Source: Rhizophagus irregularis (taxonomy: Eukaryota; Glomeromycota; Glomeromycetes; Glomerales; Glomeraceae). Taken from it: a DNA stretch of 64,000 nt. Location of the stretch: contig NC_089443.1 in NCBI RefSeq assembly GCF_026210795.1, forward strand, positions 372,001-436,000, read 5' to 3'. The first letter of the stretch is position 1; each line of letters begins with the position of its first letter. Position numbers and translations under genes: made by a program. Shown here piece by piece: positions 1 to 64,000 of this stretch. Below the pieces are notes generated by a model. It did not search any database, had not been told where the DNA came from, and was given only the letters and a program-made list of their open reading frames with translations.

Positions 1-190
1 TTGCTAAATAAAATCATATTTCAAAACCAATACTGTATATTTGCCACCTAATGGAAAAAAGGTATTAATAAATGCTAATTAATAAATCGATAATTCGAAA
101 TATATTTAAGTACTGATTAAACAACAATGCCTTATTGTTTTATATCAGGAAATGAAATTAATGTAACATTTATTTATAAAATCTAAAACT

Positions 191-1755
191 TTATTCGTTA
201 CAAGCAGTGGACACGGCCCTTTTAAGCTCACCATTATACCCACTAATCGTCCACTTTGGTGCCCCAACAGGCTTTTTGTCATCGGCTATATGGTCCCCAT
301 ATACTCGAATGCGTTTGCCCCTTTTTACATCTTTGTCCAGATAACCTCGTAAAAACTTGCGAAGCTTATTTACGGTATATAAAGGAATTAGTACAGCTTG
401 ATTTATAAATCAAATCCTTTAACATATTCACTTACAGTATCCGAACGCCAGGGCAGGTCTTTCACAATAATATTGTTATTTTCATCCGACTCTTCCGGGC
501 TGTGATAGCAATTTTGTTTGGTAATAGGTTCCAATTCAGTTTTATTGAATTGGCCTATTAAATGATCATTATTGTTTTTTAGATTGTTGATCATTTTCGT
601 TCTTCTTAGCCTTTTCTGTATCAATAAAATAAATAAATAAATATGGCATTAAAAGATATTTCAGTGTCAACATACTAATTACCTCTGACTGGCGCGTATT
701 TTTGTGTTTTCTTTTTGATTCCTTTTTTTTCCCTCTAGTTCTTTATTGTTGATTCGGTATGTATCCCGCTGGCTACGATGTCTTCTATATATAATTTGAT
801 AAAGAACATTTTCATTCACCGGGTAAACAGTTAAGTCTATGAGCTGTTTAATCGTAGGGATTATTGTCCCAGTCACGAGTTCTTGTTGAGATTCGAAAGT
901 TTTGCTTGGATTCAATCGGCCTTCTTTGGGCATTCTGCTAATATTCCAGAAAACATCTCGCTAAAATAATTTATGCAGTTAATAAAATTAAATAAACTAA
1001 CATATAAAGAAAATAAATAACGATAATTTAGAATTTTATTTACACGTAAAGCCTCTTTCAAATCTTTGTCCATTTCGTCCAAATTTTTATACCGCTTGAA
1101 TCCAACGGATTTGGTATTAATCAACGGGCCATCAGAATGTCGACTTAAATATTTATTACCCATACTTTCTTCTGCGTTGTCACTTTCAGAATACATTCGA
1201 CGATCTTTTGACTTTTTCCAGTTTATGGGCTTTGCTGCACTCTCGTCATCGGAAGTTTGCTGATATTTTCTTACATTCTTTCTTTTGGCGATATTATCCT
1301 TTTTTTCATTCTCGGAAATTCGCCGATTTTTTCTTAGATCCTTCCTTTTGACGTTATTATCCTCATCTTCGCCATCAGAAATTCGCCGATTTTTTCTCAG
1401 GTCCTTTCTTTTGACGTTATTTTCTTCTTCATCGATTTCGGAAATTCGCCGATTTTTTCTTTTGACGTTTTTCTTCTTCATCGATTTCGGAAATTCGCTG
1501 ATTTTTTCTTTTGACGTTATTTTCTTCTTCATCGATTTCGGAAATTCGCCGATTTTTCCTTAGGTCCTTTCTTTCGACGTTATTTTCCAGACCTATAATG
1601 TAAACCGATACATCCCGAGTTGTAAAAATTCCTTGGATATGCATCACAAATTCATTACCTTTTTTACGCCTGTACCCCTTATATTTCTCTCTTAACGAAT
1701 CCGAAATGGAGGTGTCAGAATCGGTATAAGAAATTAAGCCCGAATCACATTTCAT
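191..1755 (-). pseudogene. Unknown multi-exon gene with charged RISE-type repeats, copy 1
   Basis: I do not recognise a function. The minus-strand reading begins at MKCDSGLISY and enters about five repeats of roughly 17-24 residues built on KRKDLRKNRRISEIDEEENN, so the middle is extremely Lys/Arg/Glu rich. Later exons join across GT-AG introns: one after the codons for EALR (around 1040 to 955), one after RQSE (around 678 to 625), and one after LPWRSDT (about 440 to 372). The last exon ends in a motif reading APKWTISGYNGE before the TAA at 191-193. A 2-nt deletion inside the repeats near 1470 shifts the frame, so this copy is probably broken. A second copy with the same exon order lies at 9136-10712, and both share the PWRS and APKW motifs. 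It is divergent from the tnp2 transposase gene, so it may be the accessory gene of the same transposon; that is inference. Confidence 0.55.
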
Positions 1756-2552
1756 TTGTTGGCTTGACCTGTTATAAAAAGGCTAATAATAAATAAATGT
1801 AAATAAACTAACTGGTATAGATAAACTCCAGAAATTACTTACATATTCGCTTGTTTCTATTGAACATGTTGGGCATATTGGTCAAAAAAATAAATAAATA
1901 AATAAAATAAAAGTCAGCTAATGAGTAATTGACTTCATTTTAACACTCAGAGCTTAGTGTAACTATTATGCAAAATTCATTCTTTAAGTATGAAAAGAAT
2001 ATAAGCCCAGAGGCTAAAAAGCCAACGGATAGGCGGATAAAAGCCCGGGTGCGTAAAAAGACCTGGGCATCCAAAAGGACAAACAGATAAAGTCCAGTTA
2101 TATAAAAAAGCTTAGCGCGCAAAAAACTTCGAGGCTTATGAAAGGACAACGGAAAAATTTTAAATAATAAAAGCCAAGGCTTTGAAGTAAAAGCCTAAGT
2201 ATGTAAAAAACTTAACGGACTATCGGATAAAAGTCCGGTTGCATAAAAAGCCAAGGCTTCTGAAGGTAAAAATGTACGTAAAAAAAACAGAACGAACAAA
2301 CGGATAAAGTTCGGTTGCATAGTAAAGCAAGGTTTTGAAAGTAAAAGCCCAGGCGCGTAAATATTTGAGGCTTTCGAACGGTTCTAAACAGACAATATTA
2401 CTTACGAAAATTATATAAAAGAACGAAAAGAACGCGAAATATTAAACGCGAAAAAATGAGGTTAATTTATTTTATTTGACCAATAAACCGCGTGGAAAAT
2501 TGCCAGTTTTCACAATAGTAACATCGGTGTGATCTTGAATTTTAACCATAAA
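1756..2552. other. Intergenic spacer between divergent genes
   Basis: This stretch separates the 5' ends of the unknown repeat gene (minus) and the tnp2 gene (plus), so both promoters should lie here. It contains AT-rich TAAA runs near 1880-1905 and the degenerate repeats listed separately. I see no other gene. Confidence 0.5.
2030..2370. repeat. Degenerate tandem repeats in divergent promoter region
   Basis: Roughly four imperfect copies of a 70-100 bp unit are recognisable by the recurring string CGGATAAAAGTCCGGTTGCA and variants, followed by AAAAGC and CAAGGCTT-like words. Copies diverge strongly. Subterminal repeats of a CACTA element would look like this, but I could not find a matching terminal CACT inverted repeat. 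Confidence 0.45.
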
Positions 2553-5500
2553 ATGTCTACAAAAATTAGAAATAAGGTACCCTGTTACTGTAAATCATGC
2601 AATGGAAAATTAGTGGAGGAAAGGACGAGAAAGAGACACGCAGAATTAGAAGCTCAATTGGCTGATAATATTTCTGGATTTGTCCCCTCAGCACATATAA
2701 ATATGTCCTTTCCTAATCCTAAACCTAACGAAACTCCTGACCAATATGTCGCAATGGAAATCGATGAGTCTATTATTATAGAAGGATCATCAGAAAAAGT
2801 AGTAAACTCAGAAAAAGATTCGGCTGAACAAGAATTAAGAAATTTACCTGAGGTTGATAATTATGAGCCCGATTTTGAATATACCTCTCAAAAAAGGTGA
2901 AGACAAGACAAGTTTCGAGAACCTGAAGCCGATCAGAATAATAAAAATCCAGGCGATGATGATGATGGTGAAAGTGAAAGCGGTATTTCTCTAGATGATG
3001 ATGTCACGTTTTTGAGTAACGATGAAACCCCAGTTGAACAATTCACTGCCCCCGACTTCGACAATAATTCAGAATTTGTATATCTTAATACAAATATTAA
3101 TTACGCAGATTCTTGGATACTAATATGGATATATAAGTATCAATCAAGATTTCGCTTGTCGGACGTTGCAATAGATTCCTTGATCAAGTTTTTTCAGCAA
3201 ATATTAATGGATGCTGATCAGGCGAGATTCAAAAATTTCCCATCTTCTTTATATACTGCGAGTAAATTGTTACAAGTCGGCAACCAATCAAAAACTTACG
3301 CAGTATGTCCAAGTTGTAATAGTTTGTATAATATTGCTGAAGTTGTGGCGGAAGAAGGATCCAAATGCACACATGTAGAGTTTCCAATGCAATCAAAAGG
3401 AAAACCTTGTGGAATGGAATTAACCGTGCAAGCCCCGCTTGGTAATGGAAATAAAAATCGTCCGAAATTGTTATTTCCCTTGCCGAGTTTGAAGTTACAA
3501 ATAAACAGTTTATACCAACGATCAGGAATCCAGCAGCAATTAAGAAAATGGACCAATCGGCACGTTGATAATGGTATGCTAACGGATATTTACGATGGTA
3601 AAATCTGGAAAAGTTTTTCTGACATTTCGGGCGCCCCATATTTTACACCAGAAACTGCAGATTCTCACTTGGGAATTATGATCAATCTTGACTGGTTTCA
3701 GCCCTTTGAATCGTCCGCATACAGTTGTGGGGCGATATATGGAGTGGTTTGTAACCTACCACGTGAAATTAGATTCAAAAAAGAAAATATGTTGACGCTT
3801 GGTCTACTACCAGGACCGAACAAGGTTAGGTTACACAAAATTAACCATTACCTCTCCCCGATTGTTGATGAATTATTAGAGTTCTGGAATGGAATTGAAA
3901 TTCCCGCCGCTGGAAGAAAAATCCGATTAGCATTAATATGCTGTTCAAATGATATTCCTGCAGCGAGGAAGCTCTGTGGTCATATATCTGCATCAGTTAG
4001 TTGTCATAGGTGCTATAAAAGAGCAAATTCAATTTCAAATAAATTAAATTTTGGCGGCTTTGATGATATGAGTGAGTGGTTCGTAGAAAGAAATTTACTG
4101 AAACATCGGCAGGATGCTGAGAATTGGAGGTTATGTAAATCTGAAGAAGAAAGAAAACGTCATGTAAGTTTGACTTCTGTCAGATGGACTGAATTACTTC
4201 GATTGCCGTATTTCAATCCAATAAGGCATCTTATCATAGATCCAATGCATTGTTTATTCCTCGAAATAGCCCATTGGATAATCAAAAAATTATGGATTGA
4301 TGGTAATAAGATCACCAAACATGACCTAGAATTAATGGAAAAACGAGCAAAAATCATAAAAATACCTGCAGATTTGGGTAGAATTCCAAATAAAATCACA
4401 ACCGGAGATGGATTTTCTGGATTTACGGCTGATCAATGGAAATCATTTATTCTAATTTATGCTATCCCATTGATGTGGGATTTGCTCGATGAACCAGATC
4501 GAAAAATTTTGGGAAATTTTGTTAGGGCTTGTACTCTATTAGTTTGTCGAATTATTGATGATAAGACATTAAGTGAAGCTCATGAACATTTGCTCAAAGT
4601 TGCAATGTTAATTGAAGAAAATTATGGTCCGGAAAGGATCACTCCAAATCTCCATTTATGTCTTCATATTGCCGATTGTTGCCAGGATTATGGACCATTA
4701 TATTCATTTTGGTGTTATTCTTTTGAAAGAATGAATGGAATCCTGGGTAGGTCATTATGATGATTGTTCAATTATTTTAACTTAATATTAATCATTTTTA
4801 AATAAAATATCGACAGGCTCTTTTCCTAACAGTCATCGCCAAATTGAACCCGAACTTCTACGTATCATCATGCAGCATTGGAGACTTGATGACCTTATAT
4901 CCGCTCAATCAAATAACACTAAGCTTGTTGAAGCTTTAAAGCTAATAAAGCCACGGGCAACTTCCAGAAGTTTAGCAGCCTATGATAATTTTGAATTTTC
5001 TGAGCTGTGTCAATATAGGAAAATTTTTGTTCAAGAAGTTGATGATACAATTGTCGGTAATGAGCCATTTCCTGGTAAAATGCTCACACCACGTAGAATT
5101 CGGGTCGATTTACCTGATAATATTTATCAAATCCTGACCGATTATTATAGTAATGCTTACGACTTACAATTTACAACAATTGCCGATTCGATATCATCCA
5201 GTTCAAGGGACTCGATTGTTGTACCAAATATGATTGATCAGTTTGGCCGTGTCCGAATTGCAGCAGAAATCTTCAGATCAGTGATGTCATCCCGATTCTT
5301 GAAAAATGCGTGTATTTTGGCAAAGTTTATCCAAGAAAACCGAGGAAATGAAACAACAGACTTATTTCCTGGCCAGGTTCAATATTATTTTGAGCATACT
5401 ATCACGATATCAGGTGAATCTAAAACTCATCGATTGGCATTCGTCAGATGGTACAGACCGGCACCAAACCGACTTATACGATTTTATACAAATATCGATG

Positions 5501-5682
5501 AGAATGATAAAAGTTCAAATATTGAACTTTGGCAAAATGATTTTTATGATATAAGCCGAGACTGTATAATTCCAATTCATTACATATATAGCCGATTTGT
5601 ATCTAGCGAATTTGTAACTGGTAAAAAGAAGCTCGTCGCATATAAAGCTGTAATACCAATAAATAGACAATTTCATTTATAA
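2553..5682 (+). pseudogene. tnp2-type (CACTA/En-Spm) transposase, one in-frame TGA
   Basis: This is a cut-and-paste DNA transposase of the tnp2/CACTA family, about 1,019 codons over two exons. I chose the ATG at 2553 (MSTKIRNKVPCYC) because it starts a Cys-rich N-terminus (CYCKSCNGKLV) that I recall from related fungal copies. An acidic linker follows, then the catalytic core with CHRCYKRAN-type cysteines and the family signature IIDPMHCLFLEIAHW near 4215-4275. A 70-nt GT-AG intron (4747-4816) joins ILG to SFPNSHRQIEPEL. The only lesion I see is TGA at 2898-2900, between KR and RQDKF in an open frame, best explained as a CGA (Arg) codon mutated to TGA. The gene is otherwise intact and lies divergent from the unknown gene at 191-1755. 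No CACTA termini were found around it, so the element boundaries are unknown. Confidence 0.85.
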
Positions 5683-6041
5683 TAAATTTAAAATATAATT
5701 AAGTTTATAATAAAATAATATTTATTAAATCGCCAGTATGTTCATTTAGTTCTGAAACTCTTTCGTTTCTCCTTTTTAATAAGTCTATATTTTGTCATGG
5801 TGCAAGTTATATAGAACTTTTTTGCCAAGTGCGTAAAAAAGAAAAAAACTTAGGCGAAATCTCTAGTAAGTTTAATTTAAAAGGAAATTTTGTGAAAAAT
5901 TTTATTAAACCGATCATTGTCCAAAGAAAAAAAGTTAATTATTTATTGTTAAAAATTATTAAATGAAATGTTGTAATGTGTTATAAGAAATATAACATAT
6001 GATAATAAACTTACTGATAAACGAATAAAATTGGATATAAT

Positions 6042-6170
6042 CATATCGGCGGATTTGTTTCATCACATGTCAGCCGAACATAGTAAATTAATTAGAGAAT
6101 TGGGTTTTCCCATTTCTATAATAAATTTGTTATAGCAAATGACATGTGATGAAACAAATCCGCCGATATG
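6042..6170. mobile_element. Small foldback element (MITE-like) with 31-bp perfect TIRs
   Basis: Positions 6042-6072 and 6140-6170 are exact reverse complements (31 of 31), starting CATATCGGCGGATTTG. They enclose a 67-bp AT-rich loop. This is the layout of a miniature inverted-repeat transposon. The target duplication is unclear, though TA/AT-rich flanks would suit a mariner type. Confidence 0.7.
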
Positions 6171-6342
6171 TATTGAACGGACATTAGTATTGTAAATCAA
6201 TTTTTTAATTTTAATTTCTCGCAATAAACCTGACCAGAATTTTACTCATAGAGTGAATATAGATAAAGAATTCATACCGATTTGCCGCTACCAATGGTAC
6301 TATTAATGATGAGGTATATTTGAGGAACTCCGTTAAAATGAG

Positions 6343-6467
6343 CCTTTCGCGGATCCATTCACGGAAAATGAAAATAATTTGATAAATTCCGTTATTTAAT
6401 TCCGGAAATATGGGTCTTTTACGGAAAAAAGGTGGAATATAAAAAATGGATCGACCTTTTTACAGGG
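6343..6467 (+). repeat. Dispersed repeat, copy 1
   Basis: This matches 12354-12489 over about 125-135 bp. Shared words include CATTCACGGAAAATGAAAA, GATAAATTCC and AAAAAATGGA. No coding capacity was seen. It is probably a fragment of an uncharacterised repeat family. Confidence 0.6.
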
Positions 6468-6756
6468 TTACCTAAAATGAAGAGAAAAAAAGTAGCTTTC
6501 ACCCATATGCTTGCCGATAGTTGTTGATTGGGCTTAGTCGACACATTCGACGGTGGGATTATTATTTACGGAACTAGTATTACCTAAAAAGAGAGTTGTT
6601 TCCAAGAGTTAGTGAAACTGCGTTACCCATATGCTGGTCGATAGTTGTTGAACCGAAAATGTTGAACCGTTGTATTCGAATAGAATGGGAATACAACGCA
6701 AAAAGCTAAGTAAGACTTATCCCTTGGATCCACAAGACCAGTATTTCAGCCGAGCG

Positions 6757-6891
6757 TTAATCCTGCAGGAACTTACCATTATTGGCTTCTTGAACTTCAT
6801 ACAAACGTATAGCCCATCTTCGCTGCCCTCGTAAACCTTTCTTTATACGACTATTAAAACTTCGTTTGCCGCGCTTGTGACGACGACCCAT
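6757..6891 (-). CDS. Short basic ORF with possible splice donor
   Basis: A 44-codon minus-strand ORF starts MGRRHKRGKRSFNSRIKKGL and is strongly Lys/Arg-rich. At codons 38-40 the DNA reads AATAATGGTAAGTT, an excellent 5' splice site, so the visible stop may lie inside an intron and this may be the first exon of a longer gene. A TATA-like stretch (TTTATATAATAAAAAG) lies upstream. No family was recognised; it could be a chance ORF. Confidence 0.3.
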   Translation of the reverse strand: MGRRHKRGKRSFNSRIKKGLRGQRRWAIRLYEVQEANNGKFLQD

Positions 6892-6996
6892 ACTAGCTGA
6901 TGGGAAATAAAGAGCCTTTTCCTGTCTTTATATAATAAAAAGACGCGTAAAATCAACAAAACGTGCAAACAACTAAAAAAAGAACAAATAGAACAA

Positions 6997-7318
6997 GAAT
7001 TATTCCAAGAAAAGAATTGTTCTATCAGTGTAATTTTAGGAAATAGATTAATTGGGAATTTTCCGATTTTTTATTAACTCCTTATACTCTGTTGCGCAAG
7101 TTTTTTTTGTCAGAAGCTTGCTCACTTCTGAATAAGACACGGTAGGTATGACATTGACTGTCACACGAAAGAATTATTCCAAGAAAAGAATTGTTCTATC
7201 AGTACTAATTTTAGAACATATGGGAAATAGATTAATTGGGAATTTTCCGAATTTTCATTAACTCCTTATACTCCGTTGTGAATTTTTTTGACAGAAGTTA
7301 CATGCTCACTTTCTGAAT
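6997..7318 (+). repeat. Direct repeat, two copies of about 145 bp
   Basis: Copy 1 (about 6997-7136) and copy 2 (about 7171-7318) share GAATTATTCCAAGAAAAGAA, then ATAGATTAATTGGGAATTTT, then ACTCCTTATACTC, ending at a TCACTTTCTGAA-like word. Small indels separate the copies. It is a local tandem duplication or two insertions of one short element. Confidence 0.75.
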
Positions 7319-8709
7319 GGATGAATAATTTCGTCAAATATTCTAATCCAGATTTGTAATGAGTATACAGAGAAAGTTTTTAAAAAAAATGACAAAAGTT
7401 CTGAATTTAGTGCATATTCTTCAATTTTGATTTGTAGCGGAAAAAAGGTTACCATTTATCAATTTCTTTTTTCGATTTTTCTTTTTATATAAAATGCTTC
7501 CACTTTAATAGTAACGTTCCCAAAGATTGTAAGATTAAGTTATCTTCGGTCTTTCTTACAATTATTGCAGTTATTGATCTTTTTTACGAATATCAGTTTT
7601 TTTTTTCACAATTCGTTTTTGTTCTACGGTCTACATAACGATCGGTACCTATTGATCCCATGTATGATACCCATGTATTTTTACTCATGTGATTTGTATC
7701 ACAAAAAATACTATATATATAACTTATATAAAGGACTTCAACTCTCTACCTTAATTTATTTTTTTTTGATTTTTTTTTTCGTTTTCTTGGACATCTGAAA
7801 GTGAGGCATGTGGTGTTAATTGGTAGAGGTCATGCATCTTCGGACGACCTAAGGGACAAGCCATTGCTGTAGTCTCCGCCATGTACACCTCACCATGGTC
7901 AATAGACCGCCGCAATCCATTAGGGTCGTTTTTAATTCCCCCCTTTTTATTCCTTTTATACGATAGCAGTATTCATATTTATTTTCTACTTTGATAAAGT
8001 ACTGATTTTATAATTGCAGTCTTTTTTAGTAAGTAGTCATTTCTATTTTAATGTACGTCAAAACCAGAAACTAACATGTACCGATTTTCACTCCTACCAA
8101 CATGAATCTTATCATATTTTCAGCTACCGATATTGATGAACTTTATTAGAGGCGAGTAAAATTTTTAGCCTGATCTTCATACCTAAACAATTCGTTTAAA
8201 GGTAATTAGCATGATGGTATCTTTAAATTGCTCCTAGGTGATATTAGTAGTTATGACTATTTATGCTGAAGAGTGGAATTCGTCTGGTGGTTGATTGGGT
8301 TGATTAGGTTGATTGAATAAAACTTCACAAATCGGTCATAAAATCATATGAAATTTATTTATTTATATCTGCCGCAAATCTGCTATTTTGATCTGTGGAC
8401 CTGAGATGAAATACACATAATTCCAAATATAATAAAAATCAATGGCGCAATAAATGAAAATCAAATGGCTGATTTAATCCAAACTGACCAATTTCTAACA
8501 AAGGGGTAAGAACGATTCTCAAGGTGGAAAATATCAGATTTAATAGTTCACATCAATTCAGAAAAAAAGAAAGGCAACGATAATGCTTTTTATTTTTATG
8601 TATAAAATGCATACAACTTACAAGAAAAATTCTCTAGTTAGAAGCCTAAGTTGAAATAGCAAAACAATCTGAGGGTCTTATGTAAAGCTTCCGTTTGAAC
8701 TTTGAAAGT

Positions 8710-8815
8710 CATAGCGAGATTCGAATATTTGAAAGTTTTTAAAATGTAGATTCGAATATGATTCGAATCTCACCTGATATTCGAATCTCAAATGGATATT
8801 CGAATCTCATGTGAT
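8710..8815. repeat. Short ATTCGAATCTC repeats
   Basis: At least five copies of the near-palindromic word ATTCGAAT, mostly as GATATTCGAATCTCA, occur in both orientations within about 105 bp. Purpose unknown. They could be the edge of a foldback element. Confidence 0.5.
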
Positions 8816-9135
8816 TTTGAATTTATTGAATTTATTAAATATTTATTAAATATTAAGGAAATGTAGAAATTCAATTGACATTCTTTTTATAGTAACTTCG
8901 TATTTCACAAAAAATTTTATTAAAATTATATTACAAAATATCAAATTGCGAAAAATCTAGCTTTACATATTTAGCAATATTTAAATTTGCAACAAAAAAA
9001 ATATTACAAGTCTTTGAATTAACATTATACGGATTAATCTGATGTCCCTGATGTTAGAATGGGGATAAGAATGAGTCTTGATCTACCACAGATCTCGATC
9101 TTATGAAATGAATAAAAAAACCTTCTCCTTTCTAA

Positions 9136-10712
9136 TTAATTATCTATCAATTGAATAATATTATTACTTTTCTCTTCATTCTTCGAGTAGTAGGGCGATA
9201 TTACCCATTTTGGTGCATTGTCCGGTGGTTCTGAATTATCTTTAAATATCTTATCTTTGTACCACCGCTTTCTCTGGACTTTGGTATGTTGTAATGATTC
9301 TCCCACACTATCGGCAATTCGAAGAAGTTTTTTGACCTAAAAAAAATAATAAGAAATTATAAGCAAAAGAAAGTTAAAATTATAAAATTTTCTAATTTAC
9401 CTCTACAGATCTCCACGGTTTGTCGTACACATGAATCACGTGCTTATCCAATTTGTTTTTTGGTCGGACAAGTTCATTGATTTCCTTCATAGCCATTTCT
9501 TCGTCCGTCTCCGATATTTCATCGGAGTAATAAGCTCCGTTATCAACTATCTCCTCTAGGTCTTTCTCATATTTCTCTACTGTCAATGAATCGGGTCGTA
9601 AATGCACAAAAGTGGGGGATTTTGTAGTATACATATATTGAAGGCCCCGTTTTCGTCTTTCTTTTTTCTAAAATAAATTAAAATAATTAATAAGTAAAGC
9701 ATCGGTATCTCAACATCAAAAGATACTCACTTCAGAACGTCTAGAATTTGTTCCCTTTCGTTTTTTGTCCTCCTTAGCTTTTTCAGAATTTTGTGAAATT
9801 TTCCAATTTTCTCGTCTATGGCGATGAAGTTGCTGCAGAACATTTTTAAGTTCTGTCGAATTGTACTGGACTTTACTACTTAACGACTTATCGATTGTGG
9901 GCATTGTTTCTTTGATCACATGATTTTGAATTTCATTTCAGGATTTGGTATAGTCTAGGAAGAGAGAGCTATCGAGATTTGAAAGAATTTGAAATACTTC
10001 ATTCTAATTTATAAAACAAAAATAGACCAATTAATTCTGATCTTTTGCAGGAAGTAACATTTATTAACTTGTTAAGATCAATAAATACCCTGAAGGATTT
10101 ACATTGCTCTTCATCAATTGCTGCGTGCTGCATTAGAAATGTTTGTTTTGGAGACACCGATTCATATTGATTAGTGGTTGCAGTATTATTCCCCAATTGT
10201 GCTTTCTTTATAATTAATACTTCTTCAACCAAATGATCTAATTTTGAATTGATTTCAGACAACTCTTGTAAAATTAATGGGTAAGAATTTGTTAGTAAGA
10301 AATATAACGCATTTTTTTCTTACTGAGAATTTTCAATTTTTATACCTTCTCTTACGGATTTTCTCTTATGGTCCCTGCTGTAACTTCGATTGCTTCTTTT
10401 ATCGCAACTCCTATTGCCCTTTCTAGTACGGCTTCTACCACGTCTTTCATCTCTACTATCGGTACTGGAGTCTCTACTCCTTTTTTCATTAATTCTTCCA
10501 GAACTTTTACCGCGAGTTTCACTTGAATGTCTACTACGGCGCTTATCATCAATATCTGGAGTTTTTTTTCTTCCAGGACTTGGGCTATCAAAACTTGAAT
10601 TTCTTTTATTTCGCTTCGAACTTGGGGACGGAGACACAGATTCATTACGTTTCTTATGAGACATATGACTTTTTGAAGACTTATTGAACTTGAAAGGTTT
10701 CCGACTACGCAT
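9136..10712 (-). CDS. Unknown multi-exon gene, RS-rich N-terminus, copy 2
   Basis: This is a paralogue of the gene at 191-1755 with the same exon plan, function unknown. The first exon (10712 to about 10325, MRSRKPFKFNKSSK) is Arg/Ser-rich and resembles an SR-type tail, ending at a CAGTAAGA donor. A later intron holds the branch-like word TTACTAAC. Next come an exon with LDHLVEEVLIIKKAQL, an exon with the coiled, basic LQQLHRHRRENWKISQNS (9919-9716), an acidic exon ending KPWRSVE (9634-9410), and the last exon from about 9340 with NAPKWVISPYY and a TAA at 9136-9138. The shared PWRS and APKW motifs tie it to copy 1. I could not settle every intron edge in the middle. No transposase gene survives beside it. 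Confidence 0.55.
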
Positions 10713-11284
10713 AATAAAGCTTCTATTTCTTTAAAGATGGTAAAAGGTTATTAGAAGCTGATATTTTTTTTTTGAATAGAATTATAAATTTTGCCCCAAA
10801 TACCTCAATTAAAAGGATTATTAACCTTTAGAAAAAAAAGTAAAATTTTTGATTATCTTTATTATTTTAAAATCGTCTGGCGTAATCACATTTTTTTTGA
10901 ATTAGACTCACGCAATCATATTGTTGATTTAAAATTAAATGGTCACACGTAATCATATATTCCAATCATATATTCCAATCACGTAATCTTATTTTTTTGT
11001 ATTGTATTGCAATTATATTGGCCTTACATCATTATTTGCAAATTTTTATTTTTTGTATTATAATTATATTGGCCTTACATCATTATTATCATTATTGCAA
11101 ATTATTTTTAGGAGGTTTAAAGTGTCGACAAAGAAGGAGGTTTTAGTTACCCAATTGTGGGAGAAAGTAAATTTATTGTCCCCATACACAGTGCTACAAA
11201 AGAGCCGGAATAGGTATTACTTCATGATCATCATTCCAATTCATGTGAAATATTTTTTATTTGACATAAAATTATGATAATAAT

Positions 11285-11440
11285 ATAACGTTGCTTCATT
11301 GAACCACCAATAATTTCTCCATCTTTTTTAACTGCCCTTAACAATTTACCTAGAAAATTTCTATTGGACTTAAGTCGTCAGGACTGTTTGAAGGCCAATC
11401 CATAACTTTTGGGATATTGTTTTGGAGAAGAATTCAGGGT
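11285..11440 (-). pseudogene. Tc1/mariner transposase fragment
   Basis: On the minus strand about 50 codons resemble the C-terminal part of a Tc1/mariner DDE transposase. The segment reads VMDWPSNSPDDLSPIEIF, the familiar W-P-x-x-S-P-D-L-x-P-I-E block that precedes the last catalytic region, followed after a stop by LLRAVKKDGE-like residues in a neighbouring frame. Stops and an inserted D show decay. No full-length element or TIR was found. Confidence 0.65.
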
Positions 11441-12049
11441 ATAGCCGATCAATTGGCGATTCCGGTGCAAGAGTATAGATCTTGACGAGTTGTGACTTAT
11501 ATTATTGATATATCAAGAGCCATCCCCTCGTCTTAGATTTTCGCTCCAGTCTTTCAATGATTTTCATTCCTAGTTAACTGAATTTTGGAATTTTTTACAA
11601 TTTTTAATTAATTTTGTTGAATTAATTAACAATTTCTAATATCTAAATAATTTTCCAACAAATAGTATTGTCAAAATTGATAATATCATATAAATATCCA
11701 TTTAATACCTATCAATATTCGGTATAGTAAATAAAACAGTAAACTATAATGAAAAATCATTGTCATATCGGGTTACTAATGTGTATATATTACATATCAA
11801 GCCACTTATTTATTTATTTTATGTCAAGCAGGCAATAGATTAAGTATTGCTATTATTCAATCGAGACGAAAGTTGTTAGCGCTACACAAATACAATTGTC
11901 ATCTAGCAAAAGCCAGACCCTCGCTTCTAAGAAAAAGAACCCATAGTTCTACTGTCTACCACGACCAATAAGGTGTTGACTACCGAAGTAGTCTACCATT
12001 GGTTGATACCATGGTTGTGACCAAAGTTTATGGTATAGGCACACGCAGT

Positions 12050-12165
12050 ATTAATTCATAGAGCATCCGTTGGCTGGATGGATCGAACCTGCGTCTTCCA
12101 TTCCTGTCTTAGACGACCTATTACATATCAAGCCATATCAGGTTTCTGGTATTTAACCGATATAC
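12050..12165 (-). repeat. Possible tRNA-derived (SINE-like) fragment
   Basis: The minus strand holds GGTTCGATCC, a good RNA polymerase III B box, about 45 nt downstream of TGGCTTGATATG, a weak A box. The T-stem around the B box does not pair properly and no clean cloverleaf forms. A degenerate SINE head is likelier than a working tRNA. Confidence 0.25.
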
Positions 12166-12353
12166 CATAATATTTCGTGACCCGATATTCCAGTGATAAT
12201 AACTGCGAGTTCACCGTAGTATTCCCGTTTCGCAAGTCCGTCTCATATGACTTTCTGAATCGATTTACCGATCGGTTGATAATCTATTTTTATTTAAAAC
12301 AACCGAATCCTTATAAAAATGTTTTATCCATTATTTCTGTAAAAACTCCAATC

Positions 12354-12489
12354 CCTTTCACGAATCCATTCACGGAAAATGAAAACAATTCGATAAATTC
12401 CTTGATATAAGGTTATTAATTCCGAAAATATGAGCCTTTTATGGAAAAAAGATGGAATATAAAAAATGGAGCGACTTTTTTTGCAGGGA
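12354..12489 (+). repeat. Dispersed repeat, copy 2
   Basis: Second copy of the repeat at 6343-6467, in the same orientation, with about a dozen extra bases (TTGATATAAGG region) in the middle. Both copies are followed by a T-rich run and CAGGG. Confidence 0.6.
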
Positions 12490-12624
12490 ATAGCTAAAAA
12501 AGTTAAATCTATTTTGGCTTGAAACTCTACAGTACATTCTTTGTACCTTATCCGCCAAAATCAGTCATTTTCTCATAAACTAAGCATCGAAGCGCCGTAA
12601 GTATGAGTTCGTAGTATTTTTTAT

Positions 12625-13110
12625 TTTCGGAACGTTACTAACGTTCCTTTTCGATTTTTATTTTAAGAATGGTTCTTGGACCTGAATTTTGGTCTGGAAC
12701 TCTGGAATGGCAAGGCGAGACGAGGTATTTGTTGTTTTTTATAATCCATAATACTTTCAGAACATTACTAACATTCCTTTTCGTTTTTTACTTTGGTCTG
12801 GAACTAAGATCTCACTGATATTGTCACTAAATTTTATTGTTAAAAAAAAAGAATAAGATAAAAATACCAATAACTTAATATAAGTTCTTATTGGATTATT
12901 CATTTTATTAAGAGATCTTAGAAAATTTATAGAAAACTGCCTAGCAGTTCCGTATCATCTATTAACTTCAGCAAAAAGAAAGAAAAAGTAATTGGAAGGA
13001 ATGGGTGGAATGGTGGGAATGAGGTGATGGGGGAAGTAACCTTTTTACTAACTAAAACACGAATTTTATTATAAATAGAAGTCTTCAGAACGTTACTAAC
13101 GTTCCTTTGC
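12625..13110 (+). repeat. Scattered branch-point hairpins like those of the intron arrays
   Basis: Three palindromes, GGAACGTTACTAACGTTCC near 12637, AACATTACTAACATTCC near 12768 and GAACGTTACTAACGTTCC near 13089, each embed TTACTAAC and are followed by TTTTCG or TTTGC. They match the second hairpin of the tandem arrays at 17.2, 28.5 and 42 kb but are spaced irregularly. They are probably remnants of such an array. Confidence 0.5.
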
Positions 13111-13847
13111 ACATAAATATGTACAAGGCAAAACCGTTCCAAAAAAGACAAGAAATGTTGAAAAAGACATTTCTGAGAATTTGATGCGTTGATCAGAAAT
13201 ACTGAGAGTTGTGATTGGTGATAATTTTATCATTAGAATATCGGGTATCGATACCTTTTGAAAAAACGACCTTTTAATAGAATAAACGTAATATTGCCTT
13301 CTTCTATCAGCATGTTCGTTCATGCTTGGACAAAAAAATGAACTTGTTGAACCGATAGATGGCCGATTTATACCCGATTACCTAATTGACGACTGACTGG
13401 CGACTGATTTCAATCATTCATTATTGATTGGTGGCCAATTGATTGTCAATTGTCAAACTTTCATTATTATCAAAAAAAATTAAAAAAATTTCAACACAAA
13501 TTCAATAAATTTAACGAAATTTTCCAATGCAATTTATTTATGTCATGTCCGGGTTGTTCAAGATAATGAAAGAAATTTTTAATTGTGTAATATTTAAAAA
13601 ATATTAAAAATGATATATGTAAAATTAAAATTATATACATAAATAAAAAAAAATATTCTTGATAATCATTGATAATTAAATCCCCCACATCGTGATCGAA
13701 ATTTTCTCTCCCCTCGCTTTCATTCTCATCAATATCAATAAATAATTACATCAATGATATTATAAATCAAAAAATGTTTAATAATGTTGCAACTTAATTC
13801 TCCAATAATCATCATTATTATAATCAAGTTACTTACGACTTAAGCCT

Positions 13848-14085
13848 ACTTTGATTACAAATAAATGGCACTTCGCTCAGACAGAGCTCATGATATATGA
13901 GTTATCCCATCATGCCTATTTTACCCCCTTGATTAAAGGATTTTTGTTGCATGTTACTCTCCCATCAATGATAATCAAAGTTACTTTGATTATAAATAAA
14001 ACGGCACTTCGCACAGACAGAGCTCATGATATATGAGTTATCCCATCATGCCTATTTTAACTATGATTAAGGATTTTACATTATT
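13848..14085 (+). repeat. Direct repeat of about 105 bp, two copies
   Basis: Copies at about 13848-13950 and 13978-14080 share GGCACTTCGC, CAGACAGAGCTCATGATATA and GTTATCCCATCATGCCTATT. This is a recent tandem duplication of unknown origin. The 61-residue ORF across it is an artefact. Confidence 0.7.
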
Positions 14086-14817
14086 ATTGTTTGAAATATT
14101 CATAATAATGTCCATTTAGACTTCGACGAATAATGTTTCAGAGGAAGCAGAATTATCATAACCAAAATTCGAAGCGAAGGTCTAAATTAGATCATCATTT
14201 AGTTATTTACAAACTTCAGGTGGCCACCTAGTCCACCTTTCCTATAATACACTATGCACGATGGCAAACGGTATAGGAGGCAGACTCTTCTTTCAGAAAG
14301 AAAGTTTTTTTTTTTAAAAAAAAAATACAAATAAATATAAATAAATATCATTTAATTAAATGTGATTAATTAACTTTTTAGGAATAGGCTTATCGATGCA
14401 ATCTTATCAGTTTCAATTATCACTGTTCAACTTTACGAATACTTCAGTTGTTAGTTGTTAAAAAAAAGTACAATTAAATAGCGTTTAATTAAATGTAAAA
14501 TTTTATAATAACAGTCGGAAAATTCTAATGAAAATTAATAACAACTAGAAGATTCAGATTGTGCTTAATATAACAAATGAAATGGAATAATTGATTGGAG
14601 CTGGTTATGTTCCATGAATTGATCACAATCGGCATTCATAAATATGTTCAACCGATATCTCATCAACCAAATAAGGAACTCATTGGTATCTGATTGAATG
14701 TCAATTTGCGAATAACTTTCCGAGAGTATATTTTTTTTTAACCCACTTTCTTCGCAATATTCTCTGTCGAACGTAACAACTTTTTTTGCCTGAGCCTAAT
14801 ATCCCTATAAAAGCGCT

Positions 14818-15670
14818 ATGTCAGACACTCTTGATACACTTGCTTCCGCTTCCATTTCCACTACTGGAAATGCAATGTTAGCGGAAGAAATTAAAAAATA
14901 TAAAACGGAGGAGATTGTTAACTTCTTGAGTAAGCAAGAGGACTTGGAAAATAATTCGCAAGCAAAGGTTAATGTCTGTGACTTCCTTAAAACGAGCATG
15001 GAGCGATTTCTTAGCTATGGAATACCTGGTGGTCTGCTTCGAGACTCGCAGACTTTACCAAGTGTAAGGAGAAGAAGTTGAGGGCCTTCTCCTCGCACAG
15101 GACTAAGAAGGATTTAGGTGCAAGTATGGGATTGATTGTAATGGAATAGGAGCAATCGGTCAATTTCGGCCAATTGAGCATTTACATTTATTTGCGATAT
15201 TATTTGCGATATTATATGCATACTAATCATTTCGTTCCATTTACGACGAAACATATTCACTCAAAGGTGACGACGAGGAATTGAAACAATGCATAAGGGA
15301 TTAAAGCAGAAGTTGGGTAATATGGGAGCATTTGTGGTGTGATATATTTCAGCAATCCTTCACGCTTCGCTGAATATTGTTAAGAGAGTAATCGAAATGG
15401 ACCTTACCTTGGAACCCACTTTGAGGTCGTTGGTGAAGAAAATACCGGCCATGTTGATTATGAAATCAAGGCTTTCGAGAGGTTTATCTTATCACGGAAG
15501 GGGAAATCACATGAAGTGGGATTTGAATCTGATCCAATGCGAGAGTGCGTTGCAAGTTAACAAGACAGATAATGACTTCAAGGACGAATTCGACTATATT
15601 TATGGAAGACATACCGCTTGGCGAGTCTGCCTTGAAAAAGGATTCGGGGAAAAAAAGTATTGGTAAAAAT
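14818..15670 (+). pseudogene. Broken member of a SAM-like/nuclease-like expanded fungal family
   Basis: The start MSDTLDTLASASISTTGNAM and the following AEEIKKYKTEEIVNFLSKQ match a large lineage-specific family I recall from Rhizophagus. In that family a SAM-like N-terminus leads into a region reading KEKKLRAFSS, then ELKQCI, then a block ending in EFDYIYG. All these pieces are visible here in order but in changing frames: the N-terminal frame stops at 15081, KKLRAFSS continues in another frame, ELKQCIRD hits a TAA near 15303, and a last frame (15397-15666) carries MDLTLEPTL and DEFDYIYGRHTAW. So the gene is dead from frameshifts and stops. The function of the family is uncertain; the C-terminal part may be PD-(D/E)XK-like. 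Confidence 0.6.
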
Positions 15671-16049
15671 GTGAAGCGGGTGATGGAAACCATTATTGGG
15701 TAATCGTTGAGAAACAAAAAATTAGAGCAAAAATGATTAATCACTTACGAGGGTAGGCGATTCGCTAGTTCAGAAATTTAATGATGAATACCTGCATCCA
15801 GTCATTAATAATAGTGCATATCACCCCTGAATTTCTGAAACGGATGAAGAGAATCCATCCAGAAAAAGGAAAATAGTGATAAAAGATTTAAAATGGCGGT
15901 CGTCAAAAGTAAGTAATGTCTTGAAATTAATAACAATTAGCATAAATACTAACCATTTTTTCCGTAAATTTTTACGAAATTATATAGATCGGAAGATTTC
16001 TGAAAAAGTCAAATGCGTGATACCATATATATGAGCGTAGAAAGTAAAC
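15671..16049. other. Spacer, nothing recognised
   Basis: A short AT-rich stretch follows the broken family gene and precedes the satellite. The weak coding-like words just after 15760 may be the decayed tail of the upstream pseudogene. Confidence 0.4.
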
Positions 16050-17170
16050 GGTGACCGATTGGTGACCGATTGTCAATAATAAACTTAAAATATTTATCAG
16101 AACAAACTCAAAAGCTCAGATTAAGTATAATTTGACTTTCTTTATAAGACTATAATGCTAATTTTTTAACTTTAATAACGTAAATCAAATATTGTAAACA
16201 AATCGGCAACCAATCAGTCACCAATCTGACATAGCCGATTGGTGACTGATTGGTGATTGATTGGCGACCGATTGTCAATAATAAACTTAAAATATTTATC
16301 AGAACAAACTCAAAAGCTCAGATTAAGTATAATTTGACTTTCTTTATAAGACTATAATGCTAATTTTTTAACTTTAATAACGTAAATCAAATATTGTAAA
16401 CAAATCGGCAACCAATCGGTCACCAATCTGACATAGCCGATTGGTGACTGATTGGTGATTGATTGGCGACCGATTGTTAATAATAAACTTAAAATATTTA
16501 TCAGAACAAACTCAAAAGCTCAGATTAAGTATAATTTGACTTTCTTTATAAGACTATAATGCTAATTTTTTAACTTTAATAACGTAAATCAAATATTGTA
16601 AACAAATCGGCAACCAATCGGTCACCAATCTGACATAGCCGATTGGTGACTGATTGGTGATTGATTGGCGACCGATTGTTAATAATAAACTTAAAATATT
16701 TATCAGAACAAACTCAAAAGCTCAGATTAAGTATAATTTGACTTTCTTTATAAGACTATAATGCTAATTTTTTAACTTTAATAACGTAAATCAAATATTG
16801 TAAACAAATCGGCAACCAATCGGTCACCAATCTGACATAGCCGATTGGTGACCGATTGGTGACTGATTGTCAATAATAAACTTAATTTATTTATCAGAAC
16901 AAACTCAAAAGCTCAAATTAAGTATAATTTGACTTTCTTTATAAGACTATAATGCTAATTTTTTAACTTTAATAACGTAAATCAAATATTGTAAACAAAT
17001 CGGCAATCAATCCGTCACCAATCGGTCATATGACTGATTGGTGACTGATTGGCAATCTATAACCGATTGGTGACCGATAGGTAACAGATTGAAAGAATCG
17101 GTCACCAATAGGTAACCAATCAGTCACCAATCGGTCACCAATCGGTCATATGACCGATTGGTGACCGATT
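16050..17170 (+). repeat. Satellite array, 202-bp unit, five copies
   Basis: A phrase beginning AATAATAAACTTAAAATATT recurs with its reference base at 16074, 16276, 16478, 16680 and 16871, giving spacings of 202, 202, 202 and 191 bp. Copies are nearly identical. Each ends in alternating runs of CCGATTGGTGA and its relatives in both orientations (ACCAATCGGTC). From 17000 the array dissolves into the short CCGATTGGTGA repeat alone. It lies directly before the intron-like array at 17190 and may be its subterminal neighbour. Confidence 0.9.
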
Positions 17171-17189
17171 TTTCATATTTTGACTTGTG

Positions 17190-18722
17190 TAATTTAAGAA
17201 ACGAACTAACGTTTCTTTTTATTATTTTTTTTTGTAGGACGCATAGGAGGATGCCGGCTTTAACACGAAACCGGACTTTAAGGTAAAAAATGGGGAAAGG
17301 GAGAAGGGGATTTAGAACCAAGATTCTTAAGAATCTTGGTTTTTATTTTTTTTAATATTTCGGAACGGTTACTAACCGTTCCTTTCTTTTTTATAGGTTT
17401 TGGGCGGGCTTCCTAGTTCCGAAGAATGGAAAAGAACCAAGATTCGTAAGTAAACGAATCTTGGTTTAATTTTTTTGTTTTTTTTTTGTAATATTAACGA
17501 ACGGTTACTAATAACCATTTTTTTCTTTATTATTTTAGGATTGGGTTGGCTTCTGAGTTCCGAAGAATGGAAAAAACCAAGTTTTGTAAGTACGAGTATG
17601 AAACTTGGTTTATTTTTTATTTTATTTTTTTCCTATTATATGAACGGTTACTAACCGTTCCTTTCTTTTTCTTATAGGTTCGGCCGTTTGGGTGAGTTTC
17701 CGAAGAACGGAAAAAAACTAAGATTCTGTACTACGAATCTTAGTTTTTTTTTTCTTTTTTAATATTTGGAACGGTTATTACTAACCGTTCTTTTTCTTTT
17801 ATTTTTTATAGGTTCGGTGTCTCAGGAGGGGCTTCTGAGTTCCGAAGAACGAAAAAAAAACCAAGATTCGTAAGTATATACGAATCATGGTTTTAATTTT
17901 GTTTTTTTTTTAGTTTTATTAATGAACGGTTACTAATAACCGTTCTTTCTTTTTTTAGGTTCGTGAGTTCTGAAGAACGGAAAAGAACCAAGATTCGTAA
18001 GTATATACGAATCTTGGTTTTAATTTTTTTGTTTTGTTTAATTTTATCAATGAACGGTTACTAATAACCGTTCTTTTTTTTTTAGGTTCGGGTGGGCTTT
18101 CGATCTTTGGAAAAAGTGGAACCAAGATTCGTAAGTAAGTACGAATCTTAGTTTAATTTTTTTTTTATTATTATTATTACGAACGGTTACTAATAACCAT
18201 TCTTTTCTTTTTTAGGATCGGGTGGATTTCTGAATTCCGAAGTACAGAAAAGAACCAAGATTCGTAAGTATATACGAATCTTGGTTTTGGTTTTGTTTTT
18301 TTTTTATTATTTGGAACGGTTTACTAACCGTTCCTTTTTTTATTTTTTAGGTTTCGGGTTGACTTCCGAATTCTGAAGAACGGAAAATCAAGATTCATAA
18401 GTAATTACGAATCTTGATTTTTTTTCTTTTTTTTTTAATATTATTAATGAATGGTTACTAATAACCGTTCTTTCTTTTTTTTTTAGGATCGGGTGGATTT
18501 CTGAATTCCAAAGTACGGAAAAGAACCAAGATTCGTAAGTATATACGAATCTTGGTTTTGGTTTTGGTTTTTTTTTATTATTTGGAACGGTTTACTAACC
18601 GTTCCTTTCTTTTATTTTTTAGGTTTCGGGTTGACTTCCGAAAATCGGAAGAAAAGGAACCAAGATTCGTAAGTAAGTACGAATCTTGGTTTAATTTTTT
18701 TTTATTATTATTATTACAAACG
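17190..18722 (+). repeat. Tandem array 1 of hairpin intron-like units
   Basis: About eleven units of roughly 130-145 bp. A typical unit has a 45-50 nt exon-like stretch (GTTCGGGTGGGCTTCCGAAT and so on, then GGAAAAGAACCAAGATTC), then GTAAGT placed at the centre of the palindrome CAAGATTCGTA...TACGAATCTTG. T-rich DNA follows, then the palindrome GAACGGTTACTAACCGTTC (or with TAATAACC) that exposes TTACTAAC, then 10-20 T-rich bases and TTTTAG before the next G. Donor, branch point, pyrimidine tract and acceptor are all present and in splicing order. The array is cut off at its right end by element A. It is homologous to array 3 (42.0-44.4 kb, opposite strand). Confidence 0.85.
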
Positions 18723-18731
18723 GTGTTGTCG

Positions 18732-19214
18732 GTCGTCGGGCTGGTAGTGTGTCTCGCTAGCGCTCACCCCACCTCGGCCTCACGGCCTCGCAGTACCTAC
18801 ATCCCCCCTCCGTGGGGCGGGACTCCCCAAGATCCGTTACTATCCGTTACTACATCTGTTACTAAAAATATACTAAAAAACAGATAAAATAAGGGAAAAG
18901 AGAGGAAAATATGATAGAATCAGAAGGGAGTAACAGATGTAACAGATGTAACAGATATTTCAGAAAGTTAGGAGAGGACACCCCCTCAGAAAAAAGTTTT
19001 GATTTTACCCCCCCAGATCTGTTACATTCGTTACGATCCGTTACTCTTTCAGGATTCCATTCGTTTTCTCATTGGAGGCAATGAGATAGCAAACTAAGTT
19101 AACAGGTAGGTTAATAGCCCCTAGAAGGACTGTAGAACCACAGGAGGGTGACCGGGTAGGAGCGCGGATCTTTGGAAAAAATATATTCGGCAATTGAAGA
19201 TTAGGTAACTATAA
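18732..19214 (+). repeat. Element A left terminal inverted repeat (483 bp)
   Basis: Begins GTCGTCGGGCTGGTAGTGTG and ends GATTAGGTAACTATAA; it is the reverse complement of 36723-37197 with few differences. The middle carries iterated words such as ATCCGTTACT and TAACAGATG (18833-18870, 18935-18960, 19016-19045). The last 25 bp hold the TTGAAGAT promoter-like motif of the helicase gene. Confidence 0.9.
19193..19201 (+). promoter_or_regulatory. A-family promoter-like motif before helicase gene
   Basis: ATTGAAGAT, 42 bp before the helicase ATG and inside the left TIR. The same or a one-base variant word stands 18-60 bp before most element A genes, which suggests a virus-like shared promoter. Confidence 0.5.
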
Positions 19215-19242
19215 ATTAGTACTCGATTTAATAGAACAAAAA

Positions 19243-21718
19243 ATGGCCGCTCAAGCTCAAGTTATCCCCAAGTTCAGTGAACAAAAGAAAGCCTTCAGTA
19301 TCAATGAGCTTAAACGACTCATTAACGCTGCTAAAAGTATGAGTGATCTTCGATCAAGCCAAGAGGTATCTTTGCAGTTATTTCATTCCCTGTGCAGATC
19401 CTCATGGGGTTTTCTGGTGGGACCCGGATAGTAAAAGTTTGAAACACGTTATTGACAAAAATATTGGTAAGCTTATCCGTCTAATCACGAAGGCATTCTA
19501 CACACAACCTGAACAAGGACCCTCTCAAAAGACCGAGTTCAACATCTACAAGTGGTTTATGGTCGAGAATACCGATGTATGTAATGCAACCTGTGATCCC
19601 CATAAACAGCGAATCTTCAGATCCTTAACCGGCCAACTCTATCTAAATATCTTCCCAGGATTTCTCCACGTCTTGCGTCCGATATCCACCTTTGAGTCTA
19701 CAATTCACCTCGCGGTTAAATTTATCTTCTCTCACATTCAGGAAATCTGGTGTTCGGGTGATTGGAATCTCACTGAGTATATCATCAAGTGGTTAGCCAG
19801 TGTGGCAGCTGGAAGGAAGATGTACTCGATTCTCTACCTAAAATCTGGACAGGGTTGGGGCAAAGGTATTATAACAGATTTCATTCAGCGCAGCGTCCTA
19901 GGCACTCAACTCGTTTATAAGACCAGCGATCCTCAGACGATTCTTGGAAGTTTCAATGGGCAATTACAGGGTAAAGTTCTTCTTCTTCTCGAGGAAATGC
20001 CCACAGAAAAAAGCCAGTGGAATTCTCTGTATCGCTCTTTGAAAGATAAAGTAACGAGTGATATAATGGAAATCCACGAAAAATATAAAACGCCAACACA
20101 TTACAAGAACTTTATGTCAACTATTGTCCTTACTAATGAAAATGCTCTCAGAGTGGAGAATGATGATAGGCGCACAGTGTTCTTAGATGTTTCACCATCC
20201 CGCAAGGGAGACCTGGAATATTTCAAGAAACTCGGTGACGCTATGAAATACCCAGGCGCCAGTGAGGCGTTCTATGCTTACTTGAGAGCCATCGCGGATT
20301 CTTACCCGGACTTCAATGGGAATCCGCCACCCATGACAACATCTAAACAGGAACATATCATCTCGACTCTTCCACCCCTATTCCAATTTATAAAGGACAC
20401 ATACCTCGTAATGAAAAATTATATGACCGACCTGCCTGTTCAAGAATTTTATAGGGTATATACTTCATATTGCGAAACTCATTGTATTTCACCCTTATCA
20501 AAGATAAACGCTTCTAGAATCCTATCAAATGAGTTGGCTATAAATAGCAAATTAGTTCGTAAAGATAAGAAACCAACCCGTGTCTATAGTATATCCAGGG
20601 AGGACCTTTACAAGAAATTCCTCGGAAAAAACTGGATTCACGAAATAGACGAGATAGACATAGAAGGAATAGATGTAGAGACTTCTAAGAAACCTGCACC
20701 TGATCCCAAAGCCTTAGAGAAGTTCTTGGCAAATATATATAGCATTCCTGCTAATAATCCACAAGACGTACAAAAGAAACCCGCTGAGAAAAAACCCGCA
20801 CCTGTAATTCGCAAGACTCCTCCACCGCTTCCACCCAAGCTTGACCACTTAAAAGAACGTCAACAAGAGTTAAGGGAAGAACAACCGGATCCCGATGAAG
20901 ATACTAATGAGTCAGACACCGATGAACCTATAGATAGCTTCTCAGATTGTTATCTATCTGACGAGGAACCTGACCAAGAAGAACCCACCCCTAAACCAGA
21001 TGATGATTACGACGTCTTAGACGACTTGTTATCAGACTCGGATTCTACAACCGTGGACCCAACTTCTGAACAACAACTCGAGTCTCCCGCAGAATCTTCT
21101 GTATCTGTCACTAAGCCTAACCCAGAACCGGCTCCCGAAGAGCAACTTATCCCAGAACCCGACACAGAACCAGAAGTCGACCGGGATCCTGAACCAAAGG
21201 AAGGCACTCGAGCGCACTGGGCTTGGCATGAAAGACACCGATGGGATCGCAAACCGTGGGTTAAAAATTCAAAGGACCAGGCCTTCGATGATCTCTACAA
21301 TACAAGTAAGGAATTATGGGCCAAGTACCAAGACACGTCAGATGAATACGACTGGGAAATACTCGCGTTTGAAGTAGAGGAATGTCCCACAACGCGTATT
21401 GAGGACGAGTACCAGTACTACCTTAGGGAAGTAGTAGACCGCTTCAAGAACTGGATCGAATATAATGGATACTTACCTAAAACACCTAGCCGTAAAGAAC
21501 TCGCAGATTTAATAAGAGCATACAAGAAGAATCGTAATGCCGAGATTATTCCCACCCCCTCTGGGTATGAAACTATGAGGGCAGATAAGGGAAAAGCGCG
21601 AGAGATCCCCGAGGAACATCCAAAAACTGATATGGAACGTGAATGGGAAGCTGCCAATAGAATCATCGATGACTGGGACGAAGAGGATACTGAGGGCGCT
21701 ATTAACGACATATTGTAA
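19243..21718 (+). pseudogene. SF3 helicase (D5/DUF5906-like), N-terminal frame shift
   Basis: A replicative helicase of superfamily 3, probably unwinding element DNA for the neighbouring polymerase. In the main frame (from 19343) I see Walker A GQGWGKG (residues 169-175), Walker B LLLLEEM (213-219), sensor motif IVLTNEN (261-267) and the Arg-finger region DDRR (274-277). This is followed by a winged-helix-like segment, a long Pro/Glu/Asp-rich linker (about 440-640) and a Trp-rich C-terminal domain. The N-terminus (MAAQAQVIPKFSEQ from 19243) is in another frame and must be joined near 19390 to reach DPHGVFWWDP. A 32-nt GT-AG candidate there does not restore the frame, so a 1-nt indel or programmed shift is likelier. 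The first gene inside the left TIR, it has the TTGAAGAT motif upstream. Confidence 0.8.
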
Positions 21719-21774
21719 GCGCTATTTGAGATTATTTCTTTTTTTTTCGTATATATAGAAAGATATTATTTATA

Positions 21775-21783
21775 GTTGAAGAC
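21775..21783 (+). promoter_or_regulatory. A-family promoter-like motif before polymerase
   Basis: GTTGAAGAC, 18 bp before the polymerase ATG at 21801; a two-base variant of ATTGAAGAT, followed by ATATCATATACATAAAA. Confidence 0.4.
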
Positions 21784-21800
21784 ATATCATATACATAAAA

Positions 21801-23653
21801 ATGCAATACTCAAGAATCGCCCGCACTTTACCAACATGACCTGACATCAAGGAACTTCAGTATTCCGGTGCCCGCTTTTCCAGAGGAGCTATCGCCAGAC
21901 TCGGTCAGACTCTCCAGGCGCGATTTCCAGATAGAAAGTTCCAGATCCTACTTTCCTATGAAAACTGGAAACCTGGTGGATGGACATCAGGAAACCAACC
22001 AGCCAGCCTCTTTTCACTATTAGACCATTATGATGAAGCACAACTACCGGATGACGCAGACCCTGATTATTTTGAACGATTCATAATTTATGTGAGAGAT
22101 GCCCCACCGGTTGCAGGGGGTTGCAACGGGGAGCTAAATGATTGCCTGTATGAATGCCTGAAATATATCTACGGCACATTCTCTAAAATGCCAAAGTCAA
22201 TCGAAAAGCCCGAGTATATCAAAAAGGCATTAGGTCTCAATCGCGATGCTCCCATCCCAGTTTCATGCATGGACAAGGTTGAACAACTCACAGGAAGTCT
22301 CGCAATTAATATTGTGGGGGACATTACCCGAATCTCTAAGAGTAAGTCCGATAGACGTGCGACTCTCATCCTGTCAGAAGGCCACTACTCTCTCGCGTTA
22401 AATCCCAGAAGACTCCACCCCAGTAAATTAGATAAAAAGCGTAATTTACCCATTGTATACCATGAAGATGGAACCAATAATGTAGTCACAATATACAACG
22501 GCAAAACAGTTAAGTCTTGCACAATTGCGCAGTTTCAAAAGACTAAGAATTCCAAAAGTTCTTTCATTCCCGTCGAGAAAAACCGTAAGACTGGAGTATA
22601 TGAAACTCTTGAAGAAGCATATCAGAGAATCCATGAGGAGCGGGATATCTTTTTACAGGAAACAAAGAAGTTCGGTTTAGGAATCGACTTATCATACCAT
22701 AACTGGTCTTACAAAAGAATGGCTCTCTGGTTATTCGAACGATTAAGTGTAGGGATTCCAGCCAATGATCCTCTTGACCCGATAGAAGCAGAGTGGTTAA
22801 GTGATGCAATGATGGGAGGATTAATCTGGGCAGATAACGAGTGGAAGGGCTATGGAAGACAGTACGACGCAACAAGTTTATACCCGAGTATCCAACAATC
22901 GAACGCGAACTTTCCAATCAGACGGGGTAAATTCCAGACACTTAATGACTTTGTTAACCACAGGGGTTATGCCTTGTATGGATTATTCCATGCCAAGGTA
23001 AGTGGGAATAATATTCTCTTCCGACAGAATAAAAGGGGAATCTATACATTCATCGACTTACAACGAGCAAAAAAACTTGGTCTCAATATACAGTTAATAC
23101 AGGATGGGAAGCCAAATGCATTGATATACGATAGAGAAGTGAGAATCCCTGGAACTGTAATATTCGGTGAGTATGTACACTTCCTCTTCAAAATTAAAAA
23201 CCAGGGTGGCGTAGCTGGCCGCGTGGCAAAGCGAGTCCTCAACACATTATGGGGAGCATTATGCCAGAGGAAGCGTAATTATAAGACACTCACCACAGAT
23301 CAAACAGACCCATTTACATTTCCAGAGGGCCATACACTCGACTCTATCATACCAGTAGGATCCGACCAGTGGCGATTCCAGTTTACAAACCCGGGTAATC
23401 CCTTCAAAGGTAAGTATCCCAGGATCGCCCATTCTTATTAGCACGTGGTCGCAAAATCACATCTGAGGCAATTCAACCATACAAGGATAAAGTACGACGT
23501 ATCCATACAGACGGATTTATTTTAGAAGAACAGCCAGATAGCCCCGCGCTTTTCACTTGTTCAGAGAATGCAGATACGACTCTAAAGACTTTCAAGTTTG
23601 AAACCGCGGGATACTGCCATGTGAAAAATGCGAACAAAGTTATCTGGACATGA
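21801..23653 (+). pseudogene. Family B DNA polymerase, compact type (element A)
   Basis: A DNA polymerase of the DNA_pol_B_2 (protein-primed-like) group, about 617 codons. Motif A reads YDATSLYPSI (22860-22890), motif B KRVLNTLWGAL (23229-23262) and motif C IHTDGF (23501-23518), so both catalytic aspartate sites are present. I see no clear 3'-5' exonuclease triad; the N-terminal half is instead an unfamiliar domain with conserved-looking Cys/Tyr. The start at 21801 (MQYSRIARTLP) is preferred over the GTG at 22092 because the frame is open between them apart from TGA at 21837-21839. A 1-nt loss near 23431 (in RIA-FLLARGRK) shifts the frame before motif C. It is much shorter than, and distinct from, the polymerase of element B. 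Confidence 0.8.
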
Positions 23654-23704
23654 TTGCTAAGGACCGGTATGTGTATTTTTTACTGACATACCGTGATGGC
23701 ATAA

Positions 23705-24238
23705 TTGAATAAACCTATGGGATATGTAATCTTACGAGATACCCAAATGCAAAACACCGACGGATTAGGTAGACAAGACGATGAAAGTTTCCACACGTGG
23801 GCTAGGCGCATTCAGAATGCTGTGCAATATTATGATACTTGTAGTAGAATAGGTTATAAGTGGCCACCTTATCCAAGGTCTCGTCAAGCTGTATATGCTT
23901 ATATTGTGCACATTAGGAGAATAGTATCACGACTACCAAATAGGTGGTACTGTACCTACTGTAAATATTTTATTGATCGCGGATGGGGAGCCGACGCTTC
24001 TATGGATCAAGCGGTACGACTACATTTATATAGTTGCCCAAAGCATTTTAATTTCGACTATTATACTCATCATGCAGAAATGATCCAGAATGCCTTTAGG
24101 AGATATATAGAAAGAAGGAACAATAACACGGCTAGGATTATCCAGAAAGTCGCTATCCCCTGGTTGTATAGACCAGGCTTTCCATTGATGCAAAAGGCCG
24201 AGCAACGCTTCTACCGCCTTGCAGTATCCCAAGTGTAA
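23705..24238 (+). CDS. Zinc-binding protein with IQ-like motifs
   Basis: A 177-codon ORF of unknown role. It starts at an alternative codon; ATGs at 23717 (MGYVILRD) or 23750 (MQNTDGLGRQ) are better starts. The centre holds WYCTYCKYF, then HLYSCPKH about 25 residues later, a plausible CCCH zinc site. Two IQ-like helices follow (AEMIQNAFRRYIERR and ARIIQKVAIPWLYRP); IQ motifs usually bind calmodulin or EF-hand proteins and occur in large DNA virus proteins. It follows the polymerase by about 50 bp on the same strand and lacks its own TTGAAGAT motif, so it may be co-transcribed. Confidence 0.6.
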   Translation: MNKPMGYVILRDTQMQNTDGLGRQDDESFHTWARRIQNAVQYYDTCSRIGYKWPPYPRSRQAVYAYIVHIRRIVSRLPNRWYCTYCKYFIDRGWGADASMDQAVRLHLYSCPKHFNFDYYTHHAEMIQNAFRRYIERRNNNTARIIQKVAIPWLYRPGFPLMQKAEQRFYRLAVSQV

Positions 24239-24283
24239 ACCCCGAGGTTCATATTTATTTTTTCTCGTTTTAATGAACAGGTA

Positions 24284-24292
24284 ACTGAAGAT
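24284..24292 (+). promoter_or_regulatory. A-family promoter-like motif
   Basis: ACTGAAGAT, 29 bp before the ATG at 24321; a one-base variant of ATTGAAGAT. Confidence 0.4.
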
Positions 24293-24320
24293 TCATATTT
24301 ATTACAAAGTACAAAGAATC

Positions 24321-24782
24321 ATGTCAACATATACCGAATTCGCAAGCATTGTTAACAGCACTAGTGAGAAGGTTATTTACGAGACATCGCGCATTCAGCC
24401 TAATGTTGTCTCTGACGAAACTGTCCCCAAGATTATCCGCGCATTAAAAGATACTATAGTAGTCGCATTAGTATCTGGGTTTAGCAAAACCAGTTACCTC
24501 GTCCAGGACCACGTGAAGTATATCAAGCGAATCCAGACGGCAAATTCTCCTGTATCATATGTGAAGTTCGTGGCCAGAAAACTCTTCCCAGATAATGCGG
24601 CATATACTGCTAAGATAGCAAAAATCTGCGAATCATACAAGAATAAACAAGCTCTCCTAGATAAGCTTGAGGCCCTCTTCGAATTGTATTATAATGCGAC
24701 TAAGGACTCATCAACCGGTCCCCCAAAGCGAGCTATTACTAAAAATGAGGCTGAGAAAACCTTAACAGAACTTCTTGCATAA
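24321..24782 (+). CDS. Unknown 153-residue element A protein
   Basis: An intact ORF starting MSTYTEFASIVNSTSEKVIY. It appears mostly helical, with a hydrophobic stretch ALKDTIVVALVSGFSK that is too short and polar-flanked for a confident membrane segment, and a Lys-rich C-terminus. No known domain was recognised. It has the TTGAAGAT-type motif 29 bp upstream and sits in the run of plus-strand genes between the polymerase and the ATPase. That position is consistent with a structural or DNA-binding role, but nothing proves it. Confidence 0.65.
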   Translation: MSTYTEFASIVNSTSEKVIYETSRIQPNVVSDETVPKIIRALKDTIVVALVSGFSKTSYLVQDHVKYIKRIQTANSPVSYVKFVARKLFPDNAAYTAKIAKICESYKNKQALLDKLEALFELYYNATKDSSTGPPKRAITKNEAEKTLTELLA

Positions 24783-24856
24783 GCGGCTCCTGTGGTCCTA
24801 CGATCCTGTACGAATTTAGTCTATATTTTTTATCCATGTGTAATAGGCATACAGTA

Positions 24857-24865
24857 ATTGAAGAT
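24857..24865 (+). promoter_or_regulatory. A-family promoter-like motif
   Basis: Exact ATTGAAGAT, 27 bp before the ATG at 24892, followed by AGCTATAGTATAAGTAAC. Confidence 0.5.
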
Positions 24866-24891
24866 AGCTATAGTATAAGTAACATAACATC

Positions 24892-25284
24892 ATGTTGGAC
24901 CGATTACCAGTAGAAATAGTCAAACGCATTGTCGCAAAGATTCCGGATACCGACCTTATTGCAGCGAGTAAGGTAGATAGAGTGTGGTGGCAGGAAGTTC
25001 GTCAAGAGGCATATAAGAGGTGGAAAAATTATGCCACTACGATCGGGTATGTCCGAGCTCTTGGAAAGCCATTCGAAAAAGGGAATGTTGACTGGATAAC
25101 ATTTGAAGATGTAAATGACTTCTATAAAAGATGGATAGACCGCCTCACCGAGGATCAGCTTTATATTATGGAGAAAATGCTTAGGAATGGGATGGTCGTG
25201 GACCCCCAAGAGAGGGAAACCATAGAGCATGCATTAAGTGAACATAGATGGGGAGGCGATCCTTGGGGACTGGGAGTGGTATGA
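24892..25284 (+). CDS. F-box-like protein (internal copy, element A)
   Basis: A 130-codon ORF whose first 40 residues (MLDRLPVEIVKRIVAKIPD, then TDLIAASKVDRVWWQEV) match the F-box pattern L-P-x-E-I...I...L-...-S-x-x-W. F-box proteins recruit Skp1/cullin ubiquitin ligases, so a transposon-encoded copy could redirect host protein turnover. The C-terminus is short, with no LRR or WD repeats. The gene is intact with an exact ATTGAAGAT motif upstream. It is distinct from the terminal F-box-like gene at 36197-36712. Confidence 0.7.
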   Translation: MLDRLPVEIVKRIVAKIPDTDLIAASKVDRVWWQEVRQEAYKRWKNYATTIGYVRALGKPFEKGNVDWITFEDVNDFYKRWIDRLTEDQLYIMEKMLRNGMVVDPQERETIEHALSEHRWGGDPWGLGVV

Positions 25285-25744
25285 ATGGACTCAACAGAAG
25301 TAAGCATTTTGTACTTGACTTTCGTAGGAATTACCCTGCAGAGTCATATTTTTTAGATCCGGCCGGAATTACCGCGTAATCCCGAATTACCGAAAAGGGA
25401 AATTTATGTTACACAAGATTCCAAACGCATTTTTACCAAAATCGATTTTTTGTGGAACGGGTATCGCCCAATAAGGAAATGATCTACGTACCCGCATGAA
25501 GTCACATGACATCGAAATTATTAGATCGAGACATCGTGTCCCGATCTCAAAGTTTAGCACTTTTTTTATACACTGTACTGTAAAAAATTCCACAGTTTTT
25601 CCATGAATGCTTTTTAGGCCAATAATCCAATAACTTATTCATCAGGTATCCTCGTGTTTCGTGACAAGGACTGATGACGATGTCACTTGGTTATTGTAAA
25701 TTGAAGATAACAATTAGGTATGTAGACACGTACAGAAAAAAGAC
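25285..25744. other. Spacer inside element A, related to element C core
   Basis: No gene was found. The words CCTGCAGAGTCATATTTTTT (near 25337) and CATCAGGTATCCT ... AAGGA-TGATGA (near 25640-25680) recur inside the TIR of element C at 38788-38890. This links C to A by descent. The ORF on the minus strand here is not supported. Confidence 0.5.
25700..25708 (+). promoter_or_regulatory. A-family promoter-like motif
   Basis: Exact ATTGAAGAT... (AAATTGAAGATAACAATTAG), 37 bp before the ATG at 25745. Confidence 0.5.
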
Positions 25745-26329
25745 ATGTCATACCCTTATATAACTAATCCTATAACTGGACGTCCAATCTGTGTTGGTGG
25801 AGATACCTTTAATCGAATAGTTATGGAATCCCATGATTATATCGATGGAAGGCTTGTCCATAGACAAACCGCACTGCCTCCACACCAGGAACAACCTGTA
25901 TATTTAAATACAGATACAGGACGCTATATTCAACACGGTACTAGAACGTATCATAGATTGGTTGAGAGTGACTACGAGGTAGTTGAGGACTACTACCTTG
26001 TTCATTCTGAAGAGGAGGAGCTTATAGAGGAAATCAGCAATGAAACACGCTATAATGAGGAAAATCTTGATGGCCAGCGGTTAACTTTCAATGATATACA
26101 ACAAATTAGGGCCGCTATTCAGGCTGACCAAGATGAATATGATGATTTTATCTTACAGCAGGATACGACTAACGGGACACCTTCCTCCGGTCCTTCCGGT
26201 CATCCACGAACTTTGGAGGACCATGCCCCGAGACTTGCAGAGCTTAATATTGAGTTGTGTAGGGAATGTCTCATGCCTGTAAGCCCGAGTGACTTAACGG
26301 ACAAGTTGTGCAAGGACTGCGCTTCCTAA
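25745..26329 (+). CDS. NPxTGRPI-motif (2-cysteine-adaptor-like) protein with zinc tail
   Basis: A 194-codon intact ORF. Near the N-terminus ITNPITGRPICVGGDTFNRI and, about 50 residues later, LNTDTGRYIQHGTRTYHRLV are two copies of an N-x-x-TGR-x-I-x-x-x-G-x-x-[FY] pattern. I know this pattern from small domains of large DNA viruses (the 2-cysteine adaptor type). The middle is acidic. The C-terminus has LCRECLMPVSPSD followed by LCKDC, a four-cysteine zinc site. The same LCDECLMPI tail ends the protein at 55762-56445 in element B, so this tail is shared between the two elements. Role unknown; virion-associated adaptor or DNA-binding functions are guesses. Confidence 0.6.
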   Translation: MSYPYITNPITGRPICVGGDTFNRIVMESHDYIDGRLVHRQTALPPHQEQPVYLNTDTGRYIQHGTRTYHRLVESDYEVVEDYYLVHSEEEELIEEISNETRYNEENLDGQRLTFNDIQQIRAAIQADQDEYDDFILQQDTTNGTPSSGPSGHPRTLEDHAPRLAELNIELCRECLMPVSPSDLTDKLCKDCAS

Positions 26330-26409
26330 TGGTCAGTCCTCCGGTCTTCCAGTCTTTCCAACGGTTGATCCCTTAATGCCAGTTATTTTTTTTTCTACAA
26401 ATGACAGGT

Positions 26410-26419
26410 ATTTAAAGAT
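26410..26419 (+). promoter_or_regulatory. A-family promoter-like motif, weak variant
   Basis: ATTTAAAGAT, 63 bp before the ATG at 26482, followed by AACAATATATAAAAAAG; a two-base variant of the family motif and the most distant example. Confidence 0.3.
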
Positions 26420-26481
26420 AACAATATATAAAAAAGATTGTGAAGGATACTAAGTGAGCGAATAATCAAAGAAAGATAGCC

Positions 26482-27042
26482 ATGTCAACATCAATCGTAA
26501 TAAACCAGTGTCAAAACTGTGGAGTATTCTCTGCAAAAGCGGCATATAGAGGATTATCCAGCGTGTTGTATAGACAAATTATAAAGAAGATTGGTGACGA
26601 GAGTGAACCTTTACAAGCCTTGGGACTTGCCAGGGATAAGTTGGTCCAGATTATTCGTTGGGCAAGTAATGCGGATTTTACGCAATTATTCACACAAAGA
26701 CTGGATATGAAAATTATGGATGGAGATTCATACGAGGATACTAGGAAGTGGCTTCTTGAACAGCTTATAGCCATTGGATGTGACAGTGGGGAAATTGCCT
26801 TATATCAGTTCTTACGGAATACATACCCGGATGGTATTGACGAACCCTTTACTACATTCTATGAGAAATATGTAAGTCATATAAGTAATCCGATGACTAA
26901 GAACTTTGCTTCTCGAGCCTTAGGAGCTATTGGGTTAAAAGCTAGGATGTTACGGATTGACTTCGAAGGACGTAAAAAAAGCGCCATGATTCTTAGGGCT
27001 TCTGCGGAAGAACTTCACGAGATTCTTACAAAATACTATTGA
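26482..27042 (+). CDS. Unknown 186-residue element A protein
   Basis: An intact ORF starting MSTSIVINQCQNCGVFS. The N-terminal CQNCG is half of a possible zinc site. The rest looks helical, and its C-terminal 50 residues (SRALGAIGLKARMLRIDFEG ...) have the feel of a winged-helix tail like those following viral SF3 helicases or primases. No family was recognised with confidence. Its stop overlaps the 3' end of the minus-strand ATPase gene by 17 bp, a tail-to-tail arrangement typical of compact viral genomes. Confidence 0.6.
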   Translation: MSTSIVINQCQNCGVFSAKAAYRGLSSVLYRQIIKKIGDESEPLQALGLARDKLVQIIRWASNADFTQLFTQRLDMKIMDGDSYEDTRKWLLEQLIAIGCDSGEIALYQFLRNTYPDGIDEPFTTFYEKYVSHISNPMTKNFASRALGAIGLKARMLRIDFEGRKKSAMILRASAEELHEILTKYY

Positions 27043-27928
27043 TCCCTACTCGTAATGCTCGACGGTCCATGTGGCCCTTAGAAAAGATCTGTAAAAGGAC
27101 CCCAATGCCTTCTATTATTTTTTTATTATCCAAAGGGTGACTAGACTTCAGGGTTTCATACCGGGAGAATAACTCCTTTACGGTCTCAGGTTTTGGAATT
27201 TCAGTCTTCGTGGTCCTATCCCGTACTTTCGCTAAGAAGTTTTGGAAGTCTGATCCCAGGGTCTTACCAGATAGTCCGTAGGCTTCCCGAAAGATGTACT
27301 TAATCCAGGTATCTGCGTTCTTAGCTATAACACCAGATACGAGAAGGTGTTTTCTCTCTTTAGGCGATGGATATTCCCGAGCAAACTTGATTAGCTGGGA
27401 GGACTTTTTTGCTTCAGCTACGGCCTTCTGGCCATAGGGACTAAACTTCGATCGAACTGGGTTCAAACTCGGATCGAACGGGGATCGAACTGGATTCAAA
27501 CTCGGATCGAACGGAGATTGAACTGAAATCGAACTAGGATTGAACTGAGATTGATCGGTGATCGAACTGAGACTAGTATCCCATCTAACCCGAATGGATA
27601 ATGGATCGCTCTTGGATCTTCTAAGATCAAATACTATAAATTCGTGTTGTAGAGTAAGGTCATCGATTACTGGAGCTAGTGATTCCGATTCTTCTGTATA
27701 CTGGCGGATGATCCTCTTAGTATCGGTCAAACTTCCGTGACCTCCATGTAGGGAAATATAATTCACATTTTCACGAATAGCCTTGGGAATGGTAAAGAAT
27801 CTTTGGGCCACATAGATACACGAGATATTTTTATGACGCCCGTGTGTAAAAAATCCAGTGATGAGATCCTAGGTTTTTTTAGGCGCATCCATCAAATCCT
27901 CGAAGATTACCACAGTAGCCTGGGTGGA
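27026..27928 (-). pseudogene. Packaging-type ATPase, C-terminal part (split by CACTA insertion)
   Basis: C-terminal about 300 codons of an FtsK/HerA-superfamily (A32-like) genome-packaging ATPase, the enzyme that drives DNA into virus-like particles. On the minus strand Walker B reads ATVVIFEDLMDAP and is followed by FTHGRHKNISCIYVAQRFF and TIPKAIRENVNYISLHGG, the usual post-Walker-B run in this family. A tail contains Asp/Pro/Val/Arg repeats (SPFDPSLNPVR) that look like a recent tandem duplication. A TAG at 27869-27871 interrupts the frame. The Walker A half lies at 31465-31788; the gap is exactly the CACTA element, and a TCC duplication would restore the frame. Confidence 0.75.
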
Positions 27929-27930
27929 TC

Positions 27931-30900
27931 CACTGGTCAAATGATGAAATATCGGGTAATAACGTATTGGTCAAATATCAGGAAATAATCAGAAACCCGA
28001 TATGGCATGATAGGCAATATTAAACATTTACAAGTATCGGTAATCCGAAATGTTTAATAATATTTTATGAAAAAAATCTGATTTTTTAAAGACATATCAT
28101 TAAAATATCAGAAAATTTTATTATACCTATCAGTAGTCTGATAGGTCATTGGAATAATTTACGGCATGTAATTATTTCTATTCCCACAAAAATCTTCGAT
28201 CTTTTTTTTAATTGATAAACTTTTTTTTTTTTACACTTTAAAGTTAATTTTTTTTTAACTTTTTTCTTACAATACTTTAAATAAATAAATTTTTATCACA
28301 CCTTTTGAAGAACCAAATATTTAACTCGAAATCAAATTTCTAACTTCTGGCAAGCTCGTCCAACGTTCGGAATATAATCTGCAACATGCAGAAACGGATT
28401 AAAAAGTTTCACTTTAGTAGTCTCCGGACTTCTTTTCTTTTGAAGGAAACGCCGGACTCTTGGAGACTTTAAGGAAGCCGAAGACATATACCGGTATCTA
28501 AATTAGTTCCAGTCTTCCGGAGTAAGCAAAAAATTTTTTTTTATTTGTTTTAATGAACGTTAGCACTAATATTCTTTTTTATTTTTTAGGTCCAGAACGC
28601 CGAAGGTATAGGTTCGGAATTCGACATTTCGAAGGTATACTTCTTCGAAATAATTTATTTTTTTATTTTTTCGACTAGCGAAACGTTTATTAACGCTTCG
28701 TTTTTTTTGCTTTTTTAGGTTCGGCTGGGCAGCTCCTTCGAGACGGAACTCGATATTTCGAAGGTATACTTCGAGTATACTTCGAAATAATTATTTTTTT
28801 GTTTTTTCGACTAACGAAACGTTTATTAACGTTTCGTTTCTTTTTTCTTTTAGGTTCGGCTTCTTTGGGCGGCTTCTTGGCTTCTTGGACGGACGGAAAT
28901 CAATAAGACATTTTGAAGGTATATATACTTCAAAATGTCTTTCTTTTTTGGGTTTTTTTTTTCAACGAAACGTTTATTAACGCTTCGTTTTTTTTGCTTT
29001 TTTAGGTTCGACTTCTTTGGGCGGCTCCTTACTCGACATTTCGAAGGTATACTTGAAGTATACTTCGAAATATATTTTTTTTTTGTTTTTTTTCAACGAA
29101 ACGTTTATTAACGTTTCGTTTTTTTTTCTTTTAGGTTCGGTTTCTTTTGGGCGGCTCCTTAGACGGACGAAATTAAATTCGACATTTCGAAGATATACTT
29201 CAAGTATACTTCGAAATATCTTTTTTCATTTTTCAACGAAACGAACGGTAAGTTTCGCAACACGTTGCAAAACTTACAATTTTTTTTTCTTTGAGAGTTT
29301 GAGAAACGTTATTCTGACGTTTCTCTCTTTTTTTTGTAGGTTCAAGTGGGGAGCTTCGAAATGGCAAACCTCGAATGGTAAGTTTCACAACGCGAAACTT
29401 ATTTTTTATTTATTTTTTTTTGTAAGAAACGTTATATTAACGTTTCTCTTTCTTTTTTTTGTAGGTTCAAGTATTTCGGCCTTGTGAAATTCGAAATGAC
29501 GGTGAGTTTCGCGACGTTTAGTTACGTTACGAAACTTAAAAAATTTTTTTCTTTGAGAAACGTTATATTAACGTTTCTCTCTTTTTTTGTAGGTTCAAGT
29601 GTTCGGCTCGGTGTTTCGAAACGGTAAGTTTAAACGTTGCGAAACAATCTTTTTTTTATTCTTTTTTTTGTAAGAAACGTTATATTAACGTTTCTTCTTT
29701 TTTTGTAGATACTCTCTGGATATTGGATTTCGGTTAGGTTTCGAAGTTTCGTTTTGAAACTTCGATTCTTTTTTTTTATTTTTTTTTTTAAAGAAACGTT
29801 ACTAATGTTTCTTTATTTATTTTTGTAGGCTCCCTTCGACTTTTATACCGGACTGGGATGCTAAGGCCTAAGAGAGGGTAAGTTTCAAACTTTCAATATT
29901 TTTTTTATTTTTCAAAGAACGTTTCTAACGTTCTTATTATTTTTTTTTTGTAGAATCTGTAGGCTCCGCCGCTCCGGTACTCTAAGGTCGAAATGGTAAG
30001 TTTCGTAATGAAAATCGTTACGAAACTTTATTTTTTTTATTAAGAAACGTTTTAACGTTTCTTTTTCTTTTTTTTGTAGGATTTGTTGAGCTCGGTATTT
30101 AAATTCGGTAAGTTTTTTTGTCGAAACTAAATATTTTTTTTTCAATAAATCGGATTTAGATATATGGGGGCTGTTAAAGAAACGTATCAACGTTCTTTTT
30201 TCAATTTTTTTAGGTTACCGGACTCCTAGGAACTTGGAAGTCTCGGTATAATATATAGGTGGCGTATGACGTTTGATTGTGTTAAAGAAACGTACTAACG
30301 TTTCTTTTTCATTTTCTTAGGTTACCGGACTTGGAAGAATCCGGTAAAATATATGGGAGGAGTGTATGGCGTTAATTGTATTAAAGAAACGTATTAACGT
30401 TTCTTTTTTTTCATTTTTTTAGGTTACCGGACTCCTAGGAATTTGGAAGAACCCGGTAAAGTATATGGGGAAGTGTATAGCGTTGGTGTTTAATTATGTT
30501 AAAGAAACGTATTAACGTTTCTTTTTTTGTTTTTTTAGATTACCGGACTCCTAGGAATTTGGGAGAACCTGGACTTAGGTATATGGGATAATGCGGTGTA
30601 TGGTGTTTAATTGTTTTAAAGAAACGTACTAACGTTTCTTTCTTTTTTAGTAGGAACGCCAGACAAGATTACGAACTGGACTTTGGACGAAAGGTAAATA
30701 GAAGGGTTTTTCTATTTTTTTTGTAACATTTTTAACGTTACTTTTTTCGTTTTCTTGTAGGTAATTCGCTCAAGATGAAATTGACACAAGGTACCAGAAC
30801 TTATTTTTTTTAATATTTTTCGTTAAGAACGTTTACTAAACGTTCTTTTTTTTTTATAGAGAACGAAATAATATTTCACTCACAATTTTACCAAGTCAAA

Positions 30901-31464
30901 ATCAACCTAATCCACCACAATCTAATATCCATCTTCTGCTTAATTCGTTTGGTATTAGTAGGCAATAGTTCGGAAGAGTTGGCATAAAAACTTTGGGAAA
31001 AATAGTTGTTTGTTGGAATCGAACCAACTGGAATAATATTCCAAACCATTAACAACATAATGTAGATAGATAGAATAGGATAAATTAACGAATATAATTT
31101 TTAAAAATATAATAATAAAATAAATATATATATATGTTATTATGTTAAATAAATAAATAAATGAATAATATATAGTATATATAAATGAATAAATAATAAG
31201 TTTCGGGTTTCGATGTAGCAAATATACATCTAATATTATAAATAGTTCGGAGAAATATCGGATTGCTGAAATTCTTCCGATATTCATATAGCACTTTACC
31301 GTTATGTTCTAACCTGAAAGTCACATGACTTATACCTGATCTGCGCCGAGAACTGGTCACAAATCGGGTGGATCGATCAGCTGCCATTCAGGTTAAAATC
31401 GAAAACATATAATAGGGCTATCGGGTATATGAAATTTACCCGGTAGCCCTTCATTCGACCAGTG
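27931..31464. mobile_element. CACTA-type element inserted in the ATPase gene
   Basis: Ends are CACTGGTCAAATGATG and the reverse complement of CACTGGTCGAATGAAG, the CACT(A/G) terminus of CACTA transposons. The target triplet GGA flanks both sides (27926-27928 and 31465-31467), with two extra bases (TC) on the left. No transposase gene lies inside; the core is intron-like array 2, so the element is non-autonomous. Subterminal GATATCGGGT/ACCCGATA words repeat near both ends. Confidence 0.75.
28530..30860 (+). repeat. Tandem array 2 of hairpin intron-like units
   Basis: About twenty units of roughly 110-130 bp. In the left half the donor-like GTATAC sits in the palindrome ATTTCGAAGGTATACTTCG; in the middle it is GTAAGTTTC or GTGAGTTTCG. 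The second hairpin is GAAACGTTATTAACGTTTC or AAACGTACTAACGTTTC, exposing TATTAAC or TACTAAC. T-rich DNA and TTTTTGTAG/G follow. The exon-like segments are 30-50 nt (for example GTTCAAGTGTTCGGCTCGGT). The sequence differs from arrays 1 and 3 but the architecture is the same. It lies wholly inside a CACTA-type element and is antisense to the interrupted ATPase. Confidence 0.85.
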
Positions 31465-31788
31465 GGAGTTGAAGTCCTTAACATTTGGAATCTCACTATG
31501 GGATACTGCGGTAAACAAAATTTCTTCTTCTTTGAAAAATTCACGTACGACTGCCCACTTCAGTTCATCGAGGTATCTGCCAACTAGAATTACCGCATCA
31601 CATAATATGTACCTTTCGCCATCCTTCTTTGCCTTCTTGTCTCCCATTAACAAATTAATGATCATAGTTGTTTTACCCGAATCAGAACTTCCTGCTACGG
31701 CAAGACGGAAAGGCCATGATGGGGCAAACTCATTACCCTGTCTCGAGTCAGTCGTGTACTCGTCCAAATTGTATACATAAAGATCCAT
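31465..31788 (-). pseudogene. Packaging-type ATPase, N-terminal part with Walker A
   Basis: First 108 codons of the ATPase, starting MDLYVYNLDE. The P-loop reads VAGSSDSGKTTMI (residues 31-43) after WPFRLA, the usual beta-strand before the A32-type Walker A. The reading continues to HSEIPNVKDFNS and is then cut by the CACTA element at 31464. It is divergent from the Gag-like gene, whose ATG is only 31 bp away, so both share a tiny promoter region containing TATACATAAAG and TTTAAATAC. Confidence 0.75.
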
Positions 31789-31819
31789 TTGAATTTTATT
31801 CTAATTTAGTTTAAATACG

Positions 31820-34717
31820 ATGTCAACACCAATTGCAATTTATACTCCTTCAGAGCCTACTGGACCGCCTCCTAGGGATTTGCGTGATATGAATAATATA
31901 CCATTAGTTGCGGTAATTAAGGATCTAACAGATTTTTTAACTGTCAGTGATCGCATGGTTGTTAATCGAGATGTACAAAATGCAAACCATCGTCTTAAAC
32001 ATGCTCTTAATTTATTAATTCATCACTGTAGAGAAACATACGAAGAACGCGATATATTAAAAGCGGAACGCGATCGATCTCGAAAAGAACGCGATGAATT
32101 ACAAGATGAACTCGAGGTTCAAACGGGTTTGTTAGGTCTTACACAAGATGAGTTAAATAACGTACAAGATACTATTACTGGTTTAGAAGCTAATTTGGCT
32201 GAATTGGAACGTGAGTTTGGTGGTATGCGGATGACTAATCGTCGTTTTCAGCAGCAATATAATCTTATGAGAGGAGAACGTAATAGAGCTATAGGTGAAC
32301 GTAATAGAGCTATAGGCGAGCGTGATGCGGCACGAAATCGGCTTGTATATGCCAATAATCGGGTTCTTTTTGGAATTCGGACATTGGGACGTCTTAGGAA
32401 TCGACTTTTCCAACAAATAGCCGCTCTGCGTATCCAAGTACAATGATTTCGGATTAGACAATTGAACCCTCCTCCACATCCTTTCAACCATCCACAAAAT
32501 ACGATATGGCTGCCGTTGGTATAGCTGCCCCCATATTTCATGGTCGGGAAGATGAAGATCTTAATCTTTTTATTGATAACTTTTTAGGGTATATTAATAC
32601 CGTTGGTATTGATCCATTGGACGATGCCGGTGCGCCTCCTGGTCAGGTGCGAGCGATGGGGGTTCTTCGTAGCTGTATGAGAGATGAAGCGATGAGGTGG
32701 TTTGATGCGGAACTTACTGGAAAAAATTGGGAACTCTCGAATATTCGGTTAGTGGCTGCTGCAAATGGTGGAGCCGGTGCCACTCGCCGAGCATTCAGAG
32801 CTTTGGTTGTTCCTGAAAATGCTGGTGCTGGACGACTACATCCTAATACTTATGTGCCTGGATCTGCTGCTCATGCATATTCTCTAGTTGGGGTTAATGC
32901 GGCGGTAACTATTGGAGACGCATTTTTCCCGTCACGCGCTGATATCGTTAGAACGAATTTTAAAGTTGAAGAGCAGTGGAGGCGTGCGGGCGGACGTCCT
33001 ACTCATCAACCTGTTAATGGGTTGGGAAATCATGGAGGTCCATTTAATGCTGCTGCCCAGAATCAACCGATAGTCTTACAGGGGATTCTCCTGGATCAAG
33101 CATTTATGCATATGCGTACAAATTTTCCAACCGTCGTGGAAGAAAGACTTCAGATACGATTTAGTAATCTTTACCAGGAACAAGGTGAACCTGTTCGATC
33201 TTACTATAAGCGAGTTGAGAGGGCTGGGGATATTGTAGGATATAATCGAATTATGGTTACTGACCAGTTCTATAGAGGACTTTTGCCGGAAAACGTTATT
33301 GAAGCTTCCAGAATCGGGGCGGCACCTCTTAATATATTAATCGATAGATTGAGTGATCTTGAGCGATGAAAAGGTGAAATGTTCTATGGATTACAAAGGC
33401 GCCAGGGTATTGAAAAGGCTAAAAAAGAGGAATTGGCTGGCTATACTCATCCCGTGACTCCACACGAAGGTGCTGTAATACAAAGGTCGACAGATGTTAT
33501 TACTCAAGAACGATTACAAGAATTGCTCAAGGCGCAGGCCGAGGAACTTACCAAGAATTTCCAGGCGCAATTTAAACAATTACAAGTATCTAAGCCAGTT
33601 CGTAAACTACCGGTCTATAGACAACAGATTAAACCTGTTCGACCAAAACCACAGAGACGCGTTGTTCAGGATCATCAGGATCCTGATTGGGATGATGATT
33701 ATGTAGATCATGATGTTGGTGATGACCCTGATGCTCCTGAATGGACTAGTGAGGATGATCAACATGTTATTGATCTTATTATGGGATATGAGACGTCTAA
33801 AAGATTTCCAAAGCGACTTCAGAAGGCTAAAGATAGATGCGATGATCTGGAATTAGCCTGAGCAATGAGAAACCTCGATCTTAATGATGATGCTATGGAT
33901 ATTGATACTAATACCGCGAGTTTTGATGACTTGAAAATTGTTCCCGATGAGGAAGGTGGTTTTCGGATTTGTGCGGTTCGAAGTACAAAAAAAAGTAAAC
34001 TCGGATAAGGGTGTAAGTATCTCGAAACTTCTTAAATCTGTTCCAAAAAAATCAGTTAAAATGACTCCTATTAAGATTCCTGTGAAGGTTACTAGTAGTA
34101 AGCCCACACTTATAAAAGCCGTCACCAAAAATGATTCATTAAGTTTATTAAAGTCTGCAGATTTTAGAAAATTACTCCGTGAGATTATTCGGGAAGAATT
34201 AAAGTCTGCTCGTAAAAGTACGGAGATTCCAGAAGACCTAGTTGAGGAAAAACAAGAAGAGGATATCAGGGAAGATGACCTGATGGATATTGACATAGCT
34301 CGTTTGGAGAATACTAAAGATCTTTTAGCGCTGGATGGGGAGGTCAATGGGATAGCAATTCAGTGTTTAGCAGACACTTGTGCTAACGCGTCTTTTATTC
34401 AGAGGGAAGCCGCTGAAGAATTAGGGTTGGATATCGACAAGAGTATTACACATAACATATCCGGCACTCCGGGATCTGGTAGGACATTCGGCATGGTAAA
34501 AGGTGTGTCAATCAAACTAACCCCTGATTGTGTAATCACTGAGAATCTCGCGGTTTTAAGCGATTACAAGCATAGGGAGATTGGATTGAGCCGGACGTGT
34601 CTGAAACGTTACAATTATGATGTCCATGAATCATGTGAACATATCGCCCTTACTTGTAATGAGAAGAATGTTTTTATCCCGATAGTTTCTGACGTGAATC
34701 GAGGAGACAAAAAATAG
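31820..34717 (+). pseudogene. Coiled-coil / Gag-like / retropepsin gene of element A
   Basis: One long broken reading. First a coiled coil (31820-32446; ERDRSRKERDELQDELEV and repeated RGERNRAIGERNRAIGER). Then a Ty3-type Gag-like capsid region (32506-33369): APIFHGREDEDLNLFIDNF, MRWFDAELTGKNWEL, and the CA C-terminal pattern RFSNLYQEQGEPVRSYYKRV ... FYRGLLPE. Next a Gln/Lys/Asp-rich linker (33379-33861), then a retropepsin fold (34310-34700) with CLADTCANASFI. The catalytic triad reads DTC rather than DTG. In-frame TGAs occur at 32444, 33367 and 33859, with frameshifts near 32495 and 33990. There is no reverse transcriptase, RNase H or LTR. It converges with the integrase. Element B has the same gene (50879-54086). 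A capsid-like role is inferred. Confidence 0.75.
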
Positions 34718-34731
34718 GGAATATTTATTTT

Positions 34732-35822
34732 TTATTCCCAAAACTTGCGGATTAAGGCAGGGACATCCTCCTCCAACCGGTCAGCGGGTTCCCAAGTGGC
34801 TTCGATATCTGGGTATCGTTCCCACTTGACTAGATACTGGTCTTGACCCTTCCTGATGCGATGCTGGAGTATCCGCTCAGGTACAAATCTTTCGGGTTGC
34901 CCTCTTATCACGGAGCCAGGTGGGGATGTTCATTTTCTGGAACAATCTGCAACTCTTTTCGGGTGTACGCACATCTGGATACACCTAGACGTCCGTGTGG
35001 TCCATCAAGAAGATACGTAGGAGGCTGTTCGGGTGAGAGGATCATTTTTTTGATGACACGGATATTGGGATTCCATCTTATGTCACCTGTACGAAATTTT
35101 CCATGAAGTTTATTACCGAGTATTGAGATAGGTTCATCTAACTTTACTCGGACACGCATTCCTTCAGAGAGAAGGTCCGTCTTTTTTGACACTTTTGGTG
35201 ACCCAGTCGGAATGTCTGGGGGATTTCTTTGCCAGATTTCATCTATTTTACTAACCACATCATGGAAATCTTCTGACCATTCCACGGATGTCACCCCGGT
35301 CTTCAACTCCTGTGCTACCATTCGTTTGAGAAGGGGTTCTTGAATAGCTTGGATAGCTCGTTCAGCGTATGATTGCTGTTTGTGTCTTCCTGGTTCTCTG
35401 AACCTCATCATTACCCCTAGGCTGTTCAGGAAAAAATCGCGTACCTGGTTGTTAGTGAATTCTGATCCGGAGTCTGTCTCCAGTCGATGTGTTGGTGGCT
35501 TAATACGATTTCTTCTGTAGATTTTGGCAAACCCGTTTAGAACCCTATTTGCAGTCTTATCTTTTAGGGGTTCTGCGTCGACTCGTTTACCCGCGACTTC
35601 CACCACTACGAGGAAATAGTGGAATCCTTTGAGGTCGACTGGCATCTCTGCGAGATCTGCCTGATGCGTCGCATTTGGTTTCCATACAACTACTCGTGGA
35701 CGCTCTGATGACTTCTCCTTTAGGGGCTTTTTGTATAGGTTGTAGTGCTCCTCGCCTTTTAGAATTCGTGCCGGTACTCCAGAGAGATTGTAGTATTTGT
35801 AATAATTCTCTAAATGCGACAT
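34732..35822 (-). pseudogene. DDE (retroviral-type) integrase with C-terminal chromodomain, element A
   Basis: An rve-fold integrase that would insert the linear element. I start at the ATG at 35822 (MSHLENYYKY); the longer frame uses TTG. Catalytic residues are D56 (HQADLAEMP), D117 (ETDSGSEF) and E154 (SYAERAIQ), a D,D-36-E spacing as in Maverick/Polinton and Ty3 integrases. A C-terminal SH3-like part ends RKELQIVPENEH. After a 1-nt frame break near 34910 the same strand encodes a chromodomain: RFVPERILQHRIRKGQDQY, then LVKWERYPDIEATWEPADRL. Chromodomains bind methylated histone tails and steer insertion to heterochromatin, which fits the nesting seen here. Confidence 0.85.
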
Positions 35823-35866
35823 ATTACGACAAATTAAAGGAAAGATTTCGGACTTCAAATCTTAAG

Positions 35867-36187
35867 ATGACACGATTTTACTGCCTAAAGTGTAAGAAGG
35901 AAACCGAGACTGCTAGTGAAATACAAGATATGACCACAAATGGCCGCTATCATTTATATGGTAACTGTGTAGTTTGTGGGATGCATAAGAATACTTTTAC
36001 TGGGATAGACTGGGTTATCAAAAAGAAAACCAAGGAGAAGAAAAAAGAAACCGCGGCTAAAAGACATCAGACGGCGTATAATCAGCAATGCAAAAAACTT
36101 GGGCAAAAAATTTTAGAGGCTGATAACGTGTGTAAACAGTGTATTGATAAATGCCTTAAGGAAGCAAAAAAAAGGAAGACGGATTAG
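35867..36187 (+). CDS. DUF5679-like zinc protein
   Basis: A 106-codon ORF; I chose the ATG at 35867 because the conserved domain starts right there: MTRFYCLKCKKETETAS, then NGRYHLYGNCVVCGMHKNTF. The C-x-x-C pair, the NGR-Y/G-x-C-x-x-CG pair and the K-N-x-F ending match a small zinc-ribbon domain common in Polintons, adenovirus-like and giant viruses. A Lys-rich helix and a second cysteine group (CKQCIDKC) follow. It is nearly back-to-back with the integrase start (45 bp) and ends 9 bp before the F-box-like gene stop. Probably a nucleic-acid or virion-core protein; function unproven. Confidence 0.7.
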   Translation: MTRFYCLKCKKETETASEIQDMTTNGRYHLYGNCVVCGMHKNTFTGIDWVIKKKTKEKKKETAAKRHQTAYNQQCKKLGQKILEADNVCKQCIDKCLKEAKKRKTD

Positions 36188-36196
36188 TACCGCCTT

Positions 36197-36712
36197 CTAA
36201 AAGTATTCCTCATCATCCGAGTCATCGAGAGATACCTCTCCATCATCTGATTCATCGTCCGAGTCATCAAGAGTACAGCCTTCCTTAAGCAATTGGATGT
36301 TGTACGTTATTTGAGTCCATTTCTCCCAGTCGGACTCTTGCGTTATAAAGCCACATCTGAGGAGAGCTCTTTCTACTGCCACCATTCCTGCGAACCTAGT
36401 GTATTTTTTCTGATCGGCTTCATTGAAATTGCCAATGGCCTCCCTGTAGTAGTCTACTGCCTGTTTGTATACCTCCTCAGCTTCTTTATATCGCTTCCAC
36501 AACTCGGCTTTACAACCGTTGTACCAGAGTCTGTTTATCTTGAGATGTTTTCCGAATTCTTTGATCGGAAGGTTTCTGACCATCTCTCTCACTATGTCTG
36601 GGTCGTTGAGGGGCGAAGCCTGCATTACTTCCCATTTACGGATCCCATAGATGTCGATAAGATCAAGTCCGAGGTCGTCGGCAAGAGAAGTGGCGGCGTG
36701 TAAGTTTATCAT
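36197..36712 (-). CDS. F-box-like protein at the right end of element A
   Basis: An intact 171-codon ORF starting MINLHAATSLADDLGLDL. After a 30-residue leader, NDPDIVREMVRNLPIKEFGK and LKINRLWYNGCKAELWKRY form a divergent F-box-like helix set. Then come a coiled AEEVYKQAVDYYREA repeat region and an acidic tail (DDSDDESDDGEVSLDDSDDE). Homologues with the same plan begin just inside the TIRs of element B (37597) and element C (38494). Being placed next to the TIR in three elements suggests a role in element biology, for instance recruiting a host ubiquitin ligase. The promoter word ATTGAAGAT lies in the TIR upstream. Confidence 0.65.
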   Translation of the reverse strand: MINLHAATSLADDLGLDLIDIYGIRKWEVMQASPLNDPDIVREMVRNLPIKEFGKHLKINRLWYNGCKAELWKRYKEAEEVYKQAVDYYREAIGNFNEADQKKYTRFAGMVAVERALLRCGFITQESDWEKWTQITYNIQLLKEGCTLDDSDDESDDGEVSLDDSDDEEYF

Positions 36713-36722
36713 TGTATGTTAC

Positions 36723-37197
36723 TTATAGTTACCTAATCTTCAATTGCCGAATATATTTTTTCCAAAGATCCGCGTTCCTACCCGGTCACCCTCCTGTGGT
36801 TCTACAGTCCTTCTAGGGGCTATTAACCTACCTGTTAACTTGGTTTGCTATCTCATTGCCTCCAATGAGAAAATGAATGGAATCCTGAAAGAGTAACGGA
36901 TCGTAACGAATGTAACAGATCTGGGGGGGTAAAATCAAAACTTTTTTCTGAGGGGGTGTCCTCTCCTAACTTTCTGAAATATCTGTTACATCTGTTACTC
37001 CCTTCTGATTCTATCGTATTTTCCTCTCTTTTCCCTTATTTTATCTGTTTTTTAGTATATTTTTAGTAACAGATGTAGTAACGGATAGTAACGGATCTTG
37101 GGGAGTCCCCGCCCCACGGAGAGGGGATGTAGATACTGCGAGGCCGTGAGGCCGAGGTGGGGTGAGCGCTAGCGAGACACACTACCAGCCCGACGAC
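36723..37197 (-). repeat. Element A right terminal inverted repeat (475 bp)
   Basis: Reverse complement of 18732-19214 with scattered single-base differences, ending CCCGACGAC. It contains the same GTTAC/GTAAC iterations near 36890-36925, 36985-37000 and 37065-37095. The adjoining CCTGACAACC already belongs to the TIR of element B. Confidence 0.9.
36736..36744 (-). promoter_or_regulatory. A-family promoter-like motif before right-end F-box-like gene
   Basis: Minus-strand ATTGAAGAT, 24 bp before the ATG at 36712, within the right TIR; the mirror of the helicase promoter-like site. Confidence 0.5.
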
Positions 37198-37557
37198 CCT
37201 GACAACCTTTTTTTTACTATCCCCGTTGCTCTCCCACCGGCTGTGGGTCTAATCCTGGTCACCTTTTTATATTTTTCACCTACTTATATCACCTTTTTTA
37301 TATTTTTACCTACTTATATTCTACTTATTTCATAATCTAATTCACTTATATCCTACTTATTTCATAATCTAAATCGTTTATTAATATTTTCACCTACTTA
37401 CCCCTAACCGAACAAGAAATAGGATTTCAAAGCCAACAGAGCCAAAAAAGGTAAGGAAATATTAACCCATCCAGGAAACCAGCTATGGAGTCAATAGAGT
37501 AGAATAGCAAGGCAAGCAATTACCCTTATACCGAGAAAAAATGTAATTGAATAAAAG
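37198..37557 (+). repeat. Element B left terminal inverted repeat (360 bp)
   Basis: Runs from CCTGACAACCTTTTTTTTAC to AATTGAATAAAAG and is the reverse complement of 56470-56829. It contains iterated words CCTACTTAT and TTTCATAATCTAA (37285-37395) and a GT-rich start CTCCCACCGGCTGTGGGTC. Confidence 0.85.
37545..37557 (+). promoter_or_regulatory. B-family promoter-like motif (left)
   Basis: AATTGAATAAAAG, 39 bp before the ATG at 37597, followed by TATATAAC just before the start. The same word precedes the polymerase and the right-end gene of element B. Confidence 0.5.
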
Positions 37558-37596
37558 GTAGGTACCAAGTAACTATACAGATAAATAGTATATAAC

Positions 37597-37903
37597 ATGG
37601 TATATACCGCTGAAAAGCTGGCATCAATCTTCGGCTGCACAGTCTCCGATCTTATGGCTATCAATAGGGAGATCCTAAAAAGCCACCAAACCCCGTATGC
37701 AGTATCAGTAATCCCCGAACTTGTGGGCCATATCCTGGAATACATTCCAAGTAGAAATTTCAGGACACATCTTCTAGAAGTCAGCCCAATCTGGAGAGCC
37801 GAAGCTGAACGAGTACTCTGGAAGCAGCATAAAAAAGCCGAGGAGGCATACGACAGGGCAGTAGAAAAGAAGAAAAAAGCAAATGATGCTCTTGGCCAAT
37901 GTC
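37597..37903 (+). pseudogene. F-box-like gene of element B, 5' part (cut by element C)
   Basis: First 102 codons (MVYTAEKLASIFGCTVSDLM, then VIPELVGHILEYIPSRNFR and LEVSPIWRAEAERVLWKQHK). This is an F-box-like helix pair followed by the AEEAYDRAVEKKKKA coil, close to the element C copy at 38494. The reading is broken at 37903 by insertion of element C (CCAAT duplicated on both sides). The 3' part continues at 45345. It lies directly inside the left TIR. Confidence 0.7.
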
Positions 37904-38449
37904 GTCAGGCTGGTAGTGTGTCTCGCTAGCGCTCACCCATTTCAGCTTCACGGCCTCGCAGTACCTACATCCCCCCTTCATGGGGTAGAGAATTCCCTAT
38001 ATATACTAACGCCATGGCCACAGTGGCCATGGCTGGTCACAGTACTTTCCAACTTCTTTTTTTTTCTCCATTTTTTCTTATATATAAAACTACTATGACC
38101 ACTATGACCACTATGACCAGACTACTAAAAAGTGGATAAAAACACGAATAAAGCTGAAATCAGACAGAATATCCGGCCATAGTACTGGCCATAGTTCGAA
38201 AAACTTATGATAATACTATGACCACTGAACTATGACCACCCAACTATGACCACCGAACTATGACCACCTTAGTAAGCTCCTCAGGCTCTAAAACCTGATT
38301 TATGCTATGATTATCCTTTATACACTCACCTGGATTCCAAGTATGACCACCGAACTATGACCACCGAACTATGACCACCAAACTATGACTACCAAACTAT
38401 GACCACCGAACTATGACCACTTGCCCCCGTCAGAAAAATATATTCGGCA

Positions 38450-38458
38450 ATTGAAGAT
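38450..38458 (+). promoter_or_regulatory. A-family promoter-like motif in element C
   Basis: ATTGAAGAT, 35 bp before the ATG at 38494; identical in placement to the element A TIR motifs. The mirror copy is at 44817-44825. Confidence 0.5.
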
Positions 38459-38493
38459 TAGGTAACTATAAGTAACCTATAAGGACAAACAAC

Positions 38494-38823
38494 ATGTATA
38501 CCGCAGAAAAGTTAGCAACAATCTTCGGCAGCACAGTTCCCGATCTTATGGGTATCAATAGGGAGATCCTAAAAAGCCACCAAACCCCGCATGCAGTATC
38601 AGCAATCCCCGAACTTGTAGGCCATATCCTGGAATGTATTCCAAGTAGCAATTTCAGGCCACATCTTTTAGAAGTCAGCCCAATCTGGAGAGCCGAAGCT
38701 GAACGAGTACTCTGGAAGCGGCATAAAGAAGCCGAGGAGGTATACAAACAGGCAGTAGACTACTACAGGGAAGCCGTTGATAATCCTGCAGAGTCATATT
38801 TTTTGTCCAGATTTTTACAATGA
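38494..38823 (+). pseudogene. Truncated F-box-like gene in left TIR of element C
   Basis: A 109-codon ORF (MYTAEKLATIFGSTVPDLMG, IPELVGHILECIPSSNFR, then AEEVYKQAVDYYREAVDN). It is homologous to the F-box-like genes of A and B but lacks the C-terminal half and acidic tail. After residue 95 it runs into DNA related to a non-coding part of element A (PAESYF...) and stops. An inverted copy starts at 44781 in the right TIR and is split by the CACTA and hAT insertions. It may still make a short F-box-only protein. Confidence 0.6.
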
Positions 38824-39011
38824 TTGATGACTATGTAACCATATCATCAGGTATCCTTACATTTTTCAACAAGGATTGATGACCATGTAACTTCATCATC
38901 AGGCATTCATGAATTCTTAACATAAACTAATAAATTTTTGAATGTTCTATCTAGTACTCTTTCAAAATTTTGTCTAATCACTAGTTTGAACTGATGAGAT
39001 AGCAAATTAAG

Positions 39012-39824
39012 TTAATCCTCTCCACCAGGTTTCCCTAAAGAAATTCTTGTTGGCTTTGGACTATGTAATAATGCAGAAAGCCAGCAAAATGATTTATCAT
39101 CTCTTATTATATTATTAGCAAAAAGCCATTGTAACATATTATTTCCTTCTTTAAATTCCTCAATATCAAGTGGACATGATCTCAATAGTAATAAAAGTTG
39201 ATTTATATATAATCTAGCCATTTCTTTATCCTCTTCAGTCTGTTCTAAATCTGCTATTGTAGGATCATATGTAAATTGTGAAGTTTTAGAACTAGCAGTT
39301 GAAAGTGGAATACTATGAATACTTGATTTACTAGACAAAGCAGTATGTTGAGACATTGTCTCCTCAAGATCTCGAACAGATTTTTTGGTTGAAGCAGTAT
39401 GTTGAGATAATGTTTCTTGAAGGTTTCGAACAGATTTTTTAGTTGAAGTAGTGTGTTGAGACATTGTTTCCTCAAGATCTTGTATTTTACTTTGTGCTGC
39501 TTCCTGCTGATTTGATAAATCTGTTATATCACCTGACACTCCCTTAATATCCATTGATGTATTTTTTAATTGCCAAGAAATTGCTCGCATTTGTGAAGCA
39601 AGCTCATCTATAGTTGCTTTAAGCTCTTCTACAGATGATGTACCACCATATTTTAGATTGTTTGGAAGGTTATATCCAACTTCTGAAGGTTCTGGAATAG
39701 TTTCTGGATAGCTAATTACTTCAGTAATTTTAGGTATACATGGAATTCTGCGATTCAGATGAGTGTTTCTATCTCGAGTACTTTTAAAATTATCTTTTCC
39801 ACATTTAGGACATGGAGGCAACAT
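39012..39824 (-). CDS. Zinc-finger/coiled-coil protein in core of element C
   Basis: An intact ORF of 270 codons from the ATG at 39824 (MLPPCPKCGKDNFKSTRDRN). The N-terminal C-x-x-C...H...C reading CPKCGKDNF ... HLNRRIPC is a C2H2-like finger with the R-x-P-C ending also seen at 54120-54160 in element B. A long coiled-coil follows with three 22-residue repeats (DLEETMSQHTTSTKKSVRNL and two variants), then a C-terminal helical region ending in KPGGED. It is the only protein of the element C core. A DNA-binding role at the element ends is plausible but unproven. Confidence 0.6.
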   Translation of the reverse strand: MLPPCPKCGKDNFKSTRDRNTHLNRRIPCIPKITEVISYPETIPEPSEVGYNLPNNLKYGGTSSVEELKATIDELASQMRAISWQLKNTSMDIKGVSGDITDLSNQQEAAQSKIQDLEETMSQHTTSTKKSVRNLQETLSQHTASTKKSVRDLEETMSQHTALSSKSSIHSIPLSTASSKTSQFTYDPTIADLEQTEEDKEMARLYINQLLLLLRSCPLDIEEFKEGNNMLQWLFANNIIRDDKSFCWLSALLHSPKPTRISLGKPGGED

Positions 39825-40453
39825 GGTGAATAATATTACAACCACTCAGTAAAGGTAAAGTGTTCATTTCTGATGTGTATGTTCAAATGGACGAATGGAT
39901 GGATGGAATCCTGAACATTATTGTACAAATGGCCAGATGAACAAATGGATGCCATTCCATCTAATGCTATATTTTTAACGTATAAATGGATGGATGGATG
40001 GAATCCTGAACATTGTTGTACAAATGGCCAGATAGATGAACAAATGGATGCCATTCCATCTAATACACATTAGAAATTATTAGAGAACATTCAAAAATTT
40101 ATTAGTTTATGTTAAGAATTCATGAATGCCTGATGATGAAGTTACATAGTCATCAATCCTTGTTGAAAAATGTAAGGATACCTGATGATATGGTTACATA
40201 GTCATCAATCCTTGTAAAAATCTGGACAAAAAATATGACTCTGCAGGATCATCAATGGCTTCCCTGTAGTGGTCTACTGCCTGTTTGTATACCTCCTCGG
40301 CTTCTTTATGCCGCTTCCAGAGTACTCGTTTAGCTTCGGCTCTCCAGATTGGGCTGACTTCTAAAAGATGTGGCCCGAAATTGCTACTTGGAATACATTC
40401 CAGGATATGGCCTACAAGTTCGGGGATTGCTGATACTGCATGCGGGGTTTGGT

Positions 40454-41618
40454 TAGAGCTCCGAATGGGTCAGGTCAGGTCAGGTTAATTGATAAACCTG
40501 ACCTGAAATTTTTTTTCAGGTCAGGTCAGGTCAGGTTATATCAGGTTGTCTGTTTGACCTGACCTGACCTGAAACCTGAAAATTTTCAGGACTATTTTTA
40601 TTAAAGTATTGAAAAAAAACAGTACAAAACTTTTTTTTTTTAATATAATATTATGAAAAAAAAACGTTTTTGCAACGTTTTTTATTAAAATATTGAAAAA
40701 AAATATTGCAAAACATTTTTTTTAATATAACATTATGAAAAAAATGTTTTCGCAACGTTATTATTGAAATATCAAAAAAAAAACGTTACGAAACATTTTT
40801 TTAATATAATATTATGAAAAAACGTTTTCGCAACGTTTTTTCTCAAAATATTGCGATTCAACATTTTTATATTAAAATCATATAAAAAAGTGAATCCCAA
40901 TACTGCAATTCACTTTTTTATATTGATTTTGTATAAAAAAAGTGAGTTGCGGTATTGCGATTCACTTTTTTATATTGATTTTATATAAAAAAAGTGAGTT
41001 GCGGTATTGCGATTCACTTTTTTATATAGAATATTCACTTTTTTATATAAATTCTATATAAAAAAAGTGAGTTGCGGTATTGCGATTCACTTTTTTATAT
41101 AGATTTTATATAAAAAAAGTGAGTTGCGGTATTGCAATTCACTTTTTTATATAGATTCTATATAAAAAAAGTGAGTTGCGGTATTGCAATTCACTTTTTT
41201 TATATAGAATCAATATAAAAAAGTGAATCGCAATGCCGCAACTCACTTTTATTATATAAAATCAATATAAAAAGGTGAATCGCAATGCCGCAACTCACTT
41301 TTATTATATAAAATCAATATAAAAAAGTGAATCGCAATGCCGCAACTCACTTTTTTTATATAGAATCTATATAAAAAAGTGAATCGCAATACTGCAACTC
41401 ACTTTTATTATATAAAATCAATATAAAAAAGTGAATCACAATACTGCAACTCACTTTTATTATATAGTAGAATCAATAGTTTCAGGTCAACAGGTCAATC
41501 AGGTCAGGTCAATCTTCATACCTGACCTGAATTTTTTTTAAAAATCTCATACCTGACCTGAATTTCAGGTCAGGTCAGGTCAGGTTACCTGAATTTGGCT
41601 GACCTGTTCGGAGCTCTA
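40454..41618. mobile_element. Non-autonomous hAT element, 1,165 bp, 8-bp target duplication
   Basis: Termini TAGAGCTCCGAA are perfect inverted repeats, flanked by GGTTTGGT at 40446-40453 and 41619-41626, the 8-bp duplication expected of hAT transposons. Subterminal GGTCA/TGACC runs (AGGTCAGGTCAGG) lie at both ends. The interior has no gene: an AACGTTTTCGCAACG array (40620-40850), then about ten copies of a 58-bp unit based on AAAAAAGTGAGTTGCGGTAT, in opposite orientations on the two sides of about 41190. Confidence 0.9.
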
Positions 41619-41666
41619 GGTTTGGTGGCTTTTTAGGATCTCCCTATTGATACCCATAAGATCGGG

Positions 41667-44600
41667 CACTAGTCAAAATAGTCCAAATCGGCCAAAATTC
41701 AACCAGCTGATTTTAGGCTAATTTATGGTCTAATGCTGGTCGAACTTTAGCTGATTTTTTGGCTGCAGTTCGCTGCCACTTGCCTAAAGTTCGGCTTGAA
41801 ATTTCGGCCAAAATTCAGTTAACATTCGGAACAATTTCAGATAGCAAATTTTGGTGAATAGTTTTCCGAATGTTACTTAATTTATATTGCAAATTTGTAC
41901 TAAATTTATTTACTAATATTCAGCCACAACTCATTTTATTTGATATTCGCAATAAAATTACAACTTTATTTATAAATGCATATTACAAATAAGTATTACT
42001 AATCTACAATTCCACAATCACATAATTCATGTATTCGTATATACTTACGAATCTTGATCTTTTGGAAACCCACCGAAACTATAAAAAAAAGAAAAGAACG
42101 GTTAGTAACCGTTCCATAATATTAAAAAAAAGCAAAAAAACCCAAGATTCTACTTACGAATCTTTGGTTTTTTTCTGTTTATCAGAACCCACCCGAGACA
42201 CCAAATCTATAAAAAAGAAAAAAAAAGAGCGGTTATTAATAACCGTTCATAATAATATTAAAAAAAATAAAAAATAAACCAAGATTTGTAAGTACAAATC
42301 TTGGTTCCACTTTTCTAAAGATCCCGAAACCTACAAAAAGAAAAGAACGGTTATTAGTAAACCGTTCGTAGTAATAAAAAATAAAAATAAAAAATAAAAA
42401 AAGAACCAAGATTTGTACTTACTTACGAATCTTGGTTTTCCGTTGTTCTTTGAAAGCCCACTGAATCTAAAAAAATAAAATAAGAACGGTTTATCAGTAA
42501 CCGTTCGTTAATATTATAAAAAAAAATAAAAATAAAACCAAGATTCGTACTACGAATCTTGATTTTTTCCATTCTTCGGAAGACACTGACCTAAAAAAAA
42601 GAAAAAGAACGGTTAGAAACCGTTCGTAATAATAAACAAAAATAAAAAAAATAAAGATTCATACCGAATCTTTAGTTTTTTCCGTTCCTTGGAAAGACGG
42701 AATCCACCCGAACCTATAAAAAAAAAATCAAAAGAACGGTTAGTAACCGTTCCATAACATTAAAAAAAAAGATTCGTAAGTATATTACTTACGAATCTTT
42801 ATCTTTGGGTTTTCGTTCGTCGGAAGCCCACCGCACCTAAAAAATAAAGAAAAGAACGGTATTAGTAACCATTCATTAATAAAATTAAAAAAAAAAGAAA
42901 AAATTATAAAGTAAAGATTCGTACTTACGAATCTTTATCTTTGGGTTTCGTTCGTCGGAAGCCCACCGCACCTAAAAAATAAAGAAAAAAACGGTTATTA
43001 GTAACCGTTCGTAATAAAGAAAAAACAAAAAAAAAAATTATAAAGTAAAGATTCGTACTTACGAATCTTTATCTTTGGGTTTTCGTTCTTCGGAAGCCCA
43101 CCCGATCCTATAAAAAAAAAGAAAGAATGGTTAGTAAACCATTCGTAATAATAATAAATAAATAAATAAATTAAAGATTCTTACGAATCTTTGGGTTTTC
43201 GTTCTTCGGAAGCCCACCCGATCCTAAAAAAAGAAAGAATGGTTAGTAAACCATTCGTAATAATAATAAATAAATAAATAAATTAAAGATTCTTACGAAT
43301 CTTTGGGTTTTCGTTCTTCGGAAGCCCACCCGATCCTAAAAAAAAAGAAAAGAACAGTTATTAGTAAACCGTTCATATATTAAAAAAAAAACAAAAAAAA
43401 TTAAACCAAGATTCGTACTTACTTACGAATCTTGGTTTCTTGGTTTTCCGTTCTTCGGAAGCCTACCAGATCCTAAAAAATAGAAAAGAACAGTTATTAG
43501 TAACCGTTCGTAATATTTTTTTAAAAAATAAAAAAAATCCAAGATTCTTACGAATCTTGGAATTTTCCCATTCTTCGGAACACGGAAGCACACCCAAACC
43601 TATAAAAAATAAAAGAACAATTATTAGTAACTGTTCGTAATATTTTTTTTTTAAAAAAAATAAAAAAAAATCCAAGATTCTTACGAATCTTGAAATTTTC
43701 CCATTCTTTGGAACATCCGATCCTAAAAAAAGTAAAGAACGGTTATTAATAACCGTTCATAATATTAAAAATAAACAAAAAAAAAATAACCAAGTTTCAA
43801 ACTTACGAAACTTGGTTTTTCCATACTTCGGAAGCCCACCCGAACGGCCGAACCTAAAAAAAATAAAAAGAACGGTTAGTATTAACCGTTCATATTAAAA
43901 ATATAAAAAAAAAACTCCAAAGAATTCGTACTTACGAATCTTTGGGGTTTCTATACTTCGGAAGCCCACCCGAACGGCCAAACCTAAAAAAAAAGTAAAA
44001 AAAGAACGGTTAGTAACTGTTCATATTAAATTAAATTAAAAAAATAAAAAATAAATAAACCAAGTTTCATACTTATGAAACTTGGTTTTTCCATACTTCG
44101 GAAGCCCACCCGAACGGCCGAACCTAAAAAAAAAGTAAAAAAAGAACGGTTAGTAACCGTTCATATTAAATTAAATTAAAAAATAAAAAAAATAAACCAA
44201 GTTTCGTACTTACGAAACTTGGTTTTTCCATACTTCGGAAGCCCACCCGAACGGCCGAACCTAAAAAAAAAGTAAAAAAAGAACGGTTAGTAACCGTTCA
44301 TATTAAAAAAATAAAATAAACTCCAAAGAATTCGTACTTACGAATCTTTGGAGTTTCTGTACTTTGGAAGCCCACCCGAAAGCCGAACCTATAAAAAAAA
44401 AGTAAAAAAAGTGAAAGGGGAAAGGGAAAGGAAGGAAAAGGGAAGGAAGGGAAAGGGGAAGGGGAAACAGGGAAGGGGAACGAAGGAAAGGAAAGGGGAG
44501 GGGAAGAAAAAAATTATTAAAAGTTTAAAAAAGGATGTATAAGATGATCCTTTTTTAAACTTTTAATACGCGTAATGCGTAATGCGTAACGTTTGATTAA

Positions 44601-44734
44601 CAAAATTAATAAATCGACCATAAATCATATATGTCGAAATTTGGCCGATTTTTAATAATTTACGAAATTTGGCCAAAATGTGTGACAGATCAGCCGATTT
44701 GTCACATGACCGAAAGTTTTGATTTCGACCAGTG
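41667..44734. mobile_element. CACTA-type element, 3,068 bp, carrying intron-like array 3
   Basis: Ends CACTAGTCAAAATAG and the reverse of CACTGGTCGAAATCAA, with the target triplet GGG on both sides (41664-41666 and 44735-44737), as expected for CACTA elements. No transposase gene is present. The core is array 3 plus subterminal AATCGGCCAAA/TTTGGCCGATT words. It is inserted in the right TIR of element C, within the inverted F-box-like gene copy. Confidence 0.85.
42040..44400 (-). repeat. Tandem array 3 of hairpin intron-like units
   Basis: About seventeen units on the minus strand with the plan of array 1: exon-like GGTTCGGGTGGGCTTCCGAA, donor GTAAGTA in the hairpin AAGATTCGTAAGTACGAATCT (variants with GTTTCGTAAGTACGAAAC), branch hairpin GAACGGTTACTAACCGTTC, T-rich tract and TAG. 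It is homologous to array 1 at 17.2 kb. A purine-only stretch (GGGAAAGGGAAAGGAAGG type, 44413-44510) follows at its 5' side. Confidence 0.85.
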
Positions 44735-45344
44735 GGGACTGTGCTGCCGAAGATTGTTGCTAACTTTTCTGCGGTATACATGTTGTTTGTCCTTATAGGT
44801 TACTTATAGTTACCTAATCTTCAATTGCCGAATATATTTTTCTGACGGGAGCAAGTGGTCATAGTTCGGTGGTCATAGTTTGGTGGTCATAGTTCGGTGG
44901 TCATAGTTCAGTGATCATAGTTCGGTGGTCATACTTGGAATCCAGGTGAGTGTATAAAGGATAATCATAGCATAAATCAGGTTTTAGAGCCTGAGGAGCT
45001 TACTAAGGTGGTCATAGTTCGGTGGTCATAGTATTATCATAAGTTTTTTGAACTATGGCCAGTACTATGGCCGGATATTCTGTCTGATTTCGGCTTTATT
45101 CGTGTTTTTATCCACTTTTTAGTAGTCTGGTCATAGTGGTCATAGTGGTCATAGTAGTTTTATATATAAGAAAAAATGGAGAAAAAAAAAGAAGTTGGAA
45201 AGTACTGTGACCAGCCATGGCTACTGTGGCCATGGAGTTAGTATATATGGGGAATTCTCTACCCCACGAAGGGGGGATGTAGGTACTGCGAGGCTGTGAG
45301 GCCGAGGTGGGTGAGCGCTAGCGAGACACACTACCAGCTCGACA

Positions 45345-45569
45345 ACCCAATCATTGGAGAAGTAGGGTATCCTCTGTGAACTTGAATGGGAGGCATATCA
45401 AAAGGCTTGTAAAGAGAGAAACAAATGCCGCAGTAGAGCATATTATAGTAAAAGAAGCTATTCGCTGTTGTAACTTACAACTATAAGTTACTTAAGGATA
45501 GAGAATACATCGGGACGAGGATGTGTTCGGTGACTCGGATGACGATGACTCAGATGGTGAAGAATAGTT
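45345..45569 (+). pseudogene. F-box-like gene of element B, 3' part
   Basis: Continuation of the gene cut at 37903. The readable end is acidic, DEDVFGDSDDDDSDGEE followed by TAG, matching the acidic tail of the element A F-box-like protein. Upstream frames are broken by small indels. The CCAAT at 45345 repeats the one before element C. Confidence 0.6.
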
Positions 45570-45653
45570 TAGGAAGACAGTACTAATCTGTCCCCCTCTT
45601 TTTTTACTCTCATAGGGTAGGCAGACAATTAATTTTATTTTCAGAAAAAATCT

Positions 45654-45666
45654 AATTGAATAAAAG
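45654..45666 (+). promoter_or_regulatory. B-family promoter-like motif before polymerase
   Basis: AATTGAATAAAAG followed by GTATAAAAAGTTTACAAG, ending directly at the ATG at 45689. The same pair of words precedes the gene starting at 56445 on the other strand. Confidence 0.55.
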
Positions 45667-45688
45667 AGGAGTATAAAAAGTTTACAAG

Positions 45689-48600
45689 ATGTCAACACAT
45701 CAAGCAAGAAGTGCCCAACACAGACAAGTCATTCGATCAGTTTTAGCTGAACTCAAGCAGGTATCTGTCAAGTCCATCCCATATCCCCGCTCAAATGCAA
45801 AATTGCAGGAATATGAGGATGAGATCCGCCAAATCCGTGAAGCACAAGCAGTGGTAACCAATGAAGAGATAACCCGCATGATGCAAATTGACCCAGACCC
45901 ACATTATGAGGTAGTCTTTGAACGTCGTGATCAGGTACGTATAGGAAAGGAGTTAACAGACTCAAACTTTATGGCTGATATTGCTATAGGAACACCTGGA
46001 GAGCATGACTATGCTTCATTTCTCACAGCACACAGTCAAACAATCCAGAATATTCTTCAAAATGAATGAGATCGATTAGGATCAATAAAGGTAAGAATTG
46101 GAATATTTGCCACAATAAGACGTTTAGATTCTTACCTTGAGGGATTATTCGGAGATGGTAACTTTAGTGAAGATGATGGAGTAGAGTATATCTACAGATA
46201 TAACATACCATTTAAAACTCGCAATATGCCAATCCTACCATCAACAGATATTAATGGTACATTTAACTTTGCATTAGCAAGAATCATGCAGAAAGTAGAA
46301 GACTATGTAAATTACGGATCAGGTTGGGAATTCTATCGTGTAGAAAAAATATTTATAGAAATCTCGCAATTCCAACCACCCACAGGAGCAGGACACATAC
46401 CACTCCCAAAAGATCTTGCCACGAAAAAGGGAGTAGTAAATCCAGCTAATGATGATGACAAATGCTTCCAGTGGGCAATCCTAGCAGCATTACATCCAGT
46501 AGAAAAGAATGCAGAAAGAATTTCCAAGTATAAGGAGTATGTAAATGAGTTAAACTTTGAAGGTATCGAATTTCCAGTACAAGCTGATGAGGTAATTCTA
46601 AGAAGATTTGAGCGACAGAACCCAACTATTGCCCTCTGCATCTGTGAATGGCGTGACCACCGCCTATGTCCAATATATGTTACCGATAGGGATGATGCAG
46701 AGGGCCGTAAAATAATAGATTTAGTACTTATCAGTAATGGGGAAAAGCAGCACTATTGCTGGATTAAGAATATGAGCCGTTTAGTAAATAAACGTACAAA
46801 AAATGGACATGCAATATTTGTCTGCCGATGGTGTATCTCCCACTTCACACATCAACAAGAAATTCATGACAAACATGTAGCAATATGTCGAGGATTAAAG
46901 AAAACCCCACAAGCAGACCGCATGCCATCAGTAAAGAAAGGAAATGATATATATGAATTCAAGAACTGGAAACGCCGCATGCAAGTCCCATATTACTTTG
47001 TTGCAGACTTTGAAGCCTTAGTAATGGACATACCACCCACAGATGAAGACAAAGATAAAAAAACCAAGAAAGTGCAAGAGCAAATCCCCTGCTCATACTC
47101 GTATATTAAGGTAAGATATGATGGTGTAAGTGAATCACAGAAGATATTTACAGGAGAAAATGCAGCACAAAAATTTGTAATCGAAATGCTAAATAAGGCT
47201 GAAGCAATCCGTAATGAATTCAGAAACCCAATGGAAATGATGCCGTTAACAACCCAAGAGCAAGCAAGTTATGATAATGCAATAAACTGCTGGATATGTC
47301 GTAACCCCTTAGATGGAAATAAAGTAAGAGACCACTGCCATATTACAGGAAGGTATCGAGGTGCAGCACATAAAGGATGCAATCTTGACTTATCCATAAA
47401 ACCTCGTAAAATGCATATCCCAGTAATCTTTCACAATTTATCAGGATATGATGGACACATAATTATGCAAGGAATTGGTGCAATGGAATGTGAGGATGAT
47501 ATTGATCCTATCCCTTATAACATGGAAAAGTATATGGCATTCAAGTTAGGTTCCCTCTGATTTATAAACAGCTTACAATTCATGAAATCAAGTCTCAACA
47601 AATTAGCATCCAACCTAGACGCAGAAAAATGTAGAGCACAAGAATGTAGTAATCCACAACACTTATGGCGAATTGATACAGGTAGATGCTTTGCACATCC
47701 CGAAAACTTTAAGATAACATGAAGTCAAATACCACCTGAATTACTTGAGATTTATCTTAAGAAAGGTGTCTACCCATATGAATACATGGATGACTGGAAA
47801 AAGTTCGAGAAAACTAGTTTACCACCTAAAGGAGCATTCTATAGCAAACTTAATGAAACCCACATTAGTGATAAAGAATACGAATATGCACAGTATGTAT
47901 GGGAAAAAGCAGGATGTAAAACAATGCAAGATTATCATGACATTTATCTCAAAACTGACGTCCTCCTACTAGCCGATATATTTCAGAATTTCCGAGAAAT
48001 GGCCTTGAAAAAATATGGGTTAGATCCTCTCTGGTATTACTCAACACCAGGCTTTGCATGGGATGCACTATTCTTCATGACAGGGCAAAGATTGGATCTT
48101 ATAACTGACCAGGATATGTACATAATGGTAGAACAAGGATTACGTGGTGGAATCTCTATGGTAAGTAAACGATATGCTCGTGCAAATAACCCAGATATGG
48201 GAGAAGGTAAATGGACCGCAGAAAAGCCCAAGTCATCTATCCTATACTTAGATGCAAATAACCTATATGGATGGGCCATGTTGCAATACTTATCTACAGG
48301 TAACTTCCACTGGGTAAAGAAGGAAAACGAGTTATTTAACATTCAAAGGCAAATAGAAAGTAATGAAATACCAGATGATTCTTCTGAGGGATATATCCTT
48401 AAAGTCAAACTGGAGTACCCTCAAGCCCTCCATTCACAACACACAGATTACCCCCTTGCACCAGAACGAATGAAGGTTAAAAAGGAATGGCTTAGTAAAA
48501 AGCAGCAGGAAATAATAGCACACTCAGGACAACGATACACATCCACGGATAAGCTCATTCCCAACCTATTCGATAAGGATGAATATGTAGTTCATTACAG

Positions 48601-49836
48601 AAATCTCCAGTATTATGTTAGCCAAGGCTTAGTAATCAAGAAGGTCTATGAATAAGGTTGCTTGTCTAAACCTCTTCAAAATCCTACGATTAGTTTCGTC
48701 AAAATTTTACTATAGATTTATTATAGTTTCGGCAGAGTTTTGGCAGTTTCAGCATTTATAATAAGTTTCGGCAGTTTCGCCTTTCTCCAAAGTTTCACCA
48801 GTTTTTTAATATAACTTTAATATAGTTTCAGCAGAATTTCGCTTTTCGGCAAAATGCCATCTTGCCTAAACCCCTAGGTTTCGGCAAGCAACCTTATCTA
48901 TGAAGCTATAAAATTTGAGCAGGCTCCATGGATGAAACCATACATAGAATTTAACACCGCCGAACGTGCTAAGGCTAAAAACGATTTTGAGAAGGACTTC
49001 TATAAACTCATGAATAATAGTGTATTTGGTAAAACTATGGAAAATCTCAGGAAACGTGTACGTGTCTCAGTAGTACAACCCCAAACCCATCCCAAGAAAT
49101 ATAAAAAGCTTACCTCAGATCCTGCATTCAAAGGTCGTAAAATATTCTCAGAAAATCTTGTTGCAATCCACCGACGAAAAGTGGAGGTAATGCTTAACCG
49201 TCCAACATATGTGGGTATGAGTGTACTCGACCTCTCGAAGCTCTGCATGTATCAATTCACTATGATACTCTTAAGGTACGTTATGGTGAAAAAATCCAGT
49301 TATGTTATACAGATACAGACTCACTCCTCGTATAAATCCAAACTGAGGATATTAATGCAGACCTTATAGATATGGCAGACCAATTCGACTTTAGTGATTA
49401 TCCTAAGGATCACCCTGTACGAGAAGCATTAGGTGACAAGGCTGATATAAACATGAAAATCCCAGGAAAATTTAAGGATGAATGTAATGGAGCAGTTATA
49501 GCAGAATTTATTGGCCTTCGTCCCAAAATGTACTCCATTCTCAAGGTAGGGGATGAGACCACCAATCCAAAACATGGTATCCGTAAAGCTAAAGGTGTCC
49601 CCTCAAAGGTAGTTAAAAAAGAGTTCCACCATGAGCGGTATAATAAGGCACTCTTTGATCCTAAACATAATGATACAGTCACCTTTAGAGCAATCTGATC
49701 TGATAGACATGCCATAAATGTTATAGAAATGTTGAAGGTGGGGTTATCCCTTATGGATGATAAAAAATGGATTGCACAAGATAATATCACAATGTATGCA
49801 CATGGAGACTATAGGATACCACAACTTGAAAATTAA
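45689..49836 (+). pseudogene. Polinton-type family B DNA polymerase with exonuclease (element B)
   Basis: A protein-primed-type DNA polymerase, about 1,290 codons once the insertion is ignored. Exo I VADFEAL (about 47000), Exo II HNLSGYDGH (47430-47460), Exo III YHDIYLKTD (about 47936), motif A YLDANNLYG (about 48245), motif B KLMNNSVFGKTMENL (about 49005) and motif C YTDTDS (49306-49323) are all visible. Between Exo I and Exo II sits a recombination endonuclease VII-like zinc module, CWICRNPLDGNKVRDHCHIT then CNLDL. I start at MSTHQARSAQ because the frame is open to the main body except for TGA at 46067. Further stops are TGA at 47558, 47720 and 49696, plus TAA at 49333, and frameshifts occur near 49270. 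A 244-bp hAT insertion splits it at 48653. Confidence 0.85.
48653..48896. mobile_element. hAT-type MITE, 244 bp, inside the polymerase gene
   Basis: Termini TAAGGTTGCTTG and CAAGCAACCTTA are inverted repeats. TCTATGAA is duplicated on both sides (48645-48652 and 48897-48904), the 8-bp signature of hAT. Removing it joins KKVYE to AIKFEQAPW in one frame. Confidence 0.9.
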
Positions 49837-50891
49837 TATAATATATGAGTAGGAGGCAGCATAGTATCAGATGGCACAACTAATAATTCTTCTCGAGTAA
49901 ATATTTTTTTAGGTCCATCAGATAACCTATATATAACCGGCTGCCCATCAACAACTGTGGAAGATTCAATTGTATAAACTTTAGTAGACCATATTGGATC
50001 AGTTGCACGTCTCCTACCTTGGTAATCTGAGTTATCAAGTAAGTATCTCACAAGAGAACCAGCTGGTAAACGTATTTCTTCTACACCTACAGGTCTATCC
50101 TTCCAAATTTTTGAAGGTAGTGCATACACTTGATCTTTCTGGATTGCCTCAACTGGAAACATACCTAGCAGACGAGTATTAGAATTATTTAGCTCATTCA
50201 CAATATCAGAAAGGTTCTTAACCCAGGCAGTATTCACACCTTCTGTAAGGAGTTCCTTTGCATCCTGTATTTTGAAAAGTCTCTCTGCTAAAGTTCGATT
50301 ATACTGTTCAACAATAGCCTGACTCTTATGAGTAGTACCCACCCGAATACGCACACGTTTTTCATCCATTAATCGGATAACTTCATCCTTAAATTCTGAT
50401 CCCCCATCTACTTGTAAAACTCTTGGCCAAATAAGCGGACAGTCTGCTTTACTATAAATCTTTTTAAATGCCTTAGCAACACGTGCAGAGCTGCGATCTT
50501 CTAGAGGTACTGAAGCTTTATATCGGCTAGCAACATCTACAATATTCAGACAGTATTTATACAGCTTTCTATCTACAGTATCATAGGGCATATATAAGAT
50601 ATCTGCTTGATGATACATATTTGGTCGAGTAATCTTATTAAAAGAAACCTGTGGAACATACTTGGGTATAGGTGAGTGTATTTGCCATATAGCCTGTTTA
50701 TGCAACCACTCTGTAATATCAGATATGTTAAAATCATGGCCATCAGCTTGCACTTTAGCCCAAAGTTTTTCAGGAGTACGATAATATCCACATGGATGGT
50801 AATAGATTTGTTGAAGGATATAATTTTGTTCGATTTGTTTATTAAATGTAGGGTCTATAAAAATCTGTGGAACTGGCAATGGAAGATACAT
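49833..50891 (-). CDS. DDE (retroviral-type) integrase of element B
   Basis: An intact integrase of about 352 codons from the ATG at 50891 (MYLPLPVPQIFIDPTF). An N-terminal helical domain (YYHPCGYYRTPEKLW ... SDITEWLHKQAIWQIH) replaces the HHCC finger, as in Polintons. Catalytic residues are D97 (HQADILYMP), D162 (QVDGGSEF) and E195 (AIVEQYNR). The C-terminal SH3-like tail reads VIYRLSDGPKKIFTREELLVVP; no chromodomain follows, unlike element A. Its start overlaps that of the Gag-like gene by 13 bp on opposite strands, and its stop overlaps the polymerase stop by 4 bp. Confidence 0.85.
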   Translation of the reverse strand: MYLPLPVPQIFIDPTFNKQIEQNYILQQIYYHPCGYYRTPEKLWAKVQADGHDFNISDITEWLHKQAIWQIHSPIPKYVPQVSFNKITRPNMYHQADILYMPYDTVDRKLYKYCLNIVDVASRYKASVPLEDRSSARVAKAFKKIYSKADCPLIWPRVLQVDGGSEFKDEVIRLMDEKRVRIRVGTTHKSQAIVEQYNRTLAERLFKIQDAKELLTEGVNTAWVKNLSDIVNELNNSNTRLLGMFPVEAIQKDQVYALPSKIWKDRPVGVEEIRLPAGSLVRYLLDNSDYQGRRRATDPIWSTKVYTIESSTVVDGQPVIYRLSDGPKKIFTREELLVVPSDTMLPPTHILY

Positions 50892-53800
50892 CGTTGAAGA
50901 CACAGATTACAAAGCTTGCACATACATTGCAATCACAAGAGCAATATATAAAATACCTGTATGGTGTAATCGAAGGTCGTGAATCTGAGATAGAAGAACT
51001 TAGGCAAAAAAATGCTGAGTTGCGTGCAAAGCTTAAGAAAGCATTAGAAACGGCATCACTAAAGGAGGAAGGGCTTCAAGCATTAGAACGTCAGCTGATT
51101 GAAGTTGATACTCTAAATATTCAACTTAAAGATCGAATAAAAGAACTTGCTAATAGACAACGGAAAAACATGGCAGCAATTCCTCCTGACCCTATTACAG
51201 AAATCTTAAATAATCGGACAACTATAGCAAATAGTGTAGCTGGTATTCGTATTCACCTTGATCGTACAACTATTGTAGCACACCTTCATATAAATCATTT
51301 ATTTAACACTGCAAATGATAGTCTTGATGCTATTATCCGATATGCTAATGAGTTGCGAAATATTATAGAAGATCAAGATAATATGGAGGATAGACTTGAA
51401 GGTTTGTTAGATGATGCACATAACCGTGAAGAATATCTTAGACAAAAACTTAATAATACACGTGCTACTATACTGAGAACAAGACGTACTTATGAGGATG
51501 CATATGCAAATGAAGTGCGTCATCGCCAACATTGGGAAGCCCTTACACAAAATACTCAGATCCAATTGGCTAACATCCAGGCTCAATTTGCTAACAGTCA
51601 AATCCAACTAGCTAATGTCCAGAGAGAACGTGATGAGAGTAGAAGAAATGCTCATAGATTATTACAGCGCTATAATACTGAAACAGAGCAAAGTAGAAGG
51701 CGGGCTAATGGTATCATTCAGCAAGCTCGAGCATGGAGAGGGCAATTTTTAAACTGTCGCAATCATGGCCAAAATTTGCAAAATCAGGTCAATAATTTGA
51801 ATCAACAGATTCTAGCATTACAAAATAACCCTCCGGTAATACAACAACCGATAATGGCAGAATATGCACCTAAAAAATTTAGAGGAGCATCTGGTGAAGA
51901 TCCAGAACTTTGGCTTCAAGAATTCAGGCAATGGTGTGAGTCTGCTGGACTTGATCCTGCTGCTAATGCTAGGACTCGTGTTAGGATTCATGGGATCTTT
52001 GAAACTTTACTTGAAGATGATGCTAGAGATTGGTATGAAACACATATCAAAGGAAAAAATTGGGAATGTGTAAATCTTCTGGATAATACTGGTGTGACCA
52101 ATCTTGCTGCTTTTAATGCTTTGAATAATGGCGCTATACAGGCTGTAGTGGCGAATCAATTTCGTGGAGGGGCTGGTGTATTACATGGACAAGCAGCTGC
52201 AGTTAATACTATTACTGGTGCTAATTTTATACCTGATCATACTGTATGGGATGAAGATTGGTCAATAGTCGAGGGTCGTCCTACTGATATAGCTGTTAAT
52301 AATCCTAATGCTAATAATGGAGGTACAATTGTGGCTCCTGGAATACATATTGGACAATTAATATATCGTTTTAAGCATTACTTCCTACTATAACATCTGA
52401 AAAGTCTAAGCTTGCATTTAATGCTATTGTTCAGGGTAGTGATACTGTAAGCCGATTCTATTCTAAATTACGAAGAATGGTTAGACTTGCATATCCAACT
52501 CTTCCAGAGGTAAATCAGAATGAATTAGTACGGCAACAGTTCTTAAATGGTCTTTCCAGTGAAAATAAGTTGGATGCACGACGTATTGGTTTAGAAAACT
52601 CAGTTGCATCTATTCTGAATAAATTGGAAGAAGTTGAGAAATACAGGACAGATATGCCACCTACTCCTATAGTTACATATCAGGGTCCAACTTTAGCGGA
52701 TATTGAGAATCTTATAAATTCTAAAATTCCTATAACTACGGCTAGATCATCTGCAGTACCAGTACCATCTTCTAGTCCATTTTCAAGTCCTCAAAATGAT
52801 ACATCATTTCAGAGATTACTTGCTTTAGCATATAAATTAGGTCTTCCAAGAGATATCGATATAAGTAAAGTAACCCTTAGTGATCTTGAAATATTTATTG
52901 ATACAAAACTTAATAAAAAATTACCACCTGACCATATTTACCATGGTAATCAGGTATTTGGTATGAGCTCAGGTACACGCAAACCAAAGAAATCAAAGAA
53001 ATGCTCAAGTTGTGGAAAATCTGGTCATACTAAGAGTTCCTGTCCAAAATCTAAGAAGGGAAGAGGAAAACAAATTATGCACATGACTCCTCTGATTCCT
53101 CTAACTCTTCTGATGCCTCTGACTCCTCTGACTTCTCTGATAGTGATTCAGACTCTGGACATGCCTGCTATGGGATTAAAAAAAAAGCCTACAGAAAGGA
53201 AACGTGTAGATAAAAAGCCTACTGATAAGAAAAAATCACAACTTGAAAGGCAGCGTATTATCTTTGAGGTTTTTATACAACTCTTAAAGCTTCTGGTTCA
53301 ATCCTTCGTTAATGCTGTACCAAAAGAGACTGTTATATCTGCTTACAATGCTCTGAATGCTGAATTCATTAATTATAAAGAACCAGTACTCAGTCAGCTT
53401 AAAGGAGAACCCTCGATAAAAACACGTGAAAAAGTTTGGGATAATGTTAAGGACCTTTTCACATCTATCCTTCATCCTATGATTTCGGTTGTAACTAATA
53501 GTATGGCTGCAAATTTAATCCGTAAAAATGATGATGTTATATGTAATAATGACTTATGGTCTTCTATAGCAGGTATTGGAATTGTTAACCGCAAGTCTGC
53601 TAGTAATGTAGTCACTATTAAGACTAAAGTAGTCGCACCTGAGAGTGAAAAATCTTTAGTTATTCCTACGACAATTTTCGATACTGGTTCTGATAGTTCT
53701 CTAATATCTAACAATATCGTGAAGCGCCTAAATCTTGATGTCGATAGAAGTAATGCTCCTGACCTTAGTGGTGTTGCGACAAAATTGATACTATTGGGAC

Positions 53801-54086
53801 AGTATATGGTCTTGGTATTCTTGTGTATGATGGGGAAAACTCTAAAAAAATCGAAGATGACTTCATGGTTGTTAAGAGTGATAAGGACTTTTTATTACTG
53901 GGTGTACCTTGGATTGATCGTGCTAATGTCATTCTAGATTTCCAAAATCGGCAACTGACCATCCCTCTATCATCACGTAAAAAAATTACCATTCCAATTT
54001 CTCTACATAAACGGAAAACTAACGTGACTTCCTTGCAGATGGATACTATCAACTTAAAAAAAATTTACACTCTCGAGAAAGATTAA
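50879..54086 (+). pseudogene. Coiled-coil / Gag-like / zinc-knuckle / retropepsin gene of element B
   Basis: Start ATG at 50879 (MEDTSLKTQITKLAH). Order: long coiled coil (to about 51850); Ty3-type Gag capsid N-domain (PKKFRGASGEDPELWLQEFR, DDARDWYETHIKGKNW); after a 1-nt loss near 52375 the CA C-domain (FYSKLRRMVRLAYPTLPE, RQQFLNGLSSENKLDAR); a CCHC zinc knuckle CSSCGKSGHTKSSC (53002-53043); a linker; then a retropepsin with IFDTGSDSSLIS (53673-53710) and, after a frame break near 53780, the flap and LLGVPWIDRANVILDF. All canonical Gag-PR features are present, including an intact DTG. There is no reverse transcriptase, RNase H or LTR. The pairing with integrase and PolB in a DNA element is repeated in element A. 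Two frameshifts make this copy non-functional unless recoded. Confidence 0.85.
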
Positions 54087-54205
54087 CCTGTCATCTATGT
54101 GGAGCAAGTTTTGACTTTCCCTCTAAGTTAAAGCGTCATCTTGCTAGGAAAAATCCATGTGTTTCCCAAACTTCTGCAGCAATGATGGGCAGTGGCGGGC
54201 AGTGA
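54070..54205 (+). other. C2H2-like zinc-finger coding fragment
   Basis: In a frame overlapping the retropepsin tail, RERLTCHLCGASFDFPSKLK then RHLARKNPCVSQ form a C2H2-like finger with an R-K-x-P-C ending, like the N-terminus of the element C core protein. No ATG is available. It may be a frameshifted C-terminal finger of the Gag-protease gene or a scrap of a separate gene. Confidence 0.45.
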
Positions 54206-54320
54206 TAGGGCAGTGCCCAAATTTTTTTGGCAGTGACGGGCAGTAACAGGGCAGTGCCCAAATTTTTTTGGAAGTGACAGGTAGTAACAGGGCAGTGCCC
54301 AAATTTTTTGGCAGTGATTA
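54186..54320 (+). repeat. GGGCAGTG tandem repeats
   Basis: Three imperfect 50-58 bp units, each with AGGGCAGTGCCCAAATTTTT; the GGGCAGTGCCC core is palindromic. They lie between the Gag-protease tail and the F-box/LRR gene. Possibly an inserted foldback element; no target duplication was found. Confidence 0.6.
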
Positions 54321-54333
54321 GCCTTTACAAATA

Positions 54334-54846
54334 TTACATTTGCCATGTTACTCTGATTTCTAGGTTTTTACGGGTTTCTATGAGTTTTTCAATGGCATTT
54401 CTATTTTTAAAATATCGACTATATCTGATATCTATCATTCGAAGGTTTGGTAATATATGCAGAATTTCACTTAGCAAATCTCTAACGTCACCTTTTCCAC
54501 CATAGTATTGATAATCTATTATGCTAAGTTCCTGGATATTGGGGCAAGCTTGTAGCATTTTTACAATACAGATAGGCCATAATAATACTCCATCCATATT
54601 AAGCTTTCTGATATATTTTCCACATACTGTCCCTGGTTTTGTGAGATGTTTGTACATTTGGAACTCCTTAATATTATAGAGGTTATAAAGGTCTGTTTCA
54701 CCCCATAGGAGAGAGTTTGCTACTACAGCCCATTTTCGACACACTAATGCATAATTGCAAAGATAATGCCAACGGGAGTAAGTACCTTCATATGAAGTTT
54801 TGAATATCTTTTCTAAAAGTTCGAAAGGTAAGCTATTGTTTGTCAT
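54334..54846 (-). CDS. F-box/LRR-like protein of element B
   Basis: An intact 170-codon ORF. The N-terminus MTNNSLPFELLEKIFKTSY and LCNYALVCRKWAVVANSLLW is a textbook F-box (LP-x-E-L-L-x-x-I-F ... ALVCRKW). It is followed by about three leucine-rich-repeat-like segments (YIRKLNMDGVLLWPICIV, CPNIQELSIIDYQYYGG, LPNLRMIDIRYSRYF). This is the usual layout of fungal F-box/LRR proteins and could have been captured from the host. A variant of the B-family promoter word (AATTAAATAAAAC) lies about 30-45 bp upstream. Confidence 0.75.
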   Translation of the reverse strand: MTNNSLPFELLEKIFKTSYEGTYSRWHYLCNYALVCRKWAVVANSLLWGETDLYNLYNIKEFQMYKHLTKPGTVCGKYIRKLNMDGVLLWPICIVKMLQACPNIQELSIIDYQYYGGKGDVRDLLSEILHILPNLRMIDIRYSRYFKNRNAIEKLIETRKNLEIRVTWQM

Positions 54847-54950
54847 GGTATCTCATATGAGATATTGATGAAGAAGTTTTATTTAATTAGATTTTTTCTT
54901 AGGATAAAATAATTTGAACATTTCTTTTCTATCAATAGAAAAAACCAGAC

Positions 54951-55742
54951 ATGCTTACTTTTAGTGAACTTACTCCATCTCTTACTGTTACTGAATTTAA
55001 GATCAATGTTGAAGGGCTTGATTACACCGTGCTTGGTCATAAGCTTGAACCTACTAAGGATGTTATTGCCATTAATAGCAACTTTATTCATAAAGCTTTT
55101 GAGGGTTATGAACAGTACTTGTCTAAACCAAAAGGTGAGAGACGATGCAGAAGAAGTACACCTGACAATCCATTAAATAGACGATGACGTACTGGGGATG
55201 GTAGCACTTTTAATGCTTGCATTGAGTTTGTTATCATTTTAGCTGATTCTGTACATACCATTCGTTATTTTCCTAGATCTGGTAGTATACAAGTTTTCGG
55301 GTCTTTTGATCCTGTTGCTATCTTCTTACGTTACCTTTCTGAATGTTCCCTACCTGAGTTTTCTTCTGTAGAACTTGTGGGTGGAAATAAGGCTCTCCTG
55401 TGTAATTACAAATTTGTGATTAATATCAGGAGTAATAAGTTTATTCATCTTTCTACCTTAACATATGCTTTAGAATCTGTAGATGGTATTCGTGAGATTC
55501 TCACCTTTCCGATAAAGTATATTAAGAATGATGCAGGTGATATTCATTCTAAAATTGTTATAGTCTTCACATCAAAGATTCGGGTACATATCTGGCCTAA
55601 ATCTGGTAAGGTTAATATATTTGGCACTAAAACTGAATTGGCTGCTGATATGATTTATAAGTTCTTACAGAAGTTGTTTTCTAATCCGAATGATTTTGGG
55701 GATTTTATTTGTGATGTACCTATTCCAGATTGTGAGAGGTAA
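54951..55742 (+). pseudogene. TBP-like two-repeat protein of element B (one TGA)
   Basis: About 263 codons from MLTFSELTPSLTVTEF. Two related halves are visible: RTGDGSTFNACIEFVI ... IRYFPRSGSIQVFG with a following helix, and SKIVIVFTSKIRVHIWPKSG then KVNIFGTKTELAADMIYKFL. The S-G-x-I/V-x-x-F-G beta-hairpin plus helix, used twice, is the pattern of TATA-binding-protein folds. Giant-virus proteins with GDGTxFN..I.F and F..G.IQ.PG words look the same. The only lesion is TGA at 55185-55187, between NRR and RTGDG. It could be a transcription factor that reads the element's own promoter words, which is speculative. Confidence 0.55.
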
Positions 55743-55761
55743 AAAATGGTTTCACTGGGAA

Positions 55762-56445
55762 CTAGAAACCCTCTATTTGTAAAATCCAGCAATCACATTC
55801 CTGGCTTCTTATTGGCATAAGACATTCGTCACATAGAGTTATAGCCAACTCATTTTTTAGTCTATCCAGCTGACTCTCGGTGGTCAGTGCAAGATTCTGA
55901 TAGTATTCATTGAATTCATTCTGCTCTACTTCATCTATGTCTTCATCTGTGTCTTCATCTGTGTCTTCGTCCATATCTTCATCTCCTTTAATATGGTAGA
56001 TGCTGAATTCATTTCTATATTCATCATTAGGATTTGTGAATATTCTTTGTATATTGTAATCTATAATGTTGAATGTTGTAGGTTTCTTTTTTGATAATAT
56101 TTCTACTAAGTCTAATAATGCATATGCTAATTCTTTATCCTCTGAGAAGTTCTTAATGATATCTGAAAATCTTTCATATATTGCCATCTCATCTGGTAGA
56201 ATAGAATATCTTATTCGTGATAAAAGTGATGGATGTATCCATATATCATCACCTTCTAACATCTCATCAAATATTTCTACTAGCTCTTCTAATCCAGATA
56301 CTAACATACTTTCTTTGCTAAATTCAGAATCTAAAGCTTTTAAATATGCTATATCTAAATACCACATTATTTCCTTTACCCATTCTTCTATGTTGAGTTC
56401 AAACTGACCTAGTATACGTCTTAGTAATGGTCTGTATTGTGACAT
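55762..56445 (-). CDS. Helical protein with acidic stretch and zinc tail, element B right end
   Basis: An intact 227-codon ORF (MSQYRPLLRRILGQFELN). It is mainly helical, with an acidic block (DEDMDEDTDEDTDEDIDEVE) before the C-terminus, which ends ITLCDECLMPIRSQECDCW, a four-cysteine site shared with the protein at 25745-26329 in element A. It is the first gene inside the right TIR, with AATTGAATAAAAG and TATATAAAAGGTTTACAAG directly upstream, the same leader as the polymerase gene. Function unknown. Confidence 0.65.
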   Translation of the reverse strand: MSQYRPLLRRILGQFELNIEEWVKEIMWYLDIAYLKALDSEFSKESMLVSGLEELVEIFDEMLEGDDIWIHPSLLSRIRYSILPDEMAIYERFSDIIKNFSEDKELAYALLDLVEILSKKKPTTFNIIDYNIQRIFTNPNDEYRNEFSIYHIKGDEDMDEDTDEDTDEDIDEVEQNEFNEYYQNLALTTESQLDRLKNELAITLCDECLMPIRSQECDCWILQIEGF

Positions 56446-56469
56446 CTTGTAAACCTTTTATATATGAAT

Positions 56470-56482
56470 CTTTTATTCAATT
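56470..56482 (-). promoter_or_regulatory. B-family promoter-like motif (right TIR)
   Basis: Minus-strand AATTGAATAAAAG at the inner edge of the right TIR, 24 bp before the ATG at 56445. Confidence 0.55.
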
Positions 56483-56829
56483 ACATTTTTTCTCAGTATA
56501 AGAGTAATTGCTTGCCTTGCTATTCTGCTCTATTGACTCCATGGCTGGTTTCCTGGATGGGTTAATATTTCCTTACCTTTTTTGGCTCCGTTGGCTTTGA
56601 AATCCTATTTCTTGTTCGGTTAGGGGTAAGTAGGTGAAAATATTAATAAACGATTTAGATTATGAAATAAGTAGGATATAAGTGAATTAGATTATGAGAT
56701 AAGTAGGATATAAGTAGGTAAAAATATAAAAAAGGTGATATAAGTAGGTGAAAAATGTAAAAAGGTGACCAGGATTAGACCCACAGCCGGTGGGAGAGCA
56801 ACGGGGATAGTAAAAAAAAGGTTGTCAGG
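56470..56829 (-). repeat. Element B right terminal inverted repeat (360 bp)
   Basis: Reverse complement of 37198-37557 with very few changes. Outside it, 56830-56890 repeats part of the TIR tip (CTACAGCCGGTGGGAGAGCA), so the ancestral terminus may have been longer or duplicated. Confidence 0.85.
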
Positions 56830-56890
56830 ATTGGACCTACAGCCGGTGGGAGAGCAACAAGGGGATAGCAAGAAAAAGGTAACCAGAATT

Positions 56891-57329
56891 GTACTCCGAG
56901 GAAAGTGAGCCAGAACTGGCATTTATATACTACTACATGTAATATAAAGTAAATCATTACTAAATACATAAATAATTATCAGTTGGAATTTTCAATATTA
57001 TTAAATGATTAAAAATAAATATCAATCGGAATATTCAATATCAATAATAAACATTAATCGGTAAATTGTCCGATTTACAGCCGATTTGCTTTTAATACCG
57101 ATTGCTTTTTATTTTACATATTGAAGGCCGGATTGACCAATATACTCAAATCGGCATGATTGCCGGTTGAACATCATTTTACCCGTGAAAATTAGAAGTA
57201 AATCTTGGTAATACAGCAAGAGTTAAAAGACTTTTAGCGTCGAAGATATCTCTAATAAATTTTCGAATATTCATATCCACATATAAAGAATTAAATTGTA
57301 AAATGCAAGGAGCCAGCAATTCAGACAAC
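56891..57329. other. Spacer between element B and the LINE
   Basis: AT-rich with short TCGGAATATTCAATAT-like repeats near 56985-57035. The last 140 bp hold the 3' end of the LINE: after a TGA the minus-strand frame stays open as LSELLAPCILQFNS, so the LINE protein originally ended near 57175. Confidence 0.45.
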
Positions 57330-59524
57330 GATCAAGAAGGAAATTGCGAGTCTGTATGAGCAGCTTTGTCTAATGCATCCACATGATTATTCAAGGGGTC
57401 GTCAGCATGAGCAGGAACCTTAATCAAGGCAACATCTAGATTATTTTGTGACACGATATTTCGTATAGAAGACCACAATAAGTGGTTAGATTCTTTAAGC
57501 ATTCGAGAAGTAAAAGGAGCATCCACAAACGAAGACCATAAGGAAAGTAATTGGGCACAATCAGTGGTGACAGTAATCTTGAAATTCTGAGGGAGGGAGT
57601 CCAGTCCATGCAATAAAGCAAAAACTTCTGAACGTAAAGCAGAAGGAAAAATGGAAGAAATGGTATTATAATAAAATTCAAGAATGAATCCATTGGAATC
57701 TATAGCAGTCCATGCATAAGCCATCGAAGATATCGGATAGCTAGAAGGAGGAAGGAAAGAACTATCAATATATAGTATAGACACCAAAGAAGGAAGTTGG
57801 ATATCAGAAATCTTAGACACTTGGTTGATCGTGAGAAATAGTCAAACCGGAGCAAAGAAATGAAATAATAAAAGAGATTTGGCAAAGCCTAACGAAGCAG
57901 AAAGTAAAATCGAATGAATGTCCACATGTATATAGGTACAAGGTTTCATAGGTAACGGATCAAACTTGATAAGGGAATATAAGAAAAACATTCCTCAGAA
58001 GAACATTGTTTAATTAGCATCTTAGAAGTAGAGGATCACAGGATAGTAGAGGTACAACCTCGGCATGCAATAAATTCAGAAAGTAAGTCATCAACAGATG
58101 ATGCAATCCAATGTGAAATAAGAGCTTCATTTCACGGAGCTGGATAGGTAATAATCACACAGCCAACGAGGAAAGAATTAGTATTGCGATTAAAAGAAAT
58201 AGCCCATTGAGGGTTAAACAAATAATTTCAACTAATATCTATAGGAGAAATAGAAGCTACTGTATGAGAAATGGGAATTCTAAACTGCGGTAAAACAAAA
58301 AAGGAAGAAGAATTAGAAATAACAATAGAATTAAATAAATAATTAAACCAAGCAGGCACAGATCCTTTGTTTGAAACTCGTTGAAGAAAGCGTAAATCTT
58401 TCCATGAGAGAAGCCGAGAGCTACACAGTGTAATCAATTGGGCAAGAAAACGAGTGCAGAAATTCTTCCGAACATTTTTCATGGAAGTAAATAAATCTTT
58501 TGGTAAAATAGACCGGAGTGGAATCACCGGACGTAAATCTTTTCTCAGAGGTCGGAACAATAAAGACCACGTGATATTCAATCGAGAAGAGAATAATAAA
58601 GAGTTGAACAAAGAATGTGTTTGCAGGGAAAATATATGGGACCATGGTTCCAAGTTAATAGTAGAAGGACAGGCATCACAGTTCAAAAAACCTTGAAGAT
58701 AAGTAATCATATAATTGGCAAAGAGCTTATATGAAGGGTGAGAAAAAATTTTTGCCATGAAGCCACATGAGATGATAGAAATCGGCCAAATGCTTGTTGG
58801 ATTGAGAACGGCAACAATGTAAAAAGCACAGAAAGAGGAGTGACTGAGGCAAAACCAGCCTTCTGTCGAATAAGGGAAAGCATTAGAAAAACCATGCGAT
58901 TAATGGTAGATTCAGCAAATAATGTGGTTTGTAGGTGAAATTCTAGCCTTAGAAGTAAAACAATATTGTAGAGATAAGCCACATGTTGTGCCAAAAGTTT
59001 TTTGGGACTGAGTAGAGCAGCCATGTCTTTCACCATGGAAGTAGTTTGGTTGTGAATAAAGCGAGAAGAAGTCAAAAGACAGAACCAAATACCTAAAAAA
59101 CGAAAAGACGTGGATAAAGCTAACATCTTAAGAGTAAGGGTATGAGTAGCAATTAAAGGTGATGGAGAAAGATCAAACACTATAGTTTGAGAAAATTGTT
59201 CAGAAGAAAGAAGGATATATTTTGCTGAATTTGCTTGAGTATTATTTAAAGTATAAAATTCAGCAGTAATGGAAAGGCGGTCTTCAATTTTTTGTTTAGA
59301 TGAAGCAATCAAAGTAGAGTCATCCATGAATGTAAGATGTGAAACAGGAAGGTTGTGTTGTTCATATTCAATCAGGGAGTAGTCCAGTAATGCAGAAGAT
59401 TTCAAAATAAAGGGATCACAAGCTTCTTGATTAAGTGTTGTAAGCAGAGAATCTAAATAAATTACCCATAATAACGGAGAAATAATTTCATTCTGGTCAA
59501 TACCAATTCTAACTCTATATCAAA

Positions 59525-60532
59525 CACCGGTCATGTCACGGATCAGCATAGGGACTTTCACTGGTAAAAAAATGATTTATCCTACACATATCTTACACAT
59601 ATTGGGTACTCAAAATGTAGAAAATCATACACAAATAATACACATATCATACACATATAGGGTACTAATATATATATCATACATATATCAGGTACCTGAT
59701 AGGTATACTATATATATAAGTACCCGATATGTGTATGATATGTGTATTATTTGTGTATGATTTTCTACATTTTGAATACCCGATATATGTAAGATATGTG
59801 TAGGATATGTGTAGGATAGACCATTTTTTTACCAGTGTTTTTTACTATAAAATTTGTGTAACAGTAAATTTTTACTCCATCCCACATAATAATATATACT
59901 GAAATTTTGCACATAAATTCAAAATATTTTAAAGTCTTTGTGAGTCAATTTTTATTGAAATTGAATACATATTGAAAAATTTTTATTAATGATGACTTTT
60001 ACATTTTATTTAATATATAAAAGATTTTTAAATTTGAAAAATATTTATTTATTATTTGATTACAGTATGTAATATACGTCAAATATTCTTTTTATGCTGT
60101 TAAAATTAAATTTATACATGTAATTTTTGCAATGTTAATATAGACAAACTATAGAAAAAAACAAAAATCATGGATTTAATAAATATTTTATTATCAAACC
60201 AACCTTTTACTCACTAAGCATTTCGATTCCTTGTAAAAATTTACATGTATTTGAGTACTTTAAATAATATTTAGTTTTCATACAAACTTGCATCTGGGTG
60301 TTGAAGTCAAAAAAGTAGGAAAAGTTAGCCTAATATAAACTTCTCAAATAAGCGTTATTTTGTTAAATAAAAGGTTGAAACGAGTAGGTAAGAACCTGAA
60401 GAATAAAAGTTTACTAAGGTCTGAAAAGGCTTTACTTAAGAGAAAACTTCGAAACATTTGTGACTTTGTGCAGATCATTTTTGGGTACAATTTTTTAATT
60501 AGTGATCGATATGTCATGTGACATGACCACTG
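59525..60532. mobile_element. About 1-kb non-coding insertion in the LINE reverse transcriptase
   Basis: The RT reading breaks between GDTSGYH (60533 side) and YRVRIGIDQNE (59520 side). The insert ends are CACCGGTCATGTCAC and the reverse of CAGTGGTCATGTCAC, a 15-bp imperfect inverted repeat reminiscent of CACTA termini. The interior is AT-rich without genes. The target duplication is not clear (GATAT occurs on both sides). Confidence 0.6.
59559..59837. mobile_element. Foldback CACTA-type MITE, 279 bp, TSD TTT
   Basis: The whole element is a near-perfect hairpin: CACTGGTAAAAAAATG at the left, its complement at the right, and paired ACACATATC/GATATGTGT and TTGTGTATGATTTTC words throughout. TTT flanks both sides. 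It is nested in the 1-kb insertion that splits the LINE. Confidence 0.8.
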
Positions 60533-62685
60533 AGTGATATCCAGAAGTATCACCATAATGGGTAATAATTTTATTATTACGTCTTGTAAAAAGATTATTG
60601 ATAAATTTGATCAACAAAAATGGTATATGCAGACGGATTAAAGCCAGTCTAAGCATATTTAAATCAATCGAGTCAAAGGCTTTGGAAATATCTTGGGAAA
60701 CAATCCATAACTCTTGGTCATCAGTTTTGTTAAAGCGACATTGATGAATAAGAACATCAAGCATCTTAATAGGAATGTCAGTAGAACCGCCTGGCAATCC
60801 AGCAAAATTACCACCTTGAAGCACTTGGTTATCAGCTAGGATTTTTGAAAGACGAGTTGTAACGACCTTAACCACACATTTTCGTACAGTTTCTAACAAA
60901 GTGATAGGTTGTGTATTCTTTAATTGGGTGTCAAATTCATGAGGCTTTGGAATGGGATAAACAAGCGCTTCACGTCAATCAGCAGGAATATCTCCATAGA
61001 TAAGACAAGCATTAGCTAGAACAAGAGATAAGTTAAAAGCTTCTCCAGTTAAATGTTTGAGCATCTCATAAGAGATCTTAGAAGGATCAGAGGCTTTGTT
61101 ATTAGGCATAGACTGGATAGTAAGCTTCCATTCGTCATCCAGAATAGGAGACATGACCGAGTTATATAAAGACGAGTCAATATCAGAAATAGGAGTATAT
61201 GCTTTATGCCAGCGTGGAGGAAATGAATCTATAGAAGAATGCTAAACCAGAGAAGGAGTAATGACCGATTGGAAATGTTTGATAGCAGCTTGTTTAATAT
61301 CTGAAGGTTCAGTAAGTAAAGTGGGTTTGGAGTCAATTACAACCAAAACTCTATCAAGAACGATAGAGCGCTGTTCCACTGACAGGGCTGAAGAAATAAA
61401 GGAGCCGGTGACGTAGAGAAATGTTCATCTCTAAAAGCTGTATAATACTCAATAGAGTCTGTGCGATGTTGGTGAAATTGCGTGGAGAGATAGGCAGAGA
61501 CCAAAGCTTTTTGTGAACGCAAAAATTTGACAAAAGCAGGAAGTGGTGTTGTATTATAAGAAGGTATAGTATAATCTATTAAAAGAGATTTGAGAAGAAT
61601 TAATTGTGCAGGTAAAGAATTTATCATTTGTGAAATTTGAGCGGGACAACTAGGCCGATATGTGGTCAATTTGAACAATAATCTATCCAAGAATTTGTTG
61701 ATAGCAATAAGCATAGTAAGCTCGGAAGGATATTTATGATGATGAGTATTGGATACATGTTGAAATGGTAGAGAATCAATGGCACCACCAAGAATAGAAT
61801 GTTTAAGAGCGTGCCAAAGTTTGTCCAAGGGAAGAGCTGAGAGTGAAAATATGGAAGGATGGTGTATGGCCAAATACAACTCGAGACGTGAGTTCACTTC
61901 ATTGGAAAATGTATCCCAAGTATCTTCTTTTAGATTTTTGTAGAGAAAAATGGTGCATTGTTCGCTTTTTTGTTTTAATCTAGCTTTAGCTAGAGTAGCA
62001 AAACAAGAGCTAAAATCAAAGGCTGTTATAAGTACATGGTGATCAGTAAATTGATTATCATTCAGCTTAGGACAATATTCAATATGAGAGAAAAGACCAG
62101 GAGTAGGAAATCTAGGGGATGACCAAATATAATCAAGTCTTGAAGAACCATTCTGATGATAAAAGGTAGGACTAGGACCTGAAATTGAAGAAATATGGGA
62201 TTGATGATCCGTAAAATATTGAGAAGAAAGTGATCGCAAAATTTTCAAATGATGTTGAGGAAGATGTGAATGTGAAATTTCATCTGCATTAAAATCACCA
62301 AGGATGACTACATGATAGTTATTAGAACGGGCTTTATCAAGCCATAAATTAAGTTGGGTAAAGATAACATCACGTTCTTTGTAATGAATAGAATGATAAG
62401 GAGGAATATAAACTGAAATAATAGAAATTTTTGTCTGATGAAAAAAAAGATCTAGTTTTAATAAACGACCTTTCCAAGGAACGATCTTCTGAACATGTTT
62501 ATATAAAAGATGGCGAAGTAGAAGACTAATACCATCATGAGGTTGTGAATTAGAAGGGGAAGGAGCCCAATAGGACTTAAAGTTATATTGAGAATGGTCA
62601 TTTTGATAAATAAATTTAGCACTAGATGAAGTAAGACGAGTATCATTTAGAGATAAAACACCAAATGAAGAATGCAAGAAATAAT

Positions 62686-64000
62686 TTAACAAATGCAACT
62701 GTCTAATAGGGAACATAAACTATTAACATTGATTTGTCCAAAATTAATAAGAGGGGAAGAAGAAGGAGAATGATTATCATAATTATTATTATTAAGTATC
62801 GCACTATTAGGAGGGTGAAATCCCTGTGAAACACCCAATATAGTGTGGTGTTCAATCATTAGAAGGGGAAGGGTTTGAGGGGAGAAGGAGTCCAATTTTT
62901 CCATAATCGAACCAAGTTGAGCAGAAAAATTCTTATGTACATTAGTAACATTAGAAATTTCCAATTGCAGACGGGAAGTAGTGGCATCAGGGGCAATAAT
63001 ATTGGATCGGGAGTCTGGTAAGGGGATATATCTACTAAATATAACAAAGCTAGGATCCAGAGTTGAAAAGGAAGCATCGGGAGAGGTGTCCATAAGAGAA
63101 GAGGAAGTATAGGGAGAAAGATTGGATCGTGAATTCGTCTCTCGGGTTGGTCTATCATCCCATCCATTACCATGGGAATAGTTTTCATTATTATCACAAG
63201 GCGGATATAAATCAGAGTTTCCAGGGGCATCATAATTCATCATTGATTCGAGCTCAGATAGCCTATACTCATGTTGCGTGATAGTATCCTGCATCCAGGA
63301 AACAGTTTCATCGAGAGTATGAAGGGTGTTAGCAATCTTTTTGATCTGCACCTTTATATTATTAATGATATGTTGAGGAAGCGTAGAGGCAGAATTGTTA
63401 GATGGAGAAGTGTGTGTAGATCTATTAGGCTGAGAATTATGTGGAGATTGAGTAGAGCCGGAAGAATTATCATTGTTCCTGGGATTGTGAATATTATTAT
63501 TCTTGGTCTGGTTGTTACTGTAAGAAGTATTAGGATGAGAAATGTTAATATTGTTATTATTATTGCTGTTGTTAGATCGGGATGAAGAAGAATTATTTCG
63601 GGATCTAGAATTGGATCGCGATCTTGAACGGGAATTGGATTTGTCACGTGATTGGCATGAATCCTGATGACCACGTCTAGGACCAGCATTAAAGCGTGAA
63701 TATAGTTTGTTAAGGCGATCATCCACTTTACACGAGGGACGAGAATTACAAACAGAAGGGGAACAACCAGGACGCCTACAAACATGGCATAAAGTGTGTA
63801 CTTCATTGGGAGGGTACTACATCAACCCTTTGCCGTGGAAGGCCACGGACATTTCTTTCGCAGCCTCAAAAGTGTCAAATGAGGAGAAGTTCAAATATAC
63901 ATAGGGTTTGGGTTTGTAAGAACTGATAGATAGGGGGACGTTAAGCGCCTTAGCATTGACTTGAGTGGCAATTTCTAAAAGGTCAGCTTCTTCAATATTT
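62686..64000 (-). pseudogene. LINE ORF1: RRM-like, zinc knuckle, low-complexity (partial)
   Basis: From the window edge the minus strand reads an RRM-like segment (KPYVYLNFSSFDTFEAAKEM, AFHGKGLM), a TAG at 63817-63819 where Trp would fit, then CHVCRRPGCSPSVCNSRPSC, a cysteine-rich knuckle near 63790-63735. A long Ser/Arg/Asn-rich disordered region follows (SRSRSNSRSRNNSSSS), then a coiled stretch, ending INFGQINVNSL. That last phrase normally begins the endonuclease, so ORF1 and ORF2 may once have been a single reading joined where a 1-nt shift now lies near 62715. ORF1 proteins bind the LINE RNA. Confidence 0.65.

Follow-up and report, generated by a model that had tools for sequence, protein, structure and literature searches.

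The window analyzed here, a 64,000-nt stretch of Rhizophagus irregularis DNA (NC_089443.1, positions 372,001 to 436,000, forward strand), contains two decayed Maverick/Polinton-like elements, A and B, that each combine a retroelement-type Gag and a retropepsin with a DDE integrase, a family B DNA polymerase (PolB), and terminal inverted repeats (TIRs). A preliminary description of this DNA had noticed the combination and read it as a DNA element with a retroelement Gag as its capsid. The observation was confirmed and proved to be general in this genome, as shown by gene content, TIRs, target duplications, linkage in many copies, a predicted CA-like fold, and purifying selection. The reading itself was supported: A and B are probably decayed self-synthesising elements in which a retroelement-type virion module replaces the double-jelly-roll capsid and the adenovirus-type protease. 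Lineages A, B, D, E, and F were compared, together with five bounded copies that included an A-type copy on C20, B-type copies on C16 and C29, and a D copy on C9; the E and F stretches examined were incomplete.

Gene content of elements A and B

Element A (18725-37206, ~18.5 kb) is delimited by TIRs found by repeat comparison (left, 18725-19214, plus strand; right, 36723-37206, minus strand) that are 96% identical over 493 aligned bp. No clear target-site duplication was seen at this copy. Next to the left TIR, an ORF on the plus strand (19343-21718) encodes a helicase/primase-like protein (DUF5906; PF19263, E 3.5e-17), which also matched NCBIfam primase_Cterm with an E-value of 2.9e-7, below the curated cut-off. 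It is followed on the same strand by a PolB of the organellar/viral type (21840-23441; PF03175, E 2.8e-6). The A32-type ATPase that had been reported for A is present, but a 3.5-kb repeat array (27919-31486) interrupts its gene, and both parts score below the cut-off for PF04665. The C-terminal part lies at 27026-27868 (E 0.012) and the N-terminal part with the P-loop at 31393-31800 (E 0.02), both on the minus strand. The array is missing from the C20 relative, the uninterrupted ATPase of which (C20:558155-558985) matched PF04665 with an E-value of 1.8e-9.

The Gag-protease gene of A occupies four plus-strand ORFs in the window. A coiled-coil N-terminal ORF (31820-32446), with weak matches mostly to coiled-coil families, precedes the Gag capsid ORF (32506-33369), assigned as CA-like from an AF2 model and a fold search against the PDB. 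A linker ORF (33379-33861) leads to a retropepsin-like protease (33935-34717; PF13650, E 3.3e-7). Database models join several of these parts: P0001 unites the coiled-coil ORF and Gag in one protein, and P0003 and P0004 unite Gag and the linker. The active-site motif at 34370 reads DTC, so the activity of the A-type protease is uncertain. The DDE integrase of A is encoded on the minus strand (34908-35861; PF00665, E 2e-8). This ORF has 317 aa; the commonest length of element integrases is 376 aa (62/127 genome rows), and the one 376-aa A-type copy scanned carries a C-terminal chromodomain.

Element B (37198-56829) measures ~12.2 kb without a nested element and is flanked by TIRs that are 98% identical (37198-37557 and 56470-56829). 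Long blocks of it are 93-98% identical to the C16 copy, the outermost ~96 bp of which are unmatched in the window. The nested element C (37901-45346) has A-type TIRs (92.5%) with CCAAT on both flanks. It sits inserted in B, and comparison with the uninterrupted site in the C16 copy shows the 5-bp duplication. Its interior gave no PolB, Gag, or integrase match in the genome-wide match lists. The PolB of B (45677-49698, plus strand) is broken into several ORFs, two of which matched PF03175 (E 4.9e-6 and 2.5e-5). The DDE integrase (49833-50906, minus strand; PF00665, E 1.4e-8) is divergently oriented to the Gag gene. Of the latter, a first plus-strand ORF (50879-52393) covers the coiled coil and N-terminal Gag, as judged from homologs; Retrotrans_gag was reached only via relatives, in 6 of the 15 members of the B alignment. 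The second (52375-54086, plus strand) covers C-terminal Gag, the CCHC knuckle that had been ascribed to B (53002-53043; PF00098, E 0.018), and the retropepsin (PF13650, E 0.0037), both scores being below the cut-off. The gene is broken at two places in the window, with the frame lost near 53800; in the C29 copy of B, Gag-protease forms one continuous ORF of 1075 aa.

Coiled coil, Ty3-type Gag region, retropepsin, and DDE integrase were thus recovered in both A and B as described, in part with weak domain scores, and the polymerase of each belongs to PF03175. The claim of one Gag-protease gene per element needs correction, as neither window copy of that gene is intact.

Linkage of Gag with element genes in the genome

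Genome-wide, Gag of this type was counted at 241 merged loci, and an element integrase lay at most 7 kb away at 200 of them. Co-location was expected by chance for 4.6 of 203 and was observed for 170 of 203. Such a Gag also occurred within 15 kb of 54 of the 63 PolB_2 matches and within 7 kb of 80 of the 88 A32-type ATPase matches. The number of loci, the intact ORFs elsewhere, and the purifying selection described below bear out the earlier statement that this is not one chance insertion.

Reverse transcriptase (RT) behaved differently. None of the 241 loci lay within 7 kb of the 150 RTs listed from 1007 candidates, whereas 104 of 150 Ty3 Gags did. Intact ORFs for RT and for Ty3 Gag are numerous in the same genome. 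In the window, no RT, RNase H, or LTR-like repeat was found with either Gag gene, in agreement with the preliminary description. A Pfam scan of 129 of the 146 element ORFs detected no RT, RNase H, or capsid family, and no capsid family was found among 93 ORFs by Pfam or PHROGs. The ORFs scanned likewise gave no Pfam match to an adenovirus-type cysteine protease; a retropepsin is present instead. In a genome search with PF04451, the control itself matched nowhere. The reported lack of a jelly-roll capsid and an adenovirus-type protease held for the ORFs scanned, and intact relatives contained no separate capsid candidate. The elements may once have had a jelly-roll capsid that was later replaced.

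Homology, predicted fold, and selection of Gag

The Gag proteins of A and B are homologous yet strongly diverged (hhalign 99.9%, E 1e-34, 19% identity), which matches the earlier remark that the two copies are very different. The AF2 model of A Gag had a mean pLDDT of 66.9, with better scores for two helical domains. Fold searches, which had been proposed as a check, returned CA or Gag-derived proteins of retroviruses and retrotransposons in 50 of the 50 PDB matches listed for each of two divergent Gag lineages. The Foldseek E-values were modest, none being below 0.03 (the best, 0.034 and 0.057, are not significant), and helical folds inflate Z. In a viral fold library, retroviral Gag ranked first (E 0.005) and a herpesvirus protein second, with unrelated proteins mixed below. 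Among the fold matches were the solved structures of the Gag-derived restriction factors Ty1 p22 and Drt2. For two lineages the models predict a CA-like fold that has both an N-terminal and a C-terminal helical domain. Searches against PDB sequence profiles returned coiled coils for the most part, and CA was not among the matches; the B-type profile added weak rows for zinc knuckles, including retroviral nucleocapsid, and for DDI1-type proteases. The dN/dS values of Gag, 0.21 and 0.31, indicate purifying selection.

Bounded relatives and further lineages

The cleanest bounded relative is the D element C9:1345361-1357188. It is 11.8 kb long, has TIRs of 912 bp that are 99.9-100% identical, and is flanked by a 5-bp target duplication, TGACG. 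Its genes encode PolB, Gag with CCHC, retropepsin, and integrase. The remaining stop-to-stop ORFs are all at most 147 aa, a size too small for an intronless capsid gene, and contain no separate capsid candidate. The bounded relatives of B (C16 and C29) and of A (C20) likewise hold Gag-protease ORFs. TIRs were present in all five bounded relatives, and target duplications were read by eye in four (TGACG, CCTGG, AACCGG, and GTAAT). In the incomplete E and F stretches no TIRs were found. Direct repeats of at least 80 bp at a distance of more than 400 bp were absent from the four of five bounded elements tested. Gag genes nested in LTR elements, which would have spoken against the earlier reading, were not seen; the Gag genes lie inside the TIRs of DNA elements.

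Queries from A and B did not detect the Gag of lineage D, which hence initially seemed to lack one; this assignment was rejected, as D has an ORF of its own for Gag with CCHC, followed by the protease. Lineage F, in which the integrase lies 5 kb downstream of Gag on the same strand, was considered as an LTR element and rejected: an A32-type ATPase, but no RT, is encoded between the two. The integrase has a gene of its own, on the strand opposite to Gag, in A, B, D, and E. PF00665 scored above the cut-off in A, B, and A-type C20 and below it in D and F (E 7e-7 to 8e-7). PF03175 had 63 matches genome-wide, D included, and intact PolB ORFs are present. Whole-ORF Pfam scans of D PolB and of the B-type C29 PolB did not return this family; D PolB carries DANNLYG, KLMNNSVYG, and DTDS, which we take to be polymerase motifs. 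The PolB of lineage E is of another type, PF00136. An A32-type ATPase is present in A (split and weakly scoring), A-type C20, E, and F; neither element B nor lineage D showed a recognisable packaging ATPase.

Programmed -1 frameshifting from Gag into protease was considered. A-type C20 and two D copies (C16 and L044) combine an A9 or A10 run with a -1 relation of the two frames, and a further A copy, L012, also has the -1 relation. Other frame relations occur in window A, L013, L014, and D on C9. None of the 39 and none of the 10 candidate stretches from IMG/VR scans proved to be a relative. No useful match came from searches with the single sequences of D PolB or D integrase, and D protease gave a weak DDI1 match (0.039).

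Proposed function and alternative explanations

In the explanation that we favor, the element DNA would be copied by its own PolB, and the integrase would insert it with duplications of 5-6 bp. Gag may assemble a shell that is matured by the retropepsin and that would ferry the element DNA across the cytoplasm or from one nucleus to another. Loading of the DNA could be accomplished by the A32-type ATPase where present and by a basic or CCHC Gag tail in B and D. Because no ATPase was recognised in B or D, any DNA packaging there would go another way. Several observations count against this explanation: the Foldseek E-values are not significant, the PDB sequence profiles gave no CA, B and D show no recognised packaging ATPase, the A-type protease reads DTC, the comparison with RT covers 150 of 1007 candidates, a listed integrase was absent within 7 kb of 41/241 Gag loci, and the Gag/protease frame relation varies between copies.

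Somewhat unlikely, in our judgment, is that Gag-protease was kept for a non-encapsidating task, i.e. that it serves to condense element DNA, to set up a replication body, or to act against host Ty3-type retroelements, the element being a capsidless transposon. Gag-derived restriction factors exist, and the fold matches to Ty1 p22 and Drt2 fit this explanation, as does the lack of a recognised packaging ATPase in B and D. Some Polintons have also been proposed to have dropped the capsid for a transposon life (PMC7805220). However, the protease ORF was kept in 5/5 bounded copies looked at, as expected for particle making; the proximity of A32-type ATPases to Gag (80/88) is expected for particle filling; and a two-domain CA with a coiled coil is under purifying selection.

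A particle that carries RNA, in which Gag packages element transcripts that a Ty3 RT copies in trans while PolB is secondary, is improbable. The CCHC knuckles of B and D and the abundance of intact ORFs for RT and Ty3 Gag in the genome would suit it, but the elements end in TIRs rather than LTRs, long direct repeats are lacking in the four bounded elements tested, intact PolB ORFs are retained, and an ATPase of the DNA-packaging type adjoins Gag in several lineages. We attach hardly any probability to LTR retrotransposon relics having landed by chance in or beside DNA transposons, for all that the genome is rich in Ty3 elements and the window copies are broken. Gag adjoins the integrase in lineages with Gag identity down to 19%, co-location exceeds expectation (170 against 4.6 of 203), and bounded copies hold Gag inside TIRs with target duplications. 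On the TIRs, target duplications, co-location, and absence of long direct repeats in the four bounded elements tested, an LTR insertion inside a DNA transposon was rejected.

If the Gag-shell explanation is true, a capsid with its maturation protease passed from reverse-transcribing elements to a DNA-polymerase element. A wider proposal, for and against which we see about equal chances, is that a whole group of DNA viruses or virus-like transposons lives in arbuscular mycorrhizal fungi, their dsDNA being copied by a polymerase of their own and enclosed in Gag shells of retroviral type. Gag, retropepsin, and integrase would form its constant core, the replication module would vary (PF03175 in A, B, and D; PF00136 in E), and the capsid region would diverge or be swapped between close relatives. 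If such Gag-shelled DNA elements are real, retroviral capsids crossed into DNA-replicating viruses.

Comparison with known elements

Caulimoviruses have a Gag-derived coat protein and a particle with double-stranded DNA and replicate by reverse transcription; in contrast, no RT was found in the elements described here. With Ty3/Gypsy elements (Metaviridae) they share a coiled-coil/CA Gag, CCHC, a retropepsin, and a DDE integrase, to which a chromodomain is added in the scanned A-type copy. They differ in that no RT, RNase H, or LTRs were found, the integrase has a separate gene, and they possess their own DNA polymerase and TIRs. Ginger DNA transposons are not known to carry PolB. They resemble our elements in having a Gypsy-like integrase within a TIR element, but the additional protease domains given for them in the accessible part of the source are OTU or Ulp1, not retropepsin (PMC2836005).

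Maverick/Polintons are defined by PolB, an rve integrase, and TIRs (PMC12220804). The elements share with them and with Polinton-like viruses a PolB of the organellar/viral, presumably protein-primed, type, an rve integrase, TIRs of several hundred bp, 5-6-bp duplications, and, in A and some other lineages, an A32-type ATPase. They differ in carrying Gag and retropepsin, with no jelly-roll capsid or adenovirus-type protease found, and in the PF00136 polymerase of lineage E. According to a 2021 paper, R. irregularis Polintons have PolB and RVE, and no MCP had been found in them (PMC7805220). The elements described here are very probably these capsid-lacking Polintons; Gag is not mentioned in the accessible part of the paper. 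Most subscription papers and bioRxiv preprints aside, no description of Gag in Polintons was found in the literature searched. The element Gag is the obvious candidate for the MCP reported missing in this fungus, and its presence in this place changes "lost the capsid" to "may have another capsid". It also suggests that the transfer of a capsid type from one kind of virus to another, unrelated one is possible. Assembly and cargo are directly testable because copies with near-identical TIRs and intact ORFs exist. R. irregularis, a root-symbiotic fungus, is grown in many laboratories.

Gag Genes Lie within Terminally Bounded DNA Elements

In the window, whose top protein matches come from Rhizophagus irregularis, two decayed Maverick/Polinton-like elements, A (18725-37206) and B (37198-56829), were delimited by TIRs of 493 bp (96%) and 360 bp (98%), respectively. 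Element A encodes a DUF5906 helicase/primase-like protein (E = 3.5e-17), PolB_2 (2.8e-6), an A32-type ATPase split in two (0.02 and 0.012), a coiled coil plus Gag, a retropepsin (3.3e-7), and an rve integrase (2e-8). Element B carries PolB_2 (4.9e-6 and 2.5e-5), an rve integrase (1.4e-8), a coiled coil with Gag, a CCHC motif (0.018), and a retropepsin (0.0037). The window Gag ORFs gave no direct match to Gag families in the domain scan. The preliminary description had assigned one Gag-protease gene to each element; the domains are present, but both window genes are broken rather than single and intact. The intact form is seen in a B copy on contig C29, where a single 1075-aa ORF comprises coiled coil, Gag, CCHC, and protease. 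The protease motif is DTC in A-type elements (window position 34370; Pro ORF of the relative L041) and DTG in B and lineage D, and activity of the A-type enzyme is uncertain.

Bounded relatives were found elsewhere in the genome, their target duplications being read by eye. An element of lineage D, a further Gag-bearing group (C9:1345361-1357188), has TIR pieces of 188 bp (100%) and 724 bp (99.9%) and the duplication TGACG. It encodes PolB (1376 aa, one ORF), Gag (696 aa), protease (307 aa), and integrase (400 aa), and all its remaining stop-to-stop ORFs are at most 147 aa long. A second D copy, on C16, is flanked by CCTGG, its left tip being three bases shorter. B copies on C16 (TIRs 382 bp, 100%; duplication AACCGG) and C29 (450 bp, 99.3%; no duplication recognised) and an A-type copy on C20 (464 bp, 97%; GTAAT) were also bounded, and the ATPase of the last is uninterrupted (277 aa, A32 E = 1.8e-9). 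Gag lies between the TIRs of these relatives and is therefore part of complete units, as had been proposed. The near-identical TIRs of some copies suggest recent insertion.

A third element, C (37901-45346), is nested in B, has A-type TIRs, and is flanked by a 5-bp duplication, CCAAT being present on either side. DNA alignment showed the C16 B copy to be continuous exactly where C interrupts the window B, with a 5-bp overlap; the outermost ~96 bp of the TIR of this copy are unmatched in the window. The genome-wide match lists placed no PolB, Gag, or integrase inside element C, which is perhaps a non-autonomous passenger moved by an A-type integrase. AT-rich tandem arrays with short palindromes (units of roughly 110-150 bp) adjoin the left end of A (17314-18724), split its ATPase gene from within (27919-31486), and lie within C (42033-44411). 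By eye, a 619-aa ORF at 2901-4760 (plus strand) resembles a DNA-transposon transposase, and broken ORFs outside B at 57332-63816 (minus strand) resemble a LINE-type retrotransposon.

Linkage of Gag to Integrase, PolB, and ATPase

The genome (146.7 Mb, 32 contigs, the window being C15:372001-436000) yielded 203 merged Gag loci from 139 matches and 100 of the 150 rows of a second search, the other 50 being the same loci. Counts rest on the matches listed, and many loci are fragments. An element integrase lay within 7 kb of 170 of the 203 loci (mean 4.6 and maximum 12 in 200 random draws) and PolB_2 within 15 kb of 38 (random, 2.5). None was within 7 kb of an RT among the 150 listed of 1007 candidates (random, 2.9). 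Of 150 control Retrotrans_gag loci, 104 had a listed RT less than 7 kb away, four were near an element integrase, and two were within 15 kb of PolB_2. Inclusion of D and G Gag (52 of 70 rows typed, the other 18 being loci already counted) enlarged the set to 241 loci. Integrase was near 200 of them and an RT, again among the 150 listed of 1007 candidates, near none.

Gag was likewise found near 201 of 221 integrase loci, within 15 kb of 54 of 63 PolB_2 matches, and within 7 kb of 80 of 88 A32 matches; none of these 88 was near a listed RT or Ty3 Gag. Among the matches listed, 41 of 241 Gag loci are without integrase and nine of 63 PolB_2 matches without Gag. Two PolB_2 matches 12 kb apart (C8:2703938 and C8:2715967), with no listed Gag near, possibly mark a lineage with another capsid.

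Other Genes of the Elements

Bounded and part-bounded elements and the window contain 146 ORFs of at least 100 aa, of which 129 were scanned (36 singly, 93 as a set); the other 17 are those of the second B copy. Families matched in the 93-ORF set were rve, retropepsin families, F-box, endonuclease VII, CCHC, C2H2, chromodomain, DUF5679, DUF5906, 2C_adapt, A32, PolB_2, and Retrotrans_gag, along with three further weak families. Neither RT or RNase H nor a capsid family was found in this set or among the 36 ORFs scanned singly. The 13 PHROGs families matched by the set included no capsid family; one ORF matched a terminase large subunit family (8.5e-8).

Lineage E (two copies, on C21 and C30) combines Gag, protease, integrase, and A32-type ATPase in stretches where no outer boundaries were recognised. 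This module is coupled to a PF00136-type PolB (1.6e-43 and 4.8e-37; same side in both copies; 44% identity over 544 positions), whereas A, B, and D have the PF03175 type. Lineage F (C5, C2, and C9) has Gag, integrase, and A32-type ATPase (9.7e-6, C5 copy); PolB and element boundaries were not seen in 10 kb per copy. In lineage G, Gag is 32-34% identical to D and the adjoining integrases 36-38% to B.

Selection, Divergence, and Distribution

Gag dN/dS was 0.31 for window A versus the A-type C20 copy (near saturation) and 0.21 for two D copies (27 differences). The observations made here cover gene content, linkage, selection, and the predicted fold; beyond them, a linear element would, as a working scheme, probably be copied by PolB and inserted by the integrase, giving a 5-6-bp duplication; Gag would assemble and then be matured by retropepsin, and the putative DNA cargo would be loaded by the A32-type ATPase where present.

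Window A and the C20 copy share 91% integrase identity but only 45% Gag identity, and their DNA alignment stops across the Gag region. Identity between E (L029) and F (L024), taken over 30-residue segments, is 58-100% in the coiled coil, then drops to 16-57% across the CA region. Judged from these sequences, the capsid region has either been exchanged or is evolving much faster than the remainder. Such sharp divergence among close relatives possibly reflects capsid exchange or diversifying selection.

In the available excerpts of earlier work, MCP was undetectable in Polintons of Glomus intraradices (R. irregularis), none having been found by that date (PMC7805220); MCP, PRO, and ATPase are jointly absent from some Polintons (PMC4028283); Maverick belongs to the families that expanded recently in R. 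irregularis and has weakly methylated copies (PMC8647823); and curated orders include Maverick (PMC11075540). The same excerpts of these four sources contained no mention of Gag in these elements. No relatives were found in IMG/VR. Homologs occur in R. irregularis, R. diaphanus, R. clarus, Diversispora epigaea, Acaulospora colombiana, and Entrophospora sp. and among metagenome proteins.
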